DNA of 64,000 bases from Plumapathes pennacea (taxonomy: Eukaryota > Cnidaria > Anthozoa > Antipatharia > Myriopathidae). The position numbers were made by a program, and so were the translations under genes. Shown here piece by piece: positions 1-64,000 of this stretch. A model generated the notes under the pieces. The model did no database searches and had not been told where the DNA came from. It saw only the letters and a program-made list of their open reading frames with translations. Position 1 is the first letter of the stretch. Every line of letters starts with the position of its first letter. The stretch is from the NCBI GenBank assembly GCA_964036295.1, contig OZ038467.1, positions 18,015,670-18,079,669 of the forward strand, read 5' to 3'.

Positions 1-3000
1 CATAATCGACAAGAATATCCCCATGAGCTCACCGTTCAAGCTCGACGAATTGCTCACTAATGATGTCGAGATCAGTAGGTGGACCTCGGAGGGTCTACCC
101 CCTGATGAGCTGTCCATAGAGAACGGTATCCTGACCACTCAAGCCAGTCGCTATCCGCTCTGCATTGACCCGCAGCAGCAGGCGCTTAACTGGATCAAGA
201 AGAAAGAAGAAAAAAACAACCTCAAGGTACAGTAGAAACGCTTACAGTACAGGCTAACTAAGCAGCAGCAAGAAGGACCGTCAAGCTCGCCTTGATTGGT
301 GTTCATTTATATATGCCTGAAAAATCTGAAGGTTTCGTCCACAACGACTTCCTTGATACGGTTTATACTGGAACAAGCTGTTTAATTCATCTTCGATCAA
401 AACTTTGCAGTTTATAGGCAGAGAGGTCGAGAGAAAGAACTTCGTTAATTCTGGATTATCTTAATCGGCTTTCGAACAACCGGGGCACGATTAAGGTAAT
501 CCTGGATAAAGTTTAAACATTGCTGTCATTTGGAAGCCTGAAAATGAGGATTTTTTATTCTTATAAGGGGACTGCCTCGATATGTTTTGATCTCGAACAA
601 GCATTTTAGCTGATAGGAGTCTTTTAAAAAGAACTTTGTTAGTTTGTTGGCCTCAAATTGAGATAAAGAATTTGGTTAATCCAGGATTAGCTTAGTCAGG
701 TTTTGAACAACCGGGCCTAATTCTGGTTCTGAGGATGCGTTGTTTGTTTCGATAATCGATAACAATCGATAACAATCGATATCAATTAACCGACTGATAT
801 TGGAAATCGATGGCCAAGTTTCTTGTGATATATCATCGATTTCCGATAGCAATCGCTTAATTGTTATCGATTGATATTGGATTGTTTACATTTTCTCTGT
901 GTTGATTCTTTGACAGGTGGTGACGTTTAATGATCACGATTTCCTAAAGCAGCTGGAATTAGCCATCAAGTATGGCTTTCCAATCTTGTTTAAAGACGTT
1001 GATGAATACATCGATCCCGTTATTGATAATGTGCTTGACAAGAACATTAAAGGTAAATGAAGCGCTCGTATAGTATCCTCGTGAACACGTTGAGACGTTT
1101 TCCGCTGTAAATTCGAGTAATGAACGCAAAAAGTCTGTACCAGAAAAAGTCTATTTCTGTTATTTATTTTGTTTTTCTAGTTAGACTCGTCATTTTCGTT
1201 AGACTCTTTAGCGCATTGAGCAGCTCAGATATGGGCCTTTGAAGTTCAAATTGCTTCATATTAAACTTCATATTATTTTGTGTCAGTTCCTTTGATTTAG
1301 AACTGACGCGAAATAAGAGTTTAGTACTATCTGGAACTTTAAATTTTTGTATCTTGGCTTTCAGTAGGGCTGGCGATTTGAAATTTTACACACGTTCGTG
1401 CAGCGGCTGTGTATATCACATAATATTGTTTAGAGTTTTGTAAAAAATGTTTGCAAAATAATGACGTCACACTTCAGTACTCTATTACGGAAACTAAATG
1501 TCGCTTTATTATTTTCCAGGGGAGCCTGGGCGAGAGTTTGTGTTGCTAGGAGACAAAGAGGTGGATTATGACCCAAGCTTCCGTCTGTACCTGAACACCA
1601 AGTTGTCTAACCCCAAGTACACGCCTGCGCATTTCAGCCGCTGTATGGTGGTCAACTACACCGTCACAATGAAAGGGCTGGAGGATCAGCTGCTCAGTGT
1701 GATCGTGGGCTTTGAGCGGAAGGAACTTGAGGAACAGCGCGAGAGACTTATCCAGGAGACTAGGTGCGAGACATTTGTACAGATGGGGGAGGGGGGTTTG
1801 CAACGACGACTTGCAACGATACAATGTTGCGCTAAAAATTTTTGAAGTGTAGCACCCCATTTCGAATGATATTTCGCGATGTTTGCAGTACTGCAACGCG
1901 TTGCAAGTTTTAACGTGCAACACCGTTACATAAATTTGGAGCTAATCGGCGTTGCAAATCGACCAGTGTAACACCAGCTTTAGGGGTCAACATCACGGGT
2001 TTTGGCTTAAGGTGCTTAACATTAAACGCACGGCCCCAAGTCCAGTACGAATAACTCGCTAAACGTTAAATTCCCTCTATGAAAGTTTGTAATTTAAACT
2101 ATTCATTCCTTGCTTCCTTGCGTAGCCGTTGTATAGAGGTTATTTTAAATGATTGATGGGTTTGGGAAAACGTAGTGCTGGGGCCAATTCAATAAAGCAT
2201 TTTAACGTGTATTTTACAAGTCGGACCAATTTCTCCACACGTTAAAAGACACTTTAATCTAATACAATGGTCAAATACTGTTGTGGTTGTGCACTGGGAA
2301 CCTGTATATGTAATATTGTACAGACTTTGCGGGGAAGTTTCAACAACAGTACATGTAAGGACCGGTGGACGAGACAAAATTTCGTGGCCGTTAGTGTGGG
2401 TTCGACTGTATTTGAAGTTATTATGTGCACACAACTGATGGCGAGTTATGCTTCTTTCAAACACCAGTGACAACAAGCGTCTGTTGAAAGATTTGGAGGA
2501 CACTCTACTCCGTGAGCTCGCCACCTCACAAGGGAACATGTTGGACAACGTGGAACTCGTTCAGACCCTGGAGGACACCAAGTCTAAAGCTGTGGAGGTA
2601 AAACACGAACACCTTATCAACAAACTGATCTTCACACTGTACCACAATTCCCTTATCCCTTCCACCCCCCAACCCTCCCCCCCCCCCTCCCCCAGAGTCG
2701 TTTTTTTTGTCGTTCCCCCAAGAAACGGCTGGAGGGGAGGCTACATTTTGCTGAGTGTGATCAACTTCAATTTTCTCCTGTAGTATCTCACCAGAGATAT
2801 ATTATACAGTAAGGAGAATTTGCTACTTGATAGTTTGTTCAGATGAAAGCTGATTGGCCGAACTGTCACCAAACTGACCTTCACACTGTACCACATTTCC
2901 CTTAGCCTCCCCCTCACAGTCGTTTCTTTGTCGTTCCCCTAAGAACCGACTGCGAGGGAAGCTACATTTTCCTGTCCAAGTTAAGCGTAGAACACAGAGA

Positions 3001-4355
3001 AAGACAATTATTAACCTTTCATTCCCAAGCTCAAAATGTAGATTCTCTCAACCTGTTAAGAATAAAATGTATGAATGATGCAGTGAGAGTCGATAGTTTA
3101 ATCAGATTTCATCTGAGCAATGTATCAAAAGCCAAGTTCTCCATACTGTTTGATATATCTCTGGGCCCGGTTTTTCGAAAGCCGATTAAGCTAATCCAGG
3201 ATTAACGAAATTCTTTCTGTCGACCTCTCTGCCAATAAACTGCAGAGTTTTGTTCGAAGATGGATTAAAAAGCTTGTTCCAGCTCTGTTGTTGTGGACAA
3301 AACCTTCACATTTGCGGGCATATAAATGACATGAAAGTTTAGACCTAATCCAGGATTAGTCTAATCGTGCTTTGAAAAGCCGGGCCCTGGTGAAAAACTG
3401 CATGGGGGGGAAACTGAAGTTGGTAACTCTTGGGAGTGAAAGGGTTAACTCCACTCACCAAACATCGTGAATATTGTTATTAGAAAGCTTCATATGATTA
3501 ATCACACCGCAGGTTCACTATTTGACCATTTAAGAGTTGCATTACGTAAAGGTTGGGTCATCGAGTCAATTTCTCCCTTGGCAGTGTGAAGGTTGATATG
3601 TCAAAAAGGAAAACAAAACTAGATCTTTGTCAATAGCATCGTTGATGTGCAGAATGCTTTTATCAAATATTTGTTTCCTGTCCTTTCTGTGCTAGATGTT
3701 TGTCAACAGCATGATTAATGTGCAGAATGTTTTTATCAAATATCAATTGTTTATTTCCTGCCCATTTCTGTGCTAGTTGTTTACGCTGTTTACTAGCAAT
3801 CGCCGAACGTAAATAACGACCGCTTTACTTGATTTCATCAGGTGGCAGAGAAACTCAAACTCGGAGCTAAGACCGCGGTGGATATCGACAAACTGCGCGA
3901 TGGTTACCGTCCCGCAGCCAAACTCGGTGCGGTCTTGTTCTTCGTGTTGTCGGAGATGTCAGCAGTGAACTCTATGTACCAGTACTCGCTCTCCTCCTAC
4001 CTTCAGGTGTTCGATTTGTCTCTCAAGAAGAGTCTCCCCGATTCTATTCTACCCAAGAGACTCAAGAATATTATGGATACGCTGACTATGAATGTGTACA
4101 ACTATGCTTGCACAGGTTAGATCACGCGCTCCGTCTAAATCTGTTAACCCTTTCACTCATGAGATCATAATACAAATTCTCCTAACCATTCGACAAGAAA
4201 ATGTATGAGCGATGTAGAGAGAATTGAGAATCTTCATTTAATCACTCTCAGGAGTGAAGGGTTAAACCAGCGGCGGGGTGGGCGCAACATTGATACCCTA
4301 TCTCAGACTAAAATGCTCATACCTTATGGCTTATGTAATTATGGGAATACGCCCT

Positions 4356-4390
<35 letters not shown>

Positions 4391-7300
4391 ACCGGGGTTA
4401 GACCATTAGCGTAGAGAGGGGAGGAGGGAGGGGAGTGTGTTATATAGAGACAGTACCATTATCATTTTTACTTGAGATGTGAACATAGCATAGTGGGACT
4501 TTTGCTTCATGACTTTCAAGTTACGCTGTGGTGCATATACATTCTTACACACTACCGAGAGCTATATTCACGACTGTGAAACACAGTCACTGACAGCCCT
4601 TAGCCAAAACTACCCTGTAGGCGTTTGCAAACAATCAATCTGTTATCCTCGGCTGTGCGTGTTGAGTAATTTACCCCCTGACTCATTTTCGTGTGACTCC
4701 TGGGAAGCATTCGTTTAACATTTCTATGTTGGCTTTAGGTCTTTTTGAGCGCCACAAGTTGCTCTTCTCATTCCAAATGACCATTAAGATCATGGAGGCC
4801 GACGGCAAGCTGAAGCAGGAGGAACTAGACTTCTTCCTGAAGGGCAACATCGCACTAGAGAAGAGTGCACGTACCAAGCCGTTCGGCTGGCTGCCGGATC
4901 AGGGCTGGGAGGACCTCGTCAGACTTGTCACCGTCACTCCTGACGCCTTCTCTGCACTCGCAGACGATGTGGAACGCAACGAGAAGCTCTGGAGAGAGGT
5001 TTGTGTTTGTCTTAAAGGGGCCTTCTCAGCCAATTCAGTGTTTTTGTTTACATCCAGAAATGTGTAAAAATAATTTGCCTGAATTTGGTTTCCAACACGA
5101 AAAAAAACGTAATAAATCAAAGGAAAATAGGCAAGTAGCACTTTAAGGTCAAACGAAAGTAATATTCTGCTCGAGTCGGACGGAAGTGGATTGCTATTCA
5201 TCTTTCGACTTTCGGGGACCCTAAAAATGGCCGATTAAGGATTTCGGCGCGCAAAGGAATGTGGTGAGAAGGCCCCCTAAGGAGCAACTGTCACCAAAAT
5301 TGATATCAAATTTTGCATTTTCAATACGTCCTTTAGTTTCCGAAAGAAGTATGAAAAAGTCGATATCGATGTCATTTGGCGGCCATATTTTATCGGTCAC
5401 GTGGTATAATACGTCACACGTGTGTAATGCAAGATGGCCGCAGTGAGATGTATGAGGAAAACATACAAGATACTTTCATCACTTGCCGTCTGTCTACTAC
5501 TATTCTGAGAGTTCATAGTAAATTTTACGATGTGTCAGCTTTTATTATATAGACATGAGTGTTTTACTGGAAAATGTACCGTGCGTAAAATCCATACGAA
5601 ACTACATCTGGGACCCAAGTGGAGTATTAACCATATCCTCACTAGTGAGGATATCGATGGTATTATTTCCCGCTTTTGCACGATTTGTTTGTGCATTTTC
5701 TCGTGTCTATATAATAATAATAATAAAAATACACGGCAGCTTGAAGATATGGATTATATTTTCTCGTGGTAAAAAACAACATTTTTACTCACTCGCGCAG
5801 CGCTCGTTCGTAAAGCATTGTTTTTACCACTCGAAAACAAAATCCATGTCTTCGCGCCGCGTGTAATATCCTCTATATCTATTTTCTAATGCCCTCGTTT
5901 ATTTCTGGTCTGAAATATAAACCGAAGCTATATTTTCTAAATTCTCGAGAGGTGTTTATGATTTAGAGCGTCTTCGTATATTATTTTGTAAGCTTTCTTC
6001 TATTCCTCTTCAACAGTGGAATGACCTCGACGCCCCTGAAGCTGCCATTCTTCCCGGCAAATACGAGGAAACCTTGACAGACTTCCAGCGTCTTCTGTTA
6101 CTTCGTTGTTTCCGTGTGGACCGTGTATATCTGGCCATCACCAACTTTGTCACGGGTCGTATGGGCGAGAAATACGTCACTCCACCCGTCATCAGTTTCG
6201 AGGCGATTTTTGAGCAGTCTACGCCCATATCGCCAATAATATTTATACTCAGTCCAGGCTCCGACCCGGCGAGTGACTTGATGAAACTTGCAGAAAGATC
6301 TGGGTTCGGGGGAAACAAGCTGAAGTTTCTGGCCATGGGACAAGGTCAAGAAAAGGTATGGAGCACTCGTGGATTATTGCTACAGAAATCTGGCCCCGGT
6401 TTTTCAAAGCACGATTAGGCTAGTCCTGGATTAGGTCAAAACTTTCTTGTCACGTATACGCCTGAAAATGTGAACGTTTCGTCCACAACGACTTTCTTGA
6501 TAACGTTTTAAGCTGGAACAAGCTTTTTAATTCATCTTCGAACAAAACCTTGCAGTTTATTGGCAGAGAGGTGGAGAGTAAGAATTTTGTTCCAATCCTG
6601 GTAAAAATATTTTGGACGCTAGGACAAAGTCCTCTGATTTTGAGTTTTTTTGCGCCTCCCCCTCCCCCACTTCAATATTGAATTGCGCATATTCCAGCCC
6701 TGAACCAACATTAATCAGGGGGAGGGGAGGGCGGTGCCTTTTTGGCTAACTAGGCCAGCCAAAGAGGGTGATATCAACGAAATAGCACTATGATTGGGGT
6801 GTCGCAAGGACGTTTGTCCAGGATTGTAGATTAGCTTAATTGGCTTTCAAACAACCGGGCCCTGGTGGTTAGCTTGGTAGCCATTACTGTTCATCTTTGT
6901 GTTTATACGTTTCCGTGATATTTCCGTAGCTCGCTTTACAACTACTGGAGACAGCGATTGCTCGTGGCCAGTGGTTGATGTTGCAGAACTGTCACTTGCT
7001 CGTCAAGTGGCTGAGGGACCTGGAGAAAGTCTTGGAGCGAATTTCAAAGCCTCATCCAGACTTTCGGCTGTGGCTCACGACCGACCCAACCCCAGAGTTC
7101 CCTATAGGCATTCTACAGCGCTCTTTAAAGGTAGGACTCTAACAGTACCGCCATAATTACCACCAACGATTATCATCTGCACCATAAACAACACTGAGCG
7201 TACGAAACAATGACGTGATAGTCATAACAGTACCGTAGAACAGTAACGAAGTAAGCTGTAACGTAACAGTAATGTAAAAGTAACGAAGTAAACAATGACG

Positions 7301-10300
7301 TAACAGTAGCGCAACAGTAACGAAGTAAACAGTAACGCAACAATGACGAAGTAAACTGTAACGTAACAGTAATGTAACAGTAACGAAGTAAACTGTAACG
7401 TAACAGCAATGTAACAGTAACGAAGTAAACAATAAAGCAACAGTAGCGAAGTAAACTGTAACGTAACAGTAACTAATTGAGTTATGTAATTTTTGTGTAC
7501 CAAGATATTTATATATTTAAAGTAACTAACCTGCCAGTGACATTAAAGTTTTGTATAGTTCAGATGAAATAGGTAGTCCTTCACATAAGCCTTTGGCTTT
7601 ATTGGACTACCTTGCCATGTATTTATTTTATTTCTATTATTATATGTAATGTTAGATGGCAAAATAAAAACTGAACTGAACTGAAGTAAACAGTAACGTA
7701 ACAGTAACGAAGTAAGCAGTAACGTAACAGTAACGAAGTAAACAGTAACGTAACAGTAACGAAGTAAACAGTAACGTAACAGTAACGAAGTAAACAGTAA
7801 CGTAACAGTAACGAAGTAAACAGTAACGTAACAGTAACGTAGCAGTAACAAAGAAAACCGCAATGAATGTTGGCATTATCTGTTAGTAGTAAACCTTTAT
7901 TCTGGCCACATCTCAAGAACGACAAATTATTGCCAGATACAACGCTATAACTTTTAAACAATGTATCTTGAATTACAGGTCGTTACCGAGCCACCCAATG
8001 GCCTGAAACTGAACCTGCGCAGTACATACCACAAGATAACCAATCAGGCGCTGGCGGAATGTCCGCACCAGGCCTTCCCGCCTCTGGTGTACGTTCTGGC
8101 GTTTTTTCACGCCGTGGTGCAGGAGAGACGCAAGTACAGTAAGAATGGATGGAACATTGCCTACGACTTTAACGAGTCTGACTTCCGCGTGTGCATGACC
8201 CTTCTTAATACTTACTTAACCAAGGCCCTGGAGAGTCCGGACAACAAAATACCCTGGGGCAGCTTAAAGTACTTGATTGGCGAGGTAAGCAAGCTCAGGG
8301 CTGTGCTGTTTTGTCTCGATGAATTACTCACAGTCAGATACTTTGTCGTTTAGAAACTGTTTCTTAGGCCCTGTTTACACTAGAGCGAAATTATCTGGAT
8401 TCGAGGCATTTGTTTCCGGATTCGTGAAAGTGTTTACACTAGTTTTTTTGTGAATTCGGGGTCATTTTTAGTGAATCCGGAATCGAAAGTTGGAACTTTG
8501 TGTCCGAACTAGTTTTCAAGTGTAAACGGGGCCTTAGGAACTGTTCCCTACATTGGGGGAAGGGGGGGGGGGGGGGGGGGGTGAGGGGTTGGGGGTGGGG
8601 TGGGTGATATTTTATTGATTAGAAAGCTCAACATTAGTGGAGTTTCAACTTTGTACGAACTGGCCTCGTCAACAATTTACCACTCATGAGCGCCTAACAA
8701 TGCGTCTGATATTTACGACCGGTGTACGGACTATTTTGGAGTGTGTGTCTGTGTCAGTGTTGAGCGAAAGGGAAGGAGATGTTAACCCTTTCACTGCCAA
8801 GCTCAAAGTGCAGATTCTCCCAACCTTTTAAAAGTAAAATGTGTGAGTAATGTAGTGAGAATTGAAAGTTTAATCAGCTTTCATCTTAGAGAGGTATCAA
8901 AAGCCAAGTTCTCCTTTCTGTATGCTTTAATTCTGGTGAGAAATTGAAGGAGAAAATTGAAGTTGGTCACTCTTGGGAGTGAAAGGGTTAATTGTGGCTA
9001 CCAAGACAGGGTAGATATTGAACAATATAACAATCAGAGTAATAGTTGTTTGTAAATTGCCGTTACCCTAGCAAAATTGATTCCCGGCTTTTGGGGATTT
9101 CTAAGAATTCTTGGGAATTTCCAGGAATTCCAAACTCTTCTCAGCTAGGCAAATTGATGTTTGCAGAGCAGGTTTTAAAGGCTTAGGCTTAGTTCCTAGT
9201 AATTCCCAACTCTACCCAATTATACAAATTATAATTGCTGTGGAAGCTTCGAAGTTTTAGGAATTCCCAAAGGCTGCCAGTCATACAAATCGATATTGCA
9301 GCAAGTGGCAATTGGAATACTTGGGAAGTCCTAAGAATCCGATATAACACATTATAAATAGCTCAAAATAGAACTCGAAAATTGTTGAAAATTCGTTAAG
9401 AATGAAGGGATTCATTGCTGTGCGAGGGAAAAGTCAAATATTTTGCTTCTGGTGGCCTCATTTTATACAATATTTCAGTGTCAGGCTGTGTCCAAGCCAC
9501 GAAAAATATAACACTTATCGTTAAACTACCAGACATTCTCACATAACTGGTCGAGTTAAGTTCGAGGAGGGGTGTATCTTTATTGATTGTACTTCTGTCC
9601 TTGTTGTGCAGGTCATGTATGGAGGACGTGTTATCGACGACTTTGACCGACGTGTCGTCAAGACGTACATGGATGAATACATGGGAGACTTCATGTTTGA
9701 CACATTCCAACCGTTCCACTTTTTCAAGAACGAGGAAGTAGATTACTGCATTCCGAAACCCGAGAAGGGGGCCGAGTGTAACCGAGACCTGTACGTTGAT
9801 ATGATAGAGACTCTGCCCCTGGCAAATACTCCGGATGTCTTTGGTTTACACCCAAATGCTGAGATTGGTTATTACACTAACGCTGCCAAAGACATGTGGG
9901 CTCACTTAGTGGAGCTGCAACCTCAGACGAGCGGCGAAGCTGGCGGAGTGAGCCGCGAGGAGTTCATCGGTAAAATCGCCACGGATATCCAGGTCAAGCT
10001 CCCACAACTGTTTGAAGTGAGTCAAATCAGAAAGAAACTGGGAGAGATCACCCCGACTTCTGTGGTACTGCTACAAGAGCTGGATCGCTTCAATGTGCTC
10101 ATCAGGAAAATGTCCACCTCCTTGATTAACTTGCAGAGGGTAAGTGTCACAGACGTGTATTAGCCCCGGTCTGCGATGTTGTGAGTAGTTTGAAAAAGGC
10201 CATTTTCTTAAGGTTGGGCGCGCATCCATGCTTGACGGGCCAGGACTTTCAAATTCAACTTTTAGCTTTCTTTCACGACAGACTGTGTTCGGCCGCGATG

Positions 10301-13300
10301 TAAATGCTTCATGCTGCGCTCTTAATTTGAGTTAGGGCGGCTATCTTGAGTTTTAAAGCCGTTTTTCTTTTTACAACGTTCACGCACGAGTGCTCGCTAA
10401 ACAATTCTCATATCGAAGATTGTGGCCCGTCAAGCTTGATAGCGCACGCTCTATTATAGTGTCCTCGTGTAAACCTCGGTCCGCGTTTCTAGTTCAATTC
10501 GTGGACACGGAGCAAGCTGAGGGGCACATTTGCTTGTGCTGGAAACTGTCGAGGGGTTTCAAAGTAGAAATATTTTTCAAAGGAGTGAAGACAAACGCAG
10601 TTCTTTGACGTTTTAGTTGCGCACCCTCGCCCCTCCCTCCCCGTGAGGTGTTGTCAGTTTGGCCTTGCGGCGGAAGATCGAGTCGAGTTTCCTTGATTGA
10701 AGTGTGAAGCCAGGGGCCAATTCAATAAAACATTTACAAGTGTATTTTACAAGTTGGGCCAATTTCCCCACACGTTAAAACACACTTTAATTCAATACCG
10801 TGACCAGATCAGTTCCAGTTATACAGTTGAGACCTGTATCTGTAATGTTTTACATACTTTTGTCCAATTGGAGTTCGTTTAATGGTCTTTGAATAATGGT
10901 CCATCTTGTAAAATACACGTGTAAATGTTTATTTAATTGGCCCCAGTAGATGGGGATTGTGACGCTGTTATACAAGTTACTCGCGACATCACAGATTACG
11001 TATAAAAACGTCTGGCATTACAAGAGATTCAAAGTATTCACGCACGGTAGATGACTGAGTGTGATTCTCTTGTCTCGCTCCAGGCCCTGGCGGGTGAAGT
11101 GGGGATGAGCAGTGAACTGGACGAAGTTGCGCGGGCGCTATTCAACGGTCAGCTGCCAAACATCTGGAGGAAGTTGGCCCCTGCAACACTCAAGTCGCTT
11201 GGCAACTGGATGGAACATTTCCTGAAGAGACTGAACCAGTACAACGGATGGGTAAGTGGTGATGTCGCGGCGTGCTTTCCCGGGAGGAGAGGGGGGGTAC
11301 TCCTATATAAATGCCATATAGGTATGTGCCGCCCCAAGTGGTTCATTTTCAGCGTTTTAGTCTGAAATATGGTATTGCCTATGGTCTGGAATAGGGTAGG
11401 AGATTTTGATATTTGGTCAGAAATAGGGTCGAAAATCACAAATTTTGGTCTGAAATAGGGTAAGGGTTTTCAGTCCCGGACGGCAAACTCCCACCCAAAA
11501 TTTTGAGGAGTAGCCCCCACCAAACCCCCCCGGTGTGTTTTTTCAAGTAAGACCACGGACTTTAGAGCCGTTTTCGGATGACTACCGAAAGCTGTCGCAT
11601 GATTGCTTCAATTTTGAGTTGGCTACAATTTCGAATTTGTCCAAACAAGCTTAAAAGGATTCTTGGCCAATCACGAGCAAAAGCAAAACCTGGTTGCAAT
11701 CTCCTTACACGAGCTTATCAAGTGACGATGCCTTTTTCCTGTACTTGGCTTTTGATTGGTTGAAAGTGTTTCTTACAACCTCTGACTGACAGTGTACTTG
11801 TCTTCGTCCACGTCACTCACAAAGTTTAGTATTAACCTGCCTTGCACTATCATGGAACACGTGGACGTCAAAGCATTGTCAACTTGAGTGTAAATCCTCG
11901 ACGCTTATGTCAAATTTTGGATAAAGCAGGGGCGCTTATTCGAAGGGTGGCGCTTATTTGATTTTTTCCAAATCGTAGCCAGATGATTATTTATATTTGT
12001 AATGCGCAACATTTGCCCGTAAATAAACAACGTTACGTATGTATACCATCCGTATAGTTCTATTAGCGACACATTTTGTTATAGTTTTCGTTCAGTTCGC
12101 CAAACGTGTACAATATGTTCACAAAACGGCATGTCGATTTCCATAGAGTTAATTTACCGTTTGTGTAAAAACAACAAAATAGAGTTCACGAGAGCGGAAT
12201 TGACGCTAATTTGAAATTTGCCTGAGAAGGGGCGCTTATTCGAGGATTACGGTATTTTCTTTTACCTCCTGATACGTTTGACAGAATTTTCTAGTATTCG
12301 CTCTGTCGTGTCGACGTCTCCATCTTGTGGTGCGAGTTTGTGTTCTAACATCGTGACGATTTTCAGGTCAACGAAGGTGAGCCCGCGGTAATCTGGTTGT
12401 CAGGTCTGCATATTCCCGAGTCATACCTGACTGCTCTGGTCCAGGCCACTTGTCGTAAAAACGGCTGGCCACTCGACCGCTCCACTCTGTACACGACTGT
12501 CACTAAATACAGAACCGCAGAGGAAGTGTCTGAGAAAGCGCACTCCGGTTGCTTTGTCAGTGGACTCTACTTGGAGTGTGCGTCGTGGGATCTCGACAAT
12601 GCTTGTCTGAGAAGACCCAGGCCCAAAGTGTTGGTTGAGGAGCTTCCGGTGTTGAAGGTCATACCCATTGAGGCGCACAGGCTCAAGTTGCAGGTAACGA
12701 ACGAAAGCTTAGGCCCATATAAGGCAAGGATATAGTGTTCAGGCCCGGGGGGTACTTCCTACAGTAGACTCTACCCCACACCCCCACCCCCCGGGTGTTC
12801 ATGTGACAACGCGGAAATGCGTTTTTTGGTCGTGCGGTCACCTTGTTTTTAAGTCAGCGGTTATTGCACAAAAACGTAACGTTCGTAAAACCTCAAGTCT
12901 TAGCCAATAAACTCAATTCTAGAACTCGATACTCAACTGTAAGTTAGTTCAAGGCATCTTTTACAACATGAGTTGTGCACCAGAAAATGAGGCTTGCACA
13001 CGATGTGAAATTTTATTTTGAATTATGAGAGTTAGATAGTCTTGGCGACGAACGCTGACCAACGGGAGTGACGTCAAGAACGTATTTCCGCGGTGTCTGT
13101 TCAGGTCATGTGTCTTTTGCACACGTGACTAAGGTAGGAAACAAGAGACACCGAACGCGCGCGCATGCGCCCCTCATGACACTTCCCCCTTGAAGGGACT
13201 TGAGAGGGACTTGAAGGAAGACAAGTAATTTTGCGATGTAACTTTACTATACGTTTAAGTTCATATTGAGGCTTGTGCCCGCAAAGGGGAGAAGATATGG

Positions 13301-13481
13301 AGTATTCTGAGCTATGCGCATTTTTTCTCGACAGAACACATTTCGTGCTCCCGTTTACACGACATCTCAGCGTCGAAACGCGATGGGTGTTGGTTTGGTG
13401 TTTGAAGCGGACCTGGCTACACAAGAACATATCTCTCACTGGGTGCTACAGGGAGTGTGTCTGACCCTTAATTCCGACTGA
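1..13481 (+). CDS. DNAH10: axonemal dynein heavy chain, C-terminal part (13 exons)
   Basis: This is the 3' end of an axonemal dynein heavy chain, the ATP-driven motor of ciliary inner arms. Exons I can place by GT/AG sites and unbroken frame: 1-226, 917-1052, 1520-1763, 2468-2597, 3842-4115, 4739-4998, 6017-6355, 6930-7130, 7979-8284, 9612-10139, 11084-11251, 12367-12693 and 13335-13481. Together they give about 1,094 residues and a stop (TGA). Exons 1-3 cover AAA5, later exons the AAA6 region ([31 protein letters not shown]), and exons 9-13 the C-terminal domain ([40 protein letters not shown]). The dynein family is certain; the DNAH10 subtype is from recognition of the sequence. The start lies outside the window. 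Exons 8 (67 codons) and 13 (48 codons) are easily missed because the open frames seen there first are the wrong ones. Confidence 0.93.
306..722. repeat. two degraded GGCCCGG-type MITE copies in intron 1
   Basis: Two adjoining diverged copies (about 306-484 and 485-722) of the dispersed element that is intact at 3164-3386. The shared core includes TCGTCCACAACGAC, GGAACAAGC and a terminal AATCCAGGATTAGCTTA-like end followed by an ACCGGGCC-like tip. Confidence 0.6.
745..885. repeat. ATCGATAACA inverted-repeat cluster
   Basis: Short direct units of ATCGATAACA at about 752-782 are mirrored by the opposite-strand form near 855-880 (ATTGTTATCGATTG). It looks like a small fold-back element inside dynein intron 1. 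Confidence 0.5.
2181..2330. repeat. truncated GGGCCAATTC MITE
   Basis: Left part of the element that is complete at 10714-10943. It starts GGGCCAATTCAATAAA directly after CTG (2178-2180) and loses similarity near 2330, so the right terminus is missing. Confidence 0.6.
2600..2985. repeat. tandem pair of fold-back repeats in dynein intron 4
   Basis: Two related blocks (about 2615-2755 and 2865-2975) share CACACTGTACCACA, GTCGTTCCCC and GGCTACATTTT-like segments. Each can fold back because its AGTCGTTTCTT arm is mirrored by an AAGAACCGACT-like arm. Between them lies an inverted fragment of the TTAACCCTTTC element. Confidence 0.5.
3012..3448. repeat. TTAACCCTTTCACTCCCAA MITE, interrupted
   Basis: The element has terminal inverted repeats (TTAACCTTTCATTCCCAAG at the left, CTTGGGAGTGAAAGGGTTAA at the right). 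It is split by the CTG-target element at 3164-3386. The uninterrupted relative at 8782-8991 serves as an empty site. Confidence 0.8.
3164..3386. mobile_element. GGCCCGG-TIR MITE with CTG target duplication
   Basis: Non-autonomous 223-bp element. Its ends are GGCCCGGTTTTTCGAAAGC and the inverted form GCTTTGAAAAGCCGGGCC, each followed inward by TAATCCAGGATTA-type repeats. CTG flanks both sides (3161-3163, 3387-3389), and the homologous empty site at 8933-8935 has CTG once. A 3-bp CWG duplication fits known PIF/Harbinger target preference; assignment to that superfamily is inference because the element has no coding sequence. Confidence 0.8.
4146..4267. repeat. short MITE related to the TTAACCCTTTC family
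   Basis: Begins AACCCTTTCACTC and ends GAGTGAAGGGTTAA, with an internal ATGTATGAGCGATGTAGAG segment like the larger copies at 3012 and 8782. About 120 bp, inside a dynein intron. Confidence 0.6.
4356..4388. repeat. poly-C tract
   Basis: An almost uninterrupted run of about 30 C residues in a dynein intron. Its length is likely to be unstable and hard to sequence. Confidence 0.9.
5726..5868. repeat. 140-bp fold-back element
   Basis: Left arm with GAAGATATGGATTATATTTTCTCGTGG and right arm with the opposite-strand form through CCACTCGAAAAC and CCATGTCTTC pair over about 50 bp. It lies in a dynein intron just after a short ATA microsatellite. A nearby small palindrome (CATATCCTCACTAGTGAGGATAT region, 5634-5656) is typical of the same repeat type. 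Confidence 0.65.
6393..6861. mobile_element. GGCCCGG-type MITE carrying an internal insertion
   Basis: Flanked by CTG at 6390-6392 and 6862-6864, as for the 3164-3386 copy. Its outer parts match the family, but about 220 bp of unrelated GC- and AT-mixed DNA sits between about 6600 and 6820, so something inserted into this copy. Confidence 0.65.
7205..7850. repeat. 26-bp minisatellite in dynein intron 8
   Basis: Units built from AGTAACGTAACAG followed by TAACGAAGTAAAC repeat head to tail. The block at 7683-7850 is nearly homogeneous, and the block at 7205-7480 is degenerate. They are separated by about 200 bp of non-repeat sequence. Because 26 is not a multiple of three, the unit can be read in all three frames of the minus strand without stops, creating several long but spurious open frames. 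Confidence 0.9.
8562..8581. repeat. poly-G tract
   Basis: Run of 20 G residues within a G-rich stretch of dynein intron 9. Confidence 0.9.
8782..8991. repeat. TTAACCCTTTCACTGCCAA MITE, uninterrupted copy
   Basis: About 210-bp element with terminal inverted repeats TTAACCCTTTCACT and AGTGAAAGGGTTAA. It has a single TTCTGGTGAG at 8931-8940 where the 3012-3448 copy carries an inserted element, so it acts as the empty reference site. Confidence 0.75.
10714..10943. mobile_element. GGGCCAATTC-TIR MITE with CAG target duplication
   Basis: A 230-bp element in dynein intron 10. Ends are GGGCCAATTCAATAAAACAT and the inverted form ATTTAATTGGCCC; the arms extend through TACAAGTGTATTTTACAAG and CTTGTAAAATACACGTGTA. 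CAG flanks both ends (10711-10713, 10944-10946). A 3-bp CWG duplication is again consistent with Harbinger-type mobilisation. Confidence 0.7.
11280..11533. repeat. GGGGTACTCC dispersed repeat, dynein intron copy
   Basis: About 250-bp element that begins in a G-run followed by GTACTCC and ATATAGGTATGTGCCGCCC, contains several GGTCTGAAATAGGGT units, and ends TTTTGAGGAGTA plus a C-run. The G-run/C-run termini form inverted ends. The same family occurs between the TRIM genes. Confidence 0.75.
11889..12254. repeat. GGGGCGCTTATTCGA repeat
   Basis: Contains AATCCTCGACGCTTAT at the left, GGGGCGCTTATTCGAAGG inside and GGGGCGCTTATTCGAGGATT at the right end, an inverted-terminus arrangement. Probably a degraded MITE in dynein intron 11. 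Confidence 0.5.
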
Positions 13482-13830
13482 TCACTTCAAGTTTCTTGTT
13501 TGTGTGACTGTATTTAATCGAGTGGTGTTATTGATCACTGGAGTGCACTGGTATCCTTGTTATTTACGTCTCGATTTTCCTGTAGCTGTTCAACTGCTTG
13601 AAGTCTACTATTTCTCCTTCTAGATAGTTCGCCCTGCTGTGTTTTTTGTCCTCTAAATATGAAGTGTACTTTCCACGCTCAATAGCTATAGCTTGTAGGC
13701 TTGCACTTTTCCAGTACAATTCTCCAAGTTAATATATTTATTTTTAGTGTTTCTAAGAAACTCTTTACAAATGTAAAATACTCCAACGAAATAAAAGCAT
13801 ATTTGATTTGTATTAAATGGGTCTTTTGTG
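13482..13830 (+). other. dynein 3' UTR with poly(A) signal
   Basis: Sequence following the dynein TGA. An AATAAA hexamer at 13790-13795 is the most likely polyadenylation signal. The same stretch, including the hexamer context, recurs in the three downstream copies of the terminal exon, where an 0.84-0.87 kb element has inserted at the point equivalent to about 13655. Confidence 0.6.
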
Positions 13831-14055
13831 GCTTCAAGCTACTTCCGTCTTGCCAGCAAGATCGTGTCAAGTCCACGCTCACTTGGGCATGACCGTAAGG
13901 GGATTGGTGAGAGTTACGCGTATGACCGCTGGTACATACTTGGATGCGTGCGCCTCGCTGAAAAGCCCGCGCTAAATTCGACTGAAGAAGCCGGACGTTA
14001 TATCAAAGGTAAGTAAAAAGACAGTTTCGTAATGTTACAGGCTTTTAGACCCATC
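13831..14055 (+). other. conserved segment downstream of dynein, copied in the array
   Basis: Recurs after each terminal-exon copy (about 21602-21825, 43830-44055, 51740-51965). It contains an open stretch of about 60 codons (TACATACTTGGATGCGTGCG region) ending near a GTAAGT (AAAGGTAAGTAA), so it could be a 5' exon of an unrecognised plus-strand transcript. Similarity to the array copies ends just after ATGTTACAGGCTT. No known protein was recognised, so this remains non-coding until transcript evidence exists. Confidence 0.3.
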
Positions 14056-14103
14056 AAATATTTCCTCCCGCGTGTGATTGGTGGAATCGTGAAACATAAC
14101 CGA

Positions 14104-14131
14104 ATAACGTCCGCTCACGAGCGGACGTTAT
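14104..14131. repeat. perfect 12-bp stem hairpin
   Basis: ATAACGTCCGCT, a four-base loop CACG, then AGCGGACGTTAT: all twelve pairs match. A second inverted pair (GTGTTAGATGAG at 14212 and CTCATCTAAACAC near 14325) lies just downstream, so this may be part of a larger fold-back element. Confidence 0.8.
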
Positions 14132-14339
14132 CAGCGAATAACCCTCGCCTGGCGAACTATCGGTGTTTATAAAATAACTATGATACTATGCGCGCCCTGA
14201 TTGGTTAAATAACCGTGTTAGATGAGAGTATATTACACGCTGACGCGATACGCGATGTTTTTTACTTGACTAATTATTTTATAAAAGAAATATATAACGT
14301 GTTCCCGTGTAATATAGCCTCATCTAAACACTTGGGAAG

Positions 14340-14879
14340 TTGGGAGAACACGTTTCAAAATGCTTTCATTTGGGCATTACAAATAAGCTCATCGCCCCAT
14401 CCTATTCGTACATCATGAATGACCATGTCATATCAAGAGTAGATTCGGTTAAATATCTTGGCCTCACTATCAACCAGAGGCTGAATTGGAACCAACACTG
14501 CGACAATTTATGCAGAAAGGCCAATGGATCACTGAACCTTCTCAGAAGAATTCTAAGTGACTGTAGTGTAGATGTTAAGTCTAGGGCCTATACTACACTA
14601 GTTCGCCCCCAACTTGAATATGCTAGTAGTGCATGGAACCCTCACACCAAACGTAATATTAACAAAATTGACATGGTACAGCACAGAGCAGCTAGATCTG
14701 TTTTCCACGATTATTCTAGAACTAGCCATATTACCCCAATGATTGCCCAACTGGGATGGGATTCGCTTGAGCAGCGGAGATTGTTGTCTCAAGCTACCAT
14801 GTTTTACAAGATCCAGCAAGGTTTAGTGGGGATTAAATTGCCCCCCGAAATATGTCCCCTTAATCCCCGAACGAAGTGA
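14340..14879 (+). mobile_element. LINE reverse transcriptase C-terminal fragment (CR1/jockey-like)
   Basis: The open frame encodes about 175 residues typical of the region after the catalytic palm in CR1/jockey-type non-LTR retrotransposons: KYLGLTINQRLNWNQH, LVRPQLEYASSAWNPH, IDMVQHRAARSVFHDY and LGWDSLEQRRLLSQ. The RT catalytic part is absent, so the copy is 5'-truncated. The frame breaks near 14868, and the following codons resume at about 16368, so the LINE is interrupted by a later insertion. Confidence 0.8.
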
Positions 14880-16366
14880 GGGAAATACTCACGACACTAA
14901 TGCAGTAATATTATACCGCCTACTTGGGGACTCCAAGCCTGTCGCCATCTCGAAATTTAACGTTGTCTGTCAGTTTGTCAGTCAGTCTGTCGTACGACTT
15001 TAGGCGCGGTTACCCTGCTAACCAATAAGAAAGGCCGGATCGATCACGTGTGCCCTGGCCTGTAGTTTTACTCAGCAATGTTGTTTTACTCAGCAATGTT
15101 GTTTTACTCCGAAATAAGAGAAATTAGATTTGAACGAAGCATTTAGATTTGAACGAAGCAACAATATATCGAAGCTGCGTTCACGAAAATGGAAAACTTA
15201 AAAACTGAAAAACTTGAAACACAACAGTCTCGCGAAGCTCGTCTTCAAATGAGAAGGGAACAGGCACGAGCAAGGCGAAATCGTGAAACGAGCGAACAAC
15301 AACGCATGAATGCCGATCGAAAGCGACATGAACGGAAACGGGTAACGCAGACAACTCCGCAAAGAGAACAGCACTTGAACGCAAATCGGAAACTTCAGGA
15401 GAAAAAGCGGGCCGAAGAGAAGACTCCGCAAGTTAAGACAACAGCGCATGAATGCCGACCAAAAGCGACATGAACAGAAGCGGGTAACACAGACAACTCC
15501 GCAAAGGGAACAGCGCTTGAAAGCAAATCGGGAGCTTCAGATGCCGTTTTGTGTTAAACTCAGATACTTATTTAGAAAGGACAAGCAACAAAGGTTAGTC
15601 AGTGGAAATCGAACAATCACCGTGACAAATATATATTTTGTAACTCGATCACTTCAAGAATGTATTAAAATCTGTATGCTGATCATTTTCCCTTGAAGTA
15701 TTGTTTTACTACGCTTCTGTTGCCAGTTTCGGCTACCGTATTTGCTCAGAGCAATCGGAACTTGGAGTCTTGAATGATTTAGTCAGATGTCTTATTTTTC
15801 TGTAATCTGACACGCGGTGATTGCAGCGAGAATCGTTCACAAGCCCTTAGAAGTATTACTGGGTCTGAAGCCCGTGTATAATTTGAAGTAAACTGTTCAA
15901 GTTTTGCTTTGATTCTGGGAGAAATTTTGCTGTTTTGAGTGGGTTCACATACAAAACAATTCGAGCCTATTAAATATGCATGCCTGAGTCTGGTGCATGC
16001 GGTAGTAAAAACAAATCGCACAGGAAGCCTATTTAATTGTACTGCCTATGAATTCAAAATTGGAAAATCAGTGTTCCTTTCAGTTCCCGTACTACGACGG
16101 CCGACCAACTTCAAACTTTGAGTATTAAATTTCGAGAACGTGCTTGGCAGACTGTATGAATTAATTTGACGTGCCGACCGTGGGAAATACGTACTTCGTC
16201 ACGCAATCGATTCTGTTTTCAACGCAAAAGTATAACACACACCATTCTTTTTCTCCTTCCTTTGCGTGTAGCACTTGAGTTCGAAGAAAAGATTGAGTCA
16301 ACATTTCGGTAAAACAAAGGCTACTCTTATTGGGAGTTACCAAAGTAAAAGTCCCATCAATGGCAG
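14868..16366 (+). mobile_element. 1.5-kb insertion splitting the LINE
   Basis: Sits between the two LINE parts. It contains its own putative leader and an open frame of basic tandem repeats (15189-15570). The right edge reads CTAG followed by T, which would suit a Helitron 3' end, but I could not place a matching 5' TC end, so the class is uncertain. Apart from that frame I see no coding sequence; 15700-16366 is featureless. Confidence 0.4.
15189..15570 (+). pseudogene. basic repeat protein fragment (STPR-like repeats)
   Basis: From ATG 15189 the frame gives about 80 residues of Arg/Lys/Gln-rich repeats (RRNRETSEQQRMNADRKRHE, VTQTTPQREQHLNANRKLQE) of about 20-23 residues each. A one-base shift near 15437 moves the repeats into another frame (QQRMNADQKRHEQKRVTQTT), which continues to about 15570. 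Such repeats resemble STPR-type modules seen at the start of some animal Helitron or helicase proteins; that link is inference. Frameshifted and truncated. Confidence 0.4.
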
Positions 16367-16720
16367 AGTGAGGGGGTATATGCGATTATCGTATTTCTAG
16401 TAGGACATCCAAACTACCAAACCCATTGCCATTTAGGCATCTGCAGACAAACAACGATTCATACAAATTTTCTTTTTATCCTAGAATTATACCAATATGG
16501 AACCAATTACCATTACATAGTTTATTAATGCCAAGTGCTCCTAGTTTTAAAGCAGCTGCTATGCCAATTATTAAGACCTTAGTTTAAATGTATTTTAGCA
16601 ATTAGTATGTAATTATTTTCATAACATTGGCTTTTATTGTTGTTATATTATTGTATATTATTTAATTATATTCAGTGTCCCCAATTAGTTTGTAAAATGC
16701 TAAATACATTGACAATAATT
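16367..16720 (+). mobile_element. LINE 3' end, second part
   Basis: Continues the LINE frame (LPFRHLQTNNDSYKFSFYPR, PIWNQLPLHSLLMPSAPSF) to a TAA at about 16586, followed by a 3' UTR with CAGTGTCCCCAATTAGTTTG and TAAAATGCTAAATACATTGAC. The same 3' tail appears in opposite orientation at 30118-30225. Confidence 0.7.
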
Positions 16721-17492
16721 AAAAAGAAATTATTATTAGATGGTAATGTATACAGCAATACAAGATATATTCTATTTTATATTCTATTTATTTAGAAATA
16801 ATTCTAACTAAACTGATCAGGTATATCATAATTCGATTACAGAATATGTTTTCAGATTTGTACAGGCATGCTATGCACTACAAAGTGCACAGCAACTACA
16901 GTTGTTCTCTATGAGACTAGAAAGATCCCTCTCACATATGTTTTTCCTATAACCATGTAAACTAATATCTTACTTATACTCTATGCAAGACAATTATTGT
17001 TCACTGCCACAAGCAGCAACCAGATCAAAGTATTTTACCATGGAAGCTTCTGACTATTTAACATAATTCGTTATCACACTAGCAAAACTCTGTAAACCCA
17101 GAGATGTGGTATTATCCACTCGGTATTCATGACTCATTATGTCATTTCAAATTTTCAACAGACAAAATTACTTCAACTTTTTAAATTGGTGATAAAGTCC
17201 ACTCAATTCTACCTTGCCTGTTCAACTTCTTGCATTTAGCAAGGCCGGCCCCCATAGTTAGATATGAAAATGAGAGTTGAACACACAGTGAAGGTTCATG
17301 TTGCTAAATACAGCTGAAAACCAGATTACTAAGCCAGTTTTGTGTTGCTATGTAATGTTTGTATTTATCCTCACCAAAATTTCAAGGAATACCCCCCCCC
17401 CCCCCACGTCACCTATATACCAAAGGGCTGGGCTGGGCTGAACAGTCTATTGGCCACCATAGAGAGGGCCCCTTTAAGGTTAAACAAAAAGT
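16721..17492. other. TRIM downstream unit, type I
   Basis: Non-coding. It is shared with 30240-31016 downstream of T3 (GTAATGTATACA, CAACTACAGTTGTT, CCCCCATAGTTAGATATGAAAA) and probably contains the 3' UTR of T1. There is a C-run at about 17392-17406. Confidence 0.6.
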
Positions 17493-19712
17493 TTAGTACT
17501 GCGGTTGAAAAACTTGGATGCAGTGATTTTGAAAATCACAAACAAACACTCGCCCATCTGCTATTACTGTTATACCTAAAGGTGCATTAAACTGCCTTTG
17601 AACAGATCCTCGTGATCCAAATGAGGTCACAAATTTGCCTTTTAATGTAAAAACCTGCACACAGTGCTTGCCCTCATCACAAACTAACAACAAATCATTT
17701 ACATCAACTGCAAGACCTGCTGGAGTGTTCAGCTGGCCCTTGCCAATGTCATAAAGATAAGTGCCTTGTGAATCAAACACTCTCACCACTTGCAGCCTAC
17801 TACTGACAAAGTACTTTCCATCATGGAATATGGCAAATGGATCACCAGTAATTTGATTTTTTGCAAACTGCAGGAGCAGCCTTCCTTCAGGTGAGAACAC
17901 AAACACTTTCTTGGCTGTTTTGTCACAGACCACAACATTGTTATCATTTGTAACAGAGACACCACAGACACGCTTCAATGCTCCTTCACCAAACTTGCTG
18001 ATCCACTGACCAGCAGGGCTAAACACTTGGATTCTACAGTTGTTTAAATCACAAACAACAATGTTATCAATCTTATTATAAGCCACTCCTGTAGGAGACT
18101 GGAACTGTCCATTTCCTTTTCCTTGTGATCCAAACTTCCTCACGAACTGGCCTGCATTACTGAAAATCTGCACTCTGTGATTAGAAAGGTCTGAAACTGC
18201 CAGCTCTCCAGTACTGCTCACTGATATATCAACAGGGTGGTCGAACTGCCCATTACCTGAGCCATATGACCCAAATGAGCTCAGATGTTTGTAGCTGTGT
18301 GGTATTCTCTTTCTTACATTGACATCTACATGACAATTCCTGGGAGACTGGCCTTGCACTTTCACAGTCAAGTGATGAACTCCTTTAGTCTTGGGGGTAA
18401 AACTGACTGAGTAACTTCCATCTTCTCTATCTTGAACTTCATTTTCCACAACATCTCCAGCAGGAGATAAAATTTGCACAGTCACTTCCTCTGTTGTTGA
18501 ATGACAGACGTTTTCTTCATTGTCTCGAGTGACAACAGTAAACTGGGCACAGTCATTGATAAAAATTGGCAGTTTTTCAAATCCCTGAATCTGTGTCTTT
18601 TCTGGGTCAACAACCATTTGTGCCACGAGAACTCGACCCAGTGTTACTTGCTCTACACTTTGATAAATATCTTCATTTGGTATGTACTTCACATGCTGGC
18701 TTTTGACAGGCTGTAGTTCTTCAAGAGTCTTCAGGAGTTCTTCAGATCGGTTCCCCACAGACGGCTCAGCTCGCAGGATTTCTCCACTAATTTCTCGTTT
18801 CAGGACACTGTCAAAGAAATCAGTCACACTACTCAGCTGGCCTAAACGAAGTTCCAACTTCTCTTTCCGACCTTCAAACTCTCGTCCTTGATCTTCACGA
18901 ATCGTAGCAAGTTTTGTCATCATATCTCTCTCGTGTTGCTTGGCCAGGTCAATAAATCTTTGCGTGTTGCGTCGGGCGGAAAGTTCAGCGGCAGCGATTT
19001 GCTCTTCAAGTTTTCTGTACGTCTTCTGGTCTTTTTTTAGTCTTGCTTCGCAAATGCGAACTCCGGCTTGAACTTTCTTCATGCTTTCTTCTAAGCGTAG
19101 CTTCGCTTGATCGGCGGCATCGTCGAGATGAACGAGTTCGTGGTCCTTGTGGGTAATTATGGCGCACTTCTGACAAATACACCGTTGACAAGTTTCGCAG
19201 AAAAACTCTAAAACCTCAGAGGTGTGGCGCGGCTCTTCACAAAGCTGAGGCCTGCCGAGGATCTCCTGAATGTCAGCGTCTTGAACCGCTGATAATGCAG
19301 TCAGACGATGACCTTTCCAGATCTTTAGTCGTGAATGTAGTTCTCGACACTCGTCGCAATTGAAACACTCGCAGTTAAAACAAAACGCCGTGGCTGAAGA
19401 CTTCTTGTCGCAGTTGTTGCACAGCACTTGGTGACCTTCATTTTGAGTTGATACGATGTCCCGGAGACGATTCAGATGAAACGATGAAGGAAAGGTGTTG
19501 AAGTTGCCTCCCTCCGGTAAAGCGATTTCCGTTCTACAATCCGGACACGCGATGGGTTCTTGGTTTACACGTTTTTCTGCCAGCCGGTTGAGACAGTGAA
19601 GACAGAACGTGTGAAGACACGGTAGAATTCTTGGATCGGTGTAGATCTCCAGACAAACAGAACACTCTATCTCTTTCGTCAGTCTCTCCATTAAACTTGG
19701 AGACGACGCCAT
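17493..19712 (-). CDS. TRIM-NHL E3 ubiquitin ligase, copy T1 (intact)
   Basis: A single-exon frame of 739 residues from MASSPSLMERL. Order: RING (C-x2-C...CLHTFCLHC...CPDC, about 17-59), B-box 1 (about 98-138), B-box 2 (about 158-191), coiled coil (about 197-330), filamin/Ig-like domain (about 368-468), then six NHL repeats (about 477-739, CDFQNHCIQVFQ at the end). This is the architecture of TRIM2/TRIM3/TRIM71 (LIN-41); such proteins are RING E3 ligases whose NHL propeller binds RNA or protein. An upstream in-frame ATG at 19754 would add 14 residues, but the MASS start is the one shared by most copies. NHL loop residues differ strongly from those of the other copies, while RING and coiled coil barely change. 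Confidence 0.92.
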   Translation of the reverse strand: MASSPSLMERLTKEIECSVCLEIYTDPRILPCLHTFCLHCLNRLAEKRVNQEPIACPDCRTEIALPEGGNFNTFPSSFHLNRLRDIVSTQNEGHQVLCNNCDKKSSATAFCFNCECFNCDECRELHSRLKIWKGHRLTALSAVQDADIQEILGRPQLCEEPRHTSEVLEFFCETCQRCICQKCAIITHKDHELVHLDDAADQAKLRLEESMKKVQAGVRICEARLKKDQKTYRKLEEQIAAAELSARRNTQRFIDLAKQHERDMMTKLATIREDQGREFEGRKEKLELRLGQLSSVTDFFDSVLKREISGEILRAEPSVGNRSEELLKTLEELQPVKSQHVKYIPNEDIYQSVEQVTLGRVLVAQMVVDPEKTQIQGFEKLPIFINDCAQFTVVTRDNEENVCHSTTEEVTVQILSPAGDVVENEVQDREDGSYSVSFTPKTKGVHHLTVKVQGQSPRNCHVDVNVRKRIPHSYKHLSSFGSYGSGNGQFDHPVDISVSSTGELAVSDLSNHRVQIFSNAGQFVRKFGSQGKGNGQFQSPTGVAYNKIDNIVVCDLNNCRIQVFSPAGQWISKFGEGALKRVCGVSVTNDNNVVVCDKTAKKVFVFSPEGRLLLQFAKNQITGDPFAIFHDGKYFVSSRLQVVRVFDSQGTYLYDIGKGQLNTPAGLAVDVNDLLLVCDEGKHCVQVFTLKGKFVTSFGSRGSVQRQFNAPLGITVIADGRVFVCDFQNHCIQVFQPQY

Positions 19713-19938
19713 GTTGGACAGAAATAGTAAACGAATTCCTAATGGGGCGAGCAAGAGCGCGTATAGCGTTTCCGCCTACAAAGACTCTTTCAATTTTTTT
19801 CCGCGCGAAAATTGGGGTGAGCGCAAAAATTACACCGAGGAGGGGTGGGGGGAGGGACGGGAGTGGGAGAGAATTTCTTGTACTCCTCCCACCTCTCCCC
19901 TCGCCCCAATTTTTGCGCTTGCCTCATTTTTCGCGCGG
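19713..19938 (-). promoter_or_regulatory. T1 upstream region with GC-rich inverted repeat
   Basis: CCGCGCGAAAATTGGGG plus GAGCGCAAAAATT at about 19800-19832 is mirrored by AATTTTTGCGCTTGCC and TTTTTCGCGCGG near 19907-19938, with a purine-rich then pyrimidine-rich centre. The same block precedes T4, and variants precede T2, T6 and the insertion upstream of T3, so it is either a shared promoter or a MITE next to it. Confidence 0.45.
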
Positions 19939-20177
19939 GGGGTTTTTCAAAGCACGATTAGGCTAATCCTGGATTAGGTTTAAACTTTCTTGTTATTTAT
20001 AAGCCTGAAAACGTGAAAGTTTCGTCCACAACGACTTTCTTGATAACGTTTTAAGCTGGAACAAGCAGCTCTTTAATCCATCTTCGAACAAAACTCTGCA
20101 ATTTATTGGGAGAGAGTTCGAGAGAAATAATTTCGTTAATCCTGGATTAGCTTAATCGACTTTCGAAAAATCGGGCC
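19939..20177. mobile_element. GGCCCGG-type MITE, left tip lost
   Basis: Starts GGTTTTTCAAAGCACGATT fused to the GC-rich T1 upstream block and ends ATCGGGCC followed by CTG (20178-20180). Same family as 3164-3386. Confidence 0.65.
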
Positions 20178-20216
20178 CTGGACATTCTTCTGAGCAATGC
20201 GCATTTATCTTGACAG

Positions 20217-20363
20217 AAAACATTTTGTGCTCCCGTTTACACGACATCTCAGCGCCGTAACGCGATGGGTGTTGGCTTGGTGTTTGAAGCGGACCTGGCT
20301 ACACATGAACATATCTCTCACTGGGTGCTACAGGGCGTGTGTCTCACCCTTAACTCCGACTGA
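20217..20363 (+). pseudogene. copy A of the dynein terminal exon
   Basis: A 147-bp duplicate of dynein exon 13 with the acceptor (ATTTATCTTGACAG) and the TGA preserved. The 48-codon frame is intact ([20 protein letters not shown] onward, ending CLTLNSD) and differs from the parent by N to K, R to C and Q to H changes. No other dynein exon adjoins it. Without an upstream donor partner it is a stranded exon, unless spliced as an alternative last exon over about 7 kb. Confidence 0.85.
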
Positions 20364-20582
20364 TCAATTCAAGTTTGCTGTTCGTGTGACTGTCTTAAAT
20401 CGAGTGGTGTTATTGATCACGGGAGTTCACTGGTATCCTTGTCATTTTCGTCTCGATTTTCCTGTAGCTGTTCAACTGCTTGAAGTCTACTATTTCTCCT
20501 TCTGGATAGTTCGCCCAGCTGTTTTTTTTTTTTTTTTTTTTTTTGTTTGTTCGTTTGTTTGTTTTTTTTTTTTGCCCTCTAA

Positions 20583-21435
20583 TCTGTAAGTCAATTCCAA
20601 CTGCGATCATCATCCCCCCCCCCCCCCCCCCGGCTTACCCCGGGCTTTTGACTCCAGTTCCGCTCCGCATAGCCGGGCATTTGACTCGAAGCCAGGCCCG
20701 CCCCCCGGGGCATTTGACCGTCACTGAGCTCGTATGTTTGGTTCACAAGTTTTGCGATCGACAAGCTTTTATCCGACGGAGCATATAAACAACCTCTGCT
20801 GTGCTTCAAAACGAAATACTGACAAGAATCTTTGATAGTGTCAGTTGGATTTATGGTCAGACTGTGCAGTGTTCACTTCATTACCAAGAACTTTAGTATT
20901 TTTCGATAGCCGCGTTTCATCCTTTCAACGCTTGTTTCCGCTCAAGGCTTCTTTTGTATCAGGGTTTGGTGACTCTGTGAAATGTTATTTTCTCTTCTAT
21001 TTGGGGTCTTGTGTCACTGTTCTGAATCCCAGAGTGTTGCTAGCGTCCACTGTTTTCAGTTCGTGTGGATTAAAGAACCTTCGCTAAACGGCCACTCAGT
21101 CTGGCAGAGCTATATAAAAGTATCGAAGAATACTTTGTCTTTGTTTTGTTATAGCGTATTTGTTGGCTTTTGATATTGGCCACTAAAAATTTGAAATATA
21201 GATGTTACGGCCTTCTGTCGCGTTTTATTTTGAACTATTGAAAAATCACTCGTTTGGAGAATGGGAAATTCGACGCTTTAGAGCCCGCCAAAAGAGCCCG
21301 ACCAGCGGGGCATTTGACCGTGATTTTTGCCTGCACAGCCGGGCATTTGACCAAAGATTTTCAAAAAAAGTCAAATGCCCGCGGGTTTGCCCGGGGGGGG
21401 GGGGGGGGTGATCGCAGTTGGAATTGACTCAGACA
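20583..21435. mobile_element. 853-bp non-autonomous element with TAA target duplication, copy A
   Basis: Inserted in the 3' UTR of terminal-exon copy A; the parent at 13650 lacks it. Ends are T-CTGTAAGTCAATTCCAACT and the inverted form ending AGTTGGAATTGACTCAGACA, then a C-run/G-run pair just inside. TAA flanks both sides (20580-20582, 21436-21438). Subterminal GGGCATTTGAC motifs repeat near both ends. A 3-bp TWA duplication suits PIF/Harbinger; there is no transposase inside. Confidence 0.75.
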
Positions 21436-21835
21436 TAAATATGAAGTGTACTTTCCACTCTCAATAGCTTGTAGGCTTGCATTACTTCCAGTACAATTTC
21501 CGAGTTTATTTATCTATTTCTAGTGTTTCTAAGAAACTCTTACAAATGTAAAAAATTCCAACGAAATAAAAGTATATTTCGATTTGTATTAAACGGGTCT
21601 TTTGTGGATTCAAGCTACTTCTGTGTTGTCAGCGAAAATCGTGTCAAGTCCACACTCACTTGGACATGACCGTGAGGGGATTGGCGAGACTTACGGGTAT
21701 GACCGCTGGTACATACTTGGATGCGTGCGCCTCGCTGAAAAGCCCGCGCTAAATTCGACTGAAGAAGCCGGGACGTTAATATCAAAGGTAAGTAAAAAGA
21801 CAGTTTCGCAATGTTATAGGCTTCTTTGGAAATGC

Positions 21836-23493
21836 TTAGCAGAGGGAATCAAGTACACACTTCCCGGGAAAACTTGCGAACCCAACAAAGGCGAAAGTGA
21901 GAACATTTAAAATCAAACTTAGAGAGTGTCCTTTCGCTTTACTTGTTTGGATTCCCCGTTCTCAATATTCTCCGTCTGGAAAGTAAGAAGCTTCGAAGCA
22001 AAATATAGAGGCTAACCAGTCAAGAGGTTCTTGATAGACTTCAACAGTATACTGTGTACAGTGTAAGTGGCTGGGTAGGACCTTGTTGGTTTTGGGAAAG
22101 CAAATTCCCCCTTTGGCTGCTTGTCATCCCCTGAGGGAGGGGAGGAGGTACTCCCATATATAAGCCATATAGGTATGTGCCACCCTAAGAGGGTATCATT
22201 TTCAGCATTTTAGTCTGAAATAGGGTATCAATTTTGAGCCTTTGGTGTGGAATAGGGTCGGAGATTTTAATTTGGTCTTAAATAGGATCAAAATTTGCAA
22301 ATTTTGGTTTAAAATTTTGCCCCCCCCCCCCCCTGGGGTTGTCACCAAGAAGTGCTGCTGACCTATGAAGGCCTCTCCAAATGAAAAATCACCAGTTGAG
22401 CTGCTTTGTTTAATGAATTTGACACCAGGATGTTTTACGGTAAACAAGCAACAACTTGGACATGCTTTTTTAGGTAAACCATAAATAGCAATGCTAAACT
22501 AAGATTACCAGAAAATGTTTTGTAAAAGTAAACTTGAAATTCTTGGGTCAATAGCTTGATAAGAAACACTGCCCCCACAAAACCATGATGGCTTCCATAG
22601 TTCAAATAACAGCACCCTCTGCTTCCTACCCAAAACACTCTAGCCATACAAACTAAATATCACCAAGTCAAATCCAAGTTTGAAGCTGCATGATGCAACC
22701 CAAATGATTGTGGGGCCACCTGGTTTTGTTTGCTGGGTCAGAATTATCTAAATAAAAAGCTGCATTCAACTGGAAACTAAAATCCCAAAATTCTTGTGCT
22801 AACTTTGGTAAGCTTATATAACAGCATGAGGTGAGCTGTCCTCTGTAAGCTTCAGTGAATAAACCTATGCAAGTTCAATGATACCCTGTGAGCAGTGGGG
22901 AGAAACCACTGCTTACAGGGCAGCAATGAAGATATAACTCAGCATATGCACAAGTCTCACTGCAATTTAGTTATAATCACACATTTCACAAAGCCCTGGC
23001 TAAAAGGACTCACAAGAACAAGAAAGTCATTCATTTTCAGCTGATGTGATCCTGGGGAGTAGGGGGTTGGGGTAAGTGTGCCACCCAACTCTGAAAACCT
23101 CAAGCTGTGCAGACCAAAAAGAATGATTTTTCAACTCTATTTCAGACCAAAATGTGAAATTTGTGACCCTACTTCAGACCCTAATTCAGAGGGGGTATTC
23201 CCATATATAAGCCATATAGGTATGTGCCACCCCAAAGGGTATAATTTTCAGCAATTTAGTCTGAAATAGCGTAGGTCGAAAATCACAGATTTTGGTCTGA
23301 AAAATAGTCGAAAATTGAGTATTTTGATCTGAAACAGGGTAAAGGTTTTCAATCCCGGGCAGCACACTCCCACCCAAAATTTTGAGGAGCACCCCACCCC
23401 TCCCACCTCAGAATTCAGACCAAAATACCAAACTTTTTTGGTGTCCTCTATTGGCCACTATAGAGAGAGCCCCTTTAGGGTTAAACAAAAACT
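21836..23493. other. intergenic unit upstream in coordinates of T2 (type II downstream region)
   Basis: Non-coding, shared with 44055-45792 and 51965-53679. It contains GGGGTACTCC repeats (22131-22338; an inverted partial at 23050-23185; 23186-23412), a conserved stem-loop (22884-22920) and a 70-codon minus-strand open frame (22435-22647) that recurs in the sister units but resembles no family I know. It probably includes the T2 3' UTR. Confidence 0.6.
22884..22920. other. conserved stem-loop, copy 1
   Basis: CCCTGTGAGCAGTGG, loop GGAGAAA, CCACTGCTTACAGGG: a 15-bp stem with one mismatch. It recurs at 45110-45146 and 53071-53106 in the same position relative to TRIM copies T5 and T6. Confidence 0.7.
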
Positions 23494-25696
23494 TCAGTAC
23501 TGCGGTTGAAAAACTTGGATGCGGTGATTTACACAATCACAAACAAACACTCGCCCATCTGCTATCACTGTTATACCTAAAGATAAATTGAATTGCCCTC
23601 GAACATATCCACTTGATCCAAATGAGGTCACAAATTTGCCTTCTAATGTAAAAACCTGCACACAGTTCTTTTTCTGATCACAAACTAACAGCAAATCATT
23701 TGCATCAACTGCAAGACCTACTGGAGTGTTCAGCTGTCCCTTGCCAATGTCATAAAGATGAACGCCTTGTGAGTCAAACACTCTCACCACTTGCAGCTTA
23801 GTACTGACAAAGTACTTTCCATCATGGAATATGGAATATGGGTAATCACCGGAAAGTACATTTTCTGTAAACTCCAAGAGCAGCCTTCCTTCAGGTGAGA
23901 ACACAAACACTTTCTTGGCTGTTTTGTCACAAACCACAACATTGTTATCATTTGTTACAGAGACACCCCAGGGACTCTTCAATACTCCTTCACCAAACTT
24001 GCTGATCCATTGACCAGCTGGGCTGAACACTTGGACTCTGGAGTTGTTTAAATCAGCAACAACAATGTTATCAATCTTATTATAAGCTACTCCTGTAGGA
24101 GCCTGGAACTGTCCATTTCCTTTTCCTTGTGATCCAAACTTCCTCATGAACTGGCCCACATTACTGAAAATCTGCACTCTGTGATTAGAATAGTCTGAAA
24201 CTGCCACTTCTCCAGTACTGTTCACTGATATATCAACAGGGTTGTAGAACTCCCCATTACCTGAGCCAGATGACCCGAATGAGCTCAAATGTTTGTAGCT
24301 GTGTGGTATTCTCCTTGTTACATTGACATCTACATGACAATTCCCAGGAGACTGGCCTTGCACTTTCACAGTCACATGATGAACTCCTTCAGTCTTGGGA
24401 GTAAAACTGACTGAGTAATTTCCGTCTTCTCTGTCTTGGACTTCATTTTCCACATCATCTCCAGCAGGAGACAAAATTTGCACAGTCACTTCCTTTGTTT
24501 TTGAATGACAGATGCTTCCTTTACTGTCTCGGGTGACAACAGTAAACTGGACACAGTCATTGATAAAAATTGGCTGTTTTTCAAATCCCTGAATCTGTGT
24601 CTTTTCTGGGTCAGCCACTTGTGCCACGAGAACTCGACCCAGTGTTACTTGCTCTACACTGTGATAAATATCTTCATTTGGCATGTACTTCACATGCTGC
24701 TTTTTGACAGGCTGTAGTTCTTCAAGAGTCTTCAGGAGTTCTTCAGATCGGTTCCCCACAGACGGCTCAGCTCGCAGGATTTCTCCACTCATTTCTCGTT
24801 TTAAGACACTGTCCAAAAAGTCAGTCACACTGCACAGCTGTCCTAAACGAAGTTCCAACTTCTCTTTCCGACTTTCAAACTCTCGTCCTTGATCTTCACG
24901 AATCGTAGCCAGTTTTGTCATCACTTCTCTCTCGTGTTGCTTGGCCAGGTCAATAAATCTCTGCGTGTTGCGCTGGGCGGAAAGTTCAGCTGCAGCGATT
25001 TGTTCTTCAAGTCCTCTATGCGCATTCTGGTCTTTCTTTAGTGTTTCTTCGCAAATGCGAACTCCGGCTTGAACTTTCTTCTTGCTTTCTTCTAAGCGTA
25101 GCTTCGCTTGATCGGCAGCATCGTCAACATGAACGAGCTCGTGGTACTTGTGGGTAATAATGGCGCACTTCTGACAAATACACCGTTGACAAGTTTCGCA
25201 GAAAAACTCTAAAACCTCAGTGGTGTGGCGCGGTTCTTCACAAAGCTGAGGTCTGCCGAGGATCTCCTGAACGTCGGTGTCTTCAACCTGTGATAAAGCA
25301 GTCAGACGATGACCTTTCCAGATCTTGATTCGGGAATGTAATTCTCGACACTCGTCACAAATGAAACACTCGCAGTTGAAACAAAACGTGGTAGCTGTAG
25401 ACTTGTCGCAGTTGTTGCACAGCACTTGGTGACCTTCATCTTGAGTTGACACGATGTCCCGAAGACGATTCAGATAAAACGATGAAGGAAAAGTGTTAAA
25501 GTTGCCTCCGTCCGGTAGAGCAATCCGGACACGCGATGGGTTCTTGGTTTACACGTTTTTCTGCCAGCCGGTTGAGACAGTGCAGACAAAACGTGTGAAG
25601 ACACGGTAGAGTTTTTGGATCGGTGTAGATCTCCAGACAAACAGAACACTCTATCTCTTTCGTCAGTCTCTCCATTAAACTTTGAGACGACGCCAT
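23494..25696 (-). pseudogene. TRIM-NHL copy T2, frameshifted in the RING
   Basis: The start MASSQSLMERL at 25696 opens a RING that reads to CPDC, then a 14-base deletion at about 25525 (present in all other copies) shifts the frame to an early stop. The remaining 652 codons run open from Met at 25452 to 23494 and encode B-box 1, B-box 2, coiled coil, filamin and NHL repeats without a stop. It is either a recent pseudogene or, if internally initiated, a RING-less TRIM-NHL that could bind targets without ubiquitin-ligase activity. NHL loops are distinct (EFYNP, SDYSN, CDCVN). Confidence 0.85.
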
Positions 25697-27370
25697 GTTG
25701 GACAGAGAGAGTAAACAATTCCAAGAGGGGCGACCGCGCAGTAAGGTATTCCGCCTACAAAGAATTTTTGACCGCGCGAAAATTGGGGCGAGCGCAAAAA
25801 GGGCGCCGAGGGGGGAAGGGGGAGGGAGAGAACGAGAAAGTTTTCTTCTCCCTCCCTCCTTTCTCCAATGATTGTGCAATTTTGCAGAAATTAATCATAA
25901 ACCGAATACTTACAGGAACATGAAAAGGCATACCTCTTTGCAAAGCCTAGTAGATATACTTTATGATATGATGGAATTTTTTGTTATTCGATCTGCATTA
26001 ATGACATAAATTAGTTTTTATCTTGCATAACTTATCCGAATTTTACTCGCGAGATTTGCCAAAGTCACCTCTGAACAAGATTGGGAAAAATTGATTTACA
26101 TAAAGTTAGCTTATTATCTACACATCTTTTTCTGAAAGTTTGGCTGAAATTTGATAAAAAGACAATGGGTTCCTTAAGTATGATGTCTGACTACCCTTGA
26201 AAAGCAAAATGGTCGACAATATTTTCCAGGAAATTTACATTACATTGAATATTTACAGAAACATGGAAAGGCATACCTTTTTGGAAAGCTTATGATAGAA
26301 GGCTGGGCCCGGTTTTTAGAAAGCCGATTAAGCTAATCCAGGATTAACGAAATTCTTTCTCTCAACCTCTCTGCCAATAAACTGCTGGGTTTTGTTCGAA
26401 GATGGATTAGAAAGCTTGTTCCAGCTTAAAACGTTGTCAAGAAAGTCGTTGTGGACGAAACTTTCACGTTTTCAGGCTAAAAAATGACAAGAAAGTTTAG
26501 ACCTAATCCAGGATTAGCCTAATCGTGCTTTGAAAAACCGGTCCTGGTTTTCATGATTAGACCAACATTAGTAGCAAAAATAGAAATTTGTTGAACATAA
26601 ATTAGCACAATTTTACGCTGGAATTTAGACAAAATCATATCTGGACTACACAAATTTTGTCCTAGAATAATATTATTGACACACATAAAGTTAGCTTTTT
26701 ATCTTGAAATCTTGTTCTGGAAGTTTGGTTAAAAGAATTTGATGAAAGGACATTTCTTCCACCAGAAGACTTGATGATTTATAGTTCAGTCTGTCACTGC
26801 AAAACAGCTCTGAACTGTTGCTTTAAATCATGCTAAGCCACATGTTTATTCAATCTATTTTTACCATTTTGTCTGGAACAGGGTAGCAAAATTGCCTTTC
26901 TTTACTCTGGGTCAGGGTCACAGGAACTCTCTGGAACACCCCCATACTTAACTTAAGGGAGTGCCCCCCCCCCCCCCTGTAGCCTAGAGAGCCATGCAAG
27001 GAGTGAAAGAGTGTGAGAGATGACATGATGATCACACTTTATGATGCAGGGGGAAGGGTGTCATGTTGCATTAGATTTCTGTGGACACTGGCATGTGTGA
27101 TTAAAAATACTGCTTTACAATACTTTTTCAGATTTAAGTGTTGCCACATGACCTTTCACACATAAAAACAGTTACAAAATGAGTTTCTTGTTTACTTAGT
27201 GACCATGCATCACCAGTGCTGGATATTAACAATTGCTCACTATGCCCAGGGCAACCAAAATTTTTGGTCAGGCAGGTAAAGTCAGGTCTGGGCAATCAGA
27301 AATTCTGAAACTTTCTATTGTTAGTAGCTTGATGGAACTTTGAACAACTGGGCCCAGGACATTAGGCAAA
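25697..27370. other. T2 upstream and spacer
   Basis: Contains the GC-rich upstream block (25775-25870) and then AT-rich non-coding DNA shared almost base for base with 55910-57644. A CTG-flanked GGCCCGG-type MITE sits at 26306-26543. No coding sequence recognised. Confidence 0.6.
26306..26543. mobile_element. GGCCCGG-type MITE
   Basis: Complete copy with CTG on both sides (26303-26305, 26544-26546). The matching copy in the sister duplication is 56541-56775, so it inserted before the duplication. Confidence 0.7.
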
Positions 27371-27371
27371 T

Positions 27372-27374
<3 letters not shown>

Positions 27375-27406
<32 letters not shown>
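27375..27406 (-). other. poly(A) tract on the sense strand of the ASPHD-like gene
   Basis: A run of 32 T on the plus strand, which is poly(A) 24 bases beyond the TAA of the gene at 27431-28474. The sister copy has 37 T at 57645-57681 at the same distance. Together with the lack of introns this suggests a retroposed cDNA. Confidence 0.6.
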
Positions 27407-27407
<1 letters not shown>

Positions 27408-27430
27408 TCCCTATCCATGCATCTGTCTGG

Positions 27431-28474
27431 TTACCCTAACAGTGGAAAGAGACTTCTCAGGGCATCTCTCTCAATCTCACTTAAGCCTGGGTGCCATAAG
27501 TCCAACATCAGCACAGCCCTGTAGCCATGAGTTCCTCTGTGCCAAGCCTCATGTAGAAATGAATCATCAAAAATCAGGGCTTGCCCTTCTTTCCAGGCCC
27601 TTTGGTCTGTATGCACCTTAAGACTACAACCCCCTGGGACCACGAGTGGTAAATGACAGTGAAGCCGACAATTTGTAGGCCCATAATGGGCTGTTATATG
27701 CGTCCCTGCCTCCATTACTGAAAAGATAGCATTGCCAAAAGCACATCCTCGCACAAATGGCACGACGCTTTCTAGGATCTTTGTTGTCGTGGGACATATG
27801 GCACAGTTCTTATCTATCTTCTTTCCTTGGTTATACAAATGAGAAATATGCCAGGTTCCACTTGGAACCGAGTTTCTTGTCCAACATTCACTGTGATGCG
27901 TGTACAAATCAAGAAATTCTGATTTAATCACTTGAAAGTGTTCTGGTGAAGTTAGAAATTCGAGTTCGGATTTATACAAGCTATCATGCCAAGCTACTTG
28001 TGGCGTTAGTTTGTACAGATAAAATACACTTGATTGCTGGGCAGTCATCGGGGTTCCGTTACTCTCTATATCTTCGTGAATGCGCGTCAAATCCCCTTGG
28101 CTAGTATTTCTTGTGCATTCAAAGTCCTGTAATTTCATCAGGAATTCCTCTTTCTTGCACCCACGACGAGAGCAGCGCAAACAAGTTGGCAAAGAACATG
28201 AGTTTCTGTCCATCTTGGATTCTTGATTTTTGCGACCAAATGCTTGTGTTGCTGTGGATAATATGTAAAATGCAGCTATGGCGGTCACGCCTGTTATAAG
28301 AATGAAATACTGAAAAACACACGATATCAGAATTCCACAAACGTCGCCATTTTGTTCAGCAGATACTTCATGTTGAGTGTCACGAAGAGTACTCTTTGCT
28401 TGAAAGTTTACCGCTGCCCAGGGGATGACAGGCGCTGGCAAGTATGAGCGCTTTTTGTCACAAAACTCCTGCAT
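27431..28474 (-). CDS. ASPHD-like Fe(II)/2-oxoglutarate hydroxylase, copy 1
   Basis: A 347-residue frame. The C-terminal 200 residues form an aspartyl/asparaginyl beta-hydroxylase domain close to ASPHD1/2: GTHITAHYGPTNCRLHCH, FDDSFLHEAWH and LMLDLWHPGL. By comparison with ASPH, the iron ligands are the His of CHLPL and the His of SFLHEAW, and the Arg of YRAVLMLD binds 2-oxoglutarate. A membrane helix (YFILITGVTAIAAFYIL) near the N-terminus and a Cys-rich stretch (CLRCSRRGC) precede it, so a type II membrane protein is likely. Compared with copy 2, one base is missing upstream of the helix: the ancestral start (MKYLL) is out of frame and only the upstream ATG at 28474 reads through. Whether that start is used is unknown. 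Confidence 0.75.
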   Translation of the reverse strand: MQEFCDKKRSYLPAPVIPWAAVNFQAKSTLRDTQHEVSAEQNGDVCGILISCVFQYFILITGVTAIAAFYILSTATQAFGRKNQESKMDRNSCSLPTCLRCSRRGCKKEEFLMKLQDFECTRNTSQGDLTRIHEDIESNGTPMTAQQSSVFYLYKLTPQVAWHDSLYKSELEFLTSPEHFQVIKSEFLDLYTHHSECWTRNSVPSGTWHISHLYNQGKKIDKNCAICPTTTKILESVVPFVRGCAFGNAIFSVMEAGTHITAHYGPTNCRLHCHLPLVVPGGCSLKVHTDQRAWKEGQALIFDDSFLHEAWHRGTHGYRAVLMLDLWHPGLSEIERDALRSLFPLLG

Positions 28475-29620
28475 TGTAGGTTATCGTAAAAAAGGTAACC
28501 GCGTTAAATTTGCACTTACCAAGCCCTGCAAGATGGTAAATTGGCATTTACTACGACAAATTTTTTCATTGTTTTGAACTAATTTACCAATGTTTTGCAT
28601 GTGTCTCGTGTAAACACGGCATCAATTTCACGCACGGTGGATTGCTCTTGTCTCGCTCCAGGCCATGGCGGGTGAAGTGGGGATGAGCAGTGAACTGGAT
28701 GAAGTTGCACGGTCGCTATTCAACGGTCAGCTGCCAAACATCTGTAGGCAACTTGATGGAACATTTCCTGAAGAGACTGAACCAGTACAGCAGATACAGG
28801 TGAGTGGTGATATCAGGGCATGTTTTCGCTGGGGAGGGGATGACCGGAACTGTAATGTGCAGAGCACACCTCCCTCCTTAGTTAATTTTGTTTGTTTAGA
28901 TTACACAATGATCACGCGGTAATTCTTGGTTTGCATGTGACGTCATAAGAAGGCCATCACAGAAGTAACGCACCCTACAAGTCCGATACACTAATATGTT
29001 CAAGACTGTTATGCCTTAATACTTACTGCAAAATTCTGGGTCGACACAAAATATCTATCGGGAGCTATGGACGTTTGAATACCGTGACAACAAAACCGTG
29101 TGACACGCTCGTGGCCGACTAAAATCGTTGCTTGTGTCTGAATTATAAAGTTTTCCTTCACGAAACATTTTAAAATTGGCACTGCGAAGGATGTGAAGTA
29201 ACATAGAATCAAACTGAGTCGTACATCAGCTTCATTTCGTGTTCCGAGTTATTGGCCGCCATGTTGGTGTACAACCTTGGTCCACCAACATGGCGCCGCA
29301 TACAAACTCTTATCAAATCTCCAAAAAACAAATTGCCGCTGCTTCGCCAAAATTAAGCCTGGACAATCCAAAATTGGCATCTGGACTAATTCAGGTGTGC
29401 TCTTTTCAGTTCTGGAGTCAGAAAGGTACAATCTGTTATTTTGGAGGGTGCTGCGGTCACGTGACCCGTGAAAACCACGTGAGTGCAAACCAAGAATAGG
29501 AGACTTGAGAGGATTATAATTTTAGGGATCGCAAAAAAAACACACAACGCAGTGAGTTTGAGAAGTGTAACAGATCATTGGAATTAAACGCGAGTTCAAA
29601 TATACCCCACAAGTTCGGTA
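28475..29620. other. spacer with dynein exon copy and hairpin
   Basis: Holds the dynein exon-11 copy (28662-28800) with parts of its flanking introns, then non-coding DNA. A strong hairpin at 29261-29306 (GCCGCCATGTTGGTG and CACCAACATGGCGCCGC) contains CCGCCATGTTG on both arms, a YY1-like motif. No coding sequence was recognised from 28930 to 29620. Confidence 0.5.
28662..28800 (+). pseudogene. copy of dynein exon 11 (internal exon)
   Basis: Matches exon 11 at 11084-11251 and keeps the acceptor TCTTGTCTCGCTCCAG. It encodes [20 protein letters not shown] then NGQLPNI, but about 33 bases in the middle are missing (ETEPVQQIQ frame afterwards), and the donor is rearranged (ATACAGGTGAGTGG). No flanking dynein exon is present. 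It is a stranded, decayed exon copy. Confidence 0.85.
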
Positions 29621-29925
29621 TATTAGAGGGGAGGGGGGGGGGGGGGTACTTCCATATATAATTCATATAGGTATTGTGCCGCCCAAAAGGGTATCATCAG
29701 CATTTTAGTCTGAAATAGGGTATTGATTTTGAGCCTTTGGTTTTGAATAGAGTTGGTGATTTTAATATTTGGTCTAAAATAGGATCAAAAACTGCAAAAT
29801 TTTGGTCTCAAATATGGTTCAAATTTACAAATTTTGGTCTGAAATTGGGTTGGGATTTTCAGTCCCAGGTGGCACACTCCTACCCAAAATGTTGAGGAGT
29901 ACCACACACCCCCCCCCCCCCCTCC
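29621..29925. repeat. GGGGTACTCC dispersed repeat
   Basis: G-run then GTACTTCCATATATAATTCAT, four GGTCTGAAAT-type units, and GAGGAGTACC plus a C-run at the right. Same family as 11280-11533. Confidence 0.7.
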
Positions 29926-30112
29926 CCCACCTCTCCAGGTTGTCACCAAGAGCTGCTGCCAACCTATAAAAGCCTCGTCAAATGAAAAGCACCAATTGAG
30001 CTACCTGTTTGATGAGTTTGACACCAGGTTTTGTGGTAAACAAGCAATAACTTGGAAATGCATTTTTTTTACGTAAGCCATATCCAGCAATGCTAACACT
30101 GCACATTCCAAT

Positions 30113-30116
<4 letters not shown>

Positions 30117-30169
<53 letters not shown>

Positions 30170-30225
30170 TTTATTTAAGTGTCAGTGTATTTAGCATTTT
30201 ACAAACTAATTGGGGACACTGTAAA
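30117..30225 (-). mobile_element. LINE 3' tail with (AAT)n
   Basis: On the minus strand it reads CAGTGTCCCCAATTAGTTTG, TAAAATGCTAAATACACTGAC, ACTTAAATAAAG and then a (TTA)n tail of about 50 bases (plus strand 30117-30168). This is the 3' end of the LINE seen at 16367-16720, here in opposite orientation. Confidence 0.7.
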
Positions 30226-31016
30226 AATAACTTGTTGGCAAAAGTAAAATGGGGACATAATTATTAGATAGTAATGTATACAACAATAAAAGATATATTC
30301 TACCTAAATTATAACTAAACTGATCAGATATATTATTATTCAATTACAGATTAAATATGTTTTCAGACTTGTACTAGCATGTTATGGCACTATAAAGTGC
30401 ACAGCAACTACAGTTGTTGTCTATGAAACTAAAAAGATCTTATGAATGTTTTTCTTAAAACCATGTAAACTAGTATTAGCTACCATAAGATAATACTACA
30501 GCTAACTAAGATACTTATACTCCATGTAGGTCAACTGTTCACTCCCACAAGCAGCAACCAGATCAAAGTATTTTACCATGCTTGCATGCTTGCCTCTAAC
30601 TATTTGTTATCCCAGTAGCAAAACTCTGCAAACCCAGATGTGATGTTATGCACTTGCTATTCGTGACTCGTTATGTCAGTTCAAACTTTCGACAGACAAA
30701 CTTACTTTGCCTTTTAAAATGATGATAGAGTCCACTCAACTCTATCTCACCTGCTGACTTCTTGCATTTGGCAAGGCCAGCCCCCATAGTTAGATATGAA
30801 AACGAGAGTTGAATGAACTGTGAAGGTTCAAGATGCTAAACACAGCTGAAGATTACTAAAGCAAGTTTTGTGTTGCTAAGTAATGTTCATACATTACTAG
30901 GAGTACCCCCTCCCCCCCCCCCCCCCCATCTCAGACTTCAGACCTATATACCAAAATTTTTTAGTGACCTCTATCTGCCACTGTAGAGAGAGCCCCTTTA
31001 AAGTTAAACAAAAACT
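30226..31016. other. TRIM downstream unit, type I (T3)
   Basis: Homologous to 16735-17492. Non-coding, with a C-run near 30907-30927; it probably contains the T3 3' UTR. Confidence 0.6.
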
Positions 31017-33236
31017 TCAGTACTGCGGTTGAAAAACTTGGATGCGGTGATTTTCACAATCACAAATAAACACTCGCCCATCTGCTATCACTGTTATACC
31101 TAAAGGTAACTTAAACTGCCCTTGAACAGATCCATATGATCCAAATGAGGTCACAAATTTGCCTTCTAATGTAAAAACCTGCACACAGTTCTTTTTCTGA
31201 TCACAAACTAACAGCAAATCATTTGCATCAACTGCAAGACCTCCTGGAGTGTTCAGCTGTCCCTTGCCAATGTCATAAAGATGAGCACCTTGTGAGTCAA
31301 ACACTCTCACCACTTGCAGCTTAGTACTGACAAAGTACTTTCCATCATGGAATATGGCGTATGAAAAATCACCAGAGAGTTCATTTTCTGCAAACTGCAA
31401 GAGCAGCCTTCCTTCAGGTGAGAACACAAACACTTTCTTGGCTGTTTTGTCACAGACCACAACATTGTTATCATTTGTTACAGAGACACCCCAGGGACTC
31501 TTCAATACTCCTTCACCAAACTTGCTGATCCTCTGACCAGCTGGGCTGAACACTTGGATTCTAGAGTTTCTTAACTCACCAACAACAATGTTATCAGTCT
31601 TATTATAAGCCACTCCTGTGGGACACTGGGACTGTCCATTTCCTTCTCCTTGTGCTCCAAGCTTCCTCATGAACTGGCCTGCATTACTAAACATTTGCAC
31701 TCTGTGATTAAAAAGGTCTGAAACTGCCACTTCTCCAGTACTGCTCACTGATATATCAACAGGGGTATTGAACTGCCCATTAACTGAGCCATGTGACCCA
31801 AATGAGCTAAGATGTTTGTAGCTGTGTGGTATTCTCCTTGTTACATCGACATCTACATGACAATTTCCAGGAGACTGCCCTTGCACTTTCACAGTCACGT
31901 GATGAACTCCTTCAGTCTTGGGAGTAAAACTGACTGAGTAACTTCCATCTTCTTTGTGTTGAACTTCATTTTCCACATCATCTCCAGCAGGAGAAAAAAT
32001 TTGTACAGTCATTTTCTCTGTTTTTGAATGACAGACGTTTCCTTCGTTGTCTCGGGTGACAACACTAAACTGGGCACAGTCATTGATGAAAATTGGCTGT
32101 TTTTCAAATCCCTGAATCTGTGTCTTTTCTGGGTCAGCCACGTGTGCCACGAGAACTTGACCTAGTGTTACTTGCTCTACACTGTGATAAATATCTTCAT
32201 TTGGTATGTACTTCACATGCTGCTTTTTGACAGGCTGTAGTTCTTCAAGAGTCTTCAGGAGTTCTTCAGATCGGTTCCCCACAGACGGCTCAGCTCGCAG
32301 GATTTCTCCACTGATTTCTCGTTTCAGGACACTGTCTAAGAAGTCAGTCACACTGCACAGCTGGCCTAAACGAAGTTCCAACTTCTCTTTCCGACCTTCA
32401 AACTCTCGTCCTTGGTGTTCACGAATCGTAGCTAATTTTGTCATCACTTCTCTCTCGTGTTGCTTGGCCAGGTCAACAAATCTCTGCGTGTTGCGTTGGG
32501 CAGAAAGTTCAGCGGCAGCGATTTGTTCTTCAAGTTCTCTGTGTGTCCTCTGGTCTTTCTTTAGTCTTTCTTCGCAAATGCGAACTCCGGCTTGAACTTT
32601 CTTCTTGCTTTCTTCTAAGCGTAGCTTCGCTTGATCGGCAGCATCGTCGACATGAACGAGCTCGTGGTTCTTGTGGGTAATAATGGCGCACTTCTGACAA
32701 ATACACCGTTGACAAGTTTCGCAGAAAAACTCTAAAACCTCAGTGGTGTGGCGCGGTTCTTCACAAAGCTGAGGCCTGCCGAGGATCTCCTGAACGTCCC
32801 TGTCTTCGACCTCTGATAATGCAGTCAGACGATGGCCTTTCCAGCTCTTGATTCGGGAATGTAATTCTCGACACTCGTCGCAATTGAAACACTCGCAGTT
32901 AAAACAAAACGCCGTGGCTGAAGACTTCTGGTCGCAGTTGTTGCACAGCACTTGGTGACCTTCATTTTGAGTTGACACGATGTCCCGGAGACGATTTAGA
33001 TAAAACGAGGAAGGAAAAATGTTGAAGTTGCCTCCCTCCGGTAAAGGGATTTCCGTTCTACAATCCGGACACGCGATGGGTTCTTGGTTTACACGTTTTT
33101 CTGCCAGCCGGTTGAGACAGTGCAGACAAAACGTGTGAAGACACGGTAGAGTTTTTGGATCGGTGTAGATCTCCAGACAAACAGAACACTCTATCTCTTT
33201 CGTCAGTCTCTCCATTAAACTTTGAGACGACGCCAT
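31017..33236 (-). CDS. TRIM-NHL E3 ubiquitin ligase, copy T3 (intact)
   Basis: A 739-residue single-exon protein, MASSQSLMERL start. RING zinc ligands are C17, C20, C32, H34, C37, C40, C56 and C59. B-box 1 follows at about 98-138 and B-box 2 at about 158-191, with coiled coil 197-330, filamin 368-468 and NHL repeats 477-739. Only 10 bases separate the ATG from the edge of a 7.1-kb nested transposon insertion (33247-40391), so the original 5' flank now lies beyond 40392. Unless a promoter inside the element drives it, expression may be altered. NHL loop residues (QFNTP, SDLFN, VGELRN, CDCEN) differ from the sister copies. Confidence 0.92.
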   Translation of the reverse strand: MASSQSLMERLTKEIECSVCLEIYTDPKTLPCLHTFCLHCLNRLAEKRVNQEPIACPDCRTEIPLPEGGNFNIFPSSFYLNRLRDIVSTQNEGHQVLCNNCDQKSSATAFCFNCECFNCDECRELHSRIKSWKGHRLTALSEVEDRDVQEILGRPQLCEEPRHTTEVLEFFCETCQRCICQKCAIITHKNHELVHVDDAADQAKLRLEESKKKVQAGVRICEERLKKDQRTHRELEEQIAAAELSAQRNTQRFVDLAKQHEREVMTKLATIREHQGREFEGRKEKLELRLGQLCSVTDFLDSVLKREISGEILRAEPSVGNRSEELLKTLEELQPVKKQHVKYIPNEDIYHSVEQVTLGQVLVAHVADPEKTQIQGFEKQPIFINDCAQFSVVTRDNEGNVCHSKTEKMTVQIFSPAGDDVENEVQHKEDGSYSVSFTPKTEGVHHVTVKVQGQSPGNCHVDVDVTRRIPHSYKHLSSFGSHGSVNGQFNTPVDISVSSTGEVAVSDLFNHRVQMFSNAGQFMRKLGAQGEGNGQSQCPTGVAYNKTDNIVVGELRNSRIQVFSPAGQRISKFGEGVLKSPWGVSVTNDNNVVVCDKTAKKVFVFSPEGRLLLQFAENELSGDFSYAIFHDGKYFVSTKLQVVRVFDSQGAHLYDIGKGQLNTPGGLAVDANDLLLVCDQKKNCVQVFTLEGKFVTSFGSYGSVQGQFKLPLGITVIADGRVFICDCENHRIQVFQPQY

Positions 33237-33407
33237 GTTGGACAGAGGTTATGTTTTCACTAGTGAAATTTACTGGCGTAATTTTCCTCAAGGGTTTTGT
33301 TTGCTGACCAACTAACACTTGTGTAGGCGCGCCACTGTTTTCACCACTGAAAGTTGACATATGATCTGTCATCACTTCCGCTTTCTACAAAGCACATGTT
33401 TTGAAAG

Positions 33408-33808
33408 ATGGCGGGAGAAGAGAATGCGGTGTTTGTAATTCTGTTGCTTGTCGCGGCAGTTCGTAGTCTCGCTCGCTTGCGACGACGAAGGCGACAATTT
33501 CACCGATTAAGGCAGCATTTACTGCAAAATCGGAGGCAGCAGATAGGGCATTTAGATCTGTACGTAGACAAGTTGAGCCTCGGAGAAGAGCCAAAGTGGT
33601 ATGGGTTCGTTTCAGACCTCAATTTTGGTTTGAGCAAATGTTGCTTAACCAGTATGAGGACAATTTGTGGCGTGAGCATTTTCGTGTCAACAAGAATACA
33701 TTTCACTTCATTTGCGGACTGGTTGGTCCACACATAATGCGACAAGACACGATTTTACGCCAGGCAATAACTGTAGAAAAGCGAGTGGCTGTTGCTTTGT
33801 GGCGCTGA
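33408..33808 (+). pseudogene. HARBI1: HARBI1-like nuclease, N-terminal fragment
   Basis: The readable part FEQMLLNQYEDNLWREHFRV followed by NKNTFHFICGLVGPHI and ITVEKRVAVALWR is the conserved helical N-terminal region of PIF/Harbinger nucleases (HARBI1/ALP1 family). It ends in a stop at 33806. The upstream Arg-rich part (SLARLRRRRRQFHRLRQHLL) is in a different frame, so there is a frameshift near 33590 or an unrecognised intron. The DDE nuclease part is absent; beyond 33929 the DNA belongs to the MULE, and after 40225 no nuclease sequence resumes. Confidence 0.7.
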
Positions 33809-33928
33809 GAAAGACGTCTTGATTTTGTTAAAGTTGGGTGTGTACAGTATTTGACAGCTTGGCAGAAAATGGAGCGCTACAATTGGCTACGCTTAAGTAC
33901 ACATCGCGTTACACCATCTTTTCAGGTC

Positions 33929-34100
33929 GGAAGGCACTGGAAGGGATAGATGAGATGGCCCTTGTCCGAGGAGGACTGGGTAACACCGCCACCGATCGGC
34001 CCGATGATTCTCGGCAAGTATTCGGTGAACAATATTGCGGATACGCACTTTTTTGTTTTGAGAGCAATATCCGTGTTGTGTCGGGTTTCCGAGATGCATG
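33929..34100 (+). repeat. MULE left terminal inverted repeat
   Basis: Matches the reverse complement of 40037-40216 with few differences, including an 8-base indel near the inner end. Farther in, 34322-34377 is a small palindrome (ACCTCTGATCTATCCCTT ... AAGGGATAGAGCAGAGGT). Confidence 0.85.
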
Positions 34101-34800
34101 AGGTCCCAAATACTTGCTTATTTAAGTCGACTCAATATTCAGTTACGTCTCAAAGAAAGAACAGAAGATGGGAATTCCGAATTATTCGGGCAAATAATGA
34201 GTATTTTGTATTTACTGGAATGGAACTCCTGTTTCAACTGTGTTATATTTTTTATTTTATTTTTTTTTTTGTTAGAGTGAACAAGCAAAAACGTTAAGCC
34301 AAAGGCTGTTTTCCCGTGAGGGACCTCTGATCTATCCCTTCCTGTGTTACGAAATATGAAGGGATAGAGCAGAGGTACTACTTCCGGTAGCAGTTAAATT
34401 CAAGATCTCTTCACCTCAGTGATCGGATAGAGACACTCTCGTGACAAGACACCGTCGTGTAGACAGATGAAGATCAACGCCAGACACTAGAGCAAGGTCA
34501 TTTATTTTCAAGTAAACATTGTATCAGGCAATCATTATAGCGAAACTTTGTTTTCAATTGCAAGAGTAAATTAAAAACAAACAAACAAACAAACAAAAAA
34601 CAGAGTGTAGCTGTGCTGTGCTGTAGGTTGGCTGCTTTGACAAAGTGGAGAAACAGACACCTTAGTTCTTTCATTAGTTGACTTCCGGTCAGTTAATGAG
34701 TCCATACACGCAAGCGCAGTCAATACCCGCCAGAAACGCGCCAAATCCGACTTTGTTATTTGTGATTTCGTGATTTTTTTTGGCGAATTCGCTGCGAGTT

Positions 34801-37800
34801 ATGCCTTTCCAGAGGATAAGCGACACCATCGGGTATGTTGCCGATACAGCAACTGCAGAGAAAATTTTACATGAACACGAAGTGGAAACAACCACACGAT
34901 ATGTCATGTATTATAACAATGGACTTGGCAAAGGTAAGCGGGTAGCTTTTTGGCAGGGAAAGCACGTTTGCTATAACATGGGAATGAAACAAGGAAAAGT
35001 CCACTTCTTGAAATTGAAATATTTTCTTTGAAATTGGATCCAAATTGGCTGTAAGGACTTGTAGAATGTTTGGAGCTCCAACTGGTCTAGTTTGTTTCAA
35101 AAAAAAAATAAAAATAAAAAATTGCCTAGATGACCATTTGGACATGAAAATCAGCCGGCCAAATAGTTTCAGCCGAATGTATCAAACAATTATTGCATCT
35201 GAATGGAAAAGGTAATAATTAACTAATATCGACCGCTGTCCGTGTCTCTCACAAATTGTTTTCTGTTATAGACAACGTGGCATTGAAAGGGAAAAAAGTG
35301 TTCTTTGAAGACCCACAGTCAGCCTTGTCGCAGCCTCGTATAACGTATGATGGGACGCCGTTCGTTATCCTGGGAAAACAAATTTATGATTGTCAGCAGG
35401 GCGTTGACCGCCACGCGGCTGATAAACTGCGCAACAAAGCAAAAGAGGTGCGTCTTTACTTTCTTCTACGTTGTGGTATAAGATGATTGATTGTCGGTGT
35501 GCGTTGTTATATATTTGTTATATTTTTTTGCGGTGTCAAATAATACAATACAGTATGTATCCTTAAATTATTAATTTTTCAAAAGTTGAATTATTCCCAT
35601 TGCACTGTAGGGTGGCGACCATTCGTATGGCGATAGACGGTGCAAAGCGGCCCATCAAACAACGAAGAAGTTTGGTTGTACGGCGCAAGTCATCATGCGG
35701 GAGATAATCCGTTTCCCAGCCTTCAAAGTAAGTCTCAAGTACCGACACTGCAAAAAAACAAAATGCAACATCTAGCGATAATAGCATTTCATACTCATTT
35801 CCGGATAACAATAAATACACCTAAAAGAAGGAAAACCGCGTCTAAGAAATTGCGACAAGCTCTTGAGCGAGGCAGTGCGGAAGAAGGAGAGAGGCGCGTA
35901 TACTTACAGCTACCGCTTGAAACGGACCACCACGATCACGCCACTGGAGAGGTACGTAAGTTTGCTCAACACTAGTGTATTCGAAGTATCATCTTTCACG
36001 GCTAAGTTATTCCTATTTTCTTTCTGTGTCTCTCTGTCCGGGCTGTCTGCCTTGCCTCCCTTTCGTCTGTCTTTTAGTCGTCCATTAATCGTGCGACTGT
36101 CGACAAATCTTCAACTTGATCAACATTTTTTTCCTAGAATGCTGGCCTTCTACAGAGGATGGACGTGCGTTTGAGGAATAAAATGAAGGAGTTAGTTGAA
36201 GATGGCGTTCGCGGAGTTAACGAAATGCGTCGTCACCTGCGCCACTACGTTTCGAAAACCCTCTTCAAAGGAGAAGCTTTACCACCGCGAACAAACAGAA
36301 GGTTCTTCCCTCGAAAAGTCGACGTTCGTAATGGCATATACGAATCTATTGTGAAGCACAGATGGTCTAAGGTCGACCAGGAGAATTTGGTGAAAAAAAT
36401 GGAAACGTGGCAGCGGGAAAACCCCCGTGACAACATAGTTTTCAACCAGTATGCCTCGGACCAGGAATCACCGCATCACGATGACAGCAATGACGGCGGT
36501 GAAGACGGTGACGAAGAGTACGTGGAACCCACTCAGGGTAACGGCTTGCTATTTGTGCACCAAACAGAGTGGCAGAGCAGACTGCTAAAGCGGTACGGGA
36601 ACAAACTCAGTATGCTTGACGCAACCTACCGCACCACGAAATATGCATTGCCTCTGTTCTTTCTGGTAGTCTAGCAGGACTGGGAGGTCTGGCAAAAACC
36701 TGATCTTCGCCATGCAAGAAACTGGTTCCATTCAATGTGGCTGAAAGTGCACAAGGTGAATTCAGTTGCCCTGAATAACCAATCACGTATTTTTGTTTAC
36801 AGTTTAGCACAATAGCGTGTCCTAAGTGTTTTTGCAGTATTAGTGGTTCACTTTTAAAGTGAATCTTTATGCTGTTTGTACCCAGTAATTACTCTTTTTG
36901 CATAAGGCCTATGGTGTATTTATGCTTCACACAAGTTTATTTTGTTTCAAGTATAACTGAATTTACTCACTTCTCTTTTCTCTACATTTCAGCGATGGGT
37001 CTGGGCTTTCAAAAAAGATCGCCTGTTAGCAGCCGTAGGTACAAACAATGGAGTTGAGCGCCAGAACAAGTCATTCAAATATGAATACCTTGAAGGGAAC
37101 AGAAGTTCAAACCTGAGTACCATGCTGACAGTTTTGGTCGAACAATTTCTACCAGACAAGTACACAAAGTGAGCAGTTTTATCGTTTACATGTTGAAAAT
37201 GTCTGCCTGTTTATTTTACTTATTGCCATGGAAACCAAATTTTTAAAGAATACTGTATACTGCACAATGAGATATTTCAATGACATTATTTTATTCCACT
37301 TGACACGAAGAAATGCATCCAGGTTATGAATTTTGTTGCATCACATCTTCTTGTAAAATTTATGGTTGTTAGTAAGTGCTTGTAAAAAGACTGTATTGGC
37401 AGGTCATGGTTTCTGTCCAGTGATAGGTTTTTGAGAGAATGCTATTGTGTTGTTACTAACAGGCCATGTAAATACTGTTGCAGATATGTTAATGATAACA
37501 CCAGACTGTCTAGCAACTATAGACGATACGATGCAACGGTGCCAGAGTATCTGCACAATCGCCCACGGCAGTTTGTCAAGCACTGCTTAGAAAAGATAGC
37601 CCTTGCTGAGACCATCCCATCTCACCAAGTGGAGGAGACTGCCAGCGGCCAATTTTGTGTCCGCAGTCAGGATGGTTCAAAGGAGTATGGAGTATCACTG
37701 CATGAAAGTGACCCTTCACCGTTCTGCTCTTGTAAGGACTGGGAAAGGCACCACCTGCCCTGCAAGCATATGTTTGCCACCTTTCGCCACCATCCAACAT

Positions 37801-39380
37801 ATGGATTTCACTCCTTTAACTCGCTTTACATAAATTCCCCTCATCTTACACTGGATGAAGAGGTGATTTTCCCAGTTAAAAATGATTATCCAATTGATGC
37901 CTCCTTTCCAGATCAGCCTAGTGCACAAAGAAACAAATCAACTGGCCATATTCCCTCTTCAAAACGGTTTAGTAAGACCTCAGTAGCAAAGTGCAGGGAC
38001 CTTTTGGCTCAACTAAACTCACTCACCTATCTTGTAAATGATCCATCTGCTGTGGAGGAATTGCAAGAAACCTTGGAGGGATGTCTCCAGTCGATGGGAA
38101 CAGCAGCACCAAAAGCTGAAAATGGCATCATTCTTGAGCAAGGTGCCCCTCAAACAGCATGTGCACGCCTGCAGCCAGCTGCACCCACCAACACACCTAT
38201 GGCAATACCAGTACCTTTGGCTCGTGGAAAGGGAAGATTGACTGGTAGAGTAGGGCAAGCAGCCACTAATTTAAAATGTGGATGGCATGTTGATCCACTC
38301 CAGCCAACTGCCAAGCAATCAAGAAAGCGGGGGCATGAAGAACTGGAAACTGAAGTGGTAAATGAAGATCTCGAGGGTGACACTCCATTCTGTGAAGGAT
38401 CAACAGTCTCTTGTTCTGAGATGGAAGACACAAGCAGTGCCCCTTCTGATACTTCCAGTGCAAGTGACTCACCTGCAGCAACTGAAGAGAATTCATTTGT
38501 GTATCCATGTAGATCAGCTCCTGAAGGAGCCAGTAGTTCATCTTCATCTGCAGATGATATTGAAATAATATCTGTAGAGCATCATCCAGATTGCAAGAGG
38601 CCACGGAGAAGCAGTTACAAGCTGCATAAGTCAGATGAGAAAATTTTGAGTACACCCGTGGAACTGACTGATGCTATTATTAGTGTTAGTCAGAACATTC
38701 TTCATGACATGTTCCCTCAAGTGGAAGGCCTCGAAGACACCACCCTGGGCCCTCTTCTCGACTTTTCTGTACATGGTGGGGAATTTGTCCAAGTTCTTCA
38801 CACTGGTGGACACCACTGGGTCACAGTCAGCAACATTGGCTGCCAGAGGGGGGAAGTAAACTATTTTGACAGTTTATCTAATGGCAAGCCCTCCTCTTTT
38901 GTGCAGAAGCAAGTAGCATCCATGCTTCAGGAGAAGAGCCCCCAAATCAAGCTGGTGGTCCAACCAGTGCAGCAACAAAGTAACTCTGTTGATTGTGGTC
39001 TTTTTGCAATTGCATTTATGACATCTCTTCTGCACAGTGAAAACCCTTGTGATGTACTGTATGATGAGTTCTCACTGAGGCCTCATCTGAGAGATTCCCT
39101 GATCTCTGGCACCCTACAACCCTTTCCAAAGGCTGGAGGAAGGTGTGGCAATAAAGTCCATAGCATTCACCGCCGATGCAGGAAGAAAATTGTTGCTGTG
39201 GACCTGATGTGCTTGTGCCGTCTGCCATGGGATAGGAAAGACAGGGCGGACCCACTCATGTGGTGTGCCCAGTGTGACCTCTGTTCAGAATGGTACCACA
39301 AGAAATGCATGCCATCCATCCCTGACAGCGTCTTCCATGGGAGTACCTTTTGGACTTGCAGCCAATGTAATCAATCTTAG
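34801..39380 (+). pseudogene. MULE transposase-related gene: SWIM, Ulp1-type protease and PHD finger
   Basis: Likely exons, by GT/AG and frame: 34801-34933, 35272-35447, 35611-35727, about 35847-35951, 36138-36755, 36993-37168 and 37421-39380. Early exons give a MULE-type N-terminus (DRRCKAAHQTTKKFGCTAQV). MLDATYRTTKYALPLFFLVV is the first-Asp region of the DDE domain and GTNNGVERQNKSFKYEYLEG the Glu region. Between them, at 36672-36674, are an in-frame TAG and a join to DWEVWQKPDLRHARNW, so the middle of the core with the second Asp is missing. The last exon holds a SWIM zinc finger (CSCKDWERHHLPCKH), a C48/Ulp1 protease (His of HHW, Asp of YFDS, Gln and Cys of NSVDCG) and a C-terminal PHD finger (CxC...CAQCDLC...HKKC...CSQC). 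The transposase is probably dead; the 653-codon last exon is fully open. Confidence 0.75.
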
Positions 39381-40036
39381 AAAAGTGTGAGAAGTTGACC
39401 ACCACCCTGCCAAATAAACACCAATACCATATGGTTTACCTCTACATTAGATGAACCAATTCTCCTGTCACTTTGCCAAATAAAATAGCTGCCACACGTT
39501 TAGTAAACCAGGTTTTCATAAAATATAGTTCTTGTTAATGGGGGAAAAAAATTGACAACACCCCATAATTATGCCAGCCCTTAAAATCAGCTAGTTGCTG
39601 TTATGTCAAATTAAATGATTATAAAAGAAAGATTATAAAGACTTGGGTTAATTTCATGTAAAAGATCCCAGTTTGTTTATTATATAGTTGTATCAAAATA
39701 TTCACCATGGTCCAAGGTTCAAGATCCATCTTAATGTCCTTTCTAATTCACTGGGTTTATTGTGGTCTTCTGATCTTCTGATGTCTTTGATGTCTATTTT
39801 TATAATAGTGTAACGTTTGCCCCGTTGAAATCATTGCGATAGGATCTGTGTATTACAAAGAAGTTCAGTCCCTCTGATCTATCCCTTTTGGTTACACCGG
39901 AAGGGATAGATCAGAGGTCCCGTCTCATCATTTCTCCCTGGTGAAACGTAAAAGAATATCTGAATAAAGAAGTATTTCTCACCTGATCATGGTTTGTGCG
40001 AAGTATGCGTGTTAAATCCCGTTGTTCCCGATTTCT

Positions 40037-40216
40037 GTCCTTTCTCGGAAACCCGACACAATCTGGCGACACGGATATTGCTCTCAAAACAAAAAAGTGC
40101 GTATCTGCCATATTGTTCACCGAATACTTGCCGAGAATCATCGGACCGATCGGTGGCGGTGTTACCCAGTCCTCCTCTGACAAGGGCCATCTCATCTATC
40201 CCTTCCAGTGCCTTCC
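40037..40216 (-). repeat. MULE right terminal inverted repeat
   Basis: Inverted copy of 33929-34100. Its inner neighbour 39871-39920 carries the same palindrome of GGGATAGATCAGAGG arms as the left side. Confidence 0.85.
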
Positions 40217-40391
40217 TTTCAGGTCGTGTATTTTTGCTCGGTTTCCGGTAATTATAACCCTAAAATCCCGGTGAAAACACTTTGCAATTTACACTAATGA
40301 AAATTTACGCGAGTTACATCCTAGGTGTTTTCATTAGAACTTCCGGAATTTTCGCGTTACACCAGTGTAGTGTCATAGTGAAAACACAGCC

Positions 40392-40604
40392 AGAGAGAGT
40401 AAACAATTCCAAGAGGGGCGACCGCGTAGTAAGGGTTTCCGCCTACAAAGAATTTTTGACCGCGCGAAAATTGGGGCGAGCGCAAAAAGGGCGCCGAGGG
40501 GGGAAAGGGTTTTTAGGACCGCGCAGCACGCTCCCAGGGGAAGGGAGAGGAAGAGAACGAAAAAGTTTTCTTCTCTTCCTCTCCCTCCCTCCTCGCTCCA
40601 ATCA
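40392..40604 (-). promoter_or_regulatory. displaced T3 upstream region
   Basis: Continues the GAGAGAGTAAACAATTCC block that lies immediately 5' of T2 and T6, including the GC-rich CGCGCGAAAATTGGGG stretch, now 7.1 kb from T3. At about 40604 it is fused to the truncated end of T4. Confidence 0.6.
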
Positions 40605-41907
40605 ATTCCCAGGAGACTGCCCTTGCACTTTCACAGTCACGTGATGAACTCCTTCAGTCTTGGGAGTAAAACTGACTGAGTAACTTCCATCTTCTTTGTG
40701 TTGAACTTCATTTTCCACATCATCTCCAGCAGGAGAAAAAATTTGTACAGTCACTTTCTCTGTTTTTAAATTTTTCAAATCCCTGAATCTGTGTCTTTTC
40801 TGGGTCAGCCACTTGTGCCACGAGAACTCGACCCAGTGTTACTTGCTCTACACTGTGATAAATATCTTCATTTGGCATGTACTTCACATGCTGCTTTTTG
40901 ACAGGCTGTAGTTCTTCAAGAGTCTTCAGGAGTTCTTCAGATCGGTTCCCCACAGACGGCTCAGCTCGCAGGATTTCTCCACTGATTTCTCGTTTCAAGA
41001 CACTGTCCAAAAAGTCAGTCACACTACTCAGCTGGCCTAAACGAAGTTCCAACTTCTCTTTCCGACCTTCAAACTCTCGTCCTTGGTCTTCACGAATCGT
41101 AGCTAATTTTGTCATCACTTCTTTCTCGTGTTGCTTGGCCAGGTCAATAAATCTCTGCGTGATGCGTTGGGCAGAAAGTTCAGCGGCAGCGATTTGTTCT
41201 TCAAGTTCTCTAAGCGTCTTCTGGTCTTTCTTTAATCTTTCTTCGCAAATGCGAACTCCGGCTTGAACTTTCTTCTTGCTTTCTTTTAAGCGTAGCTTCG
41301 CTTGATCGGCGGCATCGTCGACATGAACGAGTTCGTGGTTCTTGTGGGTAATAATGGCGCACTTCTGACAAATACACCGTTGACAAGTTTCGCAGAAAAA
41401 CTCCAAAACCTCAGTGGTGTGGCGCGGCTCTTCACAAAGCTGAGGCCTGCCGAGGATCTCCTGAACGTCCCTGTCTTCGACCTCTGATAATGCAGTCAGA
41501 CGATGGCCTTTCCAGATCTTGATTCGGGAATGTAATTCTCGACACTCGTCGCAAATAAAACACTCGCAGTTAAAACAAAACGCCGTGGCTGAAGACTTCT
41601 GGTCGCAGTTGTTGCACAGCACTTGGTGACCTTCATTTTGAGTTGACACGATGTCCCGGAGACGATTCAGATAAAACGATGAAGGAAAAGTGTTGAAGTT
41701 GCCTCCCTCCGGTAGAGCGATTTCCGTTCTACAATCCGGACACGCGATGGGTTCTTGGTTTACACGTTTTTCTGCCAGCCGGTTGAGACAGTGCAGACAA
41801 AACGTGTGAAGACACGGTAGAGTTTTTGGATCGGTGTAGATCTCCAGACAAACAGAACACTCTATCTCTTTCGTCAGTCTCTCCATTAAACTTTGAGACG
41901 ACGCCAT
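40605..41907 (-). pseudogene. TRIM-NHL copy T4, truncated
   Basis: Starts MASSQSLMERL at 41907; RING, both B-boxes and coiled coil are intact. The frame leaves the family inside the filamin domain (after QIQGFEKF) because about 85 bases are missing near 40765, between two CTGTTTTT motifs, and stops at 40720. The filamin remainder (40605-40740) is then cut and joined directly to the T3 upstream region; all NHL repeats are gone. It could make a 395-residue RBCC-only protein. An upstream ATG at 41949 is in frame. Confidence 0.85.
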
Positions 41908-42174
41908 GTTAGACAGAAATAGTAAACAAATTCCTAATGGGGCGAGCAAGAGCGCGTAGCAAGCGTTTCCGCCTACAAAGTCTCTTTAAAGTTTTTTTCC
42001 GCGCGAAAATTGGGGCGAGCGCAAAAATTACACCGAGGAGGGGCCGGGGTGGGGGGAGGGACGGGAGTGGGAGAGAATTTCTTGTACTCCTCCCACCTCT
42101 CCCCTCGCCCCTAATTTTTGCGCTTGCCTCATTTTTCGCGCGGCCAATTTCAATTGCCAAGCTGTATTCTTCTG
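41908..42174 (-). promoter_or_regulatory. T4 upstream region
   Basis: Nearly the same as the T1 upstream block, including the CCGCGCGAAAATTGGGG inverted repeat with a purine/pyrimidine centre. Confidence 0.45.
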
Positions 42175-42413
42175 GGCCCGGTTTTTCAAAGCATAATTAG
42201 GCTAATCCTGGATTAGGTTTAAACTTTCTTGTTATTTATAAGCCTGAAAACGTGAAAGTTTCGTCCACAACGACTTTCTTGATAACGTTTTAAGCTGGAA
42301 CAAGCTTTTAAATCCATCTTCGACCAAAACTCTGCAATTTATTGGGAGAGAGTTCGAGAGAAATAATTTCGTTAATCCTGGATTAGCTTAATCGACTTTC
42401 GAAAAACCGGGCC
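42175..42413. mobile_element. GGCCCGG-type MITE
   Basis: Complete copy with CTG at 42172-42174 and 42414-42416. Confidence 0.7.
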
Positions 42414-42452
42414 CTGCACATTCTTCTGAGCAATGCGCATTTATCTTGACAG

Positions 42453-42599
42453 AAAACATTTCGTGCTCCCGTTTACACGACATCTCAGCGCCGTAACGCA
42501 ATGGGTGTTCGCTTGGTGTTTGATGCGGACCTGGCTACACATGAACATATCTCTCACTGGGTGCTACAGGGCGTGTGTCTCACCCTTAACTCCGACTGA
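42453..42599 (+). pseudogene. copy B of the dynein terminal exon
   Basis: 147 bp, acceptor TTATCTTGACAG and stop intact. The 48-codon frame is open, with G to R and E to D changes (AMGVRLVFDADL). Stranded exon, as for copy A. Confidence 0.85.
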
Positions 42600-42798
42600 T
42601 CAATTCAAGTTTGTTGTTCGTGTGACTGTCTTAAATCGAGTGGTGTTATTGATCACGGGAGTTCACTGGTATCCTTGTCATTTTCGTCTCGATTCTCCTG
42701 TAGCTGTTCAACTGCTTGAAGGCTACTATTTCTCCTTCTGGATAGTTCGCCCAACTGTTTTTTTTTTTTTTTTTTTTTTTTTTTCTTTTCCTCTCTAA

Positions 42799-43667
42799 TG
42801 CGTGAGTCAATTCCAACTGCGATCATCCCCCCCCCCCCCCCCCCCCCACCCCCCCGGGCTTACCCCAGGCTTCTGACTACAGTTCCGCTCCGCATAGCCG
42901 GGCATTTGACTCGAAGCCAGGCCCGCCGCCCGGGGCATTTGACCGTCACTAAGCTCGTATGTTTGGTTCACAAGTTTTGCGATCGACAAGCTTTTATTCA
43001 ACAGAGCATATAAACAACCTCTGTTGTGCTTCAAAACGAAATACTGACAAGAATCTTTGATAGTGTCAGTTGGGTTTATGGTCCTGAAGACTGTGCAGTG
43101 TTCACTTCATCACCAAGACTGAACTTTAGTATTTTTCGATAGTCGCGTTTCATCCTCTCAACGCTTGTTTCCGCTCAAGGATTCTTTTGTATCAGGGTTT
43201 GATGACTCCGTGAAATGTTATTTTCTCTTCTATTTGGGGTCTTGCGTCACTGTTCTGAATCCCAGAGTGCTGCTCGCGTCCACTGTTTTCAGTTCGTGTG
43301 GATTAAAGAACCTTCGCTAAACGGCCACTCAGTCTGGCAGACCTATATAAAAGTATCCGGCAAGAATACTTTGTCTTTGTTTTGTTATAGCGAATTTGTT
43401 GGCTTTTGATATTGGCCACTAAAAATTTGAAATATAGATGTGACGGCCTTCTGTCGCGATGAATAATTCTGTCGCGTTTTATTTTGAACTATTGAAAAAT
43501 CCCTCGTTTGGAGAATGGTAAATTCGACGCTTTAGAGCCCGACCAGCGGGGCATTTGACCGTGATTTTTGCCCGCACAGCCGGGCATTTGACCAAAGATT
43601 TTCAAAAAAGTCAAATGCCCCGGGGGGGGGGGGGGGGGGATGGTCGCAGTTGGAATTGACTCAGACA
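42799..43667. mobile_element. TAA-target element, copy B
   Basis: An 869-bp copy with ends TGCGTGAGTCAATTCCAACT and AGTTGGAATTGACTCAGACA, C-run and G-run inside, TAA on both sides (42796-42798, 43668-43670). Same insertion point as copies A and C. Confidence 0.75.
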
Positions 43668-45792
43668 TAAATATGAAGTGTACTTTCCACTCTCAATAGC
43701 TTGTAGGCTTGCATTACTTCCAGTACAATTTCCGAGTTTATTTATCTACTTCTAGTGTTTCTAAGAAACTCTTACAAATGTAAACAATTCCAACGAAATA
43801 AAAGTATATTTCGATTTGTATTAAACGGGTCTTTTGTGGATTCAAGCTGCTTCTGTGTTGTCAGCGAAAATCGTGTCAAGTCCACACTCACTTGGACATG
43901 ACCGTGAGGGAATTGGCGAGACTTACGGGTATGACCGCTGGTACATACTTGGATGCGTGCGCCTCGCTGAAAAGCCCGCGCTAAATTCGACTGAAGAAGC
44001 CGGGACGTTAATATCAAAGGTAAGTAAAAAGACAGTTTCGTAATGTTATAGGCTTCTTTGGAAATGCTTAGCAGAGGGAATCAAGTACACACTTCCCGGG
44101 AAAACTTACGAACCCAACAAAGGCGAAAGTGAGAACATTTAAAATCAAACTTGGGGAGTTTCCTTTCGTTTACTTGTTTGGATTCTCCGTCTGGAAAGTA
44201 AGAAGCTTCAAAGCAAAATATAGAGGCTAACCAGTTAAGAGGTTCTTGATAGATAGCAACAGTATACTGTGTGCAGTGTAAGTGGCTGGGGAGGACCTTG
44301 TTGGTGTTGGGAAAGCAAATTCCCCCATCAGACGGAAGAAAACACAATTTGACTGCTTGTCATCCCCCGGGGGGAGGGGAGGGGGTACTCCCATATATAA
44401 GCCATATAGGTATGTGCCGCCCTAAAGGGTATCATTTTAAGCATTTTAGTCTGAAATAGGGTATATATTGTGAGCCTTTGGTCTGGATTAGGGTCGGAGA
44501 TTATTTGGTCTTAAGGTCAAAAATTGCAAATTTTGGTTTAAAATCCCCCCCCCCCCCCTGGGGTTGTCACCAAGAACTGCTGCTGACCTATGAAGGCCTT
44601 GCCAAACGAAAAATCACCAGTTGAGCTACTTTGTTTGATGAATTTGACACCAGGTTGTTTTACGGTAAACAAGCAACAACTTGGACATGCTTTTTTAGGT
44701 AAACCATAAATAGCAATGCTAAACTAAGATTACCAGAAAATGTTTTGTAAAAGTAAACTTGAAATTCTTGGGTCAATAGCTTGATAAGAAACACTGCCCC
44801 CACAAAACCATGATGGCTTCCATAGTTCAAATAACAGCACTCTCTACTTCCTACCCAAAACACTCTAGCCATACAAACTAAATATCGCCAAGTCAAATCC
44901 AAGTTTGAAGCTGCATGATGCAACCCAAATGATTGTGGGGCCACCTGGTTTTGTTTGCTGGGTCAGAATTATCTAAATAAAGAGCTGCATTTAACTGGAA
45001 ACTAAAACCCCAAAAATCTTGTGCAAACTTTTGTAAGCTTATATAAACAGCACGAGGTGAGCTATCCTCTGTAAGCTTCAGTGAATAAACCTATGCAAGT
45101 TCAATGATACCCTGTGAGCAGTGGGGAGAAACCACTGCTTACAGGGTAGAAATGAAGATATAACTAAGCATATGTAGAAGTCTCACTGCAATTCAGTTAT
45201 AATCACACATTTCCTAAAGCCCTGGCCAAAAAGGACTCGCAAGGACAAGAAATTCATTCATTTTCAGCAGATGTGGGCTTGGGGTGAGTGTGCTGCCCGA
45301 CTTTGAAAATCTTGTCCTTTACAGACCAAAACAAACGATTTTATGATTCTATTTCAGACCAAAATGTTACATTTTTTAACCTAATTCAGACTGGGGGGGG
45401 GGGGGGGGGGGTATTCCCACATATCAGCCATATAGGTATGTGCTGCCAGAATGGGTATCATTTTCAGCAATTTTGTCTGAAATAGGGTGTCAATTTTAAA
45501 CCTTTGCTCTGGAATAGGGTATGAGTATGAGAGTTTGGTAATTACTTTGAAATAGGGTCGAAAATCACAGATTTTGGTCTGAAAAATAGTTGAAAATTGA
45601 GTATTTTGATCTGAGATAGGGGAAGGGTTTTCAGTCCTGCCCTGGGCAGCACACTCCCACCCAAAATTTTGAGGAGCACCCCCCCCCCCCCCCCCCCCCC
45701 CTCCACCTCAGAATTCAGACCAGTATACCAAACTTTTTTGGTGACCTCTATTGGCCACCACAGGAGGGCCCCTTTAAGGTTAAACAAAAATT
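43668..45792. other. dynein 3' flank copy and type II spacer
   Basis: Non-coding. Holds the dynein 3'-flank copy to about 44055, GGGGTACTCC repeats (44367-44565, 45268-45390 inverted partial, 45390-45700), and the conserved stem-loop at 45110-45146. Confidence 0.6.
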
Positions 45793-48008
45793 TCAGTACT
45801 GTGGTTGAAAAACGTGGACGCGGTGATTGTAACAATCACAGACAAACACTCGCCCATCTGCTATCACTGTTATACCTAAAGGTATATCAAACCGCCCTTG
45901 AGCAGATCCATGTGATCCAAATGACGTCAAAAATCTGCCTTCTAATGTAAAAACCTGCACACAGTGCTTGCCCCTATCACAAACTAACAGCAAATCATTT
46001 GCATCAACTGCAAGACCTGCTGGAGTTTTTAGCTGTCCCTTGCCAATGTCATAAAGATGAGCACCCTGTACATCAAACACTCTCACCACTTGTAGCTTAG
46101 TACTGACAAAGTACTTTCCATCACGGAATATGGCATACAGGTCTTCACCAGAGAGTTGATTTTCTGCAAACTGCAAGAGCAGCCTTCCTTCAGGTGAGAA
46201 CACAAACACTTTCTTGGCTGTGTTGTCACAGACCACAACATTGTTATCATTTGTTACAGAGACACCACAGGGACTCTTCAATACTCCTTCACCAAACTTG
46301 CTGATCCACTGACCACCTGGGCTAAACACTTGGATTCTACAGTTCCCGATTTCACCAACAACAATGTTATCAGTCTTATTATAAGCCACTCCTGTGGGAT
46401 ACTGGAACTGTCCATTTCCTACTCCTTCTGTTCCAAACTTCCTTACGAACTGGCCTGCATTCCTGAAAATCTGCACTCTCTGATTAGATTGGTCTGAAAC
46501 TGCCAGCTCTCCAGTACTGCTCACTGATATATCAACAGGGTACCAGAACTGTCCATTACCTGAGCCTTGTAACCCAAACGAGCCCAGATGTTTGTAGCTG
46601 TGTGGTATTCTCTTTGTTATATTGACATCTACATGACAATTCCCAGGAGACTGGCCTTGCACTTTCACAGTCACGCAACTCCTGGGGTCTTGGGAGTAAA
46701 ACTGACTGAGTAACTTCCATCTTCTCTGTGTTGAACTTCATTTTCCACATCATCTCCAGCAGGAGACAAAATTTGCACAGTCACTTCCTCTGTTGTTGAA
46801 TGACAGATGCTTCCTTTACTGTCTCGGGTGACAACAGTAAACTGGACACAGTCATTGATAAAAATTGGCTGTTTTTCAAATCCCTGAATCTGTGTCTTTT
46901 CTGGGTCAGCCACTTGTGCCACGAGAACTCGACCCAGTGTTAATTGCTCTACACTGTGATAAATATCTTCATTTGGCATGTACTTCACACACTGGCTTTT
47001 GACAGGCTGTAGTTCTTCAAGAGTCTTCAGGAGTTCTTCAGATCGGTTCCCCACAGACGGCTCAGCTCGCAGGATTTCTCCACTAATTTCTCGTTTCAGG
47101 ACACTGTCCAAGAAATCAGTCACACTACTCAGCTGGCCTAAACGAAGTTCCAACTTCTCTTTCCGACCTTCAAACTCTCGTCCCTGGTCTTCTCGAATTG
47201 TAGCCAGTTTTGTCATCATTTCTCTCTCGTGTTGCTTGGCCAGGTCAATAAATCTTTGCGTGTTGCGTTGGGCGGAAAGTTCAGCGGCAGCGATTTGTTC
47301 TTCAAGTCCTCTATGCGCTTTCTGGTCTTTCTTTAGTCTTTCTTCGCAAATGCGAACTCCGGCTTGAACTTTCTTCTTGCTTTCTTCTAAGCTTAGCTTC
47401 GCTTGATCGGCAGCATCGTCAACATGAACGAGCTCGTGGTTCTTGTGGGTAATAATGGCGCACTTCTGACAAATACACCGTTGACAAGTTTCGCAGAAAA
47501 ACTCCAAAACCTCAGTGGTGTGGCGCGGCTGTTCACAAAGCTGAGGCCTGCCGAGGATCTCCTGAACGTCCCTGTCTTCGACCTCTGATAATGCAGTCAG
47601 ACGATGGCCTTTCCAGCTCTTGATTCGGGAATGTAATTCTCGACACTCGTCGCAAATGAAACACTCGCAGTTAAAACAAAACGCCGTGGCTGAAGACTTC
47701 TGGTCGCAGTTGTTGCACAGCACTTGGTGACCTTCATTTTGAGTTGACACGATGTCCCGGAGACGATTCAGATAAAACGATGAAGGAAAAGTGTTAAAGT
47801 TGCCTCCCTCCGGTAGAGCGATTTCCGTTCTACAATCCGGACACGCGATGGGTTCTTGGTTTACACGTTTTTCTGCAAGCCGGTTGAGACAGTGAAGACA
47901 GAACGTGTGAAGACACGGTAAAGTTCTTGGATCGGTGTAGATCTCCAGACAAACAGAACACTCTATCTCTTTCGTCAGTCTCTCCATTAAACTTGGAGAC
48001 GACGCCAT
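45793..48008 (-). pseudogene. TRIM-NHL copy T5, frameshifted in the filamin domain
   Basis: Starts MASSPSLMERL at 48008 (another ATG directly before, 48011). RING, B-boxes, coiled coil and most of the filamin domain are open to about 46675, where four bases are missing compared with T3 (after CACAGTCACG on the plus strand). The frame then stops, and the NHL part continues open in another frame (293 codons, 45793-46674). It has strongly divergent NHL loops (QFWYP, SDQSNQ, VGEIGN, CDCYN). The translated product would be an RBCC-filamin fragment. Confidence 0.85.
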
Positions 48009-48011
48009 CAT

Positions 48012-48457
48012 GTTGGACAGAAAGAGTAAACAAATTCCTGATGCAAGCGTTTCCGCCTACAAAGACTTTTACTCGCGGGGGCCTGGGGCCCAACGCGAGC
48101 TTAAAAAACGCAAATTTTTATTTTTATTTATTTTTTCCTTTTTGAATAATCGGTCGAGAATCAGCACACGGTGATTGGTTCAGATTATCACGTGATATGC
48201 AATGACGTAATTGACTTCGTTAAACAACTCGAGTGTGGCTATGAATTGCTCGGTACTTGTGTGTAAAAGTTAACTGCATTTAATCCAAACTCAACACCGT
48301 TTGGGTTTGTGCCGAACACGCACTGATAAACTGGATGTTAGGGAACGATTTTGGCTTGCTTTCTTTAGTTCACCGCGGAAGCTTTGAGAATAGCCGTAAA
48401 CAGATGTTTGATGGATACCGCTGGGGGATTGCAAATATCTCTGTAGCCGCTAAATAT
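48012..48457. other. T5 upstream and unique spacer
   Basis: Not shared with the other TRIM upstream regions beyond the first 60 bases. No coding sequence recognised. Confidence 0.5.
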
Positions 48458-48695
48458 TGTAACGTGTGCCACATTGAGATAATTGCGTAATCTTCCATTA
48501 CGATAACGAACCTATGATCTTAAAACGGATACTGCTAATTATTAACAGAAACCATATAAAATCAGATGAATTGTTTAAATAAACCTCTCTTCTTGTCCCG
48601 GTTCACGTGTGCGTCGTTGGTCCGTTGTGTCAGCTCGGCTACGGTCGGGCCTTTAGGCTCAGCCAGGCCTGAGGGTCCGGCCTTAAAACGTTACA
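48458..48695. mobile_element. solo LTR-like element
   Basis: A 238-bp unit starting TGTAACG and ending CGTTACA (7-bp inverted tips, TG...CA). It carries a TATA-like ATATAAAA (about 48554) and AATAAA. ATAT flanks both sides (48454-48457, 48696-48699). This is the pattern of a solo LTR left by recombination; no internal retroelement coding DNA is present. The plus orientation is suggested by AATAAA. Confidence 0.65.
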
Positions 48696-48932
48696 ATATT
48701 TAGTCCCGACGAAACTTTCTGTGGCGACATGAAATACTTCTGGGAAGAAAACAAGCCGCGCAAAACGGAAACCAAAGCTACGACGAGCTTTAGCCGCAAA
48801 ACAATGGCGATTTATGCTTTACTCTGTTCATGACATCTGTTGCCTCTTAAAATTCTTCTGCTTATCGTACATTGCCTGTTGAAATGTTTCTTTCATTCGA
48901 TCATGTAGCCTTTGTTTCGCAATGGTCATTGT

Positions 48933-49760
48933 ATACCAGAAATGAAAAATACACCGAAATAGTCCTGAGTATTAAATTTGCAGTCGCAAATGGACTGAAC
49001 ACACTGTGAACAAAACCGCAATAATATTTTAAACATGATTCGTGTTACATTCCTCGCTTTCAATTTTGTATTTGTTACAAAGCACGAATACTCGAAAGCC
49101 TGATAGAAGAAACGCATTCCGTTAATACAAGAAAGCACACAAGTATTGAAGCGAAGGCTGGATTGATCGTGGCCTCTGATTAGAAATAAGAGTCGAATTC
49201 GATTGTGCATAAGAAGAGATGTCAGAATTTCGCCCCGAAATTTTTACCGGTTCCAGCGAGCGCAGCAAGCTGACGTTCGGAGAGAGGTAAGATGACGCGC
49301 AACTAAACATATTTAGCCAGTTTTTAAGTTCAATCGTTGCCGAAGACCGCCGTTCGGCGAACGACCAAAATCCCCATACATTTCTTTATAATTGCCAAAG
49401 GTCATGTTCTTTCGTAATAACAAAGGTATCACATATCACTGTGTGACAGACAGACAGACAGACCCTCGGAGCCTGGGCTGCCCTGTGTGTATACTAGAAA
49501 TGAAAAATACACCGAAATAGTCCCGAGCATTGAGTTTGCAGTCACAATTGGACTGAACACGCTGTGAACAAAACCGCAATAATATTGTAAACAAGTCTCG
49601 TGTTGGGCTCGTGTTACATTCCTCGCTTTCAATTTTATATTTGTTACAAAGCACAAATACTCGAAAGCCTGATAGAAGTGAAACGCATTCAGTTAAAAAA
49701 CAAGACAGACTAGTATTAAAGCGAAGGCTGGAATAATCGTGGCCTCTGATTAGAATTAAG
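48933..49760. repeat. direct repeat pair, about 260 bp each
   Basis: 48933-49193 and 49486-49760 share AGAAATGAAAAATACACCGA, AACAAAACCGCAATAATATT, TTCCTCGCTTTCAATTTT and GCGAAGGCTGGA, in the same orientation. Unique sequence lies between, including a CAGA microsatellite (49445-49462). Not found elsewhere in the window. Confidence 0.75.
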
Positions 49761-49841
49761 TGTTCGAAGTCAAACTGTCAAAATTGATTCATAAAAAGAC
49801 AAGTCACGCATTACTCAGATTTACTCGGTGGGTAACCGTTT

Positions 49842-50000
49842 CGCTTCTAAGCTCAAAATACAGAGTCGCTCAACCTTTAAGAACCAAGTGTATGAGTGTT
49901 GTAATGATAAATTTATAGTTTAATCAGGTTTCATTTAAGCAAGATGTCAAAAGCCAAGTTCTCTATACTGTGTGATATATTTCTGGTGAGAAACTGGAAG
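49842..50000. repeat. diverged TTAACCCTTTC-family copy
   Basis: Matches 8790-8940 through AAGCTCAAAATACAGA, GTTTAATCAGGTTTCAT and CAAAAGCCAAGTTCTC. Uninterrupted at TTCTGGTGAG, so it is another empty site. Confidence 0.6.
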
Positions 50001-50137
50001 TCTCCCGGAAGTTCCGCTCTTGTCCTTGCTTTCCGTTTTAGTTTATTCTGCTCTCGACCCAACTAACGCCGCGAGCTCACTGGCAACGCCAGTCTAGTTC
50101 AATTTTTTTTTCCGCGTGAAAATTGGGGCGAGCGCAA

Positions 50138-50341
50138 ATTAGGTTTAAACTTTCTTGTTATTTATAAGCCTGAAAACGTGAAAGTTTCGTCCACAACGAC
50201 TTTCTTGATAACGTTTTAAGCTGGAACAAGCAGTTTTTTAATCCATCTTCGAACAAAACTCTGCAATTTATTGAGAGAGAGTTCGAGAGAAATAATTTCG
50301 TTAATTCTGGATTAGCTTAATCGACTTTCGAAAAACCGGCC
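50138..50341. mobile_element. GGCCCGG-type MITE, left part deleted
   Basis: Fused at about 50138 to the GC-rich CGTGAAAATTGGGGCGAGCG block, so its left terminus is gone; the right end GAAAAACCGGCC with CTG is kept. It marks the left boundary of the second long duplicate. Confidence 0.6.
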
Positions 50342-50380
50342 CTGGACATTCTTGTGAGCAATGCGCATTTATCTTGACAG

Positions 50381-50527
50381 AAAACATTTCGTGCTTCCGT
50401 TTACACGACATCTCAGCGCCGTAACGCGATGGGTGTTGGCTTGGTGTTTGAAGTGGACCTGGCTACACATGAACATATCTCTCACTGGGTGCTACAGGGA
50501 GTGTGTCTCACCCTTAACTCCGACTGA
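50381..50527 (+). pseudogene. copy C of the dynein terminal exon
   Basis: 147 bp, acceptor TTTATCTTGACAG and TGA intact. The 48-codon frame is open with P to S and A to V changes (FRASVYTT, FEVDLAT). Stranded exon. Confidence 0.85.
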
Positions 50528-50684
50528 TCAATTTAAGTTTGTTGTTTGTGTGACTGTCTTAAATCGAGTGGTGTTATTGATCACGGGAGTTCACTGGTAT
50601 CCTTGTCATTTTCGTCTCGATTTTCCTGTAGCTGTTCCACTGCTTGAAGTCTACTATTTCTCCTTCTGGATAGTTCGCCCAGCT

Positions 50685-50717
<33 letters not shown>

Positions 50718-50739
50718 CTTTTTTTCTTTTGCCCTCTAA

Positions 50740-51576
50740 TGTGTGAGTCAATTCCAACTGCGATCATCCCCCCCCCTCCCCCGGGCTTACCCCGGGCTTT
50801 TGACTCCAGTTCCGCTCCGCATAGCCGGGCATTTGACTCGAAGCCAGGCCCGCCCCCCGGGGCATTTGACCGTCACTGAGCTCGTATGTTTGGTTCACAA
50901 GTTTTGCGATCGACAAGCTTTTATTCGACGGAGCATATAAACAATCTCTGCTGTGCTTCATAACGAAATACTAACAAGAATCTTTGATAGTGTCAGTTGG
51001 ATTTATGGTCAAGACTGTGCAGTGTTCACTTCATCACCAAGAACTTTAGTATTATTTATTTCATCCTCTCAACGCTTGTTTCCGCTCAAGGATTCTTTTG
51101 TATCAGGGTTTGGTGACTCCGTGAAATGTTATTTTCTCTTCTATTTGGGGTCTTGTGTCATTGTTCTGAATCCCAGAGTGCTGCTCGCGTCCACTGTTTT
51201 CAGTTCGTGTGGATTAAAGAACCTTCGCTAAACGGCAACTCAGTCTGGCAGAGCTATATAAAAGTATCGTAGAATACTTTGTCTTTGTTTTGTTATAGCG
51301 AATTTGTTGGCTTTTGATATTGTCCACTAAAAATTTGAAATATAGATGTGACGGCCTTCTGTCGCGATGAATACTTCTGTCGCGTTTTATTTTGAACTAT
51401 TGAAAAATCCCTCGTTTGGAGAATGGGAAATTCGACGCTTTAGAGCCCGACCAGCGGGGCATTTGACCGTGATTTTTGCCCGCACAGCCGGGCATTTGAC
51501 CAAAGATTTTCAAAAAAGTCAAATGCCCGGGGGGGGGGGGGGGGGGGGATGATCGCAGTTGGAATTGACTCAGACA
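50740..51576. mobile_element. TAA-target element, copy C
   Basis: An 837-bp copy with TGTGTGAGTCAATTCCAACT at the left and AGTTGGAATTGACTCAGACA at the right, TAA on both sides (50737-50739, 51577-51579). Subterminal GGGCATTTGAC repeats are as in A and B. Confidence 0.75.
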
Positions 51577-53679
51577 TAAATATGAAGTGTACTTTCCACT
51601 CTCAATAGCTTGTAGGCTTGCATTACTTCCAGTACAATTTCCGAGTTTATTTATCTACTTCTAGTGTTTCTAAGAAACTCTTACAAATGTAAAAAATTCC
51701 AACGAAATAAAAGTATATTTCGATTTGTATTAAACGGGTCTTTTGTGGATTCAAGCTCCTTCTGTGTTGTCAGCGAAAATCGTGTCAAGTCCACACTCAC
51801 TTGGACATGACCGTGAGGGGATTGGCGAGACTTACGGGTATGACCGCTGGTACATACTTGGATGCGTGCGCCTCGCTGAAAAGCCCGCGCTAAATTCGAC
51901 TCAAGAAGCCGGGACGTTAATATCAAAGGTAAGTAAAAAAACAGTTTCGTAATGTTATAGGCTTCTTTGGAAATGCTTAGCAGAGGGAATCAAGTACACA
52001 CTTCCCGGGAAAACTTGCGAACCCAACAAAGGCGAAAGTGAGAACATTTAAAATCAAACTTGGGGGGTTACCTTTCGTTTACTTGTTTGGATTCTCCGTC
52101 TGGAAAGTAAGAAGCTTCAAAGCAAAATATAGAGGCTAACCAGTTAAGAGGTTCTTGATAGATAGCAACAGTATACTGTGTGTGGTGTAAGTGGCTGGGG
52201 AGGACCTTGTTGGTGTTGGGAAAGCAAATTCCCCCATTGGATGGAAGAAAACACAGTTTGACTGCTTGTCATTCCCCGGGGGGAGGGGAGGGGGTACTCC
52301 CATATATAAGCCATAAAGGTATGTGCCGCCCTAAAGGGTATCATTTTAAGCATTTTAGTCTGAAATAGGGTATCAATTTTGAGCCTTTGGTCTGGAATAG
52401 GGTTGAAGATTTTAATTGTTCTTAAGGTTAAAAATTGCAGATTTTGGTCTGAAAAACGGTCGAAAATTGCACATTGTGGTTCAAAATTTTGTCCCCCCCC
52501 CCTCCCCCCCCCCCCCCCTTGGGGTCGTCACCAAGAACTGCTGCTGATCTATGAAGGCCTCTCCAAACGAAAAATCACCAGTTGAGCTGCTTTGTTTAAT
52601 GAATTTGACACCAGGTTGTTTTACGGTAAACAAGCAATAATTTGGACATGCTTTTTTAGGTAAACCATAAATAGCAATGCTAAACTAAGATTACCAGAAA
52701 ATGTTTTGTAAAAGTAAACTTGAAATTCTTGGGTCAACAGCTTGATAAGAAACACTGCCCCCACAAAACCATGATGGCTTCCATAGTTCAAATAACAGCA
52801 CTCTCTACTTCCTACCCAAAACACTCTAGCCATACAAACTAAATATCACCAAGTCAAATCCAAGTTTGAAGCTGCATGATGCAACCCAAATGATTGTGGG
52901 GCCACCTGGTTTTGTTTGCTGGGTCAGAATTATCTAAATAAAAAGCTGCATTCAACTGGAAACTAAAATCCCAAAATTCTTGTGCTAACTTTGGTAAGCT
53001 TATATAACAGCATGAGGTGAGCTATCCTCTGTAAGCTTCAGTGAATAAACCCATTCAACTTCAATGATGTCCTGTGAGCAATGGGGAGAAACCACTGCTT
53101 ACAGGGTAGCAATGAAGATATAACTAAGCATATGTACAAGTCTCACTGCAATTTAGTTATAATCACACATTTCACAAAGCCCTGGTTAAAAGGACTCACA
53201 AGAACAAGAACGTCATTCATTTTCAGCTGATGTGATCCTAGGGAGTAGGGGGTTGGGGTAAGTGTGCCACCCAACTCTGAAAACCTCAAGCTGTGCAGAC
53301 CAAAAAGAATGATTTTTCAACTCTATTTCAGACCAAAATGTGAAATTTGTGACCCTAATTCAGACCCTAATTCAGAGGGGGTATTCCCATATATAAGCCA
53401 TATAGGTATGTGCCACCCCAAAGGGTATAATTTTCAGCAATTTAGTCTGAAATAGCGTAGGTCGAAAATCACAGATTTTGGTCTGAAAAATAGTCGAAAA
53501 TTGAGTATTTTGATCTGAAACAGGGTAAAGGTTTTCAATCCCGGGCAGCACACTCCCACCCAAAATTTTGAGGAGCACCCCACCCCTCCCACCTCAGAAT
53601 TCAGACCAAAATACCAAACTTTTTTGGTGTCCTCTATTGGCCACTATAGAGAGGGCCCCTTTAGGGTTAAACAAAAACT
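51577..53679. other. dynein 3' flank copy and type II spacer
   Basis: Non-coding. Parallel to 21436-23493: dynein 3'-flank copy, GGGGTACTCC repeats at 52277-52520 and 53233-53590, stem-loop at 53071-53106. Confidence 0.6.
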
Positions 53680-55923
53680 TCAGTACTGCGGTTGAAAAAC
53701 TTGGATGCGGTGATTTAGACAATCACAAACAAACACTCGCCCATCTGCTATCACTGTTATACCTAAAGGTAAATTGAACTGCCCTTGAACAGATCCACTT
53801 GATCCAAATGAGGTCACAAATTTGCCTTCTAATGTAAAAACCTGCACACAGTGCTTGCCCTGATCACAAACTAACAGCAAATCACTTGCATCAACTGCAA
53901 GACCTGCTGGAGTGTTCAGCTGTCCCTTGCCAATGTCATAAAGATGAGCACCTTGTGAGTCAAACACTCTCACCACTTGCAGCTTAGTACTGACAAAGTA
54001 CTTTCCATCATGGAATATGGCATATGGGTAATCCCTGGAAAGTACATTTTCTGTAAACTCCAAGAGCAGCCTTCCTTCAGGTGAGAACACAAACACTTTG
54101 TTGGCTGTGTTGTCACAGACCACAACATTGTTATCATTTGTTACAAAGACACTCCAGGGACTCTTCAATACTCCTTCACCAAACTTGCTGATCCACTGAC
54201 CAGCTGGACTGAACACTTGGATTCTGGAGTTCTTTAAATCACCAACAACAATGTTATCAGTCTTATTATAAGCCACTCCTGTGGGAAACTGGAACTGTCC
54301 ATTTCCTTTTCCTTGTGATCCAAACTTCCTCATGAACTGGCCTGTATTACTGAAAATCTGCACTCTGTGATTCCAAGTGTCTGAAACTGCCACTTCTCCA
54401 GTACTGTTCACTGATATATCAACAGGGGTATTGAACTGCCCATTACCTGAGCCAAATGACCCGAATGAGCTCAAATGTTTGTAGTTGTGTGCTATTCTCC
54501 TTGTTACATTGACATCTACATGACAATTCCTGGGAGACTGGCCTTGCACTTTCACAGTCACATGATGAACTCCTTCAGTCTTGGGAGTAAAACTGACTGA
54601 GTAATTTCCGTCTTCTCTGTCTTGGACTTCATTTTCCACATCATCTCCAGTAGGAGATAGAATTTGCACAGTCACTTTCTCTGTTTTTGAATGACAGACG
54701 ATTCCTTCGTTGTCTCGGGTGACAACAGTAAATTGGGCACAGTCATTGATAAAAATTGGCAGTTTTTCAAATCCCTGAATCTGTGTCTTTTCTGGGTCAG
54801 CCACTTGTGCCACGAGAACTTGACCCAGTGTTACTTGCTCTACACTGTGATAAATATCTTCATTTGGCATGTACTTCACATGCTGCTTTTTGACAGGCTG
54901 TAGTTCTTCAAGAGTCTTCAGGAGTTCTTCAGATCGGTTCCCCACAGACGGCTCAGCTCGCAGGATTTCTCCACTAATTTCTCGTTTTAAGACACTGTCC
55001 AAAAAGTCAGTCACACTGCTTAGCTGGCCTAAACGAAGTTCCAGCTTCTCTTTCCGACCTTCAGATGCTCGTCCTTGGTCTTCACGAATCGTAGCCAGTT
55101 TTGTCATCACTTCTCTCTCGTGTTGCTTGGCCAGGTCAATAAATCTCTGCGTGTTGCGTTGGGCGGAAAGTTCAGCGGCAGCGATTTGTTCTTCGAGTTC
55201 TCTATGCGCATTCTGGTCTTTCTTTAGTCTTTCTTCGCAAATGAGAACTCCGGCTTGAACTTTCTTCTTGCTTTCTTTTAAGCGTAGCTTCGCTTGATCG
55301 GCAGCATCGTCGACATGAACGAGCTCGTGGTTCTTGTGGGTAATAATGGCGCACTTCTGACAAATACACCGTTGACAAGTTTCGCAGAAAAACTCTAAAA
55401 CCTCAGTGGTGTGGCGCGGTTCTTCACAAAGCTGAGGTCTGCCGAGGATCTCCTGAACGTCGGTGTCTTCAACCTGTGATAAAGCAGTCAGACGATGACC
55501 TTTCCAGATCTTGATTCGGGAATGTAATTCTCGACACTCGTCACAAATGAAACACTCGCAGTTGAAACAAAACGTGGTAGCTGTAGACTTGTCGCAGTTG
55601 TTGCACAGCACTTGGTGACCTTCATCTTGAGTTGACACGATGTCCCGGAGACGATTCAGATAAAACGATGAAGGAAAAGTGTTGAAGTTGCCTCCCTCCT
55701 CTAGAGCGATTTCCGTTCTACAATCCGGACACGCGATGGGTTCTTGGTTTACACGTTTTTCTGCCAGCCGGTTGAGACAGTGCAGACAAAACGTGTGAAG
55801 ACACGGTAGAGTTTTTGGATCGGTGTAGATCTCCAGACAAACAGAACACTCTATCTCTTTCGTCAGTCTCTCCATTAAACTTTGAGACGACGCCAGTTGG
55901 ACAGAGAGAGTAAACAATTCCAA
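53680..55923 (-). CDS. TRIM-NHL E3 ubiquitin ligase, copy T6 (altered start)
   Basis: A 747-residue open frame with complete RING, B-box 1, B-box 2, coiled coil, filamin and NHL repeats. One base is missing in the usual start (other copies read CCATGTTGG on the plus strand, this one CCAGTTGG), so the family Met becomes Leu. The same deletion brings an upstream ATG at 55923 into frame, giving the N-terminus MELFTLSVQLASSQSL. The product would be normal length apart from 8 extra residues. NHL loops: QFNTP, SDTWN, VGDLKN, CDCLN. Confidence 0.88.
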   Translation of the reverse strand: MELFTLSVQLASSQSLMERLTKEIECSVCLEIYTDPKTLPCLHTFCLHCLNRLAEKRVNQEPIACPDCRTEIALEEGGNFNTFPSSFYLNRLRDIVSTQDEGHQVLCNNCDKSTATTFCFNCECFICDECRELHSRIKIWKGHRLTALSQVEDTDVQEILGRPQLCEEPRHTTEVLEFFCETCQRCICQKCAIITHKNHELVHVDDAADQAKLRLKESKKKVQAGVLICEERLKKDQNAHRELEEQIAAAELSAQRNTQRFIDLAKQHEREVMTKLATIREDQGRASEGRKEKLELRLGQLSSVTDFLDSVLKREISGEILRAEPSVGNRSEELLKTLEELQPVKKQHVKYMPNEDIYHSVEQVTLGQVLVAQVADPEKTQIQGFEKLPIFINDCAQFTVVTRDNEGIVCHSKTEKVTVQILSPTGDDVENEVQDREDGNYSVSFTPKTEGVHHVTVKVQGQSPRNCHVDVNVTRRIAHNYKHLSSFGSFGSGNGQFNTPVDISVNSTGEVAVSDTWNHRVQIFSNTGQFMRKFGSQGKGNGQFQFPTGVAYNKTDNIVVGDLKNSRIQVFSPAGQWISKFGEGVLKSPWSVFVTNDNNVVVCDNTANKVFVFSPEGRLLLEFTENVLSRDYPYAIFHDGKYFVSTKLQVVRVFDSQGAHLYDIGKGQLNTPAGLAVDASDLLLVCDQGKHCVQVFTLEGKFVTSFGSSGSVQGQFNLPLGITVIADGRVFVCDCLNHRIQVFQPQY

Positions 55924-57641
55924 GAGGGGCGACCGCGTTGCGCAGAAAGAGTTTCCAGCCTACAAAGAATTTTTGACCGCGCGAAAATTGGGGCGAGCGC
56001 AAAAAGGGCGCTGAGGGGGGAAAGGGTTTTTAGGACTGCGCAACACGCTCCCAGGGGAAGGGGGAGGGAGAGAACGAGAAAGTTTTCTTCTCTTCCTCTC
56101 CCTCCCTCCTCGCTCCAATGATTGTGCAATTTTGAAGAAAAATAATCATGAACTGAATACTTACAGGAACATGAAAAGGCATAGATATACTTTATGATAG
56201 GATGGAATTTTTTGTTACTGGATCTGCATTAATGACATAAATTAGTTTTTATCTTGCATAACTTATCCGAATTTTACTTGTGAGATTTGCCAAAGTCACC
56301 TCTGAACAAGATTGTCATGGAAAAATTGATTTACATAAAGTTAGCTTATTATCTACACATCTTTTTCTGAAAGTTTGGCTGAAATTTGATAAAAAGACAA
56401 TGGGTTCCTTAAGTATGATGTCTGGCTACCCTTGAAAAGCAAAATGGTAGACAATATTTTCCAGGAAATTCACAGTACATTGAATATTTACAGAAACATG
56501 GAAAGGCATACCTTTTTGGAAAGCTTATGATAGAAGGCTGGGCCCAGTTTTTCGAAAGTCGATTAAGCTAATCCAGGATTAACGAAATTCTTTCTCTCAA
56601 CCTCTCTGCCAATAAACTGCTGGGTTTTGTTCAAAGATGGATTAGAAAGCTTGTTCCAGCTTAAAATGTTATCAAGAAAGTCGTTGTGGACGAAACTTTC
56701 ACTCAGGCTAAAAAATGACAAGAAAGTTTAGACCTAATCCAGGATTAGCCTAATCATGCTTTGAAAAACCGGGCCCTGGTTTTCATGATTAGACCAACAT
56801 TAGTAGCAAAAATAGAAATTCGTTGAACATAAATTAGCACAATTTTACACTGGAATTTAGACAAAATCATATCTGGACTACACAAATTTTGTCCTAGAAT
56901 AATATTATTGACACACATAAAGTTAGCTTTATATCTTGAAATCTTGTTCTGGAAGTTTGGTTAAAAGAATTTGATGAAAGGACATTTTTCCACCAGAAGA
57001 CTTGATGATTTATAGTTCAGTCTGTCACTGCAAAACAGCTCTGAACTGTTGCTTTAAATCATGCTAAGCCACATGTTTATTCAAGCACTCTGTTTCCAAT
57101 TTGTAGAGTCACCTCTCATCTGGAACAAGATATCTATTTTTACCATTTTGTCTGGCAAAATTGCCTTTCTTTACTCTGGGTCAGGGTCACAGGAACTCTC
57201 TGGAACACCCCCATACTTAACTTAAGGGAGTGCCCCCCCCCCCCCCCTGTAGCCTAGAGAGCCATGCAAGGAGTGAAAGAGTGTGAGAGATGACATGATG
57301 ATCACACTTTATGATGCAGGGGGGGGGGGAGTGTCATGTTGCATTAGATTTCTGTAGACACTGGCATGTGTGATTAATACTGCTTTACAATACTTTTTCA
57401 GATTTAAGTGTTGCCACATGACCTTTCACACATAAAAACAGTTACAAAATGAGTTTCTTGTTTACTTAGTGACCATGCATCACCAGTGCTGGATATTAAC
57501 AGTTGCTCACTATGCCCAGGGCAACCAAAATTTTTGGTCAGGCAGGTAAAGTCAGGTCTGGGCAATCAGAAATTCTGAAACTTTCTATTGTTAGTAGCTT
57601 GATGGAACTTTGAACAACTGGGCCCAGGACATTAGGCAAAT

Positions 57642-57644
<3 letters not shown>
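55924..57644. other. T6 upstream and spacer
   Basis: Sister of 25715-27374. GC-rich upstream block (55975-56115), GGCCCGG-type MITE at 56541-56775 with CTG flanks, C-run at about 57233-57247. No coding sequence recognised. Confidence 0.6.

Positions 57645-57681
<37 letters not shown>
57645..57681 (-). other. poly(A) tract after ASPHD-like copy 2
   Basis: 37 T on the plus strand, 24 bases beyond the stop of the gene at 57706. Confidence 0.6.
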
Positions 57682-57682
<1 letters not shown>

Positions 57683-57705
57683 TCCCTATCCATGCATCTG
57701 TCTGG

Positions 57706-58647
57706 CTACCCTAACAGTGGAAAGAGACTTCTCAGGGCATCTCTCTCAATCTCACTTAAGCCTGGGTGCCATAAGTCCAACATCAGCACAGCCCTGTAGC
57801 CATGAGTTCCTCTGTGCCAAGCCTCATGTAGAAATGAATCATCAAAAATCAGGGCTTGCCCTTCTTTCCAGGCCCTTTGGTCTGTATGCACCTTAAGACT
57901 ACAGCCCTCTGGGACCACAAGTGGTAAATGACAGCGAAGTCGACAGTTTGTAGGCCCATAATGGGCTGTTATATGCGTCCCTGCCTCCATTACTGAAAAG
58001 ATAGCATTGCCAAAAGCACATCCTCGCACAAATGGCACGACGCTTTCTAGGATCTTTGTTGTCGTGGGACATATGGCACAGTTCTTACCTATCTTCTTTC
58101 CTTGGTTATACAAATGAGAAATATGCCAGGTTCCACTTGGAACCGAGTTTCTTGTCCAACATTCACTGTGATGCGTGTACAAATCAAGAAATTCTGATTT
58201 AATCACTTGAAAGTTTTCTGGTGAAGTTAGAAGTTCGAGTTCGGATTTATACAAGCTATCATGCCAAGCTACTTGTGGCGTTAGTTTGTACAGATAAAAT
58301 ACACTTGGTTGCTGGGCAGTGATTGGGGTCGCGTTACTCTCTATAACTTCATGAAGACGCGCCAAATCCCCTTCGCCAGCATTCCTTGTGCATTCAAAGT
58401 CCTGTAACTTCATCAGGAGTTCCTCTTTCTTGCACCCACGACGAGAGCAGCGCAAACAAGTTGGCGAAGAACACGAGTTTCTGTCCATCTTGGATTCTTG
58501 ATTCTTGCCACCAAATGCTTGTGTTGTTGTGGATAATATGTAAAATGCAGCTATGGCGATCACGCCTGTTATAAGAATGAAATACTTAGAAACACACGAC
58601 ATCAAAGACTCTACAAACGTCGCCATCTTGCTCAGCAGATACTTCAT
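57706..58647 (-). CDS. ASPHD-like Fe(II)/2-oxoglutarate hydroxylase, copy 2 (intact)
   Basis: Intronless; 313 residues from MKYLLSKMATF (an ATG 12 bases upstream at 58659 is also in frame). One membrane helix (YFILITGVIAIAAFYIL), a Cys-rich linker (CLRCSRRGC), then the aspartyl/asparaginyl beta-hydroxylase domain. Likely iron ligands are the His of RCHLPL and the His of SFLHEAW, with Arg of GYRAVLMLD for 2-oxoglutarate. Closest known type is ASPHD1/2, membrane proteins with this domain at the C-terminus. The copy-1 equivalent of this start is frameshifted, so this is the better candidate for a working gene. Duplication with T6 makes a TRIM/ASPHD pair on the same strand. Confidence 0.82.
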   Translation of the reverse strand: MKYLLSKMATFVESLMSCVSKYFILITGVIAIAAFYILSTTTQAFGGKNQESKMDRNSCSSPTCLRCSRRGCKKEELLMKLQDFECTRNAGEGDLARLHEVIESNATPITAQQPSVFYLYKLTPQVAWHDSLYKSELELLTSPENFQVIKSEFLDLYTHHSECWTRNSVPSGTWHISHLYNQGKKIGKNCAICPTTTKILESVVPFVRGCAFGNAIFSVMEAGTHITAHYGPTNCRLRCHLPLVVPEGCSLKVHTDQRAWKEGQALIFDDSFLHEAWHRGTHGYRAVLMLDLWHPGLSEIERDALRSLFPLLG

Positions 58648-58712
58648 GTTGAGTATCATGAAGAGTACGCTTTGTTTGAAAGTTTACCGCTGCCCAGGGG
58701 ATGACGGCAGGT

Positions 58713-58739
58713 GGGGGGGGGGGGGGGGGGGGGGGGGGG
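58713..58739. repeat. poly-G tract at the duplication edge
   Basis: About 27 G residues directly after the point where similarity to copy 1 (28430) ends. Confidence 0.85.
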
Positions 58740-58805
58740 ATTCCCATATAAAAGAGGACGGGGAATTGTGGGCTATCGGGTGTGAGAGTTTTATCATCTT
58801 TGTTA

Positions 58806-58953
58806 CATAAACTCTGGTGTGATGCAGAGAGTTCCGCCACTGAGAAATTTCGTATCTGAACACACGTTAATCAATACTTATCAGCCAAGCAGTGATCTTG
58901 GATGTTTTCGCATTCTTAGTGGCGGAAATCTCTGTATCACACCAAACTTTATG
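58806..58953. repeat. fold-back element with TGGTGTGAT arms
   Basis: ATAAACTCTGGTGTGATGCA and GTTCCGCCACTGAGAAAT at the left pair with CATTCTTAGTGGCGGAAATC and TCACACCAAACTTTAT at the right, arms of about 40 bp around an approximately 60-bp loop. Confidence 0.75.
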
Positions 58954-58965
58954 AAATAAACAGAA

Positions 58966-59098
58966 TAATACATGGACGCTTGGAGATATGAAATTGATCT
59001 TCGAGTGTTCGTCTTCGCTTCACTCACTCGTGAGATATCGAGACTGAACCCTCGAAGATAAATTTCATATCTCCGCGCGCCTATGTATCATTTTCTAT
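58966..59098. repeat. fold-back element with GGAGATATGAAAT arms
   Basis: ACATGGACGCTTGGAGATAT and GATCTTCGAG pair with CTCGAAGATAAATTTCATAT and CTCCGCGCGCCTATGTAT. Confidence 0.65.
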
Positions 59099-59101
59099 TT
59101 C

Positions 59102-59104
<3 letters not shown>

Positions 59105-59145
<41 letters not shown>
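59105..59145. repeat. (TTA)n microsatellite
   Basis: About 13 units of TTA, perhaps the tail of an old LINE or a simple repeat. Confidence 0.9.
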
Positions 59146-59146
<1 letters not shown>

Positions 59147-59881
59147 CATCTATTGATATTATGGCACGGCCCTTTCCTACCCCCTACCCCCTTTTTATAA
59201 TATGGTCCGTTTTACTGACTCTGTGATGTTTACTGTATTTTTGTTTTGTTTTTTAATGTTTTTGCAGTGACTTGGCAATGAAAATAGCTGGTAATGGAAG
59301 ATGAAATAATCAGACAAGGTCTCCCGCATAAATTTCCGCGGAAAAGCTTTTATTGTGAACGGAACATTCGTGAAGCTTCACTAATATGGGCAGACGAACT
59401 GAGACACAAAAAGTGTCTGCTGGAGAGAGAGAGAGGAGTGAACATAGTGCGCATATTCTGCAAGTAAGGTAATCCGTCAAATGAGCCAAATCATTCATTC
59501 TTTCAGAGCCAAACAAAATAGAGTAGCTAGTAAGAAACTGACCATTTATTAAATGGGGGAGGGCTGGCGCAATTCATTTTTTACAAAACTTTTTCATACC
59601 CTTCCCTAGATTGCTGCCGAAAAAAAAGAAAGCCGCCCCTTCATAGCTGCACAAAAAAATCATCATCCCCACACCCCCGTCCCCTCTTCAAAAATGTCCT
59701 CATTCTCTGCTGATCCTGCCAAATAGTTTATGAGATGTCTTTGTACTTCTCTCAATTTATCTTTCTTTAGTGGCAGGTGACTTGAGATGGTGATAAATGT
59801 TTAAAACAAACGTCATAACGCGGTGCAAGGTTGCCTTGGCGTGCACCAGTCTTCGCACACAGTTAGTTTTTCAGCAAGGCA

Positions 59882-60176
59882 TAGAGCCGTTTTCGGATGA
59901 CTGTCGAAAACCAAAACCAAAGTAATCACACAGGCCAATCACAGAGACTGAGAGAAAACAGTTCAGCCAATTGGAAGCCAAAGTAATTTGCGTTTGGTCT
60001 TGCGTTTGGTTTTACTTTCCAGTCAGCAGTGCGAGTACACGCCATCGCTTACGTGAGAAGTGTTTGGTTTTGGTTTTGTTCCTGATTGGCTGAGCATGCT
60101 GACAAACTCGTGTGGACCAATCCGAAAGCGAAGCAATCACACAATTACTTTCGAAAGTCATCCGAAAACCGCTCTA
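59882..60176. mobile_element. GAGCCGTTTTCGGATGACT MITE with TA flanks
   Basis: About 295 bp. Left end TAGAGCCGTTTTCGGATGAC, right end the inverted form GTCATCCGAAAACCGCTCTA. TA borders at both ends could be a Tc1/mariner-type duplication (inference). A single related end lies in dynein intron 11 at about 11560-11590. Confidence 0.65.
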
Positions 60177-63100
60177 TTACATGTTTTAGTGTCACAGCAT
60201 TGCTTATTACGTTATACTGATGCTGCTATTGACCCTCTCGGTTAGCGTGTCACGTGACCCGAAATGGGACAACACTCCAAAATAACATCTCAAAATATCC
60301 ATGAAATGATATTTGCCAGACGTTTGCTCACTCATTCGAGTATTTCTGGGCAAATTATCTGGTTGAGAGTGAAAATCTTTTGAAAGGGTCAATTGTGGAT
60401 AAAAGTGAATTGAACTGAGTGAAACTCAGTGCGGCGTTTACAGTTTGTTACGGCTCAGGGAATATTTTGTAGTATCGGATACTTCTTACTATTTCTTATT
60501 TTTGCTCTTTTCGTTACGTTCCTTCGTTTATTCCCCGTTTTATTATATATTATACATTACATATTCATTTAGTAATCGACAAAGCTCCTTGAGCGAAAAA
60601 CAAAACTCCCAGAAACACGGCGGCGCCCGCAATATGTGAGAAGTCGCACAGCGGACTTGAACTCTGTGCTTGACGCAATGCGAGATCAGTACAAAGTTAG
60701 AGTCTCATGAATTTCTTTCCGATCTGATCGCTGCAATTCAACAGGCGAGTTATCATCATTTTGCAACAGAGCGTGCAAGTGATTGTTTCGTGAGTCGAGC
60801 TCTTCCGGCTGATGTTAATTGGCTGACAAAGACAGGAAGTTTGACATCTGGCCAGCCCACGCAAATCACGAGTTTCAACTTGCTCGTGAAACTGTGATCA
60901 AGATGAGACTGATTCCTTGGTTATGGACATAACCAGCCGTCACTGAATTGAAACATTCTTATCTGATGGGTGTTTATTACGTCTTTGCCGCTTCATAAAT
61001 GAGATTACATCTTTAATGTCAAATGGGGGCTGAGCGGTCTAAGCATTATTTTTTAGGAGATTTCTGGTTCAATTAGACACATCAAAAATATAGTTCAGAT
61101 GTTTCTAGTTGAGCCAATGGTTCTGGCAGGCCTCGCTTGAGCGTTCCTTCTCTTTGTAATTGTAATTTCTCCTTATCAACAAGAGATTTTATTTCCAGTT
61201 TTAATCAAAAAAGATCTAAAATCAACCGTGAGCACGAACTAAATGAATTAAGAGATCAAAAACAAAATTAAGACCCACTAGGTAAATGTTATGTTTGTTA
61301 GAGGGAAATTACAAACCCCTTTTCTTTTATGCCATTGAACCTGAACAGAATATATCCTCTGTCGGACCGGAAGAGATAAACTTCGGTTTAACTGTGACTA
61401 TTATCATACAAATAACTCTGTAAAGATGAATCGCTTTGCTGCCGCAGATTTAATATACCGCCTTCATTAGTGCGGGCGTTTTGCTAACTCCGCAGACTTC
61501 CTGGGGTGCGAAGTTGTAAACGCATGTTGGCCAACATGTCTAATTAATTTCTATTCCTCAATGTGGCATGTCTTTGTGTGGGTTAAGGGTTAACCGCGAG
61601 AAACTCATTTATAGTTAGAAATTGTTTATATATACTTGCTTTCCTTGCTTTGTGCAATCTCAGTTATTTTTTTAACAGTGTTTGAACAGACGAAAAAATG
61701 GAATGGATTTTTCTCGAAGTTGATCAATAAGTAATTTTAACGTCGTGGTAATTAATTATGCCATAGTCTTTAGATTTTCTGGTGCACTTTGAAGTTTACC
61801 TTTGAACAAAAATAGCCCCGCGTGTATAGCTGTAGTCGTTCGTTTGGATAACAGTACCGTGGAACAAAAGTGTGTTTGAATGTGCAGTTCCGGCAAGCCG
61901 AGCAAGAGCTTCCTTGCTAGAAGACAAACCTAATTAAGAGAAAAGCCCGTGTTTTCAAAGTTCTTTTGTCTTCTGTTTATGATCAGTCCTACCTCAGTCC
62001 GTTTTACATTATTGCATCCTAAGTTTAGGGGAAAACTTTAACTCTTTACCACACGTATAAATCAAAGGTACATTTGTGGTCCGATCAGGTTTATTCTCCG
62101 CTTTTATAACAAATAGTCAAAAACCTTCCGAAACAGTCTATATCAATCGTCGAGAAACTACGAAACAATACAGTAAAGTACAGAGAGCAAGGAAATAGGC
62201 TTGGTTTGAGATCGCTATTGACGCCTTGTCCCACTTTGTTCTTGTAGATCGAATGCAGTATTGTTGATAAAACAATGACTGCATGTAAAAACTCTGCAAG
62301 ATCCTCCAAATTTGTCAGTCCTAAATGAACCCTTTGACCGCCTACTTCTTCATTTGTTTGCATTACCGATTTTAGACCAAGAAACGCCTCTTTAATTCAT
62401 TTAGTACACCAGTAATATACTCGTTTATAGTTTTTTTTTACACAGAAGTCCTCTTTCGTAAAGACACCTGCTTCTAGATCATAGGATGTCGGACCTAAAC
62501 CTGGTTTGGCGCCTACCAAATTCTCATTCAAAGAAATAGAACTTCCTTTTCAGGTAACTAATCTAAAAAGAGTATAGGTGAAATTTAAAACCAAAACTAT
62601 ACATAAACGGAATGAATAAAACTGAATATTTTCCCCGTAAAAGTGAATTTTTGAGAGCGCTGTTGGTGTCGAATTTCTTGCTGTGATGGAAGTAAACTTC
62701 ATTAGATTACTTACAAAATTGAACTCTAGTGAGAGTCAGCAAATGTACAACGCCTAGTTTAGTCGTATTTAGAAGGGCTATTGTGAAAGATTATTTTGCG
62801 AATCACACATGCCACAAAGCTTTTACAAAATGAGAATGTCAACGCTATGTGCATGGAACAAACAGGTCGTCCTTGAAACAAGGCATCATTTGAAAACGTC
62901 CTTAGCTGTAATGAAAATCCTACCTTTTCGGCGTTATTTGATCTTAAAAAATATGATAATCTGCCAAGCGCGCATTCAATCTGATCACACTTCCTATAAC
63001 ATATTTACACAAACCCCCTCTGATCGGTAGAAGAAATTCTCTACCCTTGCAGTAAACTGATTTAACAAGGCAGCACTTTAGATTTCTTCTAATTTTCCAC

Positions 63101-63770
63101 TTTGAACTGAATTAATCTTAATGGTCGAAGGATTATGGTCGTTTGTAGCGGATTATGATATCCATGCGTGGAAGTAATGACTTCAAACCGTCTAGTTTAT
63201 TTATTTGACGCGACAAAATTAAACTTTTCTGTCAATTTTCGTCCTTGCATCTAAAATGTATATTAGAATAGCACGCGTCCTTATTGACCGTATTGTTTTC
63301 TTACATTATTAAAAGGTAATTGAAGTCCTTTTTTGAGGATAATGATTCAAACTGGCACCATTCTTGTTATGATTTGCACTAATAGTGTAGAAATAGCCAA
63401 AAACCACTCTTAGCGTCTGTGCCCCTCTTTGCCGCGAATCTGAGCCAGACAATGTCATGTGAAGCGCGCTCTTAAAACAATTTCAAAACAGTTTAAAACC
63501 AGAAATCGAAGCCACGATGAACTCGGCGTCAAATCTCCCTCAACAGATTTGTTGATAGGAGTGCTCTCGGTTTACAATTGGTGAATTAATTTAATAACTG
63601 GAGAACTCGCATTCAAACACAGGCCTTTTGTATGTGCCAATCATTTGTGTGTTCAGGGAACAATAGGGTGTAAGTAATATGAACAGACGAATCCGCCCCG
63701 TAAATCAGTCAGTCCTGACCCGAAAGCAGCAGCAACAGCGGCCTTCTCTCTCTCTCCTACAAACTTCACC
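60177..63770. other. non-coding 5' flank of the DBX-like gene
   Basis: About 3.6 kb where I see no convincing gene, transposon or RNA. It is AT-rich with scattered TATA-like stretches. It probably contains the promoter and regulatory DNA of the homeobox gene, but no specific site can be named. Immediately before the ATG there is a CT-rich run (63752-63766). Confidence 0.4.
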
Positions 63771-64000
63771 ATGTTTTTCCCGCAAGATCCAATGATCCTT
63801 TATCAGCAGTCGGCAGCCTATCTACAAAGTACAGCTCCTCCTCCGCGCAACACACAACCTGGTCGACCGTCTTTTCTTATTGATGATCTTCTGGTTCCAC
63901 GACAACACCCTTACCTTCTTCCTAAACAAGCTAGCTACTCGGAGCATCTGTCCGCGGCTGTGTCAAGTTCTAGTAGCAGCGATGTGCTTAAATTTGGTGT
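63771..64000 (+). CDS. DBX: DBX-like homeobox gene, first exon (partial)
   Basis: An open frame runs from ATG 63771 to the window edge (76 codons plus two bases). It reads MFFPQDPMILYQQSA early, then RPSFLIDDLL and SSDVLKFGV. A short Phe-x-[IV]-[DE]-[DE]-[IL]-[IL] box near the N-terminus followed by a LKFGV box is the arrangement in DBX (developing brain homeobox) proteins. The homeodomain itself would lie outside the window, so the family call rests on two short motifs. Start choice: first ATG after the CT-rich leader, context CACCATG. Confidence 0.65.
   Translation, partial: MFFPQDPMILYQQSAAYLQSTAPPPRNTQPGRPSFLIDDLLVPRQHPYLLPKQASYSEHLSAAVSSSSSSDVLKFG

Follow-up and report, generated by a model that had tools for sequence, protein, structure and literature searches.

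Diversifying selection at predicted contact positions of the NHL propeller among recent TRIM-NHL paralogs of a single animal genome

The window, that is the whole stretch of 64,000 nucleotides analysed here (C6:18,015,670-18,079,669, in a genome of 290 Mb on 24 contigs), contains six copies of a TRIM-NHL gene, T1 to T6, all on the minus strand and forming one tandem cluster:

17496..19712, minus strand: T1, intact TRIM-NHL gene, a single open frame encoding RING, B-box, filamin and NHL repeats
23497..25696, minus strand: T2, TRIM-NHL copy in which a 14-nt deletion in the RING breaks the frame; the NHL frame is open
31020..33236, minus strand: T3, intact TRIM-NHL gene, used as reference for residue numbering
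40605..41907, minus strand: T4, truncated copy that keeps the RING, B-box and coiled-coil region, has an internal deletion in filamin and lacks the NHL repeats
45796..48011, minus strand: T5, copy divided into two frames (46674-48056 and 45796-46737) by a 4-nt frameshift located between filamin and NHL
53683..55896, minus strand: T6, TRIM-NHL copy with an open frame, its usual ATG lost through a 1-nt deletion

Matches to the RING families PF13445 and PF00097 score above the Pfam cut-off in T1, T3, T4, T5 and T6, the RING of T2 being broken, while the B-box (PF00643) does so in all six copies. A filamin repeat and NHL repeats were likewise found with Pfam, and the NHL propeller is six-bladed. 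Residues 20-292 of the T3 frame align to TIF1-beta chains in a phmmer search. At an E-value of 0.001, no Pfam match to NACHT or WD40 was obtained in the copies, the matches being RING, B-box, filamin and NHL; nor did they give a Pfam match to B30.2 (PRY-SPRY). By architecture, the copies are filed as TRIM-NHL proteins (class VII / subfamily C TRIM) and are predicted to be E3 ubiquitin ligases. A preliminary description of this DNA had proposed that the E3 scaffold is constant. The sequence of the body is indeed conserved, but no copies other than T1 and T3 are whole when read from the usual start: T2, T4 and T5 (three of the six) are broken, the frameshift in T5 placing its NHL domain out of frame with the ligase body, and T6 lacks its start codon, the next Met lying just upstream of the RING.

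Protein searches with T3 and one member of cluster E yielded at least 73 matching loci, which are spread over seven contigs and comprise fragments and body-only copies as well. Loci are merged places (gap 1.5 kb), and neighbours may have been merged. Besides the window cluster (A), the copies used were drawn from clusters B (C6:5.5 Mb, n = 4), C (C7:12.4 Mb, n = 4), D (C5, n = 6), E (C6:19.1-19.5 Mb, n = 18), F2 (C7:1.0-2.7 Mb, n = 6) and F3 (n = 4, one member, L057, being common to F2). The set for cluster E represents 18 of 22 merged places, the others being broken or partial, and 17 of these 18 members keep a full frame; for cluster D such a census is unreliable, because at least two genes (L058 and L059) are cut off by the limits of the stretches retrieved. 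Group F comprises 14 members, six in F2, four in F3 and L046, L052, L029, L045 and L048 in neither; all 14 belong to the set of 51 paralogs used for composition analysis. L008 entered by its 3' open frame only. Outside the selection tests were L014, L017, L020 (the same place as L067), L025, L058-L066 and L068-L072. The last of these constitute a seventh cluster (C8:16.17-16.20 Mb), which was aligned and is similar by eye. Elsewhere within and near the clusters, further places are broken or partial. Searches with T3 in viral contigs and in genome contigs produced no animal relative; the former gave one locus (L001, 34%) on a phage-like contig that has both NHL repeats and stretches rich in Ser, and the latter one Geothermobacter locus (L002, 28%). 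As a separate observation, a frame that by eye resembles a homing endonuclease interrupts mitochondrial COX1, and COX3 adjoins. A COX1 split of such kind is a hexacoral feature, known in particular from sea anemones. The source, a marine animal, is probably a sea anemone or related to one.

Variation between T1, T2, T3, T5 and T6 occurs where the preliminary description had placed it: in the pair before Pro in blade 1 (DH, YN, NT, WY and NT, respectively), the pair after SD (LS, YS, LF, QS, TW), the second-blade residue before Pro (S, A, C, Y, F), the last blade (F-Q, C-V, C-E, C-Y, C-L) and the variable residue of FGSxG (Y, S, H, Q, F). The codons of the last-blade residue are CAA (17529-17531), GTA (23530-23532), GAA (31053-31055), TAC (45829-45831) and CTA (53716-53718), each followed by AATCAC. 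The claim that replacements cluster in the NHL loops was also borne out, since 47 of the 84 upper-loop codons vary in the amino acid encoded, as against 34 of the 176 other NHL codons (Fisher P = 5e-9). Silent third positions do not differ significantly between the upper loops (6 of 37 vary) and the rest of the NHL domain (16 of 140; P = 0.41).

Selection was quantified using a purpose-written codon maximum-likelihood program (GY94 type, F3x4). For the window copies, the best of 15 trees is identical for RBCC and NHL. With five partitions, omega is 0.387 for RBCC, 0.733 for filamin, 2.73 for the upper loops, 0.53 for the lower loops and 0.44 for the strands. Thus, strands and lower-face loops are under constraint, while omega of the upper loops exceeds 1 (2dlnL 46.3) and ranges from 2.54 to 2.90 across all 15 topologies. 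When double and triple nucleotide changes are allowed, upper-loop omega is 2.22 (P = 1e-6). Model M8 is strongly preferred to M7 (2dlnL 71.3), and its nine sites with a posterior above 0.9 (482, 490, 491, 508, 538, 556, 681, 701 and 728) all lie in upper-face loops, which make up 84 of the 260 NHL codons. The site-wise test and face mapping suggested in the preliminary description therefore place omega above 1 predominantly on the upper face, rather than on both faces or in the strands.

To relate these sites to a known binding surface, we made use of the crystal structure of zebrafish LIN41, in which, according to the available part of that report, 14 residues on the upper surface touch an RNA hairpin, 8 of the 14 being K or R (PMC5908797). 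By alignment, all 14 contacts so described map to five positions, namely P-2 (1), P-1 (4), P+1 (2), D+1 (3) and D+2 (4). Positions P-2, P-1 and P+1 surround the Pro that opens strand a; D+1 and D+2 follow the acidic residue that closes strand b. Taken over six blades, these five positions define a contact set, or ring, of 30 codons in T3 numbering:

31020..31799, minus strand: T3 NHL six-bladed propeller, residues 480-739
31758..31769, minus strand: T3 blade 1, P-2 to P+1, residues 490-493
31710..31715, minus strand: T3 blade 1, D+1 and D+2, residues 508-509
31617..31628, minus strand: T3 blade 2, P-2 to P+1, residues 537-540
31569..31574, minus strand: T3 blade 2, D+1 and D+2, residues 555-556
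31491..31502, minus strand: T3 blade 3, P-2 to P+1, residues 579-582
31443..31448, minus strand: T3 blade 3, D+1 and D+2, residues 597-598
31362..31373, minus strand: T3 blade 4, equivalent of P-2 to P+1, residues 622-625 (blade 4 is without Pro in T3)
31320..31325, minus strand: T3 blade 4, equivalent of D+1 and D+2, residues 638-639
31242..31253, minus strand: T3 blade 5, P-2 to P+1, residues 662-665
31194..31199, minus strand: T3 blade 5, D+1 and D+2, residues 680-681
31101..31112, minus strand: T3 blade 6, P-2 to P+1, residues 709-712
31053..31058, minus strand: T3 blade 6, D+1 and D+2, residues 727-728, containing the last-blade variable codon

The contact set is not blind because it was fixed after the first site lists had been seen; the LIN41 contacts, for their part, were taken from a structure determined independently (PMC5908797). 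The contact positions are present and variable in the copies, and the contact residues themselves are not conserved.

In the window, omega reaches 5.13 for the 30 contact codons (2dlnL 75), compared with 1.53 for the other upper-loop codons and 0.44 for the remaining NHL domain. In 120 simulations under the null hypothesis of contact omega = 1, the largest statistic was 5.3, versus 74.3 observed, and six of the 120 exceeded 2.71, close to the expected 5%. Leaving the silent rate free over all upper loops weakens the signal (omega 1.8, P = 0.012), and narrowing this test to the contact positions restored it. Contact omega is 4.88 in the intact pair T1-T3 alone (P = 3e-7), 4.12 for T1-T3-T6, 5.51 for T1-T5 and 7.83 for T2-T6. 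Sites 482 and 701 (FGSxG) are selected in the window yet lie outside the contact set. An aspartyl/asparaginyl-hydroxylase pair has been copied along with T2 and T6 and has an omega of 0.60, against the value just given for the T2-T6 ring.

The pattern recurs at the same positions in other clusters of the genome, in line with the surface diversification that had been proposed for the window. With a common silent rate, contact omega is 3.28 in B, 4.97 in C, 3.25 in D, 6.34 in E (18 copies, 2dlnL 420), 4.58 in F2 and 4.91 in F3 (each P < 2e-9). For the whole upper loops, omega is 1.72 in B, 3.62 in C, 1.98 in E (1.61 in a nine-member subset), 1.42 in F2 and 1.52 in F3, and is not above 1 in cluster D (1.10, P = 0.17). 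In a scan of offsets from -6 to +8 relative to the Pro and the Asp, omega peaks at P-2, P-1, P+1, D+1 and D+2 and is below 1 at most other offsets. Off the ring, it exceeds 1 at D+4 in six of seven runs (1.2-2.6), at P+0 and P-4 in A and B, at P-5 in A, at P-3 in F3, at D-1 in E (1.1) and at many offsets in cluster C; besides those of the window, the non-contact upper-loop codons of B (1.12) and C (2.79) are above 1 as well. By hand count, the M8 sites with a posterior above 0.9 fall within the ring in 7 of 9 cases in A, 3 of 6 in B, 4 of 9 in C, 15 of 20 in D, 21 of 24 in E, 12 of 13 in F2 and 10 of 15 in F3, the chance expectation being about one in nine (30 of 260 codons).

Allowing multinucleotide changes with a common silent rate leaves the signal in place in all six clusters run. 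When both the silent rate and multinucleotide changes are free, four clusters keep a contact omega above 1, namely A at P = 1e-5, D at P = 0.005, E at P = 2e-15 and F2 at P = 5e-7, while the excess is weak in C (P = 0.027) and not significant in B (P = 0.24); the omegas of 76 and 87 obtained for A and F2 in this fit are unusable as values because the silent rate is at its lower bound. In a tree-free comparison, contact dN is higher than whole-gene dS in all but two of 205 pairs (203), as opposed to a single pair of the 205 for framework dN. Within cluster E, amino-acid identity is high in RBCC (0.88) and the NHL framework (0.91) and low in the ring (0.37). Taken together, these codon comparisons show that the ring changes amino acids faster than silent sites change while the remaining protein is conserved, with clusters B and C qualified, under the freest model, as given above. 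As the sole cause, neither relaxed constraint nor a local mutation bias nor multinucleotide mutation is sufficient in A, D, E and F2. In cluster B any of the three may explain the signal, and cluster C excludes them only weakly.

Single-tree site models are approximate here because recombination is detected by the PHI test, with 0 of 500 permutations in each of A, D and E and 5 of 500 in F2. In 11 of the 153 pairs of cluster E, the five-letter word of one blade is identical and some other blade is mismatched at three or more of its five positions. For instance, the words of blades 4-6 are the same in L030 and L034, and those of blades 1, 2 and 3 are mismatched at three, three and two of the five positions, respectively. 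These mosaic patterns indicate that segments are exchanged among paralogs. Of the 18 rings in cluster E, 17 are distinct, and the mean difference is 19 of 30 positions.

The reading that we favor is that these genes probably constitute a germline repertoire of TRIM-NHL receptor-ligases whose target recognition is varied by the ring. Each whole copy would carry its six-bladed NHL propeller on a conserved body of RING, B-box, coiled coil and filamin. About five residues per blade would together form a ring on the upper propeller face that serves as the target-binding surface, with a different target for each paralog, and the RING end would attach ubiquitin to the bound target or to what surrounds it. 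That new rings are selected for would imply targets that themselves change, most likely intracellular pathogen molecules. Ligand binding by the ring, ubiquitination of the target and a role in defence are what we infer. In a stronger version, put forward tentatively and to our minds somewhat less than an even chance, dozens of receptor-ligases would form a germline library in an animal without adaptive immunity: the six-blade ring of about 30 residues would play the part of an antibody paratope joined to a ubiquitin ligase, its diversity arising through point selection at the five positions of each blade and through exchange of blades between paralogs, and a foreign molecule bound in the cell would be ubiquitinated directly, without a separate antibody.

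What the ring might bind was approached through its composition in 51 paralogs, in which K+R amount to 13.5% in the ring and 9.0% in the framework, aromatic residues or His to 17.9% and 12.2%, and Trp to 5.2% and 0.2%, respectively. Across paralogs, ring K+R varies from 0 to 24%, ring D+E is 9.0%, and the net charge of the ring runs from -3 to +5 (43 paralogs). Because of the Trp excess and a net charge of varying sign, this make-up leans towards protein or mixed ligands over an RNA backbone. The analogy with Brat and LIN-41 drawn in the preliminary description stands for the position of the surface and is unclear for the ligand, as the K+R excess is mild. An alternative in which the ring keeps the RNA binding of TRIM71 and Brat, paralogs being selected for different viral, transposon or own mRNA motifs, draws some plausibility from that mild basic excess and from the mixed hydrophobic NHL surface described for Brat (PMC5908797). 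We nevertheless judge it unlikely in view of the charge figures above; moreover, the NHL surfaces of TRIM2 and TRIM3 have neither known RNA site, as far as the available part of the structure report goes (PMC5908797). Still less probable is self/non-self recognition, as in fungal heterokaryon incompatibility, with ring variants pairing with polymorphic self proteins: the selected sites of the HET-D/E WD40 domains have a very similar geometry in the part of that report at hand (PMC1805685), and paralog diversity is high, as the distinct rings of cluster E illustrate, but at least 73 matching loci on seven contigs are unlike a single polymorphic locus.

Two further alternatives dispense with selection for new rings. 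Locally raised mutation, through targeted hypermutation or donor-templated conversion, would accord with the recombination detected and with a relative silent rate of contact codons that, under single-step models, is above 1 in three clusters (2.5 in B, 2.3 in C, 1.5 in D). However, the same rate is below 1 in E (0.93), A (0.85) and F2 (0.68), silent third positions in the upper loops of the window are not significantly faster, and omega mostly drops again no more than one or two codons away from a selected position, all of which makes this explanation very improbable. Relaxed constraint on decaying pseudogenes might be suspected from the broken T2, T4 and T5, the missing ATG of T6 and the further broken or partial places around the clusters; we give it almost no weight, as ring omega is above 1 rather than near 1, the framework of the same genes is below 1, and the signal is found both in the intact T1-T3 pair and in the largely full-frame set of cluster E.

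TRIM-NHL proteins such as TRIM71/LIN-41, Brat, Mei-P26 and TRIM2/3 have developmental and neuronal roles, and NHL-class TRIMs are mostly known as conserved regulators of such processes. Rapid evolution of the NHL surface between TRIM-NHL subfamilies has been described (PMC5908797, available part), a comparison across subfamilies of different animals, in contrast to the recent paralogs of one genome considered here. What appears to be new is selection at the NHL contact ring among recent paralogs in a single genome. Among the listed titles and abstract openings of open-licence articles in PubMed Central, none described an expansion of this kind with positive selection on its NHL domains, and a prior report is possible; the main text of a paper on tandem duplication in corals (PMC10236652) mentions neither NHL, ubiquitin nor B-box, 'trim' occurring only within 'trimmed'. 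If our reading is true, NHL would be a second recognition scaffold in TRIM immunity. The ring amounts to a short list of positions that can be tested directly, and the findings bear on how invertebrates build intracellular recognition repertoires.

Adaptive evolution with many recent copies and a diversifying substrate-binding domain is also a feature of the MATH-BTB and F-box ubiquitin-ligase adapters of nematodes, which differ in fold and in ligase type. Within the TRIM family, animals are known to have diversified B30.2 domains, and the closest animal case is that of the fish B30.2 TRIMs (ftr/finTRIM, btr and trim35/hltr), for which the available text likewise describes lineage-specific expansion and positive selection on the C-terminal recognition domain (PMC3137616). 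There the recognition domain is B30.2, whereas here the NHL class itself has expanded.

The closest design is that of the fungal HET-D/E receptors of Podospora (NWD), in which, according to the available part of the report (PMC1805685), selected WD40 codons form pairs in the d-a loop (7, 9) and the b-c turn (25, 27), on the top surface. Common to both systems are a beta-propeller, selected d-a and b-c positions on its top surface, exchange between paralogs and a conserved effector end. In HET-D/E, as described there, both pairs flank a conserved residue, whereas in the TRIM-NHL genes only P-1 and P+1 do so, D+1 and D+2 being neighbours; likewise, the WD40 repeats are near-identical within a gene, while the NHL blades differ within one protein. 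Moreover, the propeller is NHL rather than WD40, the effector end RING and B-box rather than NACHT and HET, and the host an animal rather than a fungus. Having neither NACHT nor WD40, the TRIM-NHL genes would work like HET-D/E without being members of that group. If true, this suggests that animals and fungi separately reached the design of a conserved effector with a propeller of varied d-a and b-c loops.

The two aspartyl/asparaginyl beta-hydroxylase paralogs in the window arose by joint duplication with the blocks of T2 and T6, two of the tandem TRIM-NHL copies. They differ at 27 of 780 nt and by 16 residues, with an omega of 0.60 for the pair.

Features in and around the array, and on a matching viral contig
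5921-6415 and 9525-10160, plus strand: exons with dynein heavy chain domains, flanking the array
13305-14044, plus strand: pieces recurring between TRIM copies, here outside the array
14328-14879, plus strand: frame resembling, by eye, a reverse-transcriptase fragment
27434-28480, minus strand: aspartyl/asparaginyl beta-hydroxylase paralog (PF05118)
36138-36671, plus strand: mobile-element-like frame with an ALS2CR8-type domain
37386-39377, plus strand: mobile-element-like frame with a SWIM zinc finger and an Ulp1/C48 protease
57709-58683, minus strand: aspartyl/asparaginyl beta-hydroxylase paralog (PF05118)
L001:4119-8451, viral contig: coding sequences of two large proteins that combine NHL-type repeats with extended Ser-rich tracts

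Inside the array, the recurrent inter-TRIM pieces lie at 20.2-21.8, 42.4-44.1, and 50.4-52.0 kb, and their presence beyond its edge looks as if the array had formerly been longer. The frame at 14328-14879 has no Pfam match at E 0.001. Both the ALS2CR8-type and the SWIM/Ulp1 frames are located directly past the point at which T4 loses its NHL region. On the viral contig, the NHL-repeat genes have neighbouring frames whose products look, by eye, like phage tail proteins.

Two broken copies, T5 and the locus L067 (C7:12.41 Mb), carry frameshifts close to the filamin-NHL junction, at about residues 445 and 475, respectively; this like position may reflect coincidence, a weak spot, or an assembly error. 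An additional TRIM-NHL cluster of the same genome (L068-L072, C8:16.17-16.20 Mb) has pairwise identities of 81-97%. Judged by eye, its first blades also differ at P-1, beside the conserved proline, and at D+1/D+2, beside the acidic residue.

On contig C24 (locus L073), COX1 is split by an intervening frame, homing endonuclease-like by eye, and COX3 lies upstream, an arrangement that suggests a hexacoral-type mitochondrion.
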